DNA of 64,000 bases from NCBI RefSeq assembly GCF_011745365.1, contig NW_024468918.1, forward strand, positions 1,144,488 through 1,208,487. The letters run 5' to 3'. The notes below the pieces were generated by a model. That model searched no databases. It worked only from the letters and a program-made list of their open reading frames with translations, and was not told the DNA's origin. The translations under genes and the position numbers were made by a program. Position 1 is the stretch's first letter, and each line of letters opens with the position of its first letter. This DNA comes from Cryphonectria parasitica EP155. Taxonomy: Eukaryota > Ascomycota > Sordariomycetes > Diaporthales > Cryphonectriaceae. Shown one piece after another: positions 1-64,000 of the stretch.

Positions 1-2077
1 TCGCCCCTCCTTCGTTGAGCAATCTAGCTTGCGACAATTGCCCGACGAAGACCTGTATGGAAGCGGTCACCGTCTCACCGGGCTCCAGCGTGACCTCCTT
101 CCCCAGATCGAAAGCCTCCTCGCCGCCGCCGACCCCACTGAGCTCCGTCCTCGATAACGAGGTCTCTAGCCACTGGCGATCCGGGCCGCCGTCTCCTGGC
201 TGCTCGGTGGCCGGCTTCTCGACGAAGCTGAGGGTGGCTGGCACACGGCCGGTGTTGGCAAGAGTGAGGTAAGCCGTTCGCCGCTCGAGATATCTGATGT
301 CACCCACATCGACCGAGCCGGAGCCAGATTGTGACCCTTCCACGACGATTGTGATGGACGGCCGGCCCTCATTTTCAGCACGGTCAAGTTCCCGAGCGAC
401 TTCGGCAAGCACCTCGGCCTTGAGTTCCGGTACTACAGCGGCGAAGTCGAGTGTGAAAATGGCAGCGACGGGTTTGTGGTCAGATGATGTGACTCGTTGG
501 TAGGAGGTGTAGGTTTCCAGGTTGATGCAGTCGGCGGTGTTGCTGTCTTCGTTGCCCGCAGAGAGCCCTGCAAGACCACCAGCGTCTTCATACTCGTCGT
601 AGTCCAGCCCTGGTTGTCCAGCAGGTTCCGTGTCGCCGTCATGTTCCGGGTCGTAGTCGAAAAGCACCTCATCGTCATCCCCAGCATGATCAATGCCGCG
701 GGCTTTCATCTCCTCATCCCGCCTGTGGGCAGCCGCCTCTTCCCTGAGCTTCAGTTCGAATCGCTCTCGGTCCAGCCTCGTACGAAATAAGATGCGGTCG
801 CACCAGCTGGGCGCTCGTTTCTTCTCGCTCGAGTCGAAGACGCCGACGGTCCCCACGTCGTACTTGTATGAAGGGAGGAAGGAGATGGGCCCTTCCCGCC
901 AGCCATCGTGAAATATCTTGCGCCGTTTCACGGCTTGTTGCAGCTGGTCATGTGGCAGGAGCGAGTCCAGGGTGGCCTGGAGGGATGTTGGATCCTCTTG
1001 AGGGTCAGGCTCAAAGTCGTCTGGGTCAGGCAAATCAACACTGTCATCATCCTCGCCGCCAGGATTAGAAGACGACTGGCTTCGTCTTGCTGAGGAATCT
1101 TCTGCTGCTGCTGCTGCTGCTGCTGCGCGCTCATCTGTGCTCTCGGGAGTTTCTTTCACGATGATCGCATCCTCATTATTGCTGGGCTCCGGCCGCCGGG
1201 TCGAGCCATATTCACCTGTCGTGTGGAGCGTTAACAGGCGGCGTATGTCATCGCCTGGGATGCCACCGAGGCGGAAGTTGAGGTCGCCAAACCAGAAGGC
1301 AAAGTCCTCATCACCAATCCTGTCCTCACCCTCGGTGTTATCATATCCAGGGACGGAGACAGGGTCAAACCGGGTGCGATCCACAATGGTCCTGACATCC
1401 CAACAGCGGCGCTCGACAGTGGAGGGGTCGCTGCCGCTGGAGAGATGGGAGTTGACAAACACCAGCCTGGTAGCCTCCCCGAGGAGGATGCGGGCGATGG
1501 TTGCACCTTTGTTCCCGAACCAACCTCCAACGCCAGTGCCTACAACCTTTGTGCTGATGTTTCCGATGCTGGGAGCCACTTCTGTAGAGGCGTAGAGCAG
1601 AAGCAATAGGCCCGACATGTGCTCTGAGGTAACAAAGGTATAGCCCTTGGGCATGGCCGCCTCCAGAGCAAGACGCCACTTGTCTGTGGGGTTTGGGTCC
1701 GAGTAGACATACTGGCTGACGGGGTTGAGAGTGACAACCTCCTGCAGACCAAGGACGTAGAGACCGATTTTGTCGCCTGCGAGGATGCGCGGGCCTTCTG
1801 TGTCCTGGCTAGGTGTGGCGGAATCTGATGGCTGCGTGGCTGCGGGAACGGAAGCACCATCACCGTCGACAAACCAGGCGGCCAGGTCTTTATCCGTACC
1901 TGGGCAGGCGGCAACATTCCAGGTCCCAACCTTTATGCGAATGCGATGAGGTCTGGTATACTCGGCACGACGGGCGTAAACGGCGTGGTGGAGGGAATTG
2001 GCGTTCGAGGAAAAGAGGTCGACAGGCTCGGTGGTCTCCGAGGCAGACTGGGCCGGGTTCGGCGGCGGGGCGTCCAT
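1..2077 (-). CDS. Inositol polyphosphate 5-phosphatase, OCRL/INPP5-like (C-terminus off the left edge)
   Basis: Mg-dependent phosphatase that removes the 5-phosphate from phosphoinositides, expected on cytosolic or endosomal membranes. From ATG 2077 the frame is open without introns for 692 codons to the window edge. Family motifs lie in order: WNVAACPG near residue 55, LGLQEV near residue 115, GDLNFRLG at about residue 264, PSWCDRILFR at about 424, and the catalytic SSDHKPV at about 531. About 150 residues follow with a beta-rich pattern (RTAYLTLANTG...) like the ASH domain of OCRL proteins; a RhoGAP domain could follow outside the window. A run of eight or nine alanines (1102-1126) and an acidic linker interrupt the catalytic domain between the two halves, which is longer than in animal enzymes. 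The upstream region carries no better ATG. Family identification is firm; the exact substrate is not visible. Confidence 0.93.
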   Translation of the reverse strand, partial: MDAPPPNPAQSASETTEPVDLFSSNANSLHHAVYARRAEYTRPHRIRIKVGTWNVAACPGTDKDLAAWFVDGDGASVPAATQPSDSATPSQDTEGPRILAGDKIGLYVLGLQEVVTLNPVSQYVYSDPNPTDKWRLALEAAMPKGYTFVTSEHMSGLLLLLYASTEVAPSIGNISTKVVGTGVGGWFGNKGATIARILLGEATRLVFVNSHLSSGSDPSTVERRCWDVRTIVDRTRFDPVSVPGYDNTEGEDRIGDEDFAFWFGDLNFRLGGIPGDDIRRLLTLHTTGEYGSTRRPEPSNNEDAIIVKETPESTDERAAAAAAAAEDSSARRSQSSSNPGGEDDDSVDLPDPDDFEPDPQEDPTSLQATLDSLLPHDQLQQAVKRRKIFHDGWREGPISFLPSYKYDVGTVGVFDSSEKKRAPSWCDRILFRTRLDRERFELKLREEAAAHRRDEEMKARGIDHAGDDDEVLFDYDPEHDGDTEPAGQPGLDYDEYEDAGGLAGLSAGNEDSNTADCINLETYTSYQRVTSSDHKPVAAIFTLDFAAVVPELKAEVLAEVARELDRAENEGRPSITIVVEGSQSGSGSVDVGDIRYLERRTAYLTLANTGRVPATLSFVEKPATEQPGDGGPDRQWLETSLSRTELSGVGGGEEAFDLGKEVTLEPGETVTASIQVFVGQLSQARLLNEGGA
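1102..1126. repeat. CTG/CAG triplet repeat inside the 5-phosphatase gene
   Basis: About eight tandem CTG units. On the coding (minus) strand the gene reads them as GCA, giving a poly-alanine tract in a low-complexity linker; the poly-glutamine reading belongs to another frame and is not coding. Confidence 0.85.
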
Positions 2078-3471
2078 GTCGAGAGCACGGCTGGTGCAGG
2101 CAGAATGTGGTGTCAACTGAAGCCAGACGCGACGGCACTGGAGAGCATTTAGAAGTCAGAAGCTACATGGGGCCAAGCACTGGTCAGCGCAAAAAAAAGG
2201 ACCGAATCCAGAGAGGTGAGGTGGGAAATGGGAGGAGCCTCAGTGCGGGTCGAGCTACAAGGGCTCACTCTGCTGCACCAGAGACGCCTCGTCGCGGTCA
2301 GTAGAGGACTTACACAGTCGTCCGACCAGAAACAAAGAGGTTGTTCGACCAAAACACCTATATTGCGTGTCTCGACAGAAGGGAGAGAGAGAGGGCAGCC
2401 CCAATCCAGCACTCGTGGCGACAACGGTAGGTGATTATATATCAAACTCGCGTTATCGGAAGCGCGAGAGGGAAAACATGATCGCATATATGTAGTAGGG
2501 CGAGGGATGTGCGTGAACCTCGAGCAGATGTCTGGAATAAGAGCGGTAGAAAATGGGCACGATGATCCAGATAAGTAATGTAAGAACAGAGTGCGTCTTG
2601 AAGTAGCTAATCAAGCAGCGAGGAATCCGTGTGCGCTGCGCTCTTGACTCGTTCTCAAATGACAAAGTCTACTGCCCAGGATAGTCAGGCACGAGCAGGG
2701 CAAAACATTACTGTACATAGCAGTCGTAAATAATTACATGGGGGGGGGGGGGGGCATGATCTCCCTCCCACCTCTCTGCTGCTGACGTCGTGTCGGTCTG
2801 CAGCTAAGCCCCCTTTGGCGGCTTGGTGCCCTTGCCAGTTCCAAACCGCCACTCAAAGACAAGGCTCAACGTCCCTGCAGCCAGAGAAGTCCGATAAGAT
2901 AAGAGCTCTGAGCTGGTACCCACTTCTTTCAACGTCACCCCTCCTTAAGTACGACTTCAGGTTTGCGCATACGCCATGATTATTACCACTTCGCACCTTG
3001 CCTCGACGGTATGGTAGCCTTGTGGCTACTGACCTTCCCGAATCTTTGATTTGAACTCCTTGTATTTCTCTTCCTCTCTCGTGTTTCGTCTCTCATGATA
3101 GCGCATCGCTCATACGCCACAGCACGAGCATCTAACATGCCACGCCAGAAACTCGCGCCATACCGGAACTTTCTCCTGCTGTCCTGATCTCGAGTCCAGA
3201 CCGTCGTCGCGTCTATCTTTTCTTGTTCAAGTAGCCATCGAGGCCTCCTCCCTCAGCCCTCACGCCTCATACTCTGTCCCAGGAGCCAGAAAGTCCAGCT
3301 GAAATGTAGGTTCAGCTCTCTGATACCCTCCCGCGTCCTGTTTTGTTTTCTCGAGGCATCTGCTGAGTTTTCTCCTCTCGTAGCAACGCCAATTGAGCTT
3401 CCTACCTCTCATCCTTACACCCGCCCGATCTGACCTCTGAAGCTGCCTGGCTCCAAGGTTACCGAAACAGC
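2078..3471. other. Intergenic region between divergent 5-phosphatase and DCP1 genes
   Basis: No convincing gene. It should hold both promoters and 5' leaders. A 15-base G run lies at 2740-2754, and the stretch 3030-3470 is rich in pyrimidines, as is common in leaders of fungal housekeeping genes. Confidence 0.5.
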
Positions 3472-4110
3472 ATGAAGCCCTCAACGCCCCGAAGGTCTCG
3501 ACGCCAAAACCAGCCCGCCACGCGAGCAGGAAATACTGTGCCTGTCTCTGACTACGAATCTGATGGCCCTTCTCACCGAGGTCCCAATGCCCAATTCAGC
3601 CAGTCCACCGTCACGGTCACTGCCACCGCTACTGTCACTGCAGGCTATCATGGTGCGCAGCCGGCACAAGGGGGCACTCGTACTATCGGGGACATGAATC
3701 TTAGCGTCATCAAGCGCTATGTGCCCACCGTCCAATCCTATATATCCATGGCCCACCACGTGCTCGTCTTTCAGTGGGACCACGAGAAGGAGGACTGGGG
3801 CGAAGAGCTCTTCAAGGGGCCACTCTTCATTTGCAACCAGCTCCCTGATATGACTACCGGCGCCCCCCTCCCACGCGCCTGCATTTTCCTCATCAACAGA
3901 AACTCGCCCGAGAATTTCACCCTCGACCTAGCTACCGTCTTGGACTGCCAGCAGAACGACAGCCAGAAGGACTTCCTCGAGATCTATGCAGCTACTCCAT
4001 CGACAGATGCCGTCCACTGGGGTTTACTCATAAGGGAATCGGAGAGCTTGGATGACACCTGGGCTGCCCTGCAAGACCGGTGGCGAGCTGTACAGACAAT
4101 TCCTGTCTGA
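3472..4110 (+). CDS. DCP1: DCP1-like mRNA decapping complex subunit
   Basis: Cofactor of the decapping enzyme Dcp2 in cytoplasmic P-bodies, acting in mRNA turnover. The frame is a single exon of 212 codons. After a basic, Ser/Thr/Val-rich N-terminal tail of about 75 residues comes an EVH1-type domain: NLSVIKRYVP near residue 77, a strand with VFQWD, the LFKGPLFICNQ segment, CIFLINRNSPENFTLDL, and a C-terminal WGLLIRE strand. The order and spacing match fungal DCP1 proteins, in which the helix NLxVIKRYxP and the loop before INRxxxENFxLDL are conserved. The protein ends soon after the EVH1 domain, so the long proline-rich tail of animal DCP1 is absent, as in other fungi. Start chosen at ATG 3472, the first in the frame after the long leader. 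Regulation is not visible. Confidence 0.85.
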   Translation: MKPSTPRRSRRQNQPATRAGNTVPVSDYESDGPSHRGPNAQFSQSTVTVTATATVTAGYHGAQPAQGGTRTIGDMNLSVIKRYVPTVQSYISMAHHVLVFQWDHEKEDWGEELFKGPLFICNQLPDMTTGAPLPRACIFLINRNSPENFTLDLATVLDCQQNDSQKDFLEIYAATPSTDAVHWGLLIRESESLDDTWAALQDRWRAVQTIPV

Positions 4111-4786
4111 ATGGCTAGAGAACGCTTCCATCGTATTAATACAATCTTGAGCCTAACAGGCATTATTTCCATACTCGTATACGTAGCTCGTAGGCTTTAA
4201 TTTGGCAATCTCCATAGCCTTTTCTCGAAGCCGGGAGCGTCAAGCTTCTTCGGCCTTGGGGTTTTGAGACGCCCCCACTTCCTGGAATAAGTGCCGAAGA
4301 CGGAGTGCTTGGTCGGATCTTGCATGTAGTCTTGGACCTTTCAAGGTAGTGGAGATGGAAGTATCCTAATGCAACAAGACTCTTTATAACGACGGTGGCA
4401 GCAGTTTGCAGCACGGATACAGAGCTCCCGCACGGGACACGCGTGCAATTGAAATCATGGGTCAATCTACACCGGTGGTACGAAGGGATCACTGAATACG
4501 TCAGCACACTGGCTTCACAGACGCCGCCGAAACTTAAAGGACGGAAAATGAGTTGTCTGACGCGAGCTTGCTCCACTTTCCAGAGTGAGGCTGGCGAGGG
4601 CGAAACTCCGAAACTTAAAACTTAAAGATAGACAGGGCGGCAGCAAAGGGAATGGACGAAGCAAGGATTTCCACAGTCAAGACGCAATGAGAAATAAATT
4701 TAATATGGCAGAAATTCACGATTGAAAAGAAAAGACTAGACTCGACGCTATGACCACTTGAGTACTTATTAAAAGTCATCAACTAG
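4111..4786. other. Intergenic region downstream of DCP1
   Basis: Nothing recognisable. Open frames on the minus strand here carry no known motif and overlap the DCP1 terminator region. Confidence 0.4.
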
Positions 4787-5115
4787 GTGCACTGCGTTTG
4801 CATACGAGCCATGGCTATTCCTGCAGTGTCCCCAACCCTAATTTTTCTCCCAGACCTTCTGATCTTCCTCTCCTCGGTCTCTTGGTCCAACACGCTCTAT
4901 TTGGACCTCGAAGGGAACAGTCTTAGCCGAAACGGCACTCTATTGCCGTACTTATTCATCCCACACAAGCGACAAGTCTAATCGATATCCAAACCCTCGG
5001 CAACTCCGCCTTCACCACGCCCAGCGCCCACGGGACGACCCTCAAGGCCATCCTTGAGGACCCAATGACTCCGAAATGCCTCTGTGTGAGAAATATTCAG
5101 TCACCCCGTCTAAGC
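4787..5115 (+). pseudogene. Broken 3'-5' exonuclease-domain (DEDD/RNase D-like) gene
   Basis: In one frame (4787-4981) the sequence gives LPDLLIFLSSVSW then LYLDLEGNSLSRNGTL and LFIPHKRQV, which resembles the first exonuclease motif of fungal 3'-5' exonuclease-domain proteins. That frame stops at 4979-4981. The continuation IDIQTLGNSAFTTP, TLKAILEDPMTPK and a shortened VRN motif lies in another frame from about 4983 to 5090, so at least one indel has occurred; the expected FFDVRND motif is itself degraded to CLCVRN. The rest of the domain is missing. The two pieces are collinear and adjacent, which argues for a decayed copy rather than an intron: there is no donor at the break. Family match is by recognition of motif order. 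Confidence 0.6.
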
Positions 5116-5996
5116 AAGCAGCGCCGATGGCTAGATAGATGTTTGCGTACATCAGTGGGATGCTCTCGGCTCCTTTGGCGGGATCGGTCACGTCGCCCTG
5201 TATGATGCACACGCACTTGAGCCAGGTACATTTACAGTTCTTGAGCAAAGAAAATTTAATTTATTCTACAGCTGAGTGCAAAACCCTTTCATAAGCACTG
5301 TTGGTATTGGAAATTCTAAAATAGAAGTTATAAAATTATTGTGCCAATAAAAAAGAATGATGAATATAAGCTGTAATCAACGATTAGAAAACACATGCTG
5401 GATATTGGCAGAGGCCGGTAATGCTCAGTGAAACATCAGCAAGATAATATCGGGTAATTATTTTAAATAATAATAGTTAATTGTCAAGCGATGTGCATGC
5501 ATAACACATGACATGAGCTCATGGTTTTCAATAGTACACCAAATTCCCTCCCAAGCCCCTCTCCCAAGCCTCTGCCCCCACTTTTTATGCTTGAAACCCC
5601 GAACGCAGCTTCCCGAGGATAACGAACGACAAATCCCTTATTATCATTGGGCCGCTCTCATCGGCACATGTGGCAGGGGACTTCTTGGCAGGAAACTCCA
5701 CTACGCCTCCCTCTCTGGCTTTGAGACTCCCCTCCCCCCCAAAAAGGACGCAGAACAACAAGCAGCCTTGGTCCTTGGTCCTCTCTTCTGTTTTTTCTTT
5801 TTTCTTTCATGATCCTGTTACGTATACTCTATTTTACAATCAGATTCAAGACGCCAATTTGCCCAATTGGGATTCGGACGTTTAGTGGCCATACAAAACC
5901 AAGGACGGCCAGCTTTGTGCACACATGGTCACTTATTAGTCGATACATCGACCTGTGCATCCTCTCTTGCTTACGAAGACCAACAAGAAGAACGGT
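5116..5996. other. A+T-rich intergenic region upstream of the biotin genes
   Basis: 5250-5510 is strongly A+T-rich with no coding signal. 5750-5815 holds a pyrimidine-rich tract that may belong to the bioB promoter. No gene seen. Confidence 0.45.
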
Positions 5997-7434
5997 ATGC
6001 ACGCAATGGCTGTGAAGGGGGGTTACCTTCCGGGAGCAGTAGGAGCAGTTCGCGCAAGGGGTGTCTGGTCATTGGCTGGTTTCGATCGGCGCCCGTGGAT
6101 CAAGACACCTTCGGCCCCAGCCGTCCGGCCTACGCCTACGAGAAAAGACCTAGGGCTCACTTCCCATTTTCAACATCGGATGAACAGCACAGTCGTCGAC
6201 AGAGGGGCCATTTACGATGCAGCTCCGCCACCAGAGCCTCCATTGCCCCAATCTGTACCTGCGCCCCCGCATTTTCACCGTCACACTTTGAAGGATCAGT
6301 GGCAAGATCCGAGCGAGGCAGAAACTGAATCCGTGGAAACCAACCGGCAGATCTTTCTGGACGCTGTGAAAACGGCGAGGGTGAGGACTGACTGGACGAG
6401 GAAGGAGGTTGCTGCGATTTACTACCAGCCCTTGCTTGAGCTGGCTCACCAGGCTGTGAGTATGAAGCCTCTACCCCCGCCTCGAGCCTGTCCCGATCTA
6501 GGCTAATGTTTTCTCGAAGGGAATTGTTCATCGCCGATTCCATGCGCCTGGGGAAGTCCAATTATGCACCCTCATGAACATCAAAGAAGGCGGTTGCACT
6601 GAAGACTGTTCATACTGCGCCCAGTCGAAACGATACCAAAAGGGAACCGGCCTGGTCGCCAAGAGGGTGGAATCCGTCGAGTCTGTGCTTGAGGCCGCAC
6701 GCAAGGCCAAGGAAAACGGGAGCACACGGTTCTGCATGGGCGCCGCATGGCGGGACATGAAAGGCCGCAAGAACAGCCTCAAGAACGTCACCGAGATGGT
6801 CAAGGGCGTCCGCGCCCTGGGCATGGAGGCCTGTGTCACCCTTGGCATGATCGACGCCGAGCAGGCTAAGCAGCTGAAGGAGGCCGGGCTGACGGCGTAT
6901 AATCACAACCTCGACACCAGCCGCGAGTTCTACCCTAGCATCATCTCGACGAGGAGCTTCGACGAGAGGCTGCAGACGCTCGCACACGTCCGTGACGCCG
7001 GAATTAATGTCTGCTCCGGCGGCATCCTCGGCCTCGGCGAGTCCGCCATGGACCGCATCGGGCTGCTGCAAACAGCGGCGACGCTTCCAGCACACCCAGA
7101 GAGTTTCCCAGTGAATGCGCTGGTGCCCATCAAGGGCACGCCTTTGGGCGATCGCGAGCAGATTGCCTTTACGAGCATGCTGAGGACCATTGCAACGGCG
7201 AGGATCGTCATGCCTGCTACGATTATCCGCATCGCCGCGGGCCGCAAGACCATGTCTGAAGAGAGGCAAGTATTGTGCTTTATGGCGGGGGCCAACGCCA
7301 TCTTCACCGGCGAGAAGATGCTTACGACAGATTGTAACGGATGGGATGAAGACGAGATAATGTTTGGAAAATGGGGATTGAGGCCCATGAAGAGCTTTGC
7401 CAAGGAGGACTCGGTTGCTCACGAACATGCGTGA
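5997..7434 (+). CDS. bioB: Biotin synthase (radical SAM), mitochondrial
   Basis: Inserts sulfur into dethiobiotin, the last step of biotin synthesis. Two exons: 5997-6455 and 6520-7434, with a GT-AG intron of 64 bp (GTGAGT donor, phase 0). The splice joins LLELAHQA to GIVHRRFHAPGEVQLC, a conserved biotin-synthase segment. The radical-SAM motif CTEDCSYC follows directly; cysteines of the auxiliary [2Fe-2S] site are seen in RFCMGA, GMEACVTLG and NVCSGGILG, with the arginine ligand in RIAAGRK. The N-terminus is about 100 residues longer than in bacteria and rich in Arg, Ala and Ser, consistent with a mitochondrial presequence. ATG 5997 and ATG 6006 are both possible (about 457 or 454 aa); an in-frame ATG at 5955 would lengthen it further. 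Convergent with bioF 45 bp downstream. Confidence 0.95.
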
Positions 7435-7478
7435 GGGGCCGCCTGTGGGGGAGTTCCCCGCCGTTTCTGGTGTCAAAA

Positions 7479-8953
7479 TTAAAGCTTGTTCTTGATAGCA
7501 TGCCCAGTCAGAAGCACTGTCTCTGGGATTGTCATGGTCTCCGCCGTCGGGTTTTGCTGGCTGGAGACCCATTCCTCGATGGCTTCGCACAGTTTGGCGC
7601 ATTCCTTAATCGTGTTTCCAGCATGCAGACAGATTCTCACCCTGTCGGTCCCCTGGGGCACTGTCGGCGCCACGATCGCACGTACCATGTATCCTCTGCC
7701 CTGGCAGTGCTCCGCCAGACTCCTCGCCTGCCTCACGAAAACAGGGATAATGGGCGATTGGATGGAGCCTGGGTGAATCCTGATCACCTCAGCCGATGCG
7801 TTTCGTTTTAGGCACAGCTGTGATAATCGCGCCCGTGTATACTCTATCAGGCCCTGCAAATGACGTCGTAAAGCCTCTGCCTGGTCGCTGGTGATGAACT
7901 CGTACGCGACTTGTATGCTGGCCAGCCCAGGGAAGCCCATCGCTGTTGTGTAGATCAAGGTGCGGGCGTAGTTGATCAAATACTGCCGGGTGACTGGCGA
8001 ACAGAGGACGATTGCTACAACCAAAGAAACAAAGGAAATAAGAAACCACGACCTGTGTCAGTCCTCGGCATAGGTAAGAAGGAAATAGGATTTTGCCAGC
8101 TGGTCGTACCTCCAGAGCAGCCCAAGGCCTTACCGAACGTGTGAACTCTGGCCCACACACGACTTTCAAGATCGAGCTCACAGACAAGCCCGCGACCGCG
8201 CGTGCCGAACAAACCATTTGAGTGTGCTTCATCAACAATCACATGGCCGTTTCCTAGGGGTAGATACTGCTCAACACAACGAACGATGTCGCAAAGGGGG
8301 GCGAGGTCACCGTCCATGCTGTAGACAGCTTCGACAGCGATAAACACATGTTTTCGCCCCTCTCTGACGGCTCTACCATCTTCACCTCCCGTAGTGGCTC
8401 GGAGGACACCAGAAAGACTTTCCAAATTTGTTCCCTGGTCTCTAGCACTGCCCTGCGAGTTAGAGCAAGAAGACAGACGCTCATCCCCAGCCCATATGCG
8501 GTTGTGGCTAAATCGCACCACTCGCGCCGCCCTGCACAGCTTTACACCCGCGTGCACACTCGCATGCACGAGCTCGTCGAGAACAACGACATCCCCAGCG
8601 CGTGGCACACATGCCAAAAGGCCTGTGTTGGCTTCATAACCCGAGTTAAAAAGCAAGGCAGCGCCCGCGCCGTGAAATTCGGCAAGGGTCTGCTCGAGCG
8701 TCTCGGCAAGCGTCGTGTTCCCGTCGAGGAGACGCGAGCCGCCAGATCCGAGGCCAAATTCTTCTCCCGATGTTTGTAGGCGCGAGATATAGCTGCGTTT
8801 GAGGTCAGGATTGCAAGAGAGCGAAAGGTAGTCGTTGGACGAGAAATCAACGAGGGGTGTTTGTTGGGTTGGCGTTGTCAGGCGGCGGAGAAGGCCGCGG
8901 GATTGACGTCGGGCAAGGACGAATGAGAAGACATCATCTAGGGCCGAAGACAT
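7479..8953 (-). CDS. bioF: 8-amino-7-oxononanoate synthase (KAPA synthase)
   Basis: PLP enzyme condensing pimeloyl-CoA with alanine, the first committed step of the biotin ring pathway. Exons 8953-8110 and 8014-7479 join across a 95-bp GT-AG intron; the junction rebuilds TFGKALGCSGAIVLCS, whose lysine binds PLP. Other family motifs are FSSNDYLSL, FGLGSGGSRLLDG, LLFNSGYEAN, VDEAHSNGLFG and LIYTTA. Total 459 codons. The last three residues are NKL, a variant of the peroxisomal targeting tripeptide (SKL type) with a lysine just before; fungal KAPA synthases are known to work in peroxisomes. The start at 8953 gives MSSALDD; the frame is open further upstream but that sequence is a leader containing a GA repeat. 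It shares a divergent promoter with bioDA. Confidence 0.95.
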
Positions 8954-9212
8954 GATGCAGGCGCGACGATGATCATCGATGTACAGTAGCTCTTGCCCTG
9001 GAAAGGCGCTGAGAGAGAGAGAGAGAGAGAGATAAAGAGCTATGCGACATTTTAGGTTCGACGAGGGAGGGAAACACGTGATGAGGACCCCACCTCTTGC
9101 TGGAGAGAGCTTGCCCCTCCGTCCCTTGCACTTGCTTGTGAGACTCAAGCGAAGACTGCGCTCTCAAAGGACACAGTAGAACTTTCCTGTCCGCCCGACA
9201 ACGGTGGCCACG
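8954..9212. promoter_or_regulatory. Shared divergent promoter of bioF and bioDA
   Basis: Only 259 bp separate the two start codons, so both promoters must lie here or overlap. It contains a (GA)n microsatellite at about 9010-9032. No specific operator was recognised. Confidence 0.6.
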
Positions 9213-12047
9213 ATGAGATTCCCGCCCATCGCCTCCCTCTTCTGGCGTTCACAACGGATATATCAAGTTTTTGGCGCCAATACTGATGTGGGCAAAACTA
9301 TTTTCACGACCTTACTGTGCAAGGGTGCCAAGTCGCTCTGGCCTGCCAAGTCTTGCGCTTTCCTCAAGCCCGTCTCAACAGGCCTGGCTTCTGAAGCTGA
9401 TGACTAGTGTGAGCATATCCTCAAATGTTTTTTCTTTCTATCCGTCTCTTCTTACTTCTGTTCACTGGCAAGAATTAATGATAAAGTAGACGTGGTTTAT
9501 GTTTGCCTCCTTCTGTTCTTGTCTCGGTGGATCAATGGACGTGTTATAAGCGGTGTCTTCGTGGCAAGTTTCTGACGCATCAACCTTCAGCCATGTCAAA
9601 ACATTTGCACCTGATGTCGAGACCACAACATTGTTCCAATATGATCTACCTGTGAGCCCACACATCGCAGCACAGGCTTCCACAAAAGTAAGACGTCCAC
9701 GTGCAGGTGTAGATTCTTCCTTTCCCGTTCTGATTCTGAGCACTCTCTGCTTCATAGACAAACCCCCCAGATCACGAGCTCTTAGCAAAATGTCGAGACT
9801 TGGCGGCAGACCGCGCAGCTCAGGGAGATGGATGGCTCTTCCTCGAGACAGCTGGCGGAGTCCACTCCCCAACACCCTCAGGAACAACCCAGGCCGATCT
9901 GTATATGCCATTGCGACTCCCTTCCATCCTAATCGGAGACGCCAGACTGGGAGGCATCAGTCAGACTATATCGGCCTTTGAGAGTCTGAGGATTCGCGGA
10001 TACGACGTTGAATCTGTGTTGCTGTTTGAGGACCATCAATACGGCAATCTAGAGTATCTTTCAAATTATTTCAGGGATCATCACAGAAATGTGAAGGTGG
10101 CTGGTCTAGTTGGCCCTCCTGACAGGAAGCAGAGCCAGCCAGAAGATGCCAATTCCATGCGCCGGTACTATAACGACACAGCCGAGAGCACAGTGCTGCA
10201 GAATGTCCTCAGGCACCTGGACAGAAGACACGAGGAACGCATCACCACAATCGAGACCATGGCCTCACGAGCACACCGCAGCATCTGGTGGCCGTTCACG
10301 CAGCAGTCTCGCTTGAAGCCAGAGGGCATCACAGTGATCGACTCCGCCCACGGAGATTATTTTCAAACGCTGAGGCCCCAAAACGAGATTACGCAGTCGA
10401 CAACTGTCTCGTGCTCTGAAGAACACAAGTCGCTCCTGCAGCCGTCCTTTGACGGCTCGGCATCCTGGTGGACACAGGGCCTAGGCCACTCCAACCCTCG
10501 CCTCACACTCGCTGCTGCATACGCCGCCGGGAGGTATGGTCACGTCATGTTTGCCGAAGCAGTTCATCAGCCAGCTCTTGACCTCGCTGAGACCCTCCTT
10601 CGGGGACTGGGAAACCCTCGGCTCAGCCGCGTCTTCTTCTCGGATGATGGCAGCACAGGCACCGAGGTTGCGGTGAAAATGGCTCTTCGAGCAGCTAGGA
10701 TGAGATACTCCACGGGGACAGGAGAGGATGACCCCCTGTCCACCAAGGCACTCGGGGTGATCGGGCTCAAGGGCGGATACCATGGTGTGTTTTATAATGA
10801 CCCGTCAGACGATACATGCGCCCAAAGTATACTAATCATCATAGGTGACACCATGGGCGCAATGGACTGTGCTGAACCGTGCATTTACAACGAAAAGACT
10901 GAGTGGTACACTGGCAAAGGCTTTTGGTTCGACTATCCAACTGTTCTCTGCATGGACGGCCGATGGCAGGTCCGCGTACCTGATGAGTTGAAAGCACAAT
11001 TCGGACAGGAGCGCCAGTTCAGCTCACTCAATGAAATATTCAACCTGGATGCCAGGGAATCCCGAGGCGAGCATCTCGTTTATGAGACCTTCATATGGAC
11101 AACGCTCCAAGCCCTGCACCAACAGGGGCGGAGATTTGGTGCTCTGATCATCGAGCCTATAGTTTTGGGGGCAGGAGGGATGGCACTTGTGTAAGTGAAG
11201 CTAGCCACGTTGCATATTTGACCAGCCCCCTCCAGCAACTGACTTTTAATCCAGCGATCCGCTCTACCAACGCGCCCTTGTGAGCATAGTCCGTCGGTAC
11301 AACGAGTTGTTTGACGGCTCAGCGTCGTCCAAGTCCCATGTGAAGGACCCCACCGCCTGGTCAGGACTTCCCGTCATATGCGATGAGGTTTTCACAGGCC
11401 TGTATCGCCTCGGACGTTTCAGCTCTTCCTCATTTCTCCGCATAGACCCAGACATTTCAGTGCACGCCAAGCTGCTCACGGGAGGTCTTGTTCCTCTCTG
11501 CACGACTCTGGCCTCGGAGAGTATCTTCCAAGTATTTGGTAGCAACGAGAAGACCGATGCGCTGTTGCACGGTCATAGCTACACGGCGCATCCGGTCGGA
11601 TGTCAAGTGGCCTTGGAGTCTCTTACCGAGATGTCAGCAATGGAACAAAGCGGCGCCTGGGACTGGGCGAAGGAAAGTGGCTGGATGGACTCTGAGGACA
11701 TTCAAGACCCACAGGCCGGAGCCTTTGGAGCTGGCGCTGAAGTCTGGTCAATGTGGCCGCAGGACCTCATTACCAATATATCCCGACAGAATCCTCGCGT
11801 GCTTGGCGCATGGGCCCTCGGCAGCGTGCTTGCTGTCCACTTGAGAGACGAAATGGCCACAGGCTACAGCAGCAACGCCGCTGTATGCCTGCGGGATAAC
11901 CTTCTTCGTGGCGACAGCAACGGCCCTTGGAATGTCCATTGCAGAGTTCTTGGCAATGTGCTTTATCTCATGTCGGGACAGAATACGCAAAGAAGCGAGA
12001 TTGAGCGAGTGGCAAGCTTGCTTGAAACTTGTTTACGTACCATGTAG
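9213..12047 (+). CDS. bioDA: Bifunctional dethiobiotin synthetase / DAPA aminotransferase
   Basis: Two consecutive biotin steps in one protein: the C-terminal BioA part makes 7,8-diaminopelargonate from KAPA and the N-terminal BioD part closes the ureido ring. Five exons: 9213-9406, 9591-9687, 9758-10784, 10845-11190, 11255-12047; total 818 codons plus stop. BioD motifs are FGANTDVGKT (P-loop) near residue 22 and LETAGGVHSPTPSG near residue 130. BioA motifs are WWPFTQQ, SWWTQGLGHSNP, DGSTGTEVAVKMALR, YHGDTMGAMD, CDEVFTGLYRLGRF, the PLP lysine in HAKLLTGG, and HGHSYTAHPVGC. The third intron (10785-10844) is 60 bp and has no stop, so it is invisible in an uninterrupted frame; removing it restores YHGDTMGAMD. 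The Arg-containing N-terminus fits mitochondrial import. Start is ATG 9213. Confidence 0.95.
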
Positions 12048-12696
12048 TCTACTAGCAGTGCGATTTTCGTATTGCAGACTTCCAGTTGACATTCCTGTGG
12101 ACGCTGGTAGGAAACGCGCCAGTGCATATTTACACTCATGAAGAGGTAGTGTGAAAACATGGGCTGGTCGCCTCAGAAGGCTATATCAACTTCTCCCGAA
12201 GCCTAAAAATAGTCACATTTTCAAAGATCTTCCCTTTGTTCAGATAATTTCATTGCCAATACTGTTCTGCAGTCTCTACATTCCTCTGCTTGCGCCTTGT
12301 CTTGCGTATTATGACCCCCATCTAATGTGCACGCTAGGCAAATAGATCAGGTGAGGGACAAGTCACGGAACGACGCTCTCGGGCGTTCAAATTCAGCATC
12401 TCAGCCACGGAGCAAACTTTCCTGCCAAAGGGATCATGGAAGACTTCGTACGTTATTCTCATTTCGATGTAATTATTCTGTTCGAACACATGTCCCAGAG
12501 CGCTTCATTCAACCGCACATAACAATAGACACAAACCTGGGCCTGGACTCTCCAACCTGATCTGATCCCAGCTACACGATATCGGACCTGCCCATCATGG
12601 TTTCATTATTATACCCCCAAGATCTCCAATTCCAGTACCCGCACTTTGACCAAGACGCATCGTATACCTTTCTCGCCTTTGGCAATTGCCGATATT
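12048..12696. other. Intergenic region between convergent bioDA and the secreted-protein gene
   Basis: Contains only terminator-type A/T-rich sequence; no coding signal recognised. Confidence 0.4.
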
Positions 12697-13757
12697 CTAG
12701 GTTCTGCCTGAGAGCACACGAGAGGTGACGATAACAACCGCCGCGCCCAAAAGCAATCTGGTGAAAGATGTGGCCACGGCTTTGGGTGCCATCCCGGTAC
12801 TCTCTTTGCCTAAATTCTCACTGAAGCCAACAACCTTCAAGCATGTGAGCTGTGCCTCAGGAGAAGACACTATGCTCCCACTTCCCGGGTAGAACACCGA
12901 TAAGATAGGTGTCATCCGATACGTGTCGTTCTCCAAATATTCGAGGTCATTTATCTGCATTCCACCCAGTCAGCTCTAGCCCGTGTTTGCTTGTAAGAAA
13001 AGAAGAGGACGTACGGTGGTTAGAAACTTGTCAACGAGTGCAAGGTTGTCTGATCTCGGTTGAATGGGCCAACTGTTTGAACTTAAATTCTGTTCCTCGG
13101 AAATGGGCTGTGGGCTTGTCAAGGCTGGCAAAAGAGCTCCGTGTCAGCATACAAATCAATGTCTGGGGCTCAAAAGACCTTACATGTTGCGGTTACGTTC
13201 TGCCACTTGTTTCCGAAAGCATATTCTGCGCATTCGTTGTCTAGGTTTGACTCAAAGCTTTGCTGCAACGCCCCACAGGCGTCCGTCTCGTTGGATACAT
13301 GGAGACTCGCAGCTCGCTTGGTGAGTGCATCAATGCAGGATTGCTGAATTGCATCAGGGCACGTTCCAGTGGATATGGCAGTCTCAGGAAAGGGACCTGG
13401 AAAAACTGCGTTGAAGTGACGGAAGAATACCGCACATGCCTTCGTATCGTTATCCCCAAGGCTCTGGCCCTGTGGTGTGGCTAGATAGTAGTTCTCGCCA
13501 TATACCACCTTGGGAGACGTGAGGGCATAACTGCCTTGGATCCATGACAGAGAAGGGAAAGATGTGTTTTCTGAGAGGATGGGCGCCACCCCAATCCCCT
13601 GGTCCAAGGTGTTATTGACGATGGTGCAGGTTTGGTTAAGTGGGCATCCGACAGTCTCGCAGCCGGTCACGTTATTGTTCGCACCGTGAACCAACCCGAA
13701 CCCGGCTAAAGCTGCAAGAGTAATATAGAGGGGGATCTTATGAATAAATGTGTCCAT
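12697..13757 (-). CDS. Small secreted Cys-rich glycoprotein of unknown function, possibly membrane-anchored
   Basis: I do not recognise the family. Exon 1 runs 13757-13197 (187 codons). It starts with a clear signal peptide (basic start, then ITLAALAGFGLVHG) and continues with at least eight cysteines and many N-glycosylation sequons (NVT, NQT, NNT, NDT, NET). A proposed second exon, 12954-12697, is joined by a 242-bp intron (phase 0) and ends with a hydrophobic stretch LLLGAAVVIVTS close to the C-terminus, which could be a GPI-attachment signal or a tail anchor. The donor (GTAACC) is weak and the intron long for this genome, so the join is tentative; without it the frame stops at 13170. Total about 272 aa. 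Likely outside the metabolite cluster. Confidence 0.55.
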
Positions 13758-16066
13758 TATGTCTCTTTGAGTTGAGTCTGGAGAGGTTTGTTGAGGAGGT
13801 ATGACTGATGATGACCAGAGTGGGTTTAAGCCTCGAAGAAAATCTGCGACAACACAAGAGGAGCGACCTGTCAGGTTTTTATAGAAATTTAGGACGGAGG
13901 AAACAAGTTGCTCTACACGAGTTCTGCCTGGAATAATGGCTTCGCAACAGGCTGATAAGAGAGTTTGAGCTCTCACCTGCTTGGTGACCAGTCTCGAAGC
14001 ATGACCAGATTGTGCAGCATAGCCTCTTCCAATGCTATTCTGAGCACCAACGCCCGCCACTTCCAGTTTATGCCAAGTAGCCCTGAGTTACGTCGAGGGT
14101 TCTTGGTTGCGTGCTCTCCACTGGCGGTCTCCTCGTATTTACAAGGTCTCACTGATGAGACCGGAGGCGAAACCGTATGCAGTGCATCATGCCCGCGACG
14201 ATTCGGCCCTCAGGCTATTGCTGGTCACCAGTATCCTGGGTCAGAGGAAGAGGCACCAGAGTCTTGAGACCCTTGCTATTCTGAAGTTGGATTTGATGGT
14301 ATTTTGTGACCCGACATACTACAAAGTAAGCAATTTTGCCACTTAGCTGACCACTGTGCTTGTTGTTAGGACGCCTCCAATTGGTCGATGCATAGTGCCT
14401 TTTTTCCTCAGCCCCGATCCTTTCAAGAATCATATAAGTAAAGTTCAGTCTTAAGAGCGTCATATTAAAGTTGGATGACTAGTCAATTACTGTTTCTGTT
14501 ATGATCCTTCCCGTCGGCGCAAGAGGTAAATGGCAAGGATCCGAATAAGTGGTGGTCAGGTCTGCAAGCTGATTGGTGTGTTGTGCTCAAATCTTGTATT
14601 CTTGGACGGCAAGATGGCTTTGACCACTTGTAGAATTTGACCAGGCTAGGAAAGCAGGCGACGGAGGAAGTCCACAGGAGGGTTCCTCCCCTCAGAATAG
14701 TATACTTGCCAAAGATCCTCCCGGAGCTCGAGGAGGCTTTCTTGCATTAGCTGCATGGTGACTACAACCACGCACAGGTTAATTTCGTATTGACTCCAGA
14801 GTAAAGTCCGAAAGCTGATACAGCATTCTGGAAATCTTTTCCTTCTGTCAATATTCTCTGATGGCAACAGTGTCAAATGGTTGTTTTAAGCCTCAATGGA
14901 TTTGATGTTCAGCATCGGCGGTCCGTCAACCCGTCCTCAACCAGACACTTGGGTTTGACATGGCCAAGACTTCAAACTACCTGTGTGACATCTGAGTGAA
15001 GTCTCAGCTGTTCTTAATTTATCTGACCGCTGAGGTTATCCAACGATGTTTACGCGGGTGAAAGACGGCCAGTTATCCTTCATTGCCTGAAGGCCGCGTC
15101 CAGACATGCCTTATTTACGAAGCTGATACTCGCTACTGTTGGAAATTTGGTTTCATTCCAGACGAGAATCAGGCCTCAAATGGGCCATAATGTTGTTGAC
15201 AGTCGTATGGTGCTCCTACCTGTAATAAACATGAACAGGTAGCAATAAAATGGCATGCACGGGTTACGCTGTGCGGAAGGGCTCACCCGTCAAGCATGTA
15301 AAATACATGTGAAGGTTCGCAATATTGTACTTCTATAATTATGCGAAACAAATTACGGGCAAATTGACCGGCCTGACGAGGGCCAGAGGGTTTCCAGGAG
15401 TTTCGATTCTTCCTACAAGAAAGGCCTACTAAAGGATGCCATGACAATCTTAGAGTATACCGTTTTGGAGTTCAATCAATGATTCATGCCGTTGGTCAGA
15501 AATAGGCGTGTCTCAACCTTCAACTTCACCAAGGCTTCAAACAAGACGACCACCAAGGGCAGAGCCAAGTTGATGGAAGCGGCTACTGTCGCCGTAGGCT
15601 TGCGTCTTAAACGTAGCCTTCATTCTCACGAGAGCGTTCGTTTGCGCCAGAACCAAAGACGTGATCTATACTTTGTATGCCCTCCTCTTGCATATATAAG
15701 TTGTGACGACTCGCACCCAGCAGGATAACAAAACAATTTCTGTATCCCAAGCCTGTCTTTACTACTACACAATAGTCACACTCCTTTCCATATCCCTCAA
15801 CGCGCAAGCTGGTCTTGCAGTCACTCTCATTTTACCAATTTCATTTGTCATAAATCTTTCTCGGTCATTTGATCCTCTGCCAAGGAGAACCAAGTTCAAG
15901 GATCCATCTCAAGGAGAACGCTCATCTTAACGTCCTTATTCGACACAGACAGGTCCTGTAATACTTGGCTTGCAACGACTTCAACGAACAACAAAACGCC
16001 AACGTCAACGACATTCTTTCAACTCGCCAAGCCAGCATTGTTATAATCACTCATTAATCCGCGAAA
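13758..16066. other. Long intergenic region
   Basis: About 2.3 kb with no recognisable gene. Open frames are short and none carries a family motif. 15680-16060 is pyrimidine- and CAA-rich and is likely the promoter and leader of the next gene (poly-CAA-like tract before ATG 16067). Confidence 0.4.
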
Positions 16067-17594
16067 ATGGCTGAAACTATCGGTCTCATTGCTGATATGT
16101 TTGGAATCGTCAGCGGCTTTACCGATCTGCTCCAAGCCTCAGACAGCAGCAGCAGCAGTTCCTCATCCACAAACCCCAACACTGCTACCTTCCGAATTGG
16201 TGTTGGAGCCAATCTCGACGGGCATACAGGCCTTGGTGGTGATCTGCCAGACGCCCGAAACTTTGGAGTCGAGGGCAGCTTTTTAGGAATCGTTGCTGAC
16301 CCTGATTCTGTACGTGTGCACGTGCGAGTCATTATGCTCCCAGCTTGCCTTCGTCATCGTATCGACAATGAGCTGACAAAGTGCCTACAAATTTCACAGA
16401 CAGTGCAAGCAGGAACTGCCGAGTCTTTTACTCTAACCCAATCAAACCGGTCAAGAGGCTTTTTACACGCTCTTCTCTGCCAATGATGATGCTATATGCC
16501 TTGCTTATGCGTTCATGACCATGGCAGGTCAAGAGGCAGGCCAATCATATGGCTTGGACGGCACCTTCGGATCCTATTGCGGGGCCAGTTGGTATTGTGT
16601 GTCTCTACAAGCCTTGGAATTCCACCAGAAGCCTAGCTAATCATCACTACTTGGTACAGTAAGTGAGGTGGTGGTTCCAGGAACTAATTACATGCCCAAA
16701 TGCATGTGGATCGATGAGAATTGCAGCCAACCCGCTACCGGGTTTCAGTAAGCATTGTGGATCTTCGGATTTGTCTTTGCCCTCCCGTCCGACCCAGAGC
16801 TTCAGCTCAACGGACTTAACCCAGCGTATTGGGAATGACATCGTTCCAAGTCAAATGGTCAACAGTGTGCTAATGACTGAACAGAGTCAACTGGGTGGAC
16901 ATGTCGTCTCAAAACATGAAAGCGAACGGCACTGCGGCACAGAATATGTGCAACACACCTTCATTCAAGGTCTACACAGACAAAGACCCAAAGTCGATAA
17001 CTTATTGGTCAAATGGCGATGACCCTTCGGTTGATAAGGGAGCCCGCTCTGTCTCTGAGCTGGAATCTACATATCATTCTGCGGAGGCACCACCGCTTGA
17101 GAAACGACGGTGGAAGTCCAGGACTAGCACTAAGAGAAGCCTCGCAGATAAGTTCAGCGAGATTCTCGTCATCTCGGATCACGCTGAGCACAGGGCCGAG
17201 GAGCTCTGCAATAGTACGACGTCTGCTGGGCCCGGATTTGTCAACCCGGAGCAGAAGTGGTTTTGCGATATGACCAACAAAATCCTTCATCCTGTGTGTG
17301 GCAACAGTACTGTCGTACCGCCTCCTTCGACCAATGCAACCATCTCGATCTTGACAAATGCAGCTCCGACGGGAGACAACTCGACCTTGCTCACACACTC
17401 TGGCTCCCCAACGTGTTTCGATGTCGACAGCAAGCAACTCCGTAAGTGACCCCTGTAGCTTCATGTTTTTTTTTCTCTCGCGAACACCTAGGCGCTCTTT
17501 GCTAACTTTGCTATACTGCTCGTGTACAGGTGGCGCAGGTGTGAAAAAGCGTTCAACTCCTTCCAACGTCCAGGACTGGAGAAAGAGCTTGTAA
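16067..17594 (+). CDS. Multi-exon protein of unknown function with an apparent frameshift
   Basis: Not recognised. Exons: 16067 to about 16309-16313, 16400-16596, 16660-16747, 16885-17441, 17530-17594, all with GT-AG introns. The last four exons keep frame through WYLSEVVVPG, YMPKCMWIDENC, FQVNWVDMSS and a Lys/Arg-rich C-terminus. Cysteines and short aromatic motifs suggest an extracellular or cell-surface protein, but there is no clear signal peptide: the N-terminus MAETIGLIADMFGIV is only moderately hydrophobic and is followed by a serine run. In exon 2 the coding-like sequence changes frame near 16437-16441: NCRVFYSNP lies in one frame and GQEAFYTLFSANDD in another, with no splice site between, as if one base of the CCC run were missing. 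It is either a pseudogene or carries a sequencing error. Confidence 0.5.
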
Positions 17595-18808
17595 AAGTCT
17601 GTCCATCAGGCCAGGGTATCATACTGCGCACTACGCTCGAAGCGTAGACTACAAGGATGGCAGGAAAAGCAGAAGGGACAGATTGAATAGTCGCGATCCA
17701 AAGTAGACGGTAAGAGCCGGGTAATGTCAGGTGCTGTTCACACTGATCAGTGGAGCTGGGGAGGAGTGCTGGCCATACATTCCATCGTTACTCAGTTAGA
17801 GGTAGAAATAATTAGGTAGAAATAATTGAAGGACGATCTCCCATCCCAAGTTCTCTTTTTGTAGGATCACGGACTGATGTTACGGTGAGACCAACTTGCA
17901 TACTTAGGCACTTTTATCAGGATTTCAACAAAGAACGTTAATACTCACAGCCATTCACACCCATACAAGATGGTCGTAGTCGAGTCTGTGCCGCCGGTTG
18001 GATGCTGCTCCCCATTCAGCTTGCAAAGAGTCTTACAGTAAGCACAGACCGAGTAACCAGTCTTAACTGTACTTGTGTAGCATTCAGTTGAATGAAGCTT
18101 AATTTACGAATACGGATGGAGACCCTTGTCTTTCGCATTTCTTCTTTCGCCCTTACGCTTCAAATCATGGTTCTTTCTATTTCTAATACAACTTTATATA
18201 ACAAGTATAGGTCGTTCTCGCTGCCAGTATTAATGTTTCTTCGACGGACATACATAATATCGCTATGGCAGTAGACAGATCGGAACAGTCCCAAATTGAA
18301 CTGAGGCGTCTGATCTGGTCAGCAGATGCACCACTGGTTTAGAGATTGAGAACAGAGGTGCTCTGGCAGACATCCGTAAATAATTAGGGCTGAGCTTGTG
18401 CTATGACATTTATCACATGGTCCTCAGCATCTCGGAGCTAACTCATAGGGCTGGGCAGGCTGCAAAAGTCCCGGCCCCCCGGAGATTGATGGCGATATGC
18501 TCATGGCGAATCAGTACTTATTGGCTGACGAGGCAACCCATTCAATACCTCTAGTATCCCGTTCAGCTCTAGAACTTGCCAAACTTCTGAGGAATTTGCG
18601 TTTTATCAAATGCATACAGAGAATGAGTATATATATAAGTGTGTGTATATATTTATGTATTTCAAACAAAAGTCCCAATTTCTGTAATCAAAGCTACTAA
18701 ACAGTTACTATACACGCACTGATATTATTCCTCGGCCTTGTCACTCGTAATCTGACTTGCGACTTGCATGCTGAATGGATGGGTCATTCTACAATGAGTT
18801 CCATTCAT
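17595..18808. other. Intergenic region between the unknown gene and the PKS 3' end
   Basis: No coding signal. A duplicated short segment (GGTAGAAATAATT) occurs around 17800-17828. 18630-18670 is an AT/GT-rich simple tract. Confidence 0.4.
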
Positions 18809-21800
18809 TCAACCTCGCTTGGTAAATATTATACCAGCCAGGTTGGTCAAAGACCCGCTCGTCAACAACTGCAATACCTGCAGGTTCACACCCAGCTCTT
18901 TGGTAATCCAGTTCCTCAGCTCGATGGCATTCAGGCTGTCCAGACCATACTTGGTGATAGGCGTTTCAGCGTCGAGTTCTTCGGTCGGCACCATCAGGAT
19001 GGAACTAAGCTTCCCCGTGAGCCCAGTGGTGATGATCTCGATAGCCTCCTCTGGCGACTTGGCTCGAGACAGAGATGTGGCGATCGAGACCTGTGCCCCT
19101 GATGACGCAGCACCACCGGCGGCGCCGTGCAAAGAGAGGACGGCCTCGCGCAAATGATTGAACTTGGCGTCTTGGGCATAGTAGGGGAGTCTCTGCGGAT
19201 CGTCACCGAGCCTCAGACCGGTCAGGCAGTGGCCTGGGAAAATGCCCTTCTCCTCGTTGCTGTCCGACCCAGGATTTCCAACGACAGCGGCAGCGATCAG
19301 AGCCAGAACTTCGGCCTCGTTCATGCTCTCGCCTCCAAGGTTCTTCAGCACTTCGTCTTGACGATCTGCGCCCGTGTCGGCCAGGTATCCGACGTCTTGC
19401 ACGGCGGTGAGATCAATCGAGGCAGCGCGAAGGCCGAGATGCTGTTGTCGATAGCGGCAGAAGGCGTCGAGGAAGGTGTTTGCGGCAGCATAGGCAGCCT
19501 GGCCGCGATTTCCCACGATTCCGGCAGCCGAAGAGAGGGCAATGAAGAAGTCGAGCGGCGGGTTGGAGGTGAGGAGGGCGTTGTGGATGTTCCACGTACC
19601 CGCCACCTTGGAGCCGATGACGGCTTGGTAATCCTCAAAAGCCATCTTTTCGAACAATACGTCCTAGAAAACAGAGAAGCCAAATGTTAATAATCCTTAA
19701 AGGTGATGAATAAAAGGAACAGAAGGACCTGGTCAGCACTTACCCTTAGCACCATACCGGCGTGTATAACACCCGCGATCTGTGGAAGCTCCGAGGAGCA
19801 AGTCTCGATGAGGCTGGTGACCTGGTCCTTCTCGGTCACATCGCAAGCCTTGACAACAATGTTAGCTCCTGCAGACTGCCTCAAGTTCTCAGCAAGCTGC
19901 TCCACTGCGCCCTCGAGTCGAGCCCGTCGAGAGACCAAGACGATATTTCTCGCGCCTCTGGCCACCATCCACTTAGAAAGAGACCTTCCCAGGCCTCCAG
20001 TACCACCGATGAGAAGGTAAGTGGCGTCGGCCCGGAAGAGAGCAGATTTGGTGCTGCTCGTGGGATGTGTTGCCTTGACTTGCTCCCCAGCCTGTGGCAC
20101 GACGACGAGTTTTCCCGTTGTTTTTCCACTCTGCAGGAGACGGAAGGCAGTTTCAACCTGAGAGATGCCAAAGACGTTGATGGGCGCAATTGGGCTGACG
20201 AGATTCTTCTCAAACAGCTTCAGGACATCACTGAACGTGGCAGCCATCTTCTTCGGCTTCTCGTTGGCAAGGACTGTCAAGTCCACAGAGCTAAAAGTGG
20301 CGTTATTGTTGAATTTGGCCATCTCCAGGCGGGTGTTCGAAGTGATATCCCTCTTTCCGATCTCGATAAAGCGACCAAAATGGGCAATGCAGTCCCATGA
20401 TTCTCGCAACAAATCACCGGCCAGGGAATTGATGATCAAGTCGACGCCCTTCCCAGCTGTTACCTCACGAATGGCCGGCCCAAAGGATGCATCGCGGCTG
20501 GAGAAAATATGGTTCTCTGGGATGCCATATTCTTTCATGATGAACTGCTTCTTGTCGGGACTGCCGACGGTGCAATAGATCGCTGCTGCTCCCAGCATCT
20601 TGGCCAGCTGGATGGCGGCCTGCCCAACGCCGCCTGCTGCTGCATGGATCAGAATCGTCTCACCCTCGTCTAGCCTTCCGAGCTCGACAAGACCGTAGTA
20701 TGCTGTGCAGTAGACAACGGGGATGGATGCCGCCGTCTCGAAGGACATGGTCGTGGGAATCCGCGCGGCGCTGGTCTCAGGACACCTGGCCACTGTGCTG
20801 TAGGCGCCGTGGGTCATGGCACATACCCTGTCGCCAACAGCCAGGCTGGCAACCTTGGGGCCGATGCGAGACACGATGCCTGCGGCCTCGATGCCGATGT
20901 ATGGCTGAGATAACTGGCCCATGGCGACCACAACGTCTTTGAAGTTCATGCCGGTGGCTCGAATCTCGATCTCTATCTCTTGGTCACCGAGCATGACATT
21001 GTTGTCAACGCCCTCCTGGTTGTTGTTGTCGTCGTCGTCATGGAAATAGAGACTGTCAAGTGCGCCCGCCGTGCCGACAGACATCTTGAGACGACGAGGC
21101 TGCGACGATGCATCTTGGACAAAGTCCTGGAGATAGGGCTCGCATTGATCAGGGTGGACCTCACGGTGGACCAAAAGGTTCATGGCATCGTCGTTGATGA
21201 TTCTTGGAACCAAGAGTGCGCCGTCCTTTTCGGCGTATTCCATGTCGTTGACCTCCTGGTTTACAGAATCAAACACTCTGGTGAAGGTCTCTAGGATGAG
21301 ATTCGTCGTTTTCTTGGTGTTTGAGAGGCTGGACGCGGGATCCAGATCAAGAGTAGCCACTGCCGCCTCTCTCTCGGATCGAACAGTCCTGCATAGTCCC
21401 ACGGCCATATTCCCGTCGGGGCTCGCTGCGTGCAGGTAGGCTCCCCTGGTGATCCACAGCACGCCAGCTGCGCCTGTCAAGACCTTCTGGAGTTGAGAGA
21501 ACCCCTGGCTGGTCAGCCTTGAGAGGATGGGCTGGTCTAGCTCGCAGATCATGACGTGGGATCTCGACAGGTCCAGGCTCTCAAGTTGGCTGTCAGGCGA
21601 AAGAAGTGAGTGGATGGCTGCAGCCTTGCCTGATCTCCTTTGGACAGCTTCTGCAAGCTGGCTCAAGAGTGGCTCGTCAGCACCTGAATTCCCAGACAAC
21701 AAGACTACCGTCTTCTCAGCCCAAGCTTGTTTTTGATGTTGGTCGGACTTGTTGTTAGAAGTAGCCTCGTCGTCATCTGACGAGCCAGCATACCCAGAAT

Positions 21801-24800
21801 CACTGTTGTTGTTCTCGACAGTAGTAGGCGTGCTGGTTCCGTCACTTGAGAGGACAGGCTCCCACTGCATCCTGAAACACAGTTCTCGGGGGTTATCGAG
21901 GGTGCCGCTCTCGTTTCTCACGGGTGTCATGCAGAGGCCAACTATTTTGATCAATGAAGAGACGGCGAGAGCGTCAGGGTGACTTTCCTTCTCTCCCTCA
22001 ACACTTGGACGAGACAGAATGGCGTCCATGTCAAAATCGGTGGCCTTGGGGTTCTTGTGGTCGGGACACCCATGACCTACAACGCGCAATTTGTCACCTG
22101 GGAGCAAGGTCGTCGATGTGGTCACATCGCGCTGTACGTGCAGCTCCTGGATGGCCGAGGGCATGTAGAGCGTTCTCATGCCCACGGACGGCCTGCCGGC
22201 ACCGAGGATCGGGAATGAGAGCTGCAGGATCTGGTCCAGGAGCGCAGGGTGAACATGGTATGGCGTCTGATACTCCATGGGCATCGTGGCTGTTGTATCT
22301 GTAACCACCGCAGCATCCACGTCGGCCACCGAGTAGGAATCACTGGACCTGATGGAGCTGAGTCTTCGGAATGTCGGACCATAAGTGGCTCCTTTACCAT
22401 CCAGGTCCTGATAGAACGTGGAGACGGGTATTTCCTCGTCGCTGCATGTTTGTTCTGCAGCCTCAATCTTTTGACGGGCTACAGCGTCGCGTTGATGGTG
22501 GGAAGCATTCTTCCTGGCCGAGATCAGGCCACGACAGTGTTCAGTCCATCCCTTGCCACCATCTTCCCAAGATAGGATGCGGAACTCATCCCATTCGTCC
22601 GAATAGGAGCGCAATCCCTCAGCATAAGGTGAACAGCAAGTCATGACCTCATAATCCTCGCCGTCCTCCATCAGCAGCGGCCTCTTGACCTGGATCTCTC
22701 GTAGGCTAAAGCTCTGGAACGCAACACCACGATGGGCCGCGCGCTGGGCTGCAGCCTCGATCGCCATGGAGACGAACCCAGCAAAAGGGAAAGTGGTCAG
22801 TGACTGCATCTTGTGGTCACGCAGCCATGGGAGGTCCTCTGTCCTGAGGACGTTTCTCCAGCTGGGTGCTATTTCGTTGGAAAAATCGGCCATATTTCCC
22901 AAGAGATCATGCCTGGGAAAGGGCTTGATACGATGTTGTCGAGACAGACGTGGCTCAGACCAATACTTCTGGCGGCACCATGGGTACGGCTTCATATCTT
23001 CGACGAGAACAGGCGGTGAGACATTTGGATCTTCCAAATTGATGTTGGCCATGTTCAAAGGCTGGCCTTTCATGTGAAGGCTCGCAGCCAATCGCAACGA
23101 GGTATTGACGGCACATTTACTCCGATACAGAACCGACAAGTAATCAATTGCCTTGTTGCTGCTGCTCGTCTGTTGTTGAGGTCCGACACCACAGCCTTTG
23201 AGAATCTGCTTGACTGGCCCCTCGAGTGCTGCATGTGGCCCAATTTCCACAATCACATCTGGAGGGCTCTCGGTGCACAGCTGCTTGACCGATGTAGAGA
23301 ATCGTACTGGCTTCGTGAGGTTTTCGACCCAGTACGTCGCGTCGACGAGAGAAGAGGTATCCTGGATCTTGGTTCCACGCAGAGACGAGAAGAACTCCAC
23401 CTGGCGACATTCACTGGGCGAGGCAGGAGAGGAGGATGATGATGATGCGTTGGTTGCAGTAGACAGTGTCTCGTGTATGCTCTCATAGTAGTCATCCGAG
23501 ACAAGTCCCATGTGTGGCGAATGATATGCAACGTCGACCCGAAGCTTTCTGTGGAAGAGTTGTTCCGACTCGATTATTGTATCCAGCGCATCAATAGCAG
23601 CCTCATCGCCTGAGATGGTCACCGAGCTGGGCGAGTTCTCACAGGCCACCACCGCAACGCCATCGGTAAGCTGCTGTAAAAGAGGCTTCATTGCTTCTGG
23701 GCCAGCACCTACTGCCATCATGGAGCCTCGCAGGTCTGGGTATCGCGCCCTCATCTTGACCACAGCCTGACCGCGCTGGTAGGCAACGCACATGGCCGCT
23801 TCCAGGGTCAGCGCTCCAGCACCATAAGCTGCGCCGATCTCCCCACTGGAGTGGCCAGTTACGGCAGAAGGCGAGACGCCCCAGGAACTGAGAAGGTCCG
23901 TGAGGGCTAGCTGAATGGCCACGCATGCAGGCTGGCTGATGTGGGCCTCACCCACCCGAGAACTGGTCTTGTCCCGGGACAACTCCTCTACCAGAGAGAA
24001 GTCGGCACCCAGGCTCTGGAGACAGCGATCTGCAGTATGCATTGTGCTGGCAAACACAGGATACGCACCCATCAGCTCACGACCCATGGCGTGCCACTGA
24101 GCCCCCTGTCCAGTGTACACGAAGGCAATCTTTGGGGCTTGCTGGGCAGCTCGGACCGGTCTGGCATCGGAAGAGCTGACGGCCTCGGCCAGTTCAGAAG
24201 CGGATGACGCAACGAGGCCGATACGCCACGAGAGCTGAGACCGTCTGTGGCAGAGTGTGTAGGCCAGGTTCCGGAGGAGCTGCTTCTGGAAGACCTCGGG
24301 ATGCTGTTCCAGATAAATGGAGAGGTTCTTCATGGTGCTCTTTGCAGCAACCTCGTCGTTGGCCGACAGTACGAACAGGCGCTGTTTGGCCGTGGACACG
24401 GGCCTTGCCTGGCCTGGCCCGGAGTGATAAAGTGGTGGTCTTGCGAGCACGCAGTGCGCATTGGATCCGCCAAAGCCAAAGTTGTTGATGCTGATGTACT
24501 TTTTATTGGAGGGCCACGGCTGCTGAAACGTGGGAACCTTCATATTCCACTCTCGGAGTGGAATATTCTCGTTTGGCGTCTCAAAATTCGTGTTGGGGAG
24601 GATGAAGCCCTTTTCCAACATCATGGCGGCTTTTATGACGGCCACAACTCCGCTGGCGTTTTCAAGATGGCCGACATTGCTCTTGACAGATCCCAGGTAG
24701 AGGGGATTCTTGGCTGTTCTGCCCTCAGAGAAGACATTGTGGATGGCTGTGGCCTCGATGGGATCACCAACTTTGGTGCCTGTCCCGTGTGCTTCGACGA

Positions 24801-26053
24801 AACCAACATCCTGCGAGCTGATGCCGGCTCGGGCGTACACTTCACGCATCAGCTGCTCCTGGGCCTTTCCACTCGGCGAAGTGATCCCTAAATAGTAATA
24901 TTGTCGTCAGAAACCGTTACAAGAAAGATGTTTAGACAGCATGGGACGATTTCAACGTACCGACAGTTCTGCCGTCTTGACCCACACCCGAGTTCACAAT
25001 GACAGACCGGATTCTGTCATTGTCTTTAACAGCGCGATGCACAGGCTTGAGGACCAAAACACCCACTCCATCGCCACGGGCAAATCCAGACTTGGCACGG
25101 TTGTCAAAGGCAAACGTCATGCCCTGGTCAGAGAATAGTCTATACAAGACTTGTTAGAAACGATCTGGAATAATCATGGAGGCCAAGCAAGGACTGACCT
25201 GGACAAACTCATCGAGATCCAGTCTCCAGGCTGAAGATTAAGATGACATGCTGCCACAATGGCCTGGTCACACTCCCCATTCCGAATGCTCAGCACTGCT
25301 TGATGCAGGGCGTAGAGACTTGAGCTACAGGCGGTGTCGACGCTGCAGCTAGGGCCTCTGAGATCGAAATGGTGCGAGATGCGTCCAGCCTGGATCGACT
25401 GATGATTTCCAGTGGCATCAAACATAGGAGTCTGCTCGAGATCCCGCAGTGTACCCAGGCGATAGTCGGACGCGGCACCACCAACGAAGACTCCGATCTT
25501 CTGACCTGGAAGTGACTCCTTGGGGATACCTGCGTTCTCTAAAGCTTCATAGGTACACTCTAGCAGGAATCTTTGTTGTGGGTCTGTTCATAGAGCCACA
25601 TGGCGTCAGCAGTCTGCGAGATAATGATACAAGAAAGGGGGATAACATGCCCATAGCTTCTGCTTCAGCCCGTGTGATGTTGAAGAAGGGTGCATCAAAC
25701 ATGGCCGGGTCTTGTTTGATGAAGTAGCCGCCACGAGAGTTGAAGGCACCCTTCCTGGCAGGGTTTGGGTGCCAGTGGGCGCCTTTGCTGAATCGATCCT
25801 CAGGGATCTCAGACCATCCATTTCGCCCTCTGCAAATCATCTGCCAGAAATCTTCTGGAGAAGAGACATCCCCCGACACCCGACAGGACATGCCTATGAT
25901 GGCAATGGGAGCAAGGGTATTGGGGGCGACGCCGTCGCCAGTGCTATGAGGATGAAGAACATGATTGTTGTCGGCTTGTACATCATGACCATCAACACAA
26001 GGCAGCTGGGCCTTTGCCTGAGCGTCTGTGTCCTCCATATTGAGCTTCGCCAA
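18809..26053 (-). CDS. Highly reducing polyketide synthase, KS-AT-DH-ER-KR-ACP, without C-methyltransferase
   Basis: Iterative type I synthase making a reduced acyl chain. Five exons: 26053-25651, 25583-25199, 25139-24961, 24887-19744, 19663-18809; 2321 aa. KS: DTACSSS (Cys about 220), EAHGTGT (His about 356), SNVGHLE (His about 396). AT: FVYTGQGAQW and GHSSGE (Ser about 669). DH: DHKMQSLTTFP (His about 1014; the usual Gly of HxxxGxxxxP is Ser) and the Asp of HPALLDQ about 1207. A 280-residue linker follows with no methyltransferase motifs. ER: HAAAGGVGQAAIQL about 1737. KR: GGTGGLGRSL, with Tyr about 2095 in AAYAAANTF. ACP: YGLDSLNAIE, phosphopantetheine Ser about 2280. There is no release domain; the divergent FSH1-type hydrolase is the likely partner. 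The first intron appears to be GC-AG. Start ATG 26053 precedes LAPIAIIGMSCRV. Confidence 0.95.
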
Positions 26054-27997
26054 AGTATGTACTGCCAGACAAAGCAGTACTACCCTCCTAGACGCTCAGG
26101 ATGGATGGAGTTGAAAAAACCAAAGTTTGAGGATGAAGGGTGTAAAGTTGAGAAATACGTGTTGATTCACTCCACTGGGGTATCGTAAGAAAAAAGTGGA
26201 AAGCGTAGCACGTTATGCTTTTATTGCAACAACAGAAGATAAGGCTTCCTTCATATAGCCCTCACAAGAAATCATGGCTCGGGACGGAGGTCGACATGCG
26301 ATCACTTTCATAACCCTGTCCCAATATAATTATTCCATGGCCGAATCTGGAAGAGAGAGAGCGCGAGAGGGAAAAAAAAAAAGGTTCACAAGAAAAGCCA
26401 CCAAAAAATCAACCTCGCTCTACCTCGGAGTCCACCGGCATCTTGCCACTTTCTCATGCTCGCCCTGAGAGGAAACAATCTACAAGACGCCAAGGGTTAC
26501 CACGTTGTTGATGGGATGTCGCGCTTGTGGGTGAGTTGCATGCAGCGCAGCAACTTTTTTCCCCTTCAGTATCGGTGATTGCAAGGATGATACGCCGTCA
26601 AACCCAACCTCGCCCCTCTATACAAGGCAAACAAGCTTTCTGCACAATGAGTACTCTAAAACTAAATTGGGCGTGCGCAACGTGCAGCGTGGGGCTTCCG
26701 GTGGATCCTCCTGAGACAACAGCCCATACTTACTGCTCACAGGCCGCCCGCCGTTGTATTTATCCCGGCTGCTGATAGCAGCGAGCCTCGATGAGCCTAG
26801 CAGATTGTGATTTACCCTATGGGGCCATTCCTTTGAAAGTCTTTCAAAAGTGACAGCCCAGCCCTTCCCTGTCCCGCCCCGAGACACCAAAAAAAAAAAA
26901 CCAAGAAAAAAAAAAGAAAAAAAAACCCCCCGAATGTTTCTCGTAGAAATTGCAAGCGTAATAAATTGCTGACAACCGCTGGTTCCAAAAACAGTGATTA
27001 TAACGATCGGAAGCGCCAACGGATGCAGCGCGGCCGTCTCCTTTGAGTCCCACAGTCGCCAAAGATAACCACCCATTCCCAATAGAGAAGGTTTATCGAA
27101 GACACACTATAGGCCAGGGGAACAAGGTCGCATTAGCCCCGGTCCGGCCATGGGTTGTACTGAGGTCAATTTTCATCAAAAAGGTACCCGCTTGCATGTG
27201 ATTGCGGAGTGAAGCATCATCAGAACTGGATCGCAGCGACGTTGTTTCCATCATACCTGCTCGATTGGATGCGCCGGATGCGCCCCCTTGTCAAGCCACC
27301 GTCCCGGACCACGGTAGCGGCAAGTTTCTCCGCTTGCGGTGGTTGGCCTCTGCTCGATACCGTAGCACTTTGGAACTGCAGACATCGGGTCATCGGCATG
27401 CGATTCGGACGAGCCGCAGCAGCCATAAGGCAGCCAAAATCGCTTTGCCTTCCGTATGCGAGCGGAACCAGGCTGACGACGAAACCATTTATGGTAATGA
27501 CGTGCTGGGCCAACATCCGGGGCAAAGGAAGACCTGATATTACAGATCAACTAGTCTGGCCCTTTGAAGATATGCAACGGGTTTGCATCATCCTATCACG
27601 TTGCACCATGAGGTAATAATCCGTGCCCTCCATACCGACGATCACCTGCCCCTACCCTGGCCAACCTGCCAGTGGGCTGCTGGTCACGGTCGTTTTGTGA
27701 TAGACAGGGTAATTAAAAAAATTAAAAAAATAAAAAGAAAAGAAGAGAAAGAAAAAGAAAGAGTTTCACACCAAAGGCCGGTGTCCGTCGGAGGGCGAGA
27801 ACACAACTTAAACAAGCCAAGGGCGTTTATCTTTGCACGGGGATACGAGACGCAACGATCCAATCAAATACGCATCCCCACCTGTCAAAACCATCACCAC
27901 CACATTTTGTCCCTTGGGTCCCAGATTTTTCCTGTCACAACTACTGGGAATACACTGGACAGAATCAAGAACCTCTTGCCATCATTCATTCGTCAAT
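26054..27997. promoter_or_regulatory. Divergent promoter region between the PKS and the FSH1-type hydrolase
   Basis: 1.9 kb without a supportable gene. Several overlapping frames at 27202-27616 exist on both strands, but none has a known motif. Purine/poly-A tracts lie at 26343-26385, 26890-26930 and 27710-27760. It should carry the control sites for both genes; no factor site could be assigned. Confidence 0.5.
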
Positions 27998-29133
27998 ATG
28001 AAATTTCTGTGTCTTCCCGGAGCGTATGGAAGCGCCAAGGTATGTGGTTCACCAGCAAACCTCAGGAAAAAGAGTGGGCACACACGATATGAATGATGGC
28101 ACTAACATATCACGCTTCGTGATTCCGTCAGAACTTTCAAGTTCAACTGGGTCCTTTCGTCACAGCATCAGAGGAGAGAGGAAATACGAAATTCACCTGG
28201 ACTCAGGGAACTCGCAAGGTCGAGCCTCCTCCTGGATTTGAAGACTACTTTGGTGCTGGGCCGCTGTGGCGATTCGTCGACTATGACGGGAGCAGTACTT
28301 TCGACATGCTGGATGAGATTCGAGATTTTCCTGAGGGCTCCAACGCCGAGGAGAGGATGCGGCTCCTGATGGGCGATGAGCCAGCTTACGCGACGTCCAG
28401 CGTTCAGGAGGCAATCCGCAGGCTGCTCGACATGATCGATGCCGATCCTGAGATCGAGGTATGTACTTACCCTGACCCTCTTTTCTTCTTGGCTTGCAAT
28501 TCACAATCTTGCTCACCAACACTTCTCAGGGCATTCTGGGCTACTCCGAGGGCGCAACGACAGCTGCTACCCTCCTTCTGGAGGAGCGCAGGCTGTTGCA
28601 AGAAGGCGGCAGACTGCCAAGAATCAAGGTAAGCCGTTGTCGCAATCAATCAGCTGCTTTTTTTTTTTTTTTTTTTTTTTTTTTCAGCTCCCCCCCGCCT
28701 AGCCAAGCCGAGCTGTATATTGCATTTTATTGTGGCTGACGGAGAAATAATACAGCGTGCCATTTTCTTTGCCGGATGGCCGCCACTGTCCATGGCGGGG
28801 GGCAAAATACACGTCTTGCTCGCTGACCAAAGCCACGACATCATTGACATCCCCACGCTCCACATTATCGGTTGCAACGACCCGTATATTGCGGGGGCCG
28901 TGGCGTTGTACAACATGTGCGATCAGGAGACCGCCGAGATGTTTGACCACGGAAAGGGCCATACTGTGCCAAGAGATTCCATGACCATCCGTGAGCTCTG
29001 TGATGCCATCGAGCGGCTGATTGCCCGGCCGGAGAAGGCAGGTGATCCTCGCAGTGAGCTGGAAGACCTCAAGATACTCAAGCCTGTCCATGACCCGGTA
29101 GCGGGAGCCATCTCCGCTCTTACAGGTGCTTAG
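27998..29133 (+). CDS. FSH1/LovG-type serine hydrolase (probable polyketide-releasing thioesterase)
   Basis: Alpha/beta hydrolase of the FSH1 (DUF341) family. Family members such as LovG free the acyl chain from HR-PKSs. Four exons: 27998-28039, 28132-28458, 28530-28628, 28756-29133; 281 aa. Start MKFLCLPGAYGSAK is split from NFQVQLGPF by intron 1, the position usual in this family. Nucleophile in GYSEG (Ser about 129), acid in GCNDPY and base in GKGHTVPRD complete the triad. Intron 3 contains a 27-base T run (28658-28684) and a possible alternative acceptor just after it. It is divergently placed from the PKS, fitting co-expression and the lack of a TE in that enzyme. Whether the product is hydrolysed or handed to the acyltransferase is not visible. 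Confidence 0.9.
28658..28684. repeat. Poly-T run in intron 3 of the hydrolase gene
   Basis: 27 consecutive T bases, followed by CAG and then a C-rich stretch. It forms an extreme polypyrimidine tract upstream of a possible cryptic acceptor at 28685-28687; the acceptor that preserves the reading frame and family sequence is at 28755. Confidence 0.9.
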
Positions 29134-30030
29134 TAACCCTGGCAAGTTAAAACCGAGAAGAACTAGTAAGAAATGATTGGCTGGTGGAGGAGCTTGGACT
29201 TTTCTCTTTGTTACAATGTAGGCTTTCAGTTCTTATTGGATGCAGTAGGAGTAGTTACTTAGTATGTACGACCTTTTGAAGCCAGCGTGGACTCTGCGTA
29301 ATTTAAGGAGAAGAAACTATTTTTTCTTTTTTCCGATGTCACAATAATAAGAAAGTTTGATACTATTTCTGGTTGACACTAAAGCGCTTATTGAGGACAT
29401 TGAATTTCTTACATGAGGCACCGGACCAGATTCCATGGCTGATTGATTCGTCGCAAAGAAGTGCAATAATTACGGGCGCCACTATTGAAATGGATGTTGT
29501 ATTATTGCTAAGCCATATGGGATACATTTTTGCGATGACTTGGTAAAGTTTTGCCCTAGCTTCGTTTGAGCCCCGTTAAGGCATAGGCGACCAAATATCC
29601 ATGGCTGCAGTATGTCGTCCAACCGGGGCTTGCAGAAACCTGGGAATGATCATTCTTTGGGTCAGTCTAACCGTCCCTGTAGGTGTGGGTTTTCTATAAG
29701 CGGTAGTCTCACGACTCCCGCCAGGGGCGCAATGGATGATCAGTCAGGATTAGGTACTCGAATCGGGCTTCATGGCCGATGGCCGTGTTCCCCCTTCCTT
29801 TTCCTTCTATTTGGGCCCCTCCTTCACCGCTGGTACTGGAGCGAGACTCTAAGTAGGATCTTAATTTCTGGGTTGATTCATGTTCTCTGCTGTCTGTTTT
29901 TTTCTATCTTGGGTTTATTGGTTTTTTTTTGGGGGGGTTTTTTTTTTGTTTTTTTTTGTGCCAGAAGAACTGCGATACCAGGATTTGCCATCTTTCTTCA
30001 CGATAACTGCTACTTACTCAGTACACCATC
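29134..30030. other. Intergenic region between hydrolase and glycosyltransferase
   Basis: No coding signal. A T/G-homopolymer-rich tract lies at about 29921-29960, shortly upstream of the glycosyltransferase start. Confidence 0.45.
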
Positions 30031-31767
30031 ATGACGGAGAAACGTCGTTCGCTGTTGTTCTTCACCAACAGTGAATGGGGCCAGGCCAATGTTATCTTGG
30101 CAACCATTCACGAATTCCTCATTCTCGACGAGTTCGACATTCATCTGGCTTCCTATTCGGCATTGGAGCCCAGACTCCATGATCTTCTGGAAACACATGC
30201 CGCTTCATATCCACGGCCCTTGGTGATTTCCAACGGCCAGGATGGAAAGAAAGCCCCGGCAGAGAGACCCAGCATCACATTCCACACCATCCCAGGACTT
30301 TCGGTCGCACAATTATGCCATCGCGATGGCGTTGCCAATTCTCTACCGCACAAGCCAGGGCTGAAGGGCGGGGTGGCCTCGTATGCTCGTCTCGAGGACT
30401 TTTTCTTTCGGCATACGGTAGATGAATACATGGAGCAGCAGCGATATTCCAAACAAGTCATCACTCAGACACAACCAGTCTTGATCCTCGCTGAACAGGG
30501 CTTCTCTCCTGGTCTGGATGCATGCATGGAGCTGAATCAGCCCTTCACAGTCTTGTCTCCGAACTCTTTCAAAGATTTTGAGCAGCGATTTCAGCCTTTG
30601 CTAAGAATCTTGTGGAAGTACCCTGCGTGAGTTTGATTATCCCCCTGACCCACTGGCCGCGCCGTCATTGGAAGCTGGCAACGATTGTGTATCAAATCTT
30701 TGAGACCTCATGACCTCGCTGACTTGGGAGAGTTTAATAATCCATTGCAGTCTCGCGTCTGCGTTCCCGTTTCCGGTACCCTTGGGGATGGTTCCAGCAA
30801 ACGTCTATCTATGGGTTCGAATGATGACGACCATTGCGGTCTCTGCATCCACCCGAGGTTCGCGTCTTCACACACTCAACAAAGGAAGACACGCCAACGG
30901 ACTGGAAGGACCGCCACCAGTGATGAGTGCCCTGAAGAAGGCGTCGCACATACTCTGCCCCTCTCTGCCAGAGCTCGACTTTCCCATGCTCGTGCGCCCA
31001 ACGACCATTGGCTGTGGACCCATAGTTCTGCCTGCACGACCCGTCAGTGAGGTCGACCCGGAATTAGATACCTGGCTGGGCCGCAGTTGCATGAAAACGG
31101 TACTGGTTAATCTGGGGACGCATTACAGCACGGACTCAGCCCTTGCCCTGGAGGTGGCCCGAGCTCTCAAAAGTGCACTGGACACGTTTCCCCATGTGCA
31201 GATCCTCTGGAAAATGATCCCACAGGGCGAGGGACAGCAGGAGAACATTCACACGGTCTTTGGCGACGATCTACTGCGCAATTCCAGGATCCGCATCGAG
31301 AAATGGCTGAAGCCTGATCCTGTCGCCCTTCTTGAGACGGGAAAAGTCATTGCTCAAGTTCATCATGGCGGGGCCAACACGTACTTTGAGTGCTGTCGGT
31401 GAGTGTTTGCATTGTGCGACGTACACCTTTTGACCAATCACTTGCGACATGCCATGGGTGGAAAGCTAACACTAAGAACTTGTCCCCATTCACCAGATTC
31501 GGTGTCCCTCAAGTCATTTTAGGGGCCTGGTGGGATACCTACGAGTATGCCGCGAGAGTCGAGTATCTCGGCATTGGCGTGTTTGCCAACAAAAAGGCTG
31601 CCCCCCGCGCCAAGACTGCAGAGCTTCAGAAGGCTCTGCTTCGCGCTGTAAGTGATGATAACATGCGCGCCAAGGCCAATGATTTGGCGGCAGTTTGCAA
31701 ACGGTATGGAGAGGGCAGAGTTCGGGCTCGGGATCGTATTCGTGAGTTTATTGGTCATGTAGTCTAG
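30031..31767 (+). CDS. UDP-glycosyltransferase, GT1 family
   Basis: Transfers a sugar from a nucleotide-sugar to a small lipophilic acceptor, GT-B fold, cytosolic. Three exons: 30031-30626, 30751-31398, 31497-31767; 504 aa. The N-terminal half (FFTNSEWGQANVILATIHEFL) is the acceptor domain with the usual early His replaced by Gln in GQAN; the C-terminal half carries VLVNLGTHYS, VAQVHHGGANTYFE and GVPQVILGAWWDTYEYAARV, the donor-binding PSPG-like segment (HGG, then a W/D pair). The second and third exons are joined inside FECCR/FGVPQV. No signal peptide or C-terminal membrane anchor is seen, unlike animal UGTs. In the cluster it is the natural candidate to glycosylate the terpene. The sugar cannot be told from the sequence. 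Confidence 0.9.
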
Positions 31768-33499
31768 TTCATATTTATGTTGATGTTCATCTCACTGTTC
31801 AATTCATTCTTTACAAGATGACAATCTGATAAGTCTTTGACGTTATCTCTACAATCCATGGGAATGATTATAGTTTTTGTAGGGATGCCTGGTCACAATC
31901 ACGTCACAAGACTAGGGCGGAACCTGGGGACTTCATATCTTGATTTACTGAGGTTATCGACAGCTTGCCTCCCAAAGCATTACTATCTGCCGAGGACTCA
32001 CCTGATAGACTGGTGATCACAATCTCGTAACAAGACTCTCAGACTAATTCCTCATGGCCTCCTGACGCGTACAGCCATGCCATCCTTGCTCCTTATCCAT
32101 GTTTGCCTCCCAGTGCATGGGTGGAAGTGGTAATGTTACACGGCACAGATACACTTTCAGGTTGGGACCCCATCATGCCCGCAGGATACCCTAAGCTGAA
32201 CAAACGTGCATATCGAGGTAGGCTGATCTGCAGCTGCCAGGGCGCTCGGGTTACATTATTCAAAAGACAAGCTTCTGAACCCCGATATGCTAGTAGCCAT
32301 TAGGAAGGTAATGCGGGGGGGGGGGGGGGGCGCCTATTATGCCCCTAGCAGTATGCACATTCCCGACCTCGTTTCCAGCACCGCACAAATGATTCACACG
32401 TGGGGAGAAAAATTGTAGACATAATTACGAGACGTGATTAGGTCTTGGTGGTGCGATTTCTTCTTTGGGTGGCGTAACTAATGCAAAATTACCCTGCACC
32501 GTTACGATTGCCACCTCTTGCTGCATGATCTCGGTATCACAACCAAGTCTCGTGTTCCGATGGTACTACAAGGACCCATGCAATGCTCCCTTAAACGGTA
32601 CTATGGCAGATATGTGCACGGGGCCTAGGCTTCAGTACTCACACCGAGGCAAACAAGAATGGTGGCATGTGGTAGAGCTATGCTGTAAGAATACCTGGAA
32701 ACTGTACCAATCAAGTCTGAACTTGACCCACGGGGATCGACCACATGCCGGCGTTGGGAAGTGTAATTAATTGTTGTGCATATTCACACCATGAACGCAT
32801 CGGCCGCCGCCGCCGCCGCCTTGTCTGGCTGTATCGTAGGTGAGTTGAAATAAGACGAGTTCTTGTTGATGCTTTGTATAGTTTGTTTGTTCTATCTAAA
32901 TGAACGCCAGAAGCAGCTATCTACATCTTCATTGCTGACATGAAACCTCCCGAAGAGAACAAGACGTGCCGAGCTAGTGACATCAAGTTCAAATCAATAA
33001 CTCGGAAGTCATTATAACAATTGCTACTTAAATTGCCTGATCGAAGACCCTTCCCTTTCCTCCGTATGCGAGCAGTACCTAAAGCAGTAATTAGTCCTAA
33101 GTACTTACTTGAGTACTTAGTTGGTTACTTAAGTACTTAGATTCGTGCCGCGGCTGTTCCTGGATAACCCTTACCCGCTCTAGCTCGGCAGGCCAGCCAC
33201 TAGTGGATAGATTATTACAGTAACCCGCCGCCTTATTTTTTGTCGAAGCTCCGGTAACAGTGGCTACTAAAACCGATGCAGCACATGTCGATGTCCAGCC
33301 GGGAAAATAGCCAAGTTGCAACCTCATCCCTGTTGGTGTATATCAGGAAGCTATAGGTGTATCAACTTCCATATGTGACATCTTAACATCTTTACCATTT
33401 TAAGTTTTCTTCCTGTATCTCCGACGGTTGTTGTTTGGCTCCTGAAACTCCCCGTGCAATAGTGGTCGAAGGCGGCACAGAGTGCATGACAGCTCAACT
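31768..33499. other. Intergenic region between glycosyltransferase and acyltransferase
   Basis: 1.7 kb with no recognisable gene. It holds a 16-base G run at 32315-32330, a CCG triplet repeat at about 32802-32820 and an AGTACTTA-rich stretch at 33100-33140 with near-palindromic repeats of AAGTACTT. Confidence 0.5.
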
Positions 33500-35295
33500 A
33501 TGGATCTGCTGCGTACTTTTCTAGGTTGGACCCAGAGCCCTAGGCACGCCCACCATGATTCAACCGAGCGCCGAACAGAAGGCGACGTGCTGGTGTACCC
33601 CGTTCACATGCTCGACGACACGGAGGGGACTCGAAACTACATGGTAGCCCAGACCATGAGATTCAACGACGTGCTTGACGCAGAGAAGCTCCACGTGTCT
33701 TTGTCCAAGCTGTTGGAAATTGGGGACTGGCGAAAGCTTGGGGGACGACTAAGATTCAAGGTATGCGACTGGCTCAAGACGTACTACTACGTACCATCAC
33801 CAACCTCGGCTCAAGAACATCAGCTAATCTCCATTTCAATCAAGGACGACGGGAGGCTCGAGATTCACGTTCCCAAGCAGTTCACTTCGGAGCGCCCGGC
33901 CCTTCTTTTCTCACACGACGCGTCATGGTCTCAGATCAGCATCGATGATCATCCTCTGGGTCGGGATCTCCCCAGGCCGACCCAAGAACCGTCCATCCAG
34001 CGTGGCGCGGATGATTTTCGTGACTTTGCGGCCAGAGCAGACATGCCCATGACCATAGAGGAGATGATCCATCGAGATTTACCTCAGATATCTCTGCATG
34101 TCACTTCGTTCCAAGACGCAACACTCGTTGGGTTAGTATGGCCTCACACCTTGATGGATGCATTTGGGATCAAGGCGCTATGGCAGTCCTGGTCTCTCGT
34201 GCTGTCCGGCAAGGACCAAGAGATTCCACCTGTGCTTGGTGCACATAAGGACGGTAAGTCGGTTTCTACGCGGTCCTACCCCCCCCCCCCCTTTTTTTTT
34301 TTCTACTAAGGATACGTGCCCTTTGGGGAATGCATGGAGAAAGTGGAGTATATAATTGAGAAATAGGTGCAGACGTGAGACAAAAAGGCAACGGCTAATG
34401 GGTGTATTTAGTGCTCTATGAAGTTGCAGTAGGCAACGAGGAGAGCCACTTGGTGGAACAAGAAGAGTCCTGGTTTGAAAAGAACCGCCTCAAGGGCCGG
34501 GGGCTCGTCATGTTTGTCCTGCGATATGTATGGGCAGCTGTCAGGGATCATGGTGTAGAAAAGCGGACGATATACCTCCCCAGGTCGACACTTGTTCAGC
34601 TTCAGGACAAAGCAAAGGTGGAGGCTGCAGAGGTTGTCCTCAGTCAGGGCCAAAAGAGTGGCTTCATTAGCAACGGCGATGTGCTTATGGCCTGGGCCGC
34701 GCGACTGGTCGCCCTGGCAGAGGCACGTCCCAAGCCAGTCACCATCATGGCAGCTGTTAATGCCCGGCTCCGTCTGGCATCTATACTCGAGAAGCCACCT
34801 GGAAGTCAAGGTGTGTATATGCAGAACATGGTCTTGGCCTGTTTCGCATCTCTCGTCGCAGGGCTCTCACAGGGCTCTCTTGGGCCGATTGCTTTGGAAT
34901 GTCGGCGACATGTTGCGCAGCAAACTACAGAACGCCAGATGATAGGCTTGTTGCGCCTGTTCGGCAAGTTGAGAGATAATGGCAAGGAAGCAAAAATGCC
35001 GTATTGTGGAGAGTCGGACGCACTGCTCATTCTCTGGAACGACTTGACCAAGGTTGATCTCGTCAACGCAGCAGACTTTAGCCCTGCTGTGTTGCATCAG
35101 GGAGCCAAGGAGGAGTCAAGAATCAATCCATTGGGGACGATGGTTTACCATCACCTCCAACGGCTCAAGCCAAACAAATGGATGGGGAACACCTTCACTG
35201 TTCTGGGCAACGATCCTGAAGGAGGTTGCTGGATCATGGGAATACTGGCTCCACGAGTATGGACTGCATTTCAGAAGGAGTTGAGTCAGATGTAA
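33500..35295 (+). CDS. HxxxD acyltransferase (transferase family, trichothecene-acetyltransferase-like)
   Basis: CoA- or carrier-dependent O-acyltransferase with the BAHD-like fold. Three exons: 33500-33760, 33845-34253, 34412-35295; 517 aa. The catalytic HTLMD motif follows DATLVGLVWP near residue 200. Intron 1 (33761-33844) is 84 bp, in frame and stop-free, so it looks like coding sequence; removing it joins LGGRLRFK to DDGRLEIHVPK, the spacing usual in this family, and it has a GTATGC donor and a GCTAATC branch point. The plant-type DFGWG motif is not seen; the corresponding C-terminal segment is GNTFTVLGNDPEGG. A start at ATG 33500 is preferred. Next to the PKS, hydrolase and glycosyltransferase, the likely job is to attach the polyketide (or an acetyl) to the sugar or terpene. 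Confidence 0.85.
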
Positions 35296-35558
35296 GGTCG
35301 GATATAAATTCAATGCTACCAGGTCTGGTGCAAAATTTGGATCGTCTATAGACACCCCTGAGTCTCCTTCATCCTGGCGAGAGCTTCCCATTTTGTAAGC
35401 AGATAAAATCGATATCAGCGTTGAAAGCCCATCTGGGCGGCAGAACATTCCTTGATTTTTCCGGCCTCAAGCTAGCCACTGGGGTTTGTCCGCATAAAAT
35501 GAGTCTAGTCTCTGCTTTAATCAATGGCCTGTCGAGTTCTGGTTCTACCAAAGGCATC

Positions 35559-35652
35559 TTATGCTTCTAACGCGTAGTCCACCTCAAATCGGACCATAAT
35601 TCCGCCCAAAAGTGCGGCGAAGATCATGAAATCCTCGAAAGCCTGGTATACA
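35559..35652 (-). pseudogene. C-terminal coding-like fragment of an unknown membrane protein
   Basis: A minus-strand frame ending at a TAA gives VYQAFEDFMIFAALLGG followed by a charged end (FEVDYALEA). It is preceded by a plausible acceptor (GGGTGCAG) and, 60-odd bases further up, by a GTAAGT donor. It looks like the last exon of a decayed transporter-like gene; nothing upstream could be recognised. Confidence 0.25.
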
Positions 35653-36611
35653 CCTGCACCCTGCTACGGCGTGGTAGCATGGTCTGGGTTACTAGCTAGG
35701 GGATATACTTACGGCATAAGTTGCAGTAGACTTGTATTATAACTGCAAAAACGCTGTAGGCGCAGCTTGGTCGCGATATGCGCTATAAGATTATGTGAGT
35801 ATCAGCCAGGAGAAACATTTTCGGGTTGAGAAGAGGGGCGAGGAGAATTTCATCTTCATCATGCCTTCAGCTATGGGGCCATCAAGTCAGCTGCTCAATA
35901 TTCCTTCTAGAGACTCATAGATCAGAGGTGGTTCATAAACATTCAGGGATTACTTCTTGATGGTTAATACTATGCATTAGTTGTTTGTTCTCTTATCAAG
36001 GGCCTCGTATATAACGTAAGCTCTATCCCGAGCTATATTACATATAATCAATCCTATTCATTGTACGGAAAACCTAGTATATCTCTTACCTTCTTATCTA
36101 GAACAATAGTCCTGCAATACAGCAATTAGTACAGCATAGTCAATAGCATACTACAAAACATAAGTTCTCACAGTGCCAGTCATAACGTCCGTACCGACTA
36201 CAGCATCGAAGCTCTCGTCTTGCCGCATTCCCAAAAGCCACGTCCACAACCTACCTTTGCATAGGAGTAATCCTGCTCAGCTCTCTGCCTTCTTGGAACC
36301 GATTCTCAGGATGAGATGTATGTAGTTCCTGGTGAAGCAATGCGTCGTGTACAACTATCGAGCGAGTCTCGCGCCCCATACTGAAAACGGTAGCACCGGC
36401 GATCTCTGAAGACATAACTGATTCATCACTCCGGCAACAGTATGTACCCACTTGTTCTTGCTATATACTAAATATCAACAGAATGTTTAGATACTAAGTG
36501 TGAGGTATCGGTATCTCTGTTGAATACGCTATTTCCCAGCATACACTGGCGCATTGTCTCGGGATTCTGCCTGGTTGGCAAAGGTGTCTTCTATAGCTTC
36601 TGGCAGCACAA

Positions 36612-37070
36612 ATGATCTCAGCGTCGAAGGTCACGAAGATCACTTTGGTCGCAAGATTTGTTGGGGATTCTGACGTGAATAATGAATCTATCAGGTTCAA
36701 TTGCTTACGGCGTTATGCTACCGCTTGCCTTGGACTGCATCAGCATTCTGCGTTTCCACTTGCTCATCTTTCTCGACAACAAAGATATCGAAGATTCACT
36801 ATTTCCTCCGTTGGGTCCATCGTCGTTCTTTCTCTCTGGTGAGCGAACTGGTTACTGTACAGCTCCTTCACGGGCCGAAGTCATGTCTCAGCCGCCTGGC
36901 AGTCGGGCCCTGCTACCGGAAAAATTGCCCAGAATCCAAGGTCCAAGGCGTCTGGTTTCGTTATGGATGCCATTGTCTTTGTCTTTCCTATGCCATTGGT
37001 TACCTTGTGCTTCTTTCCCTGGACACCTTGAAACTGAGGGGAAAGGCACAGAAAAGCTAATGAACACAAT
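36612..37070 (+). pseudogene. Degenerate rhodopsin-domain (fungal 7TM) gene
   Basis: Pieces of the fungal rhodopsin-domain family can be read in changing frames: a short LLIFLDNK segment, then SSVGSIVVLSLW, a stop, then VSAAWQSGP, VMDAIVFVFPMPLV and, after another frame change, LKLRGKAQ. The order matches helix V, the Cys/Trp loop and helix VI of the family (compare the intact gene at 48213-49787), but cysteines are lost and at least one stop and two frame changes interrupt it. It is a relic, not expressed as a full protein. Confidence 0.45.
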
Positions 37071-38078
37071 CAACAAGAACTGGTGTCTGAAAATATCGAG
37101 ACATGGGTACATTCGGCGAGCAAAAATAGCGACCAGCACTCTCTCGTAACAGACTCATATAACTTGGGTGACCTCAGGGCGCAGCAGGTCTAAAGGCATG
37201 AACGCGTAATGAAGGGGAACCCCCGAAGGAGGGGCCGTTCCCGACATCTGGCTGAGGACATCGATGTTGAATGAAGATTCTTGACCCCGTAACAGCCAGA
37301 AAGATGAACAACTGATAGAGTTGATGAGCTTCGGTTAGTATCCTCTGGCGGTGTGTGAGATACTACGGTTCTCGAAACTAGTACGAGGGAGTGTGTGGCG
37401 ATGAAATCGACAATGACAATGGAACATTCCGTAAATAACTCTTGAATTGGCTGGCTTCTACACGTGGGCCTCGTAATTAGTGGGCCGCCAAGGCGTCTGG
37501 GTATGCGATTTAAGTCGAATCAGCCGCAAAATAATATCGACAGCGCTACGTATTTCTGAATGCCGAGCTGTGGTCATGAACAAAGTTGTAAATTATGCAT
37601 GACGCTAATGCTGTTCATCGCCTTCACACAAACGCTGCATGAAACTTTTGACCGGAGCGCAGCAACGTTCGAGTGAAAGTACGTAATAATGGATGTGTTC
37701 TGCGCTCTATATGCGTACTAGGAGTACGCATCCGGTCAAGCGGCGGAAGTGTTCTTTTACTTACTCGGAGATAGGCTTTGGCTGATACATAGGCTCGAGT
37801 TTTTGTATAGTAGGTGACGAACTATCAATCTCGCGTAACCCACTGTCATTCTTTTTCAAACACGGGATGTGGGGTTGTTAACGTATGCAGCACTATGAGG
37901 ATAAACTTGTACAATGAAAAAGCATTTATAAAAACAGCACGCCTTTTCATTCTTCCTAGCACTGGTGGTCAAATATTTTGCTATTGGCATCCGAGTCACT
38001 CTTTTGTTGTGCTTACGTTCCTTCTGTTACTTACTGTCTGTCACTCTTTCATTTGCGTGCCAATCATCGGACAATACG

Positions 38079-39890
38079 ATGGGTGGCTCGACACAAAGGC
38101 TGCTCGGCCTGTTGGCCTCAGCCTCTATTAGCTTGAGCACAGCTTCGGCAGCATCCCTTAGCAGTGTCTGCACGACGGATTACATCTCGTCAGCTCTGCC
38201 TTCAACCGATTCCGACATTCCCGAAGGTATCACGTTCGACTCGACGTCAGTGACCGCCAGCGTTTATACCAACTACAGCGTGACCGATGCAACGTTCTGG
38301 CCTGACTCCATTGTGGAGTTTTGCGAGGTGTCTTTTGCATACAGTCACCAGAACCTCGACGACCAGCTCGTGGTTACTTACTACATGCCGAGCCCTGATG
38401 CATTCGAGAATCGGTTCCTGGCTACTGGTGGCGCAGCCTATACCATCAACAACGGATCTGGCGGGGCTGACATGACCGGAGGTGTCTCTCTTGGTGCTGT
38501 GTCAGGTTACACCGATGGAGGTATGCCATACTACGGCGGCACCAACTTCGACGATGTTTTCCTTCTGGGCAACGGCACTGTCAATTGGCCCATGGTGTAC
38601 AATTGGGGCTACCGAGCCATTGCCGAAATGACCCAGATTGGCAAGGTCTTTACCAGCAACTTTTATGGCACTACAACGACCAATTCCTCAACTGCTAGCA
38701 GCAAGCTGTATACCTACTATACAGGCTGCTCGGAAGGTGGCAGGGAAGGAATGAGCCAGGTCCAACGTGCCCCCGAGTTGTACGATGGCATTATTGCTGG
38801 TGCGCCAGCAATGCGTTACGGACACCAGCAGATGAATCATCTCGTCGCCCCCGTCCAGGTCGAGACCATCGGCTACTATCCTTCGACCTGCGAGTTCGAT
38901 ACCATCGTGAATGCGACCATGGCTGCTTGTGACGCTTTGGACGGCAAGGCGGATGGCGTCATCGCACGCAGCGATCTCTGCAGCCTTGAGTTCAACATCT
39001 CCAGCCTAATTGGTACACCCTACTCGTGTGCCGCCGGGTCTTCGACAAGCCTGGGTTTGGGCTACGGAAAGAGGAATGCCAAGAGACAATCCACCTCCGC
39101 GACTCCAGCGGTCAACGGAACCTTCTCGACAGAAAGCATCCTCGTTGCGCAGACCCTGCTGGCCGGCCTGAAGGACTCCGAGGGTCGCCAGGTCTACCTT
39201 CCCTTCCAGCCAGCTGCTGGCTTTGGTGACCCAACCATCTATGATAGCGACACTGACAGCTGGACAATCACCAACCCCGACTCCAACGGCGAGTGGGTCA
39301 CCAAGTTTCTTGACTGGCAGGACATTGACTCTCTGGACCTGACCAACGTAACATACGACAACTTGAGAGACTGGATGATCAAGGGCATGGAGCTTTACAC
39401 CGACTCCCTCCAGACCACCCTGCCCGACCTCACTCCCTTTTACAAAAAGGGTGGCCGCCTGCTTCACTACCATGGCGAGGCCGACACCAGCATTCCCCCA
39501 ACTTCTTCAATCCGCTACCACGAGTCAGTGCGCAGCATCATGTACCCAGACATGTCGTTCGAGGACGGCAATGCGGCGCTGAACGAGTGGTACCGGTTCT
39601 ACCTGGTTCCGGGCGCAGCCCATTGCGCCACCAACGATCTGCAGCCCAATGCCCCGTTCCCTCAACATAACTTTGCCGTCATGATTGACTGGGTCGAGAA
39701 TGGTGTTGAGCCGACCACCCTCAACGCTACTGTCATCGACGGCGACCTGGCGGGTGAGACAGGCCAGATCTGTGCGTGGCCCGCGCGCCCTTACTGGACG
39801 GACAACAGCACCATGCAGTGCCAGTCCAACCAGTCTTCCATCAGCACTCTGTTGTACGACCTGGACGCGTTCAAGATGCCTATCTACTAA
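38079..39890 (+). CDS. Secreted tannase / feruloyl esterase family protein
   Basis: Ester hydrolase of the tannase family, expected outside the cell. Single exon, 603 aa. Signal peptide of about 25 residues (RLLGLLASASISLSTASAAS). The CS-D-HC catalytic set is present: Cys-Ser in YTGCSEGGREG, Asp in HGEADTSIPP, and His-Cys in PGAAHC. About a dozen N-glycosylation sequons. A dibasic KR pair in GKRNAKRQ (about residue 335) may be cut by a Kex2-type protease, as in fungal tannases that mature into two disulfide-linked chains. The open frame extends upstream to 37965, but ATG 38079 gives the signal peptide directly. It may be an ordinary plant-degrading enzyme caught in the cluster, or a tailoring or deacylating esterase. 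Confidence 0.9.
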   Translation: MGGSTQRLLGLLASASISLSTASAASLSSVCTTDYISSALPSTDSDIPEGITFDSTSVTASVYTNYSVTDATFWPDSIVEFCEVSFAYSHQNLDDQLVVTYYMPSPDAFENRFLATGGAAYTINNGSGGADMTGGVSLGAVSGYTDGGMPYYGGTNFDDVFLLGNGTVNWPMVYNWGYRAIAEMTQIGKVFTSNFYGTTTTNSSTASSKLYTYYTGCSEGGREGMSQVQRAPELYDGIIAGAPAMRYGHQQMNHLVAPVQVETIGYYPSTCEFDTIVNATMAACDALDGKADGVIARSDLCSLEFNISSLIGTPYSCAAGSSTSLGLGYGKRNAKRQSTSATPAVNGTFSTESILVAQTLLAGLKDSEGRQVYLPFQPAAGFGDPTIYDSDTDSWTITNPDSNGEWVTKFLDWQDIDSLDLTNVTYDNLRDWMIKGMELYTDSLQTTLPDLTPFYKKGGRLLHYHGEADTSIPPTSSIRYHESVRSIMYPDMSFEDGNAALNEWYRFYLVPGAAHCATNDLQPNAPFPQHNFAVMIDWVENGVEPTTLNATVIDGDLAGETGQICAWPARPYWTDNSTMQCQSNQSSISTLLYDLDAFKMPIY

Positions 39891-40887
39891 GCGGATGTCG
39901 ATTTGTAAGAGTTGACCACTGGTAGACCAGAGAAACGGGACTCGGGCGGATGTTATGGCAGTTTGCCAGCTTCTTTGTACCTATCTATAAACAAAATTAT
40001 GGATATATAGTATATAAAGACTTGTGTCATTCTGAGAAGTATATATAGAAAGCTTTTAGGGGGAAATTCCAGTACACTAGCACATACCGAGACCTCAAAG
40101 TCATCGATAGCACAGGGCCAGTCACAAATTTTGGTCAACACGGGATGATCTTGGAATCATACATCTGTTCTCTCGTATCTCCAAAGGCTGCATCTATTTG
40201 GCGGGCAAGGACAAGGTCGAGGTTGGCCAGCTGCAGGGAGAGATAAATTTGGTGGTGAAACACAAGATGAGCTTGCTAGCTAAGTAGAAAACTTTTAAAA
40301 TGGAGGGAGAGTAGGTTTGGTGAGAGTCTGATTGTCAAGGAGGTGAACAGCGGAAGTATCTACGGATACGGTTGGTTTATGAAGTTCTGGAGGTAGCCTG
40401 GGCCGGAAATGTTGATAGGAACTTACATCTATCTTCAGCAACGAAGGTTGAGCAGGCTACCAAGGACAGAAGCAAAAATGCCGATAAGGCTGAGGAATTA
40501 GACGCGACCAGTCTTGGTACTTACTGTGCTGGATACTCCAGAGGGAATATGCTGTATTCCCACGAATTGCATTTTACATGTATGCTCTGTAAGAATTCTG
40601 AGAAACTACCAATATCTATACAGATATACTGATCAGCCTAGCCGTACATTGTACCACGCTACGCGCGTATGCACTTGCAGCCAGATAGAGCACAGTTCGA
40701 GCATACACATCAGCTCTCAATAATCATGCACGTTTCATTTAGCAAATATATATTGGTAGCAGATAGGCTTAGTCCTCTTTTGCTAATCAATACTTTTCGT
40801 TATTTGAGTAGTTGTAATACTTTACTAGAAGGTAGGCTGATGATATAATTATCCGTGAAGGAATTTGAATAATAACCCCTGAATCAT
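39891..40887. other. Intergenic region between convergent tannase and P450 genes
   Basis: A+T-rich with no coding signal recognised. Confidence 0.4.
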
Positions 40888-42859
40888 TCACAATCTCGTA
40901 CACCCCAATTTAATCTCTTTCGAGTTATTCATCTTTAGCAAAAGCTGGTAGTTCACGTTGTTAACGCAATCCCGAGCTCTTTTTCTCGCCTGTTCCGAAG
41001 TCTCATGCATGTCGGTCTTTGGGTATAGTCGATGAGCCTGGAATATACACGCCAGTGCAGCAACTGCTTCAACTCGAGAGAACTTCTGGCCAGCACAGCC
41101 CTGTAGACCTTCAGACCATGGAAAATATGATCCTTTTCGGGGAACAAACAGCTCCTCACGAGCATTGGCCTCGGTCCCAGCCCCTGGAAGGGCTACAAGC
41201 CAGCGCGATGGTTGCCAAGTGAAAGGATCCTCCCAATACCTCGGGTCCGTCTGCACAGCAAGAGGTAACGGAATAGTTTCCATACCAGGAGGAATGGCAA
41301 GCACACGGTCGCCCACACGTAGATGCTGTACCTTTTCCGCCGCAATCTTGGGCAAGCCTGTGATTGGTCCGTAGAGCCGGAGCGTCTCGAGAAACACGGC
41401 CTCGCACCGCTTCAGTTTCGGGAATAAGTCGTAAGTCCAGTCCGTGGCGGGCTTTCCATGGGTAACGGCCATGATCTCTTCGCGGAGCCACTGCTGAATG
41501 TCTGGATGTGCGGCTAGAAGGAGCACACTGAAGGCTAGCGTGTTGGCTGTTGTGTCGTAACCTGCGAAGTTGATGACAAACATGTTACCGAGGATTTCGT
41601 CCATCGAGAGAGCCGCCTTTCTGGACTTTTTGGTGGTACGGTCGCCAACATTTGCCCTCGTCTCAATATCGTCTTCATCGTCAAGCGTGCGCACCAGATG
41701 TGTGATGAAGCCGCCTGATCCCGGATCCCCTCGATCGATAGCTGCTGTCTCTTTTTCAATACTCTTGATCATGTACTCTTTGAGAGACACAGCTGCTCGA
41801 CCAATCTTGGCAAGGCTCTTGGGCATCATAGGTTTGATCAAGATACGATAAGGAATGAGCATCAGGAGGATACTGTGCTTGTGCACGAGGAACAAAGCGT
41901 CCCGGTAGCTTTCAATACCAGAATTGGCAGGGTGTGTTTCGGTGGAGCTTCTGAAGTCGTAGGATTCTCCGAAGGCTGTTGAAGCGAGCACGTTAAGAGA
42001 GAGTGTCTGCAGATCTTCCTCCATAGACGTGATGCCGGCCACGGAGCTGGAAGCCCAGTGGCCAAGCAAAGCACTTGAGCCCACCGTAGTTAGCCCAAAA
42101 TCTAGACAAGAATCTCAAACAATGAGAAGGGGAAATACATACTGTGCTTGACGAAGTGCTTCGCCCCATACAAATTCCATTAGGGGTTCATTGAATGGCG
42201 CTGCTACAGCTCTGCGATGACGAGGCCAATCCTGCATTTTGACTGTGAAAACGGAAGGCCCGTAGACGGATAACATCTCTGCCATCATATGAGTATCAGA
42301 GGAATCGATGACTTTGCAACCAAACCGGAAGAGAGAATGTGTGTGTGTGTGTGTGCTTACGGTACATCTCTACAGGGCGAACAAAACCTCGCCATCTTGA
42401 GAAGATGCTCTCAATAGCATCCGGATCTGCAACGTATAAATGGATCCCGCCGGGTGAGACGGTTGCCCAGACTGATCCGAAGCGTGCTGCGGGACTGCTC
42501 TTTTCGAGAAAGTGCCAGTTCCGGTGAGAAAACCGCACGAAGTCGGGGTAGAAGTCCCAAGAGACTGGCACACTGGCCAACACCTTCCATAGCAGAGGTT
42601 GGACCGTAACCCAAGCGTAGTTGTTTACATCAAACGGGATACGAATAATGTGTACGTTCAGAGCTCGAGCTTTACGCACATTAGACTCTAGACTCATCCA
42701 GCTCCAGATAAAGTAGGCAAATGTCAAGCCCAGGAGCAGTGAAGCAAGCATCTCGCCAAGCACATTGACAAAGGGTTTCCAAATGTGAGTTGGTGAAAAG
42801 TGGGGAAAGGGACGTATGGCTAAAAACATGGACTGGGGATCTAGCTGCAGGTGATACAT
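40888..42859 (-). CDS. Cytochrome P450 monooxygenase (membrane-bound, microsomal type)
   Basis: Heme oxygenase, ER membrane. Three exons: 42859-42361, 42278-42143, 42073-40888; 606 aa. An N-terminal hydrophobic helix (MLASLLLGLTFAYFIWSW) lies about residue 37-55. I-helix AGYDTTANT, ExxR in LETLR, PxRW in QPSRWL, heme loop FPWSEGLQGCAGQKFS with Cys ligand. Exon joins restore VEMYQMLSVYGPSVF and GEALRQAHALLGHW. The protein is about 80-100 residues longer than a typical P450, with an extended N-terminus; ATG 42859 is the furthest upstream option and a later ATG is possible. A (GT)n tract lies just inside intron 1. Likely oxidises the terpene or polyketide. Confidence 0.92.
42339..42355. repeat. 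(GT)n microsatellite in intron 1 of the P450 gene
   Basis: Eight GT units directly next to the donor site of the first intron (donor at 42359-42360). Confidence 0.85.
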
Positions 42860-43301
42860 TCTGATCAGTTGTTGCCTGGGGGGGATTAAATGGTCCAGAG
42901 AAACTATCGGTGTATCGGATTTACTATAAACCCGCTATCCTGCTTGGGTACCTAGGAAATGGAGCCAGGGGCAATTTCTTAGGCGTCTCACTCACTTTAC
43001 GGGTCATACATGCACTCGGAAAAGATTGGCTGCAGGATGAGCGAGTTTGTAGAGAGAATCTTGAGCGCCCTCCTTACGGTCACGCAACAACCAAACGGCC
43101 AGAATGATAGTAGATCTGTCTTCCAAAGAGGTCTATAATACCATGGTAATTCCAAGTTTACGAGCATTCAGGTATTCAAGGATTACAGTATATGGAATAC
43201 AACAGTACTTGATGGACGGAGGTGTATCCCAAACCGTCCTGTCCTCCCACCCTCCATTCATAAGCTTCGCTCGGCGAGAGCCGAGACGGCAACAGCACCC
43301 A
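42860..43301. other. Intergenic region, P450 promoter and SDR 3' end
   Basis: 442 bp; no gene seen. The two flanking genes are co-directional. Confidence 0.4.
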
Positions 43302-44505
43302 TCACGCCCAGTCGACCAGGCAAGTTTCTTCCTGCTTCAGCTCAGTGTATTGTACAGCGGCTCTCCATACACTGGCCCTCTTCTCGGCATCCTTGGCCTC
43401 GACACTCACATCCTTGGGTTCGGACCCGTTCATATAGAGACCTTTGGGACGATCGCCAAAAGGCGGGCGAGTCTCCACAGCAGCTGCGAGAACGTCACTG
43501 GCCGACTTGGCTGTCGAGCGCAGCGTGCCATTGGGCGAGAGTATGGCAGCGATGTACATGACGAGGGTAAAAAGGAATGTCTTCAGCCAGCCGAGACCGC
43601 CCATGTTGAGTTTCGTGGGCATCAATCCAGGATCAACACCGAGAACTGAGATGCCGCTTAACTCAGGATCTGAATTGAGGCGACGTTGCAGCTCGATACT
43701 GAGGGTAACAGAAACCGATCAGTCTTGCTTGCCCAGACAGAAAACTCAGAGGACAAGTACCACTCACATGATCATTACTATGCACAGCTTCGAGGCTCCA
43801 TATCTCCGGATTCCACCGAGGTTGAGTCGATCTTTGGATGGATCCTCAGATGGGCTCCATGCGCCCGTTGCAATCGACTTGACAGTCTCGCTGCTTGTGT
43901 CGGCCAAGATCTTCTTCCATTTTTCGTTTTCGAATGCACCACTAACTTTATTGGTATCGTCAAGGGGGCTTTTTTTTTTGGTGCCATGGCCCGTCAGCCC
44001 AACGTTTCGACAAAGAGTCAAGATCAACATCGCACACTCACTCGTGAACCCAACTTCCCAAGACGACCACCCTGCCCGATTGCCGATCCATACTTTTCAA
44101 CAATAACAGGACTAACAACCAATGCCCTAGATAGTTGATTGCGAAAGCAAGATCCAGGCCGCTTCCAGTCTGCGTTTGGCCTTGCTGGTCACGGTGCGCT
44201 GCGTTCAGGATCAAGGCCCGGATCCGCGGGATTTCGCCAGCGGCAACTTTGGCATTGATGGTTGCGGCGGTCTCGCGTACGCTCGACAGGTTCGAAAGGT
44301 CAAGCGAAACAACATCAGCCGAGTGAGAACTGCTGGCAGCGCGCAGGGTCGACCGGAGCGAAGTCGCCGTGCTTGGGTCTCGAACTGTATACAGTCCATG
44401 GTGTTGAGCTGACAGCTTCGCGTTTCCGACAATGGCCTTGACAATCGCGGTGCCGAGACCGCCATTTGCACCTGTCAAGAGGATTGTGTGGGAGGGCGCT
44501 GCCAT
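43302..44505 (-). CDS. Short-chain dehydrogenase/reductase
   Basis: NAD(P)-dependent oxidoreductase, Rossmann fold. Three exons: 44505-44042, 43968-43768, 43698-43302; 353 aa. Nucleotide site TGANGGLG near residue 12, LDLSNLSSV, NAAH in place of NAAG, and YGASKL with the catalytic Tyr and Lys. The joins restore SWVHDPLDDTN and LCIVMIIIELQRRL. The closest general type is the retinol-dehydrogenase-like or WW-oxidoreductase-like group of SDRs, with a hydrophobic segment (WLKTFLFTLVMYIAAIL) after the active site that may associate with membrane. The acceptor of intron 1 lies directly after an A-rich run on the coding strand. In the cluster it could oxidise or reduce an alcohol/ketone of the terpene. 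Confidence 0.88.
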
Positions 44506-45533
44506 CGTGCTCCTTTTGGCCTAGAGTGGGGTGTTGGGAGCTGAGTTGAAAGGAGTTGCAGAGAATTGCCAGCCCATGCGCTGGCAGAGAAAAACCCTGG
44601 ATCTTTGGGCCATTAGGCTTGAAGGCCCAGACATGTTTCACTCAAAGCGTTTTGATTTGCAGCAACAAAGAAGCCAGTAAGCACGAAGGCCTATGCCCAG
44701 ACTTTTAGTTTGGTTACCGGGAATCAAAGACCCTCTGTTGAGAGCCTGACTACGGAAGGTCAGAGTAAAAATGGCTTTATCGCTTCGGGACGGTCGGTTC
44801 TGCTCATGGAGCAGGATTCGTGCATGATGACTGCAGCGGTTGGTCACCCACAACTTATCTTCAAATTACTTGATAAATTCCACACCAGTGTCACCCATTT
44901 CGACGCGCTTGTATCGGATCCAATCTTTGTATTCCGACCGTTAAACGTCAGGGCCCTTACTCCACAGTGCTAAGGAGTTAAGATGCTGGCACGGTCCGTC
45001 TTACGTCTGGCCTATCCCACGTGGGGCACTGGGGATAAGGATCAAAACCCCTGTTAGTTTATAATACAACATGGGGGCTAGAAACCATCTCTGTATGACT
45101 CTCCTCGTGTCTCGTGTGTGACATACCGCTGATACCCAAATGCTCTTTACCAAGGGATCCCGACATTGTGCATCCAATCCTGGCATGAAGATAATGCAAG
45201 TTAATCCTACACGGCTCTTATGGCTTTGTCCCAAGTCTAATTACTTCTGGATAGGATTTGAATCCTTCCTGGCTATGATGCAATGGCAGTCTTCTCTTCT
45301 CGCTCTTTGCTTCCCAACTCGGACTTTTCCCAGCATGTGACCCTCGATTACTGTTACACGACATCACCTCGCTTGAGATTTGCCCGCTTGCGAAACTTCT
45401 AGCGCATGGTAATCATACTATACAGCGCGGTAAACCTCCTCTGACCACCGTTTTTGACTCATCACACCCCCCCCCCCCCTCTTCCCTGTTTTTTTTCTCC
45501 TTCCTGTTTCCTTCTTTTTCTACTTCTCTGTCT
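44506..45533. other. Intergenic region between SDR and FAD oxidase genes
   Basis: 1.0 kb, no gene recognised. A C run and pyrimidine tract at about 45466-45525 mark the 3' side of the oxidase gene. Confidence 0.4.
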
Positions 45534-47245
45534 TCAAGACGGAATCTTGAAACCACCTGGGACGAGATGCGTGAATACTTCCTTAGGGTCCACCCTGGCA
45601 CGCAGCTCCTGTAATTGCTGCACACTCGTATTTCCGTAGCTAGCAATCGGGTTTTGCCATGGGGCCGCGTAGTTGAGATAGATAAAGGCATCGTACACGC
45701 CCAGGGTGCGCGCAGCGTCTTCCAGAGTGTTCAGAAGCGAGGCAGACGCGGCGTACACGCGCTCGTTGTCGGCTTCATCAGTCCATCCATGGGACAGGAG
45801 GCACACGACGAAAGTACCGGTACGATCGGCAAGGCCCAGTGCATTTTTGGTAGCATCACGCTGATAGATTGCAGGGGGGAGCGGCTCGAATGAGAGCGTC
45901 CATGTCATACCGTTGATACCCTTGACCTCGGCTAGACTGCTGTTAAAGGCGTCAAATGCGGCGCGGAGCATTTCGGTAGTTGGCCGGAAGGTCGTTGTAG
46001 CAAACAATCGTCTGGTTCAGGATCAGTAGACGGACAGATGATGGTGCATGATGACTGCCAGTAAGATTGTAGGAGGATGAGGAGGGTGGCGAGGTTTGAG
46101 TTCACGAGGAGGACAGGGCTTTCTGCTTACTGGGCTACTCCTGGCGGCAAATAAGCAGCCTGCTGTTGGGAGAGCGTTGACATATTGACGATGGCAGTTG
46201 TGCTAACAAGCGACGGTTGATCGAGAAAGCCTTGATACAACGACGGGGCTCCATCGCCCGACGGCTTTGTGTAGACAAGATCGTTGGTGACGACCGTCAG
46301 GTTGCTGGACTGGGAGTATCCCAATCCGGTAATGAATGAAGCATTCTCATCGTAAGTTTCGGCGGCCGAAAGGTTGACATAGGTCTCGATCTGCGCGTCA
46401 ATGGTCGAGAGGGGACTGTAGACTGTACCGGCCCACACCAGGCCTTGGTCTTGCTCGAAGGCCTTCAGTACGATCCTGGTAACAACACCGAAATTATTGC
46501 TTCCGCCACGAAGTCCATAGAAGAGGTCCGTGTTGCTCTCTTCATTGGCCTCCACGATAGATCCATTGGCGAGGACAAGCTCAAAGGAAGAAGCTGTGGT
46601 GCATGTCCAGCCGTAGCGAGGCCCAAAATAAGACAGGCCACCTCCCAGCGTCAAGCCTCCCACGCCGACGCCGGATACTCGGCCGCCAGCCACACTAAGC
46701 CCCAAGGGGTCGAGCTTTGCGTAGACGGCATCCCAAGTTGCCCCCACGCCGACAGATACGGTCGAATTCTCGGCTGCAGCATTGACTTCGATAGAGTCAA
46801 GGCTTGACAGGTCGACGGTGATGCCACCCGGCTCATTCGATGCGCCAGGGAACCACATGTGGCCCCCTGATCGGATGGCAAACTGGCATGAGCTGTTGCT
46901 GCTGTCTTGGTCTGAGACAGACGCATTACTGTTAGTGCTCGTAAGCGACCCAATAAGTGCCGACACATCAGCAGTCGTCTGTGGCGTAACAAAGCATAGC
47001 GGATGGACGGCGGCTGCCTGCAAGGAAAAATACGACGACAGAGTCGCATTGTACGCAGAGCTTCCTGGGAGTGCGACCTTGTCCGCCCCTAACAAGGCAA
47101 CCAATGCCTCACACTGGCACGTTGAACGAGGTCAGCCTGCCATGTTATCTTGGCCAAGTCCGAGTAAGGCTTGTGTTACAGTAAGATACAAGGAAATTAT
47201 GAAGTCTCTTACACATACACGACGTAAACTGGTACTGTCTGTCAT
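45534..47245 (-). CDS. FAD-linked oxidoreductase, berberine-bridge-enzyme (PCMH) type
   Basis: Flavin oxidase. The main exon 47113-46131 and last exon 46011-45534 are joined by a GT-AG intron of 119 bp to give GVAQRLFATTTFRP. FAD domain: FAIRSGGHMWFPG (His of the covalent-flavin type), VGVGATWDAVY, VSGVGVGGLTLGGGLSY, and LRGGSNNFGVVTRI. The usual second flavin-attaching Cys after GG is absent. C-terminal BBE segment: YLNYAAPW and the Pro/Gly-rich end. The main exon has no ATG in its first codons (it begins CEALVALLGADKV), so an upstream exon is needed; a 27-nt exon at 47245-47219 (MTDSTSLRR) fits in frame and gives 495 aa, but is a proposal. No signal peptide is seen with it. Confidence 0.85.
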
Positions 47246-48212
47246 CTTTGTGGGGTTCGCAAATGCAGTGATGGCCTTGGCTCTGAATCACAAGGTCGTT
47301 AAAAAAAAAAAAACCTTGGGTGGTACTTGGTGCGGGGTGCCAACCTGGTGCGGCAAGGGACACATGGTGCGGTTTCGTTGGAGAGGAAAAAAAGGGGTGG
47401 GACTTTATAAATCTGAAGAAGGGCCTTGGATGATTGCATACGTTGGCATGTAGTACCACACAACATGCCAATGGACACGCGACTTACCCTCGTAATACCT
47501 ACGGAAGGAAGCCGAGATCACTCCAGAGAGGAAATGATACCCATGAGAAGTCAGCACTAGTGAGATATACTGACGTGCCAAGGGGCTGTAAGCTGCGCCA
47601 ATGGCTGACGGAACAACAAGGGCCTGGAGGGGGGGGAGGGAGCTCCGAAGGGGGAAGGGGAGGGGAGGGTTGTGCGGGAGGATGGCATCTGTTTGTATGG
47701 CTGCCGCATTTTGTGAGATTTCGCCTGCATTCATCTTCTATTACGCCATCTTTTGCGCTCAACCGACGCCACAATATCCGATAGACAAGTACTAGGTAGC
47801 AATGGCATACAACCTTGCAACTTTCATGTCAGATGGGTGGCGTTCCACATGTGCTCAACGAGGTCCAATCTGTCGTGTGATCCGTGCAAAATCAGGGTAG
47901 ATAGAGAACTAGGGCTCAGATTCACGCATGAAGCCCATTTCGGTGCCGAGATTCGGACTTGAACGAGCCTTGGAACACGCTTGAAAAATGAAGGGGCGAA
48001 TATTAGGATGAGATTGGGCTTGCTGTGTCGAAGAAAGCCATTCTGTTCAGCTCAAGGAAGTCAGGCCCAGCGTTATCCTTTCGTCAGCGGCCCCATCATG
48101 GTCTCACATTTTTGATTACATAGCATCTCACTGTCTTTGCCCCTCCCCCTCCCTTTTTTTATTCTTTCTTGCTGTCTCCCCCTCCCCCCCCCTTCTTAAA
48201 CCAAAAGATAAG
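47246..48212. other. Intergenic region between oxidase and rhodopsin-domain genes
   Basis: Nothing recognised; G-rich and pyrimidine-rich tracts around 47620-47680 and 48135-48195. Confidence 0.4.
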
Positions 48213-49787
48213 TCACACCGCGGAGCCCATTTCAGGCTCCTGTCTCCATGCGTCCGGATATGCCGACGCAGTAACAGCCCGGGGTGGATATGCATAGGCC
48301 GCATGCTCTGGGCTGTCATCCTGGAAGTTCCAGTGCTGAGAAATGTCTACAGAGCGAATAATCCCATCCTGCGCGGAGCCGAGAGGTTCTAGTCCGTTGG
48401 CTGAAGCCGTAACCTGTGACTTGAGCGGGGCTGTATCCGACATCTCGTAGTAGTTGTTGTCTCGTCGTTGCGATGAGGGTGGCGCTGTTGGCGCAGTCCA
48501 CGGCGCCAGGCTCGAGGCGTCGTCTGCGATCCGCTTCTTGGAAGAATTGTTGCTGCTGTCGCCCACCATGTCTCGAACACGGGACCGCAGCGACTTGAAG
48601 AAATTTGACCCGCCGGCATGCAGCTTCAATAGCTGGGCGAACCCTGGCATACAGCCGACAATGATGGCCACATTGGACTCGACCAGTCTGAATGGCCCAT
48701 GACAGTAGATGTATTAGTCGTATGAATAAATATGAGCTCAAGCCCACAACGGGGATGGCTAAAGACTTACGCGCAAATAGACACGATAGATTGCGGCCAT
48801 AATGTGTCAGTTGCGTCAAGAAGCTGGACGCGGTAGACAAGCGACAGTGCGCTTGCGGTCACACCCCTGTGCTCCCTCGTGTCAGTTGTGTGCAGGTCTG
48901 AGGGAAAATAGGGAACGTGGGGGTGGATCTTTGAACTCACATAAGAGCCGTACCAAAGACACCAATGAGTTGCAACCGTCGTCCGAGCGGCATGTGGAGT
49001 CGGGCAACAATGGGAAGAGGAAGAAGAAAAATGTAGATGTCGAGAAGTGTACTGCCAGAGGCCATGACGATGGAGTAGGTGATCATCTTGAATGGCCCGT
49101 TCGACGTGAGGATGGACGACCATGGCTCGCCCACGCGAGGTGCCGAGTAGATAGCAGCCAAGGGGATGTTAGGAAAATACAAGAGAAAGGTGAAAATGAT
49201 ACCACCGATGATGGCATATCTCATCCACTTCTTGACAGCAAAGAGCTGTCGGTACAGCAAGAAGATAGCAGTCTTGGAGGTGAAGTAGACGGGAGCAAAA
49301 AAGGTCTCTTGGACGTAGAGTCTCTTGAAATATGATGGTGTGAACCAGCAGAGTGGTATGTCCCATTGGTGCCGATACATCTTCCAATCTACAAAAGGAT
49401 GGGAAGTGGTTAGATACCTAGACAGATGGTTGAAGGAAAATGGTCCGCATGGGGCCGAAGTACGCACTGGAAAGGAGAATAGCCGTAAAACCAATATTGA
49501 AAACAAGTGCAGCGACCGTGAAATCTATGGCGTGTCAACATGATTCACTGTTTCAATGCATGGCTATGCGGCGTGGGTGTATGGATCAGCATACAATCGG
49601 CGGAGAGCAGCCTTCTTCGATTCGTATACACCCGCCCGACTGTCAATATGACAGAGATTGTACATAAAATCACGCCGAGGGAAATGACTGCCGGACCCAG
49701 TGTTGTGGGGTTTTCGAAGTTGTACTGTCCGTCAGGCGACACCCCTGCCGGAATGGTGCAAAGGTCTTCTGTAGTTGGCAAACTCAT
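48213..49787 (-). CDS. Rhodopsin-domain integral membrane protein (fungal 7TM family)
   Basis: Fungal plasma- or organelle-membrane protein of the rhodopsin-domain (DUF-type, PTH11-related) family; the substrate or signal is unknown. Five exons: 49787-49595, 49524-49468, 49388-48941, 48866-48771, 48687-48213; 422 aa. Helices include VISLGVILCTISVILTVGRV, FTVAALVFNIGFTAIL, a segment ending TAIFLLYRQLF (the conserved K/R-S-I-xLFYxxxF type), YAIIGGIIFTFLLYF, IVMASGSTLLDIYIFLLPLP (compare TDxxIxxLPIP), IGVFGTAL/GVTASAL and VESNVAIIVGCMP. The C-terminal 130 residues are a polar, Ser/Ala-rich tail. It could be a regulator or transport-related protein of the cluster, or an ordinary neighbour. Confidence 0.88.
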
Positions 49788-50444
49788 GGTGACTCTTGAG
49801 CATTTAGTGTGATCGATTGTGACGGGTGGGGTGTGAAAGATGACCCGAGGAGGAGAGAAGAAAAAGAGAGAAGAAAATAGACCAAAAAGAAGAAGAACGG
49901 GGGTTGTAGACTGGGGATGTCCCTTTGACCAAACCTTGGAGTCTGTGGAATGGAAATTCTAGGCTGTAGCATCGAAACCTCATATGATACGGAAGGAGTC
50001 AGAAATCATGGGTCTAAACAGGGGGAGGGGATCGAAAGGAATTGTAAGCGCTGGGCCCCCAAAATATCTGGATCAAGATATGCAAGTCGTCGGGTGGACG
50101 CTAGGTAGGCCCGAGATGCATGTTTAAGGCGTATGAAATTGGGGGCTGAAAAAGATTCTACCAAACTGCGCAGTCAGCAGTTCTCGGATGACCAGTGACA
50201 TGAGCGCAGCCCTCGGAGACCACTCAAGTGGGCAGGTGGTACCATCTTCTGTGTTACTTCTGCGGCTATTTGACCTATTCCACGACTATCACTCTGTTTA
50301 TTTACATCTCGTTAGCATTTGGCAATGTATGTGTAACCAGGGGTTCTGCAATTTAAATCCTCGTCTCCTGCCACGCCTGCCAGGAGCTTGATCTGTCCGT
50401 CTTGTTCAAGGTGCTCTGCTCTAGGGCTGTCATACTTCGTCACA
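49788..50444. promoter_or_regulatory. Divergent promoter between the rhodopsin-domain gene and a P450
   Basis: 657 bp between two opposite start codons. No gene and no assignable site; a purine-rich stretch lies at 49838-49895. Confidence 0.5.
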
Positions 50445-52366
50445 ATGGCCACCCACTCGTCGAGTAGCTATATGGATAATTTGCTGAAGCCAGGTCTTTT
50501 GATTACACAGGATGGCGGAGCTTTATCGCGTGCCTTACTGTTCACCTTCCTGGCATGGGCCATCTGGGGAGCTTGGAGGTTCATCGTGGGTCCCAAGCTC
50601 TATTCTGATGATCCTGAGGAACTCCCCTACTTTGTTCCAGGTAAGATTCTTCTCAAACTGTAATCAACCAGACCGAAATTGCTGACAAGATTATTTTTCC
50701 TAGTGCTGGGTAAGTGGATTTTCCAGGACTGACCATGCTCGGATGCTGTTGTATTCGCGACTTAACAAATGCTCTCTTCGTCCATAGGTCACGGTCTAGC
50801 ATTCTTTCGGGACTCAAATGGGCTATTCTCACGAGCCAGGTAAGTAAAGAATACTCAGAAGAAGGTGCAAACGTTGATAATGGTCGTAGGCTTACACAAC
50901 GCGAACAGGGAGTACTTTGGTGGCCGCGACGATCCCTTTGCCCTGACTATCTTCGGCCAGAAGGTTTATGTTGTCACCAACGCCAAGCAGTCTGCTGTGG
51001 TGTACAAAGACACTGAATCTCTCTCTTTTGAAGAGTTTGTTCAGACCTTGATGAGGACAAACGGAAGCAGCGAGGAAACAATCAAGAAAGTGTCGTTGCC
51101 TCTTCAGATCGGCAAGGCTGGATTTCCGAACCCCGATGGCCTCTCCCTCATCGGACTCTCAGAGCGCATGCACGTGCACCAGCTCCATCCAGGAGAGAAT
51201 CTAACTGTACTTCGGAGGAAGGTCCTAGACTGGATCAACCGCCAGCTCAGCTTTGATGTTCTGGCCAAGTCTTGCACATACGCATCTTCGCAGGGCGAAA
51301 ACCACCTCCAACTTCCTCTTTACAAATGGACGTCGGACTATTTCGTTCGGCTCGGACAGTTTGTCTATTTTGGCGATGTTCTAGGCCAGATCGATCCGAA
51401 TTATCCTGATGCCTATATCACCTTTGACGAGGTCGTCTGGAAGATGTTGTACCAATATCCTTCTTTCCTGTGCGGCGATATGACAGGCCCTCGCGACCAG
51501 ATGATGGCATCCATGACAGCTTATTTTCAGCTTCCCCCAGCCCAGAGACGAGAGCAGGCTGCATGGATTATCAACGCCATGGAAGATGAGATGAGGGCGA
51601 TCGGAGTGGACGATGCGAATATTGCCATCATGATCTTTCACTTGTACTTTGCGTGAGTCCATTGCTCATTCTCTGGCATATACATCTATACATCATTGTG
51701 AACTTGCTAATGAATGTAAACCATGAAAGGATTAATACCAATGCTCGCCGGACATCCTTCTGGATGTTGACACACCTATTGCGCAACCCGGCCTATCTCG
51801 AGATATTCCGCGCCGAGACGGCCCCGGCCTTCCGCGGTGATGAGTTTGTAGATTTGGACTATATTCAGGACCCGGCCAAATGCCCGCAGGTCAACGCCAT
51901 CTGGCACGAGACTCTTCGCGTGGCCGGGTGGGCCGGGTCTGTGAGGCTGGTGACGCGTGACCTTGTCCTTGGCGGGAAACGTCTGCGCAAGGGGAACCGC
52001 GTTTTGGTGCCGCACCGCTTGGGGCACTTTGACGAATCCATCTTCGGCGGCGATGTCAACTCCTGGCTGCCCCAGCGTTGGCTCGACAACGACCGTGGCA
52101 AACGACTTCAGACCAGTCCGTCCTGGAGGCCCTTCGGAGCCGGCAAGACAATTTGCAGTGGCAGATACCTGGCCAAGTTCTTTGTTACGGCCTTTGTGGC
52201 CACGCTTCTACGTCGCTTCGATATCAAAATGGTGGAGAACAGTCCTATGCCAGAGGCAGATGTGGGGAGGCCGGTTGTAGGTATTATTGGGGTCAAGGAG
52301 GGCCATGATATTTTGGTTTCTATTACCAAAAGAAAAGTTGACCATGTTCCAGAACCAACAAATTAA
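50445..52366 (+). CDS. Cytochrome P450, CYP7/CYP8-like
   Basis: Membrane-anchored P450. Six exons proposed: 50445-50640, micro-exon 50704-50709, 50788-50839, 50909-51652, 51730-52366 (five coding blocks plus the micro-exon counted among them); 544 aa. TM helix ALLFTFLAWAIWGAWRFI near residue 30. After it comes the proline-rich hinge VPVLGHGLAFFRDS. ExxR in HETLR, PxRW in LPQRWL, heme loop FGAGKTICSGRYLAK. The I-helix reads NTNARRTSFWML, without the acid/threonine pair of ordinary P450s; this resembles CYP7/CYP8 proteins (NTxPxxFW). Joins rebuild SRAREYFGGRDDPFAL and FAINTNARR. Start ATG 50445. It may hydroxylate or rearrange the terpene. Confidence 0.88.
50704..50709 (+). other. Inferred 6-nt micro-exon of the CYP7/8-like P450
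   Basis: The six bases TGCTGG are flanked by a TTTCCTAG acceptor and a GTAAGT donor and keep the frame. They add Val-Leu to give VPVLGHGLAFF, the usual P450 hinge spacing; skipping them gives VPGHGLAFF, also in frame but two residues short. Confidence 0.6.
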
Positions 52367-52982
52367 ACTCGGAACACGGTTCCTTATGTATTGTACTCAG
52401 TTTTAGAGGTCCAAGTTGAAGGTATATTGGGAAATATTCTTATGCCCATTTGTTTCCTGTGTAATGCTAAGATTAATGACAAAAAGGCCAAGTATAATAA
52501 TCACTTAAATGATCATGAACGTATTAGTCAATATTACTTGAGCAAATAGCCACAAATCATCTGTTTATCCTGAACAGCTTGAACCATTGACGACCAATAT
52601 CAATCATGTTAACTTGGGATTACAGAAACACTAAGCATGATACGTAATTCACTAAATGAGTGTATTCAAGGGGGCCCCGGACGCTATGAGGCTACGACAC
52701 GGCAAAAAGACTTTGGCCAGTCTCTCGGCTGAGACACACCTTGACTTTGTTGCCCTCGGGACCGCCTGCTCAAGCTACGCGCCAAAGTTGCCCAGCACTA
52801 CGAGCATAACGATCTGGATATCTCTCCTGCAGAAGTGCTGGACAAAGAAGATATGGTCAGGCTGGTGTGGCCGTGTATAACGGTTCTCGAAATGAAGTTT
52901 GAAGAGAGGTGCTTCTTCTTCATCATCAAATGTCCAGCCATTGGAAGCGAAGGCACTGGTAGACTGATTGACTGCTGACCGC
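52367..52982. other. Intergenic region with a coding-like fragment
   Basis: 52370-52650 is A+T-rich. A plus-strand frame at 52745-52978 reads RDRLLKLRAKVAQHYEH then SPAEVLDKEDMVRLVW and has biased, protein-like composition, but lacks an early ATG and matches no family I can name. It may be an exon or relic of a lost gene. Confidence 0.35.
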
Positions 52983-55518
52983 TCACCTCGCTTGGGAGAG
53001 GCCAACAATCACAGACTCTCTCCAAGCCCAAAGTGCTGCAAAGACTGGCCCCGGGCCCACCAAGGCTTGTCCCAGGCCGACAGCTCCAGCGGCTTGCAGC
53101 GCACTCCTCGTAGTGACGTACCCGAGCCTGCGCAGCTCGAAGACGCTGTAAAGACTCCACACGGCTACGGCCGCCCAGAAGATCTGAAATTCGGAGGGCG
53201 AGACCCTGTTCGCAGCAAGCAGGACATGCGGCAGCTTCTCGAAAACTCCGGCGAGCTGGGATTCTTGGCCCGGCAGCAACCTGTAGGCAAGGTTGCTCAC
53301 GAGCGTGAGCGCCGAGGTAGCAAGGTATCCACACAGAAGCGGCATGAAGTCCTCAGTGCTGATTGTCCACCCAGCACCTCCGATCGATGAGGTGACCGGC
53401 ACACTCCGGGGCACGAACGCCAATAGGACCATAACGAGGACTGGGCACCAACGCCATGCTATGACGGCTGCCTGTTGGGCTGCACCGTTGGGAACGTATG
53501 CGAGAGTTACAGAAAGAGCATATGCGAGACAGAGACCAGGGAACAGAGCGTTGGCGACGGCTGGGTCGACGAACCGGCCCGTGGTGCGCGTGTATACCGT
53601 CTTCTTGGTAGCATATAAGCTGAGCAGGAAGTATAGGGGGCCGGCCGCACCGAGTCCCAGAAACTGATTAACCGTTAAGGTGACAATCGAAGTTGCAATG
53701 CCCAATTTGTTTCCGTTCCGATAGGCTTCGACTAGGAAAATATAGACAATTGGGACCATATTGGCGAGGAAGAAGACTTCGGGAGTGTCGTACCGCCGCG
53801 GCGTCTCGGACGCAGTTTCGAAGGGAACCTGAGGGGTAAAGCTAGAGCGCTCCCCAGGCCCTTGGATGAGTATCTTGAAGGCCCGTTCGAAGTGTTCTGC
53901 ACCCCATGAGAATGCTTCTGGTGTGAGGGCGGCATAGAACAGGGCGGCAAATAAGAGCACCACCCCTGAGGTGACGAGAGCTGAGAATCTGGATCCTAGA
54001 GGCCGAGACGGGAGCTCATCGACGAACGGAATATAATATTCACGCTTCGGCATAGGCAGAAAATCTGCACGGTGGGCTCCCGCAAAGCACGTGGCCGGGG
54101 CGTCAAGGAGTTGCTCCATGCCCGCGATCGGGACCAGACGAGGGGTGATGTGCTCAGCAAATCGGCCCTCCATAGAGGCCAAGCTCTGCCTGGCATGTGA
54201 TTCACACATCAACTCCTGGACACGGGGCTGTCTTTGCGATTGTGTGCGGGAGAAAACCTCATGGATCTGAGCCTTGGTCAAACCCGCCGGGCTCTGCTCC
54301 AGGAGGCGCACGAGGTTTGAAACAAGGACGCCGGCTGTCTCGATGGCGCTGTTGCCGCCGTGGCCGCTGATGGGATCAACCTTCGAGCTGTTAGCTGATG
54401 TTCCAATCTGTGAGCTGCCCGCTGTGTATTTTCTTGCCTTGTGAGCCGCATCGCCGATGGTTATGATGCGATCGAAGTACCACTTCTTGAAGATATACTC
54501 TGGGATCGGCGTGAGCGTGGAGCTAATCTTGGCCTTGTACAGATCGCCAAACACGTGCTTATCTGTGAGCTGGTCGTTCCAGTGGTCCTTGACAAGTGCC
54601 TCCTCATCCTGCTTGGTATACCGAGGGAGGTCGGTTCCGTAGTGCTTTTTGTCGATCTTCTGGAAGAGGAACCAGTACACGCGGTGTCGTGGGCCGGCTA
54701 TTACTAGGTACGAGAAGCGCTTGCCGAACACAGTTGTTGCGGTAGCCTTTTCAAAATCTTCTACGATCGAGATGCCAAAGATACACTTGGACTCCGTCGG
54801 CAGACATCCTACAAGGCGTGAGAGACTGGTCCTTCTGGAGCTCCAGCGCAACTTGATTCAAGGGGCGAGAACTCACCTGCTCGCTCGGCAGCAGAGATGT
54901 ACCCAGGCTCCAGTGCTTCCGAGATCCGCCACAACTCGCTGCGCACCTTGCTGTGCACGCCGTCAGCGCCTACCAGAATGTCACCTGAGAAAGTAGCCCC
55001 GTCCGTCGTCTTGACCTCTACCGAGTTAGGATGCAGCTTGACTTCTGCCACCCGCTTGTTGAGGTGGACCCTATCCTTGTGCTGCAGGTTCCGCCAAAAA
55101 ACCTCGAGCACCATCTGGCGGTCTACAAAAATGAAGTTGTATCCATATCTAAAGAAAATAGATTGTCAGCCAAAGAACCCGTGTATGTAGGCCGACCCGT
55201 GGAGCAGACCTACCGATTTCTCTCCTGGTCGCCTATGTTCTCCATGGCCTGAATCTCCCGCCTAGTCGTAGCACAACGGAATCGGGACCGCAGGAAGGGC
55301 TCACCGAGGAGGGCCCACATCTGGTCATAGATGCCGAGCTGGTCCATCACCCGAGACCCATTGGGCAGCCACCCGATGCTGGCGCCGACCTGGGGTGCGA
55401 TCTCGCCGTGTGCCTCGAGGATGACATAGTCAATGCCGGCTTTCTCGAGCAGAAGAGCTAGCGTCAGGCCAGCGATGCTGCCACCGGCGATGAGCACCCG
55501 GAAGGGCTTTTGTGCCAT
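52983..55518 (-). CDS. FAD-dependent monooxygenase fused to a polytopic membrane domain
   Basis: Class A flavoprotein monooxygenase. Exons: 55518-55214, 55148-54877, then 54808-52983, which itself probably contains a 57-bp GC-AG intron (54437-54381); about 781 aa. FAD motifs: [15 protein letters not shown] at the N-terminus, [14 protein letters not shown] (DG motif) and ITIGDAAHK (GD motif). Removing the 57 bp joins GDAAHK to [16 protein letters not shown], the conserved spacing. From about residue 450 the protein has no flavin motif but seven or eight hydrophobic helices, for example [73 protein letters not shown] and [17 protein letters not shown]. Related meroterpenoid and terpenoid FMOs often have a single C-terminal helix; a whole membrane domain suggests ER anchoring or a second activity such as cyclisation (inference). 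Divergent from the O-methyltransferase. Confidence 0.88.
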
Positions 55519-56816
55519 GATGTGTCCGGTTTGTGAGGGTGGCGTGGGACGGGCGTGTGGCTAAAATTGGGCGGGCTAGATGCGGGCGTGCTGAGCCGTC
55601 GTGTACGCAAGCTGGATGAGCTTTAAGCCTTCTTCTTTCTGGAATGCTCGAAAAGGTTCTTCCATGAATCGGAGACCAATTCCGTATTGTCTCAATGACT
55701 TTTATATGTGTGATCGGACTGTGAAGAATCAGCATGAGCTCCGGCGGACTTTATCGACGCCCGCATCCCCGCCGCAGGGTATTCACAGACAGGCCTAAGC
55801 GAGGCTCCCATGGACTCGGCCTCCGTGTTTTCACGAAAAGTTGTGGGGAACAGAGACCCACCGTGCAACACCATCTCGAGGCTCACGCAATGATTTTCGG
55901 ATCAATTGCTGGCCCGTGACAAGAGGGAATATAAAAGAGTCACTGCATACGCCCAAGATTGTGACAGATAGGGAAAAAAGGTTGTTATTGGTGCTGCCAG
56001 TCTCCAAGACGTCTCAAAACCATGCCTTTGCGAAAGGTCTGTCCCAAGTAGTTTTTGGCTGGCTTCAAGACCGAGACTACAATCGATAGCGTATCGCACG
56101 CAGGTCGATTTCAGTTCTTCTTTGTCTAAGAGAATGGTGCAAGGTAACCACACCCCCACCCTATGAGTTATTTCGAGTCTGCGTACTTCTATGCCAAGAT
56201 GGCATTTCCGTAGTCTCCGTGCTATTTGGGTGCTCAACTGCACCTCAGCATGATATGGTTTAGGCCTGTCAAACTTGTCATTGTCGGAAAATTAAATCCA
56301 TCCTTCGTCTAGGGCATATGCACTACACGTATTGGTGGGTTTTCATTTCGTCAAGCTAGGGAACCAACGAGACTTTAAAGCCTGAGAGCTGACGATAATG
56401 GTATAATGAGTCAAGCAGAACTAACTGCTGTTAATACGATGTGGAATAATGCTCTCATATCGCTGTACAAAGCCACAAAACGTGGAAGAAAGTGCCCCAG
56501 ATCCAATTTAATGAGGTTCCTAATATCAAGAAGATCTGTCCATGCCGAATAAATTGAGTGAGGCCGTAAATATATTTGAGTGTCTCGTACTGTTTTACAA
56601 AATGCCCCTACAATCTTGCTGCTTACTGATGACAGTCAATCATTGTATGGCATGCAGGTGACACTAGAAATTCAGTTAGCCTCCATTCGAGTCTTTTTTG
56701 AATAGCGAGGAACTGCTGTGCTCAATTTACAAATTATGAGTAGGAGGAGAGGAACCGTTTCGGCTTTTCTCTCTATATATTCCCATTTCTTCTAGTACTC
56801 TTCGACTGTAAGAAAT
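55519..56816. promoter_or_regulatory. Divergent promoter region of FMO and O-methyltransferase
   Basis: 1.3 kb with no gene recognised; 56280-56700 is A+T-rich. Short frames carry no motif. Confidence 0.45.
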
Positions 56817-58829
56817 ATGAATCTCGTGCAGGCTGCTGATGACCCGACAGTTTTTGAAGCGTTCTCCATAAATAATGAACGACCACACAATTTAGACAGC
56901 TTAGTTCGGGTTTGTCAAATCAGCTCAGACTCAATTTCGCAGTTTAGACTCAAAGCAAGTATGTTGCAGCTTTTTAGCTAGCTATTTTAACCCAGCCCGT
57001 TTTTTGTTTTTCTATTTTTTTCTATAAAAAAAGGAACTAAGTAGGAGTCAGCTTGTCGTCAACACCCACGAGGTTGACTCCCCAAGTCCTAGCAAAACAA
57101 TATTGTGGTCAATAGTTTATTAGCGAGACTAAGCGTACTGCTGCTACTATTGGTTACTACAATCACACGCAGTGTTACATACCACAAATACGTCATCATG
57201 TGACATGGTTTACGGAACGATCTACCTACGAATATGATTGTTATTCTAGCCTTAACTCTAACTCTAGAACGCGTTTCGACAACGGGTTAAAATTATAACC
57301 CCACCTTTAGTAAGCACTGCAGTATCCTACGCCAAAAAAAAAGCCTATTTTTAGCACTGCTCTTGTTAGTGTAAACTTTTGAAGTATGCTCAGGCCAGAA
57401 ACTCCTAGCCGGCGAAACAGGCTCCCGTGAGGCACTTGTGGCCTCCGCCCGTGAACTGCTTCATCAGGCCGAGCGCCCTATGGAGAGTGTGGCCTGGTCA
57501 TTCTGGGCTCAGGTAAAAACCCAATCAACTATAGAGTATGGCTGGCGAGGATAGATGCTGACGCCGCTGTTCCTTCTACAAGCCTGCTCGCACTGCTGCA
57601 ACGCGTATCGCGGTAGATCTGAAGATTTTCGAGACTGCCATCGCGGAAGATGGGCGGCCCAAGACTGCCGAGGAGCTCGCTGCTCCCACGGGAGCCTCGC
57701 CGGGGCTCGTCGACCGCATCGCCCGCATGTGTGTGTCCATGCGCATGATCGATGGGAAGGGGTCAGGTCTCTACGCGCCGAACCCTCTGACTCACACGCT
57801 CGTGCTGCCAGAGTGTGCTGGCGGTATCGTTTTCCATTATGATTGCACAGTGCTCACCTGGGCTAAGCTGCCCGAGTATTTGAGAAGGACCAACTTTCAA
57901 AATCCCGAGGACACACGCAAGGGGCCATGGCCATATGCCAACGGTGTCGACTATCCCTTCACAGAGCAGAACCCAAAGGACAACCCTGTGGCGTTCCATG
58001 CCTTCCACAATTATATTCAGTATGTGTATCATATCTGGTTAACTCCGAGAAGCTCTGCTTTGAACAATGTCAAGTCAACTTCATCCTTGAATAACAAATA
58101 CATCCACTAGAACTACAAGAGCAATGCAGCTGACTATGGCGTAAATAGTGGGATGCGCAAGCACCGGCCTCTTTGGACAGATATGTATCTTTGCAAAGAG
58201 TATCTTGTTGATGGACTGAAATCGGAAGGAGATTCATCAGCTTTCATCGATCTGGGTGGTAGTATGGGCGACATATTGCAAGGCAAGACACACTGCCGCC
58301 CCATTCCGAATTCTCTGACCCGAGAGTATCAAAGAGAGATAGTGCTGACATTTTCTAACCTCTAGAACTGAGGAGAGACATTCCTAGCTATACCGGCCGC
58401 CTCATTCTTCAGGAGCGACCACATATTATTGCCCTGGCTAAATCCAAGGGCATAGACGCCGATGGACGCATCGAGGCACAGGCACATGATTTCTTCACCC
58501 CGCAACCAATCAAGGGCGCAAGAGCATACTACATGCGCTCCGTTCTTCATGACTGGCCGGACGAGAAGTGCAGGGAGATTCTCGCACAGCTGAAGGCCGT
58601 GATGGAACCAGGCTATTCAAAGATCCTGCTTAATGAGTACATGCTGGATAATGACAGGCCAGACTGGCGGCCTCTTTCGCTCGATCTTCTCATGATGGTG
58701 GTCAATGCTGCCTCTGAGCGCTCGGAGCGCCAATGGCGGGATCTGATTACCAGTGCTGGTCTGAAGAGTACGGGAATCTTCAGCAACGGCGACGAGGGAA
58801 CTGAGAGTGTGATAGAGGTTATGCTATAG
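56817..58829 (+). CDS. SAM-dependent O-methyltransferase
   Basis: Fungal class I O-methyltransferase (Methyltransf_2 type). Core exons: 57394-57512, 57583-58023, 58111-58282, 58366-58829. The N-terminal part (ALVASARELLHQAERPME, then PARTAATRIAVDLKIFETA) is the dimerisation winged helix; FIDLGGSMGDIL is the SAM site; HDWPDEKC holds the general-base-type His; the end is LITSAGLKSTGIFSNGDEG. A first exon at 56817-56958 (starting MNLVQAADD) fits in phase across a 435-bp intron and gives 445 aa, but the long intron makes this tentative. The intron at 58283-58365 appears to be GC-AG. The 58023/58111 junction uses a weak donor (GTGTAT). In a glycoside cluster it could methylate the sugar or the terpene. 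Confidence 0.85.
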
Positions 58830-59263
58830 ACTCCCCTCTTGTCTCACAAGCCATATACAACATCTGGAAGTAGATATAGATGATTTGTATAGGCTCACTC
58901 TTTGGCTTCGACTAGTTTGATAAGCTAGTTTAGATAGATGCGGACTTCGAGGAATAATTTTATCATGATTTTGCTTGGAAATTGTGTTAAATATGAACAA
59001 TTTGATATAAGAGCTTCTCGAAAAAACGAAATGCCGCCAAAGCAATGGGAAAAGGCCCTCGTGACCCAAGCATGTCTATAAGAACAACGACAAGAAATGA
59101 AAGCTGCAAAGGCACAAAAACAGAGTGAAGGGTTTGCCTCAGACTTGTCTAGAATTTCTAGAAGCTAGAGAAGAAAGGAAGATGCTTCACATGCATTGTT
59201 GTTGCTGTCTATCGGAGAAATCATAGGAATTGGGCATTTTATACTCCAAGTCGAGTTCAAGAA
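58830..59263. other. Intergenic region between convergent O-methyltransferase and terpene synthase
   Basis: 434 bp, A+T-rich; no gene seen. Confidence 0.4.
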
Positions 59264-60683
59264 CTACTTTCCCAACACAAGACCAGGGGCCACCGGCTCC
59301 ATGTAACGGGGAGTTGTGCGGCTCCAAAGCTCATTGCCGCTCATCTGGAATTGGAGGCCACGCATATATTCTCGGATGGTAGGGCTGCACCTGCCATCGG
59401 CGTTGAGCAGTCTGTCCTGCAGGGCGTTATGAACCAGCTCCCATTCACGCACCATGGACCACTGAGGGCAGTTAGCAGAGGAAACATTGCCAATGTATCA
59501 GTGGGTTGTGCTCAGATTGGGTGAGAGGTGCTTACCAGGACGCGCTTGGTGGCGGATACGTCCAAGCCAGTCTCGGTGGCCAGGACTTTGACGGCCGAGC
59601 ACAAAAATGACCCCTCGGCATGGCCCGTCTTCGATGCCAGCACCTCTTTCTCAAAGCTGTAAATATCATTCACGATGGAGAGATGCTTGGCGCAATTCTC
59701 CTCGGGATCCCGCAGCATCGCAAGCTCAGCCGGCGTAGGGCGTAGGTCCATCGAGAAGCGCATGAGGGCAGACAGTAGCCTATTAATGCATGTTAATCCT
59801 GGGTATCGAGTTGTGCAGATGAGTAGGCAGAATAGGAGTCGTTTCTGAAGATCAGAATGGGGGTAGGGCAAGGGAACACATACGCTTTGCCGACGTCCTT
59901 TTCACGGTACCGCAGATACTCGCCCAGCTCCTTGATGGTCAGCCGGACCTTGTCGGTCTGCGAGCGCATGAAGACAAAGGTTGGCTCCAGCACCTCGTTG
60001 GCCAGCTCCAAGTCGTGTGCCCGCATGCTCTCCCACAGGTCATAGATGACAAACTCGGCCGGTATGGATCCTATTCATATCAAATTGTGAGTGTCTCCTC
60101 ATCGTTGCCTTTCTTCTTCTCTTGACATGCAGCAGAGCTGCAAGGAGGAAACATACTGTCTGGGGTAGCATATTCGGGGCCCTTGGACAGCTCTATCAGC
60201 CTGTTGTTGAGCTTCTCGCCATCGGAGAAGGACATGTCCTCGAGAATGTCTGCAAAATTGAGAAAAACGGTCAGCACAACATTGCCTGGCTTGTATGTAG
60301 GACTGCTGAGGTAGATGCATCTTCAAAATGCGGGGACACCCACCGTCGATGAGGAACAAGACCGTAAGTAGGCGGCAGGCAAAATGAATCCGTTCGTCCT
60401 TGGCCAGGGGAAAGTACAAGCACGTCACACGAGAGAAGCCCGCCTTGAGAAAGGTAGACCGGGCACGGTCGTCAGTGAAGTTCCAGTGCTCAAGGAAATA
60501 GCCATCGACCTCTCTGGCGACCTCTTCGGCCCGTGGGTGAATCTTGGGCGCCCAGTCCGACGGCGGAACCTTCCATGTGAGCGAGGCCTGCACTTTAGTT
60601 GTAACCTCATTTCCGTTGAGACTCTCGTCCCCGTCCCATTTCAAGGTGACGGGTTCTGGGCGGGTTTCCACTTGAATACTCAT
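59264..60683 (-). CDS. Class I terpene synthase
   Basis: Ionises a prenyl diphosphate and cyclises it, cytosolic. Five exons: 60683-60344, 60249-60157, 60070-59884, 59779-59536, 59461-59264; 353 aa, the size of fungal monodomain class I cyclases. The first splice rebuilds the Mg-binding FLIDDILEDMSF near residue 114 (DDxxE/D); the second Mg site is NDIYSFEKEVL (NDxxSxxKE) near residue 247, and a C-terminal RTTPRY carries the Arg-Tyr pair. There is no prenyltransferase domain, so the diphosphate must come from elsewhere. Substrate (C15 or C20) cannot be told from the sequence. Start ATG 60683 (MSIQVETRPE); the open frame continues upstream but is a Lys-rich leader. It sits among P450s, an FMO, an O-methyltransferase and SDRs, so it is the likely scaffold enzyme of the cluster. 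Confidence 0.93.
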
Positions 60684-61226
60684 TGGGGGCGAAACGAAAC
60701 GTATTCGATTGTGGGCGGCGTTGCGAGACAGGTAGACTTGGGGTCTTTTTGAATCCTTTTTCTTTTCTTTTTCTCTCTTACTTTTCGGTCTTGTTTTGTA
60801 TCTCAAGAAATGGGTGCTTTCTCAGGCGAGAGGTGGTAGTTTATCTGGCCATAATTATGATGACTTATCCAGCTGCATGTGCTAATTTTATTATCGCCTT
60901 GTCTCCTCCACGTGAATGAGCAAGGCGCGGCAAGGATTCCCAAAGCAGTCGGATGGCAGGGCCAGGCTCATACAGCCGCCTTCACGTGCAAGGAAATATG
61001 CCATAAAGGGAAGAAATGGGCAATCCCCGTCTCATATTAGCAGCATTCCTCTATAGACCTGCATCGCTGACTCAAAAGAGAAGACGCCTCCCTTAGGATC
61101 TGACATTCATCCCTACCGGTTTCTTGACAAAATAGGAAATTCCCGTGCGCAGGCTTGGCCAAGGACAACAGCCCCGAGAGAGATGCTGCCAGGATGGACC
61201 CACCCCGAGGGCTCAGCGCCTACTTC
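60684..61226. other. Intergenic region, terpene synthase promoter and SDR 3' end
   Basis: 543 bp; no gene. CACGTG-containing segments occur at about 60909 and 60983 region (TCCACGTGAA and TTCACGTGCA), similar to E-box sites of bHLH factors. Confidence 0.45.
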
Positions 61227-62346
61227 CTATCTATCTCCTTCCTCGGGACGGAAATCCGTCGCGGCCTGCTGCAAGCGTGTGAGCCTGTCGTTCTCCCTGC
61301 CCATCCAGAACGGGCGCAAGTCGGCTGTAGGCTCCTCGACCTCAGTGTAGGTATCGCCCAGGGTCAAGATCACGCGCCCGTTCCACCTGTTTCGCGCCGA
61401 CAGCACGTTGTCGTCGGCGTTGTTGCTGTTGTCGACATTGCGATCTCGGCCATATGCCTGAACCCGCCGTGTCTGCTTCGCCACCGCCGAATACACCAGA
61501 GCACGGCCCACAGAATGCGCATCACTGACTGGCAGGCCCTGTGCGCGGATCGGGGCCGCCAGATGAGCCGGCAGGAGATTTGTGATGGTTGCTGCTGGCG
61601 CGACACCATTGATGGTGATGTTGTCACGGATGATTACCGAGCGGAGCGCACGAATGAGGCCGACGAGCTGTCGGTATGATGATGATGATGATGATCATAA
61701 TAATAAGTCAACAGAACTTGGCAGTCGAGTTTCTCACGCTTCTCTCTTTTCATCTCTCTCTCTCTCTTCCTCGAAGCGTGTGTCCATTGGGGGGTTGGGG
61801 GAAACAGCTCACCGCCAGTTTTCCGCTCGAGTACACGGGCAGAGACTGCTCTGGAGCATACCCAGAGGCGCTTGTGGTGATGACGATACTCCCTGGCGTC
61901 TTGTCCCTTCGCATGCGGCTCCAGGCCAGCTTGACGACATTGTACACACTACGCACGTTGACGTCCAGCACCCGATACGCAGGTTCCGCCAGCAACCCAT
62001 CGGCATCTAGACGGTCAGCAAAGTAATCCGCCTCCTCGGATACGCCGGCGTTGGCGAAAACGTAGTCGATGGGGCCGTCCACACTGTCTATAGCGCCGCG
62101 CAGCTGCTCCCAGCTCGTCATATCACAGCGGTGAAAGTGAACGCTTCGTTCCAGCGGATCCAGGCCACCCTCCCCCTCTTCTTTCTCCTTCGCTGGGCGA
62201 TTGATGTCGAGCACGTGCACGGTGGCTCCTTTCTGAGCCAGAAGGCGCACAGCTGCGAGACCGATGCCTGATGATCCGCCGGTGATGATAGCGGTTTTCC
62301 CCTGCAGCAGAGGAATGTCGCTGTCTTGGATGTTGAGTGATGCCAT
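61227..62346 (-). CDS. Short-chain dehydrogenase/reductase
   Basis: NAD(P)-dependent oxidoreductase of the classical SDR type. Two exons: 62346-61813 and 61667-61227, joined by a 145-bp intron that contains an (ATG/CAT)n repeat; 324 aa. TGGSSGIG near residue 23, LDIN, NAGV near residue 100, ITTSASG with the catalytic Ser, and VYSSGK with the Tyr/Lys pair. After the junction ([14 protein letters not shown]) comes [14 protein letters not shown], the usual SDR segment. The C-terminus is about 50 residues longer than the family norm and polar. Codirectional with the terpene synthase and the edge P450. Resembles fungal hydroxysteroid/15-PGDH-like SDRs that oxidise alcohols in terpenoid pathways. 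Confidence 0.9.
61676..61695. repeat. (ATG)n triplet repeat in the SDR intron
   Basis: Six or seven ATG/TGA units inside the intron, next to the acceptor of the second exon. Confidence 0.8.
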
Positions 62347-62667
62347 TTCGTTTGGTGTGTGTATGTGTGTGTGTGCGTATGTGTGTATGAAGATGCCTAC
62401 ACCAGTTACAGAATTGAGATGAAATGCAGATTTCACGCTTGAGTGGAGGTGATGGAGGAGGGAGCGCTGAGACCTGTGCAATAAATAGATCCATTCTGTG
62501 TCTGTTGCAGATTCTCCGGGACTTTCCATTTTCAGTCAAAACATCTCTCTGCTACCTGCTACGTCCTCTTTCTGTGTGTCCCTGGCCCCATCCCTTCTGT
62601 ATCTTTCACACTCCCGCCCCTTTTCTGACTCTCCACATGCTGGGCCTTTGACCTCTCGTCCTCCTTA
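62347..62667. other. Intergenic region between SDR and edge P450
   Basis: 321 bp; contains a (GT)n-rich microsatellite at about 62351-62387 in the SDR leader and a pyrimidine-rich stretch. No gene. Confidence 0.5.
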
Positions 62668-64000
62668 TTACCTAGCGTTTTTGGTAGGTGTGCTGACCCT
62701 CACCCACAGTGATGGCTTTCTCCACAACGTGAGCATGCTGGAGTCGCGGTGCCAGTCCACCTCAGTGTTGACCAGTTCCAGATCGTATGTCCACAGAAGC
62801 TTGGCCAGAACCGTGCGCATTTCCATCCATGCCAGGCTACATTTTGTTTCAGATAACATAGATTAGCATAATCTGTCCTGCCATGTTTGGTGGAGGGGGC
62901 CATGGTGGCACGCAAGACTTACTTCCTGCCAAGACAACCTCTTGGGCCGACGGAGAAAGGCTGTGTCGCAGCCAAAATATCCTCTGACTGTGGATCCGTT
63001 CCAAGCCACCGCTCCGGCTTGAAGGCCAAAGGCTCAGTAAAGTTCCTGGGGCTGAGGCTTGCCGCAACTGGGTTCGTGCTCACGATGGTCTATGAAATTG
63101 GACGAGATCAGTCTGGAGCTTCAAGGTCAGGACAGACAGCACTGCCTAGATGGGAAGGGCTGGGAGATGAGAGGGGTAGGAGAGGAGAGGAGCACTAAAT
63201 CCTCCGATGTGGTGATTCATGCCATCAAGGTCTGATCGTCTTACCCCGGCTGGCAAGAAATGGCCGTCCACTGTATCACCACCCTCGGGCACCTCTCGCG
63301 GCAGTGCAAAAGGCAGGGGAGGGTAAACTCGGAGGCCCTCCAGAAGGACGGCCCTGAGGTATTTCAGCGATAGGGTAGATGAGGCACTGATCTCTGCGTA
63401 GGACCGAAACTGCTTGCGGATCTCATGTTGTAAACTCGCCAGGACGGCATTGTTTTTGAGCAGATGGTACAGCACACACGCCAGCGCCGTGGCCGTTGTC
63501 TCGCTGCCTGCAATGACAAAGTCGGAGGCGTGGGCTGCCAGCTGCAGGTCCGACACCTTTTGCGGGTCTCTCTGCTCCAGGATACGCGTCATGAAGTCCT
63601 TGCGGGCCGAATCTTGCCGGGCAATTCTCCTTCATTTCGCCCGACGCACACTCTCTCTCGGTCAGCAAAGGCCTCTATACGGACTGGTGAAGAAAGGTGG
63701 GCGGGGAGTTGGAGTAGTTTCGACCTACTTTTCAGTGAGCTCCACGGCCAGGTCCTCGTTCTTCTTGGTCTCCTCGGTCAGCTTTGCAATCTTGCCTGGC
63801 ATCAGCATCATGAAGATGTCCGCGGCGAGGGGGAACCGCTTGAATGTGTCTGCTAGTGCCCCCTGGCGCAAGGCGCCCATGGCGATTGAGATCCAAGGAT
63901 GAGGTTGATCTGGATGAAAAACGAGGATGAAAGACCCCAAGTTAGCCATGATTAACATCATGCCAGCCTTGCCCGTATTCTGGGGCAAATATGCAGACAC
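62668..64000 (-). CDS. Cytochrome P450, C-terminal part (N-terminus beyond the right edge)
   Basis: Microsomal-type P450. Visible exons: 64000-63729, 63629-63245, 63089-62923, 62836-62668; 330 codons plus stop. Motifs in order: KDFMTRILE, I-helix DFVIAGSETTATAL, LLEGLRVYPP (ExxR), LPREVPEGG, FKPERWL, heme loop FSVGPRGCLGRNLAWMEMR. The last splice rebuilds GRNLAW exactly. The pattern is that of the large fungal family with the GPRxCxGRNLAxxEMR loop that serves many toxin and terpenoid pathways. Since it runs off the window, the cluster probably goes on to the right. Confidence 0.93.

What the first reader, a model, noticed from the sequence alone, without database searches (positions are those of the whole stretch)
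18809..64000. Candidate hybrid polyketide-terpene-glycoside gene cluster
Seen: HR-PKS, stand-alone LovG-type hydrolase, GT1 glycosyltransferase, HxxxD acyltransferase, three P450s, BBE-type oxidase, two SDRs, membrane-fused FMO, O-methyltransferase and a class I terpene synthase within 45 kb. Known: sordarin-type antifungals are diterpene glycosides whose methylated deoxy-sugar can carry a polyketide ester. Inference: this locus makes an oxidised terpene whose sugar is methylated and acylated by the PKS product. A gene for the prenyl diphosphate and one for a deoxysugar are not in the window and may lie to the right. The same parts could also make an acylated sesquiterpene glycoside.
Basis: partly seen in the sequence, partly recalled or inferred. 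Interest (0 to 1): 0.88.

Follow-up and report, generated by a model that had tools for sequence, protein, structure and literature searches.

The report
Two adjacent fungal metabolite gene clusters
In the chestnut blight fungus the window holds a sugar-and-fatty-chain gene set next to part of a larger gene set that probably makes an oxidised sesquiterpene carrying a branched fatty chain; it is not a sordarin-type antifungal, and the terpene's likely polyketide partner lies just outside the window.

Summary
The listed genes are present; those assembled are open. The window is Cryphonectria parasitica EP155, its right edge 85 kb from a contig end with telomere-like repeats. The terpene synthase is of aristolochene-synthase type (PDB 1dgp, E 5e-124), so the core is a C15 eremophilane, not sordarin's C20 skeleton. 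To the right there is no prenyl diphosphate synthase or deoxysugar gene but a second oxidase, two acyltransferases, a transporter, regulators and a second highly reducing PKS (PKS2, 78.9-87.5 kb) with a C-methyltransferase. Relatives of the synthase and of PKS2 share a contig in 15 of 26 other species found in both hit lists; relatives of the window's PKS (PKS1) in 0 of 8. PKS1 follows the fungus's own order, Diaporthales; the synthase and PKS2 group with Sordariales/Xylariales. Best reading: two neighbouring clusters. Left (18.8-35.3 kb): unbranched, glycosylated, acylated polyketide. Right (about 50-92 kb): eremophilane esterified with a methyl-branched polyketide, the kind proposed for eremoxylarins and noted, unassigned, in Annulohypoxylon truncatum. 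No product has been shown.

The parts
18809..26038 (-). PKS1: HR-PKS, KS-AT-DH-ER-KR-ACP, no C-methyltransferase domain found; 5 exons, 2316 aa (left cluster)
   Evidence: Pfam domains; exon model; depositor model P0241 99% identical
27998..29133 (+). FSH1/LovG-type serine hydrolase with GYSEG motif (left cluster; PKS1 release inferred)
   Evidence: PF03959 E 1.7e-23; model
30031..31767 (+). GT1 glycosyltransferase, 510 aa, 3 exons (left cluster)
   Evidence: PF06722 and PF00201; splice sites; remote PDB matches to glycosyltransferases
33500..35295 (+). HxxxD acyltransferase AT0 (HTLMD) (left cluster)
   Evidence: PF02458 E 3.9e-6
37965..39890 (+). tannase/feruloyl esterase between the two clusters
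   Evidence: PF07519 E 5e-103
40888..42859 (-). cytochrome P450 a; cluster membership undecided
   Evidence: PF00067 E 3.7e-46; splice sites
43305..44505 (-). SDR2, seen as exon-like frames only, not assembled; membership undecided
   Evidence: reading frames; first frame PF00106 E 1e-11
45534..47245 (-). BBE-type FAD oxidase 1; membership undecided
   Evidence: PF01565 E 7.5e-19
48213..49506 (-). fungal-rhodopsin-domain membrane protein (partial model)
   Evidence: PF20684 E 7e-18
50880..52366 (+). cytochrome P450 b (probable left part of the eremophilane cluster)
   Evidence: PF00067 E 2e-28
52983..55518 (-). FAD monooxygenase with hydrophobic C-terminal part (eremophilane cluster, probable)
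   Evidence: PF01494 E 6.3e-22 over residues 7-346 of 781; model
57480..58829 (+). O-methyltransferase (eremophilane cluster, probable)
   Evidence: PF00891 E 4.8e-23; GC-AG intron
59264..60683 (-). TPS: aristolochene synthase family, 353 aa, motifs DDILED and NDIYSFEKE; no other match in the genome
   Evidence: PDB 1dgp E 4.8e-124; spliced model; genome search; relatives; tree
61227..62346 (-). SDR1 beside TPS
   Evidence: PF00106 E 2.5e-26; model
62708..64000 (-). cytochrome P450 c; runs past the window edge (frames to about 64770, first exon not assembled). The cluster goes on outside the window: BBE oxidase 2 at C10:1209956-1211806, two acyltransferases within C10:1212455-1215790, PKS2 with C-MeT at C10:1223364-1231954
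   Evidence: PF00067 E 5.6e-62; frames; outside genes: PF01565, PF02458/PF22664 and PF08242, depositor model P0121 99% identical

Best explanation
Two clusters lie side by side. Right cluster (about 50-92 kb in window coordinates, so largely cut off by the window): the aristolochene synthase cyclises FPP to an eremophilane (aristolochene-type) hydrocarbon; P450s, SDR1, the BBE oxidase at 65.5 kb and the FMO oxidise it; PKS2 makes a methyl-branched reduced chain; one of the two HxxxD acyltransferases puts that chain on a hydroxyl of the eremophilane and the other may add a second, small acyl group; the O-methyltransferase may cap a hydroxyl or acid. Left cluster (18.8-35.3 kb): PKS1 makes an unbranched reduced chain, the FSH1/LovG-type hydrolase releases it, the GT1 glycosylates it and the HxxxD enzyme acylates it, giving an acylated polyketide glycoside. 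Shown by tools: gene content, domain make-up, synthase family, contig sharing and gene trees. Inferred: every reaction, the pairing of enzymes and the products.
For: TPS is closest in the PDB to aristolochene synthases (4.8e-124, against 1.5e-11 for fusicoccadiene synthase, run with a first model that kept one extra stretch; the corrected model is). PKS2 has a C-MeT domain, PKS1 none; a SAM-motif pattern is found in 104 of the 120 listed PKS2 relatives and 0 of the 120 listed PKS1 relatives. Contig sharing by exact contig length: 17 contigs between the TPS and PKS2 lists, 1 (this contig) between TPS and PKS1; by species 15 of 26 against 0 of 8 (one-sided Fisher 0.004; about 0.9 of 26 expected by chance, 3.7 with five paralogues each). 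In Cercophora sp. LCS_1 the two locus numbers are 2952 and 2959. Trees: PKS1 in a fully supported clade of the seven rows labelled Diaporthales; PKS2 with Achaetomium (Sordariales); TPS in a fully supported ten-row clade with A. truncatum (Xylariales). Published parallels: putative eremoxylarin cluster of Xylaria hypoxylon with PKS and AT (PMC10686045, whole text); A. truncatum cluster with HR-PKS, aristolochene-synthase-like cyclase, two ATs, three P450s, FMO (PMC8403587, section 30), whose species here has a 73% TPS and a 54% PKS2 relative on one 353,509-base contig.
Against: No metabolite data and no co-expression data for these genes. Sharing a contig is not adjacency, and only the longest contig of each protein cluster is shown. 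In 11 of 26 species the TPS and PKS2 relatives are on different contigs, and the three closest PKS2 relatives (P0122, P0123, P0124) are on contigs without a listed TPS. The shared-contig label is scattered on the TPS tree (11 changes; shuffled mean 16.1, 0 of 500 shuffles as low). 0 of 8 for PKS1 is a small number. The PKS2 tree carries warnings (long branches P0142/P0150 meet; P0121 has an unusual composition). No shared promoter motif passed correction for 2,816 patterns. No long gap separates the two halves. GT1, LovG and AT0 were not tested for linkage to PKS1, nor FMO, OMT and P450s for linkage to TPS.
Confidence: 0.7

Rival explanations
1. One merged supercluster: both PKSs, the GT1 and the terpene genes act together on a single eremophilane that carries a sugar, an unbranched chain and a methyl-branched chain.
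For: The genes lie within about 74 kb with no obvious housekeeping gene between them in my models; three acyltransferases for two PKSs; a glycosyltransferase acting on a fungal sesquiterpene is known from the brasilane cluster (PMC8403587, passage).
Against: Different histories of PKS1 against TPS and PKS2; no contig sharing of PKS1 with TPS relatives in 8 species; TCGN5CGA sites in 4 of 9 left and middle promoters (PKS1, LovG, AT0, P450a) but 0 of 13 right-hand ones (post hoc, weak).
Confidence: 0.13
2. One reading: the window's PKS1 makes the chain and the GT1 the sugar of an acylated sesquiterpene glycoside; PKS2 belongs to something else.
For: The block of PKS1, stand-alone hydrolase, GT1 and HxxxD enzyme ends 24 kb from TPS.
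Against: PKS2 lies 18 kb from TPS with two acyltransferases between them, and it is the PKS whose relatives share contigs with aristolochene synthases; PKS1 relatives do not.
Confidence: 0.08
3. Three units: left glycoside cluster, a middle oxidation/methylation unit (P450a to OMT, 41-59 kb) of unknown partner, and a core TPS-PKS2 cluster from 59 kb rightwards.
For: Membership of the 41-59 kb genes rests only on position and on likeness to the gene list of the A. truncatum cluster.
Against: An FMO and three P450s are listed in the A. truncatum cluster; none of the middle genes scanned is a scaffold-forming enzyme.
Confidence: 0.08
4. Sordarin-type diterpene glycoside.
For: Only the enzyme classes: GT, methyltransferase, P450s, FMO, PKS, AT.
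Against: TPS is of aristolochene-synthase type; no GGPP synthase on the contig (not decisive alone, since compact sordarin clusters lack it too, PMC9095873, passages); no GDP-mannose dehydratase match on the contig.
Confidence: 0.01

Closest known systems
Putative eremoxylarin D cluster of Xylaria hypoxylon (PMC10686045, whole text read)
   Same: Aristolochene cyclase, P450s, SDR, acyltransferase and a PKS thought most likely responsible for the polyketides esterified at O-1.
   Different: That gene set could not be aligned here; the one listed X. hypoxylon synthase (P0017) is 65% identical and in another clade, and it may not be from that strain. Here two ATs, an FMO and an OMT.
Unassigned meroterpenoid cluster of Annulohypoxylon truncatum (PMC8403587, section 30 read)
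   Same: HR-PKS, aristolochene-synthase-like cyclase, two acyltransferases, three P450s, FAD monooxygenase, three oxidoreductases; an A. truncatum synthase (73%) and a PKS2 relative (54%) are on one contig.
   Different: That these two proteins are the ones of that cluster is inferred; gene order not compared; product unknown there too.
PR-toxin (prx) cluster of Penicillium roqueforti (PMC10144355, passages read)
   Same: Aristolochene synthase with SDRs, a quinone oxidase, P450s and an acetyltransferase.
   Different: No PKS in its gene table; no orthology test made here.
Sordarin/hypoxysordarin (sdn) cluster (PMC9095873, passages read)
   Same: Enzyme classes GT, methyltransferase, P450s, FMO.
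   Different: SdnA cyclises GGPP to the diterpene cycloaraneosene; this synthase is of aristolochene type.

Membership tests
Sordarin-type diterpene glycoside cluster | cycloaraneosene (C20) synthase | tested here: not met
   TPS best PDB match aristolochene synthase 1dgp E 4.8e-124; fusicoccadiene synthase only 1.5e-11. SdnA itself was not compared.
Sordarin-type diterpene glycoside cluster | dedicated GGPP synthase in the cluster (in sdn; absent from compact clusters) | tested here: not met
   3 PF00348 matches found in the genome, on C1, C9 and C6
Sordarin-type diterpene glycoside cluster | GDP-deoxysugar genes | tested here: not met
   0 of 18 PF16363 matches on C10; a reductase-like gene at 110-111 kb touches the family below its cut-off (21 of 27 bits)
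Eremophilane-polyketide ester cluster (eremoxylarin / A. truncatum type) | aristolochene synthase | tested here: met
   by sequence family; activity not tested
Eremophilane-polyketide ester cluster (eremoxylarin / A. truncatum type) | HR-PKS in the cluster | tested here: met
   PKS2, 18 kb from TPS, outside the window; contig sharing in relatives
Eremophilane-polyketide ester cluster (eremoxylarin / A. truncatum type) | acyltransferase(s) | tested here: met
   two PF02458/PF22664 proteins between TPS and PKS2
Eremophilane-polyketide ester cluster (eremoxylarin / A. truncatum type) | the P450 and SDR common to aristolochene clusters | tested here: inconclusive
   an SDR and then a P450 lie beside TPS; orthology to XhL6/XhL7 not tested
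Eremophilane-polyketide ester cluster (eremoxylarin / A. truncatum type) | eremophilane ester as product | not testable with these tools
   needs metabolite analysis
Aristolochene synthase | Asp-rich and NSE metal-binding motifs | tested here: met
   DDILED and NDIYSFEKE in the spliced protein; NSE region aligned to 1dgp; motif names recalled
HR-PKS with stand-alone release (LovG logic) | FSH1-family hydrolase beside the PKS | tested here: met
   PF03959 at 27998-29133 beside PKS1; release activity not tested

The most novel reading that the evidence does not exclude
Both PKSs and the GT1 serve one pathway, so that the chestnut blight fungus makes a glycosylated eremophilane carrying two different polyketide chains from two PKSs, formed when an incoming terpene-PKS2 cluster landed beside a resident Diaporthales PKS1-glycoside cluster near a chromosome end. 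Searches for eremophilane glycosides by four phrases gave one off-topic paper (listing only) and for aristolochene synthase with HR-PKS four papers, none of which, as far as seen, reports this combination.
Probability: 0.12. Interest if true: 0.62.

Novelty: new member of a known kind. Interest (0 to 1): 0.4.

Why it matters
It proposes a skeleton (eremophilane with a methyl-branched polyketide ester) for an unassigned cluster near a chromosome end of the chestnut blight fungus, whose aristolochene synthase is reported among the genes most raised by a hypovirus (PMC7379330, Table 3). It also shows by contig sharing in 15 other species (Xylaria, Aspergillus, Arachnomyces, Microsporum, Cercophora and others) that aristolochene synthases are repeatedly linked to relatives of one methylating HR-PKS. 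If that holds as synteny, many orphan PKS-terpene loci can be predicted to make eremophilane esters. And it warns that a fixed window can pair a terpene synthase with the wrong PKS.

Tried and rejected
Sordarin: rejected on the synthase family, with GGPPS and deoxysugar genes in support. PKS1 as a pseudogene (a TGA inside a KS match): rejected, the stop falls in an intron and DTACSS is intact. A common promoter motif of the right-hand genes: none of 2,816 triplet-pair patterns survives correction, best p 0.002. Literature on HR-PKS + GT + AT glycoside clusters: the 'roselipin' search gave 0 papers, the 'polyketide glycoside' search 1 review seen in the listing only; in the liamocin passages an HR-PKS and an esterase are named for the pathway and no GT (PMC11905612); the Verticillium PKS paper holds no 'glycosyltransferase' (PMC9495618). 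Cryphonectria + eremophilane: 2 papers; in PMC8545091 the word is in a cited title only (passages), PMC11433805 was seen in listings only. C. parasitica antiSMASH survey PMC7565894: passages seen, no product named for this locus in them. Co-expression from print: PMC7379330 (section 16 read, other passages) lists 'putative aristolochene synthase' (11941) among the ten most raised genes after hypovirus infection that an earlier study also found, together with two PKS entries (67771, 67772), but gives no positions; neither depositor number of PKS1 (109461) nor PKS2 (86125) is in the main text, so it does not decide the pairing. That 11941 is this TPS rests finding no second copy. Phacidium infestans has an aristolochene synthase, no link to a PKS in the passages seen (PMC10657286).
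Full report
WHAT WAS CHECKED. The window is C10:1144488-1208487 of a 43.8 Mb assembly in 17 contigs. The contig length 1,293,730 and the depositor's proteins on a contig of that length (P0001, P0121, P0241) identify it as Cryphonectria parasitica EP155, order Diaporthales. I fetched 30 kb to the left and 80 kb to the right plus the last 5.2 kb of the contig, predicted spliced genes with a home-made model and corrected the key ones by hand. GC-AG introns in PKS1 (25584-25650), FMO (54381-54437) and OMT (58283-58365) explain frames that a plain finder would break; the seven hand-spliced genes are open. SDR2 and the first exon of P450c were not assembled.

THE TERPENE SYNTHASE. The 353-residue product has DDILED and NDIYSFEKE. 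A first model with one extra stretch matched seven distinct PDB aristolochene synthase sequences at 1.2e-115 or better; the next matches are at 2.6e-15. By family this is a sesquiterpene (eremophilane-forming) enzyme; its product was not assayed. The genome search found no second copy. It found three polyprenyl synthase matches, all on other contigs, and 18 GDP-mannose-dehydratase family matches, none on this contig. Absence of a GGPP synthase alone would not exclude sordarin, since compact sordarin clusters lack it (PMC9095873, passages); the synthase family does.

WHAT LIES TO THE RIGHT. In continued window coordinates: BBE-type oxidase 65.5-67.3, two acyltransferases with a TRI-like N-terminal domain 68.0-69.5 and 69.8-71.3, MFS transporter 72.1-73.3, a putative regulator 75.3-77.7 (no Pfam match), PKS2 78.9-87.5 (C10:1223364-1231954), P450 88.3-90.3, SDR 91.6-92.5, Zn2Cys6 regulator 93.6-95.1, then further P450-like models. 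PKS2 has a C-methyltransferase (PF08242 E 4.4e-17); none was found in PKS1, which is 2316 residues long against 2622. A SAM-binding motif pattern is found in 104 of 120 listed PKS2 relatives and 0 of 120 listed PKS1 relatives. PKS2 relatives include squalestatin tetraketide synthase (43%, P0213), which makes a short methyl-branched acid (recalled).

WHICH PKS GOES WITH THE TERPENE. Each hit list gives the longest contig of each protein cluster, which serves as a contig label. The lists show the best 120 rows of 323 (TPS), 6,832 (PKS2) and 7,679 (PKS1) matches; one TPS row and three PKS2 rows have no contig. TPS and PKS2 share 17 contig labels including this one; TPS and PKS1 share one, this one. 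By species, leaving out C. parasitica and one pair whose name is cut off (Xylariaceae sp. FL16.., different contigs if the same), 26 species are in both the TPS and PKS2 lists and 15 have a shared contig. The 11 without are Xylariaceae sp. AK1471, X. hypoxylon, X. digitata, Astrocystis sublimbata, Diaporthe helianthi, Glonium stellatum, Podospora didyma, Xylogone sp., Cercophora scortea, Aureobasidium subglaciale (perhaps two assemblies) and Colletotrichum fructicola. Eight species are in both the TPS and PKS1 lists (Pseudomassariella vexata, P. didyma, G. stellatum, Drepanopeziza brunnea, Monosporascus sp. mg162, Neoarthrinium moseri, Conoideocrella luteorostrata, Cytospora paraplurivora) and none shares a contig. 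With 40 Mb genomes 0.9 of 26 would be expected by chance, 3.7 with five PKS2-like paralogues each (never 15 in a million draws); one-sided Fisher for 15/26 against 0/8 is 0.004 (which corrects). Against this: the three nearest PKS2 relatives are not on a contig with a listed TPS, and the linked synthases are spread over the TPS tree (118 of 120 rows used; 11 changes, shuffled mean 16.1).

TREES. PKS1 (39 of 40 top rows) sits in a clade of the seven rows labelled Diaporthales (Cryphonectria, Coniella, Gnomoniopsis, four Cytospora) with full support, so it looks resident in the order. PKS2 (40 of 40 top rows) pairs with Achaetomium macrosporum, Sordariales, with full support, not with Diaporthe helianthi; the tool warns of long branches at the latter and of the composition of our row. 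Orders looked up; those of other genera, Diaporthe included, are recalled. TPS sits in a fully supported ten-row clade with Podospora, Chaetomium, Rhypophila, Hypoxylon, Annulohypoxylon, Jackrogersella, Anthostomella and Xylariaceae rows, while the Diaporthe rows lie elsewhere. TPS and PKS2 thus share an unexpected relationship, possibly by transfer, that PKS1 does not.

SETTING. The contig ends in TTAGGG/CTAGGG repeats; PKS2 is about 62 kb, the window edge 85 kb and PKS1 123 kb from that end.

PUBLISHED PARALLELS. PMC10686045 (whole text) assigns a PKS- and AT-containing aristolochene cluster of X. hypoxylon to eremoxylarin D by genome comparison; of that cluster the text names only xhR1 as expressed. 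PMC8403587 (section 30) describes an unassigned A. truncatum cluster whose gene list is close to this right-hand cluster. PMC10144355 (passages) gives the PR-toxin gene list. PMC7565894 (passages) surveyed C. parasitica clusters with antiSMASH; no eremophilane is named in the passages seen. PMC7379330 (section 16 and passages) reports a putative aristolochene synthase among the genes most raised by hypovirus CHV1, with two PKS genes in the same list that cannot be placed on the genome from the text. Searches showed no report of this cluster's product; 43 and 73 were seen as listings apart from the papers named.

JUDGEMENT. The right-hand cluster is a new member of a known but scarcely characterised kind. 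The wider linkage of aristolochene synthases with relatives of one methylating HR-PKS is the part most worth following.

Noticed in passing
L031, last about 150 bases (end of C10): Contig ends in mixed TTAGGG and CTAGGG repeats, a telomere-like array.
   Followed up: partly
window coordinates 124001-140000 (L017, L018): Block with G+C of about 0.28-0.30 beside about 0.5 elsewhere, near the contig end; not analysed.
   Followed up: no
window coordinates 101505-105287 +: NACHT_N/NPHP3_N protein with 12 ankyrin-repeat stretches that look near-identical by eye, an NLR-like gene.
   Followed up: partly
window coordinates about 110300-115600 -: Pieces of a third, possibly non-reducing PKS (ACP, HTH_51, reductase-like NAD_binding_4; KS fragment with stops); introns or decay not resolved.
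   Followed up: partly
8015-12047: Neighbouring genes that look like biotin synthesis, a BioF-like enzyme and a BioD-BioA-like fusion (by eye; no family search made).
   Followed up: no
window coordinates -10771 to -7645 -: Protein with an RGS and a PAS domain in one chain.
   Followed up: no
promoters of PKS1, LovG, AT0 and P450a: TCGN5CGA pattern in these 4 of 9 left and middle promoters, in 0 of 13 right-hand promoters; post hoc and weak.
   Followed up: partly
C5:1971682-1973217: A 35%-identical paralogue of the GT1 with a 537-residue open frame.
   Followed up: no
PKS1 25584-25650, FMO 54381-54437, OMT 58283-58365: Three GC-AG introns in one region; plain GT-AG gene finders would misread these genes.
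   Followed up: yes
TPS 59264-60683: A putative aristolochene synthase of C. parasitica is listed among the genes most raised by hypovirus CHV1 (PMC7379330 Table 3); presumably this gene.
   Followed up: partly
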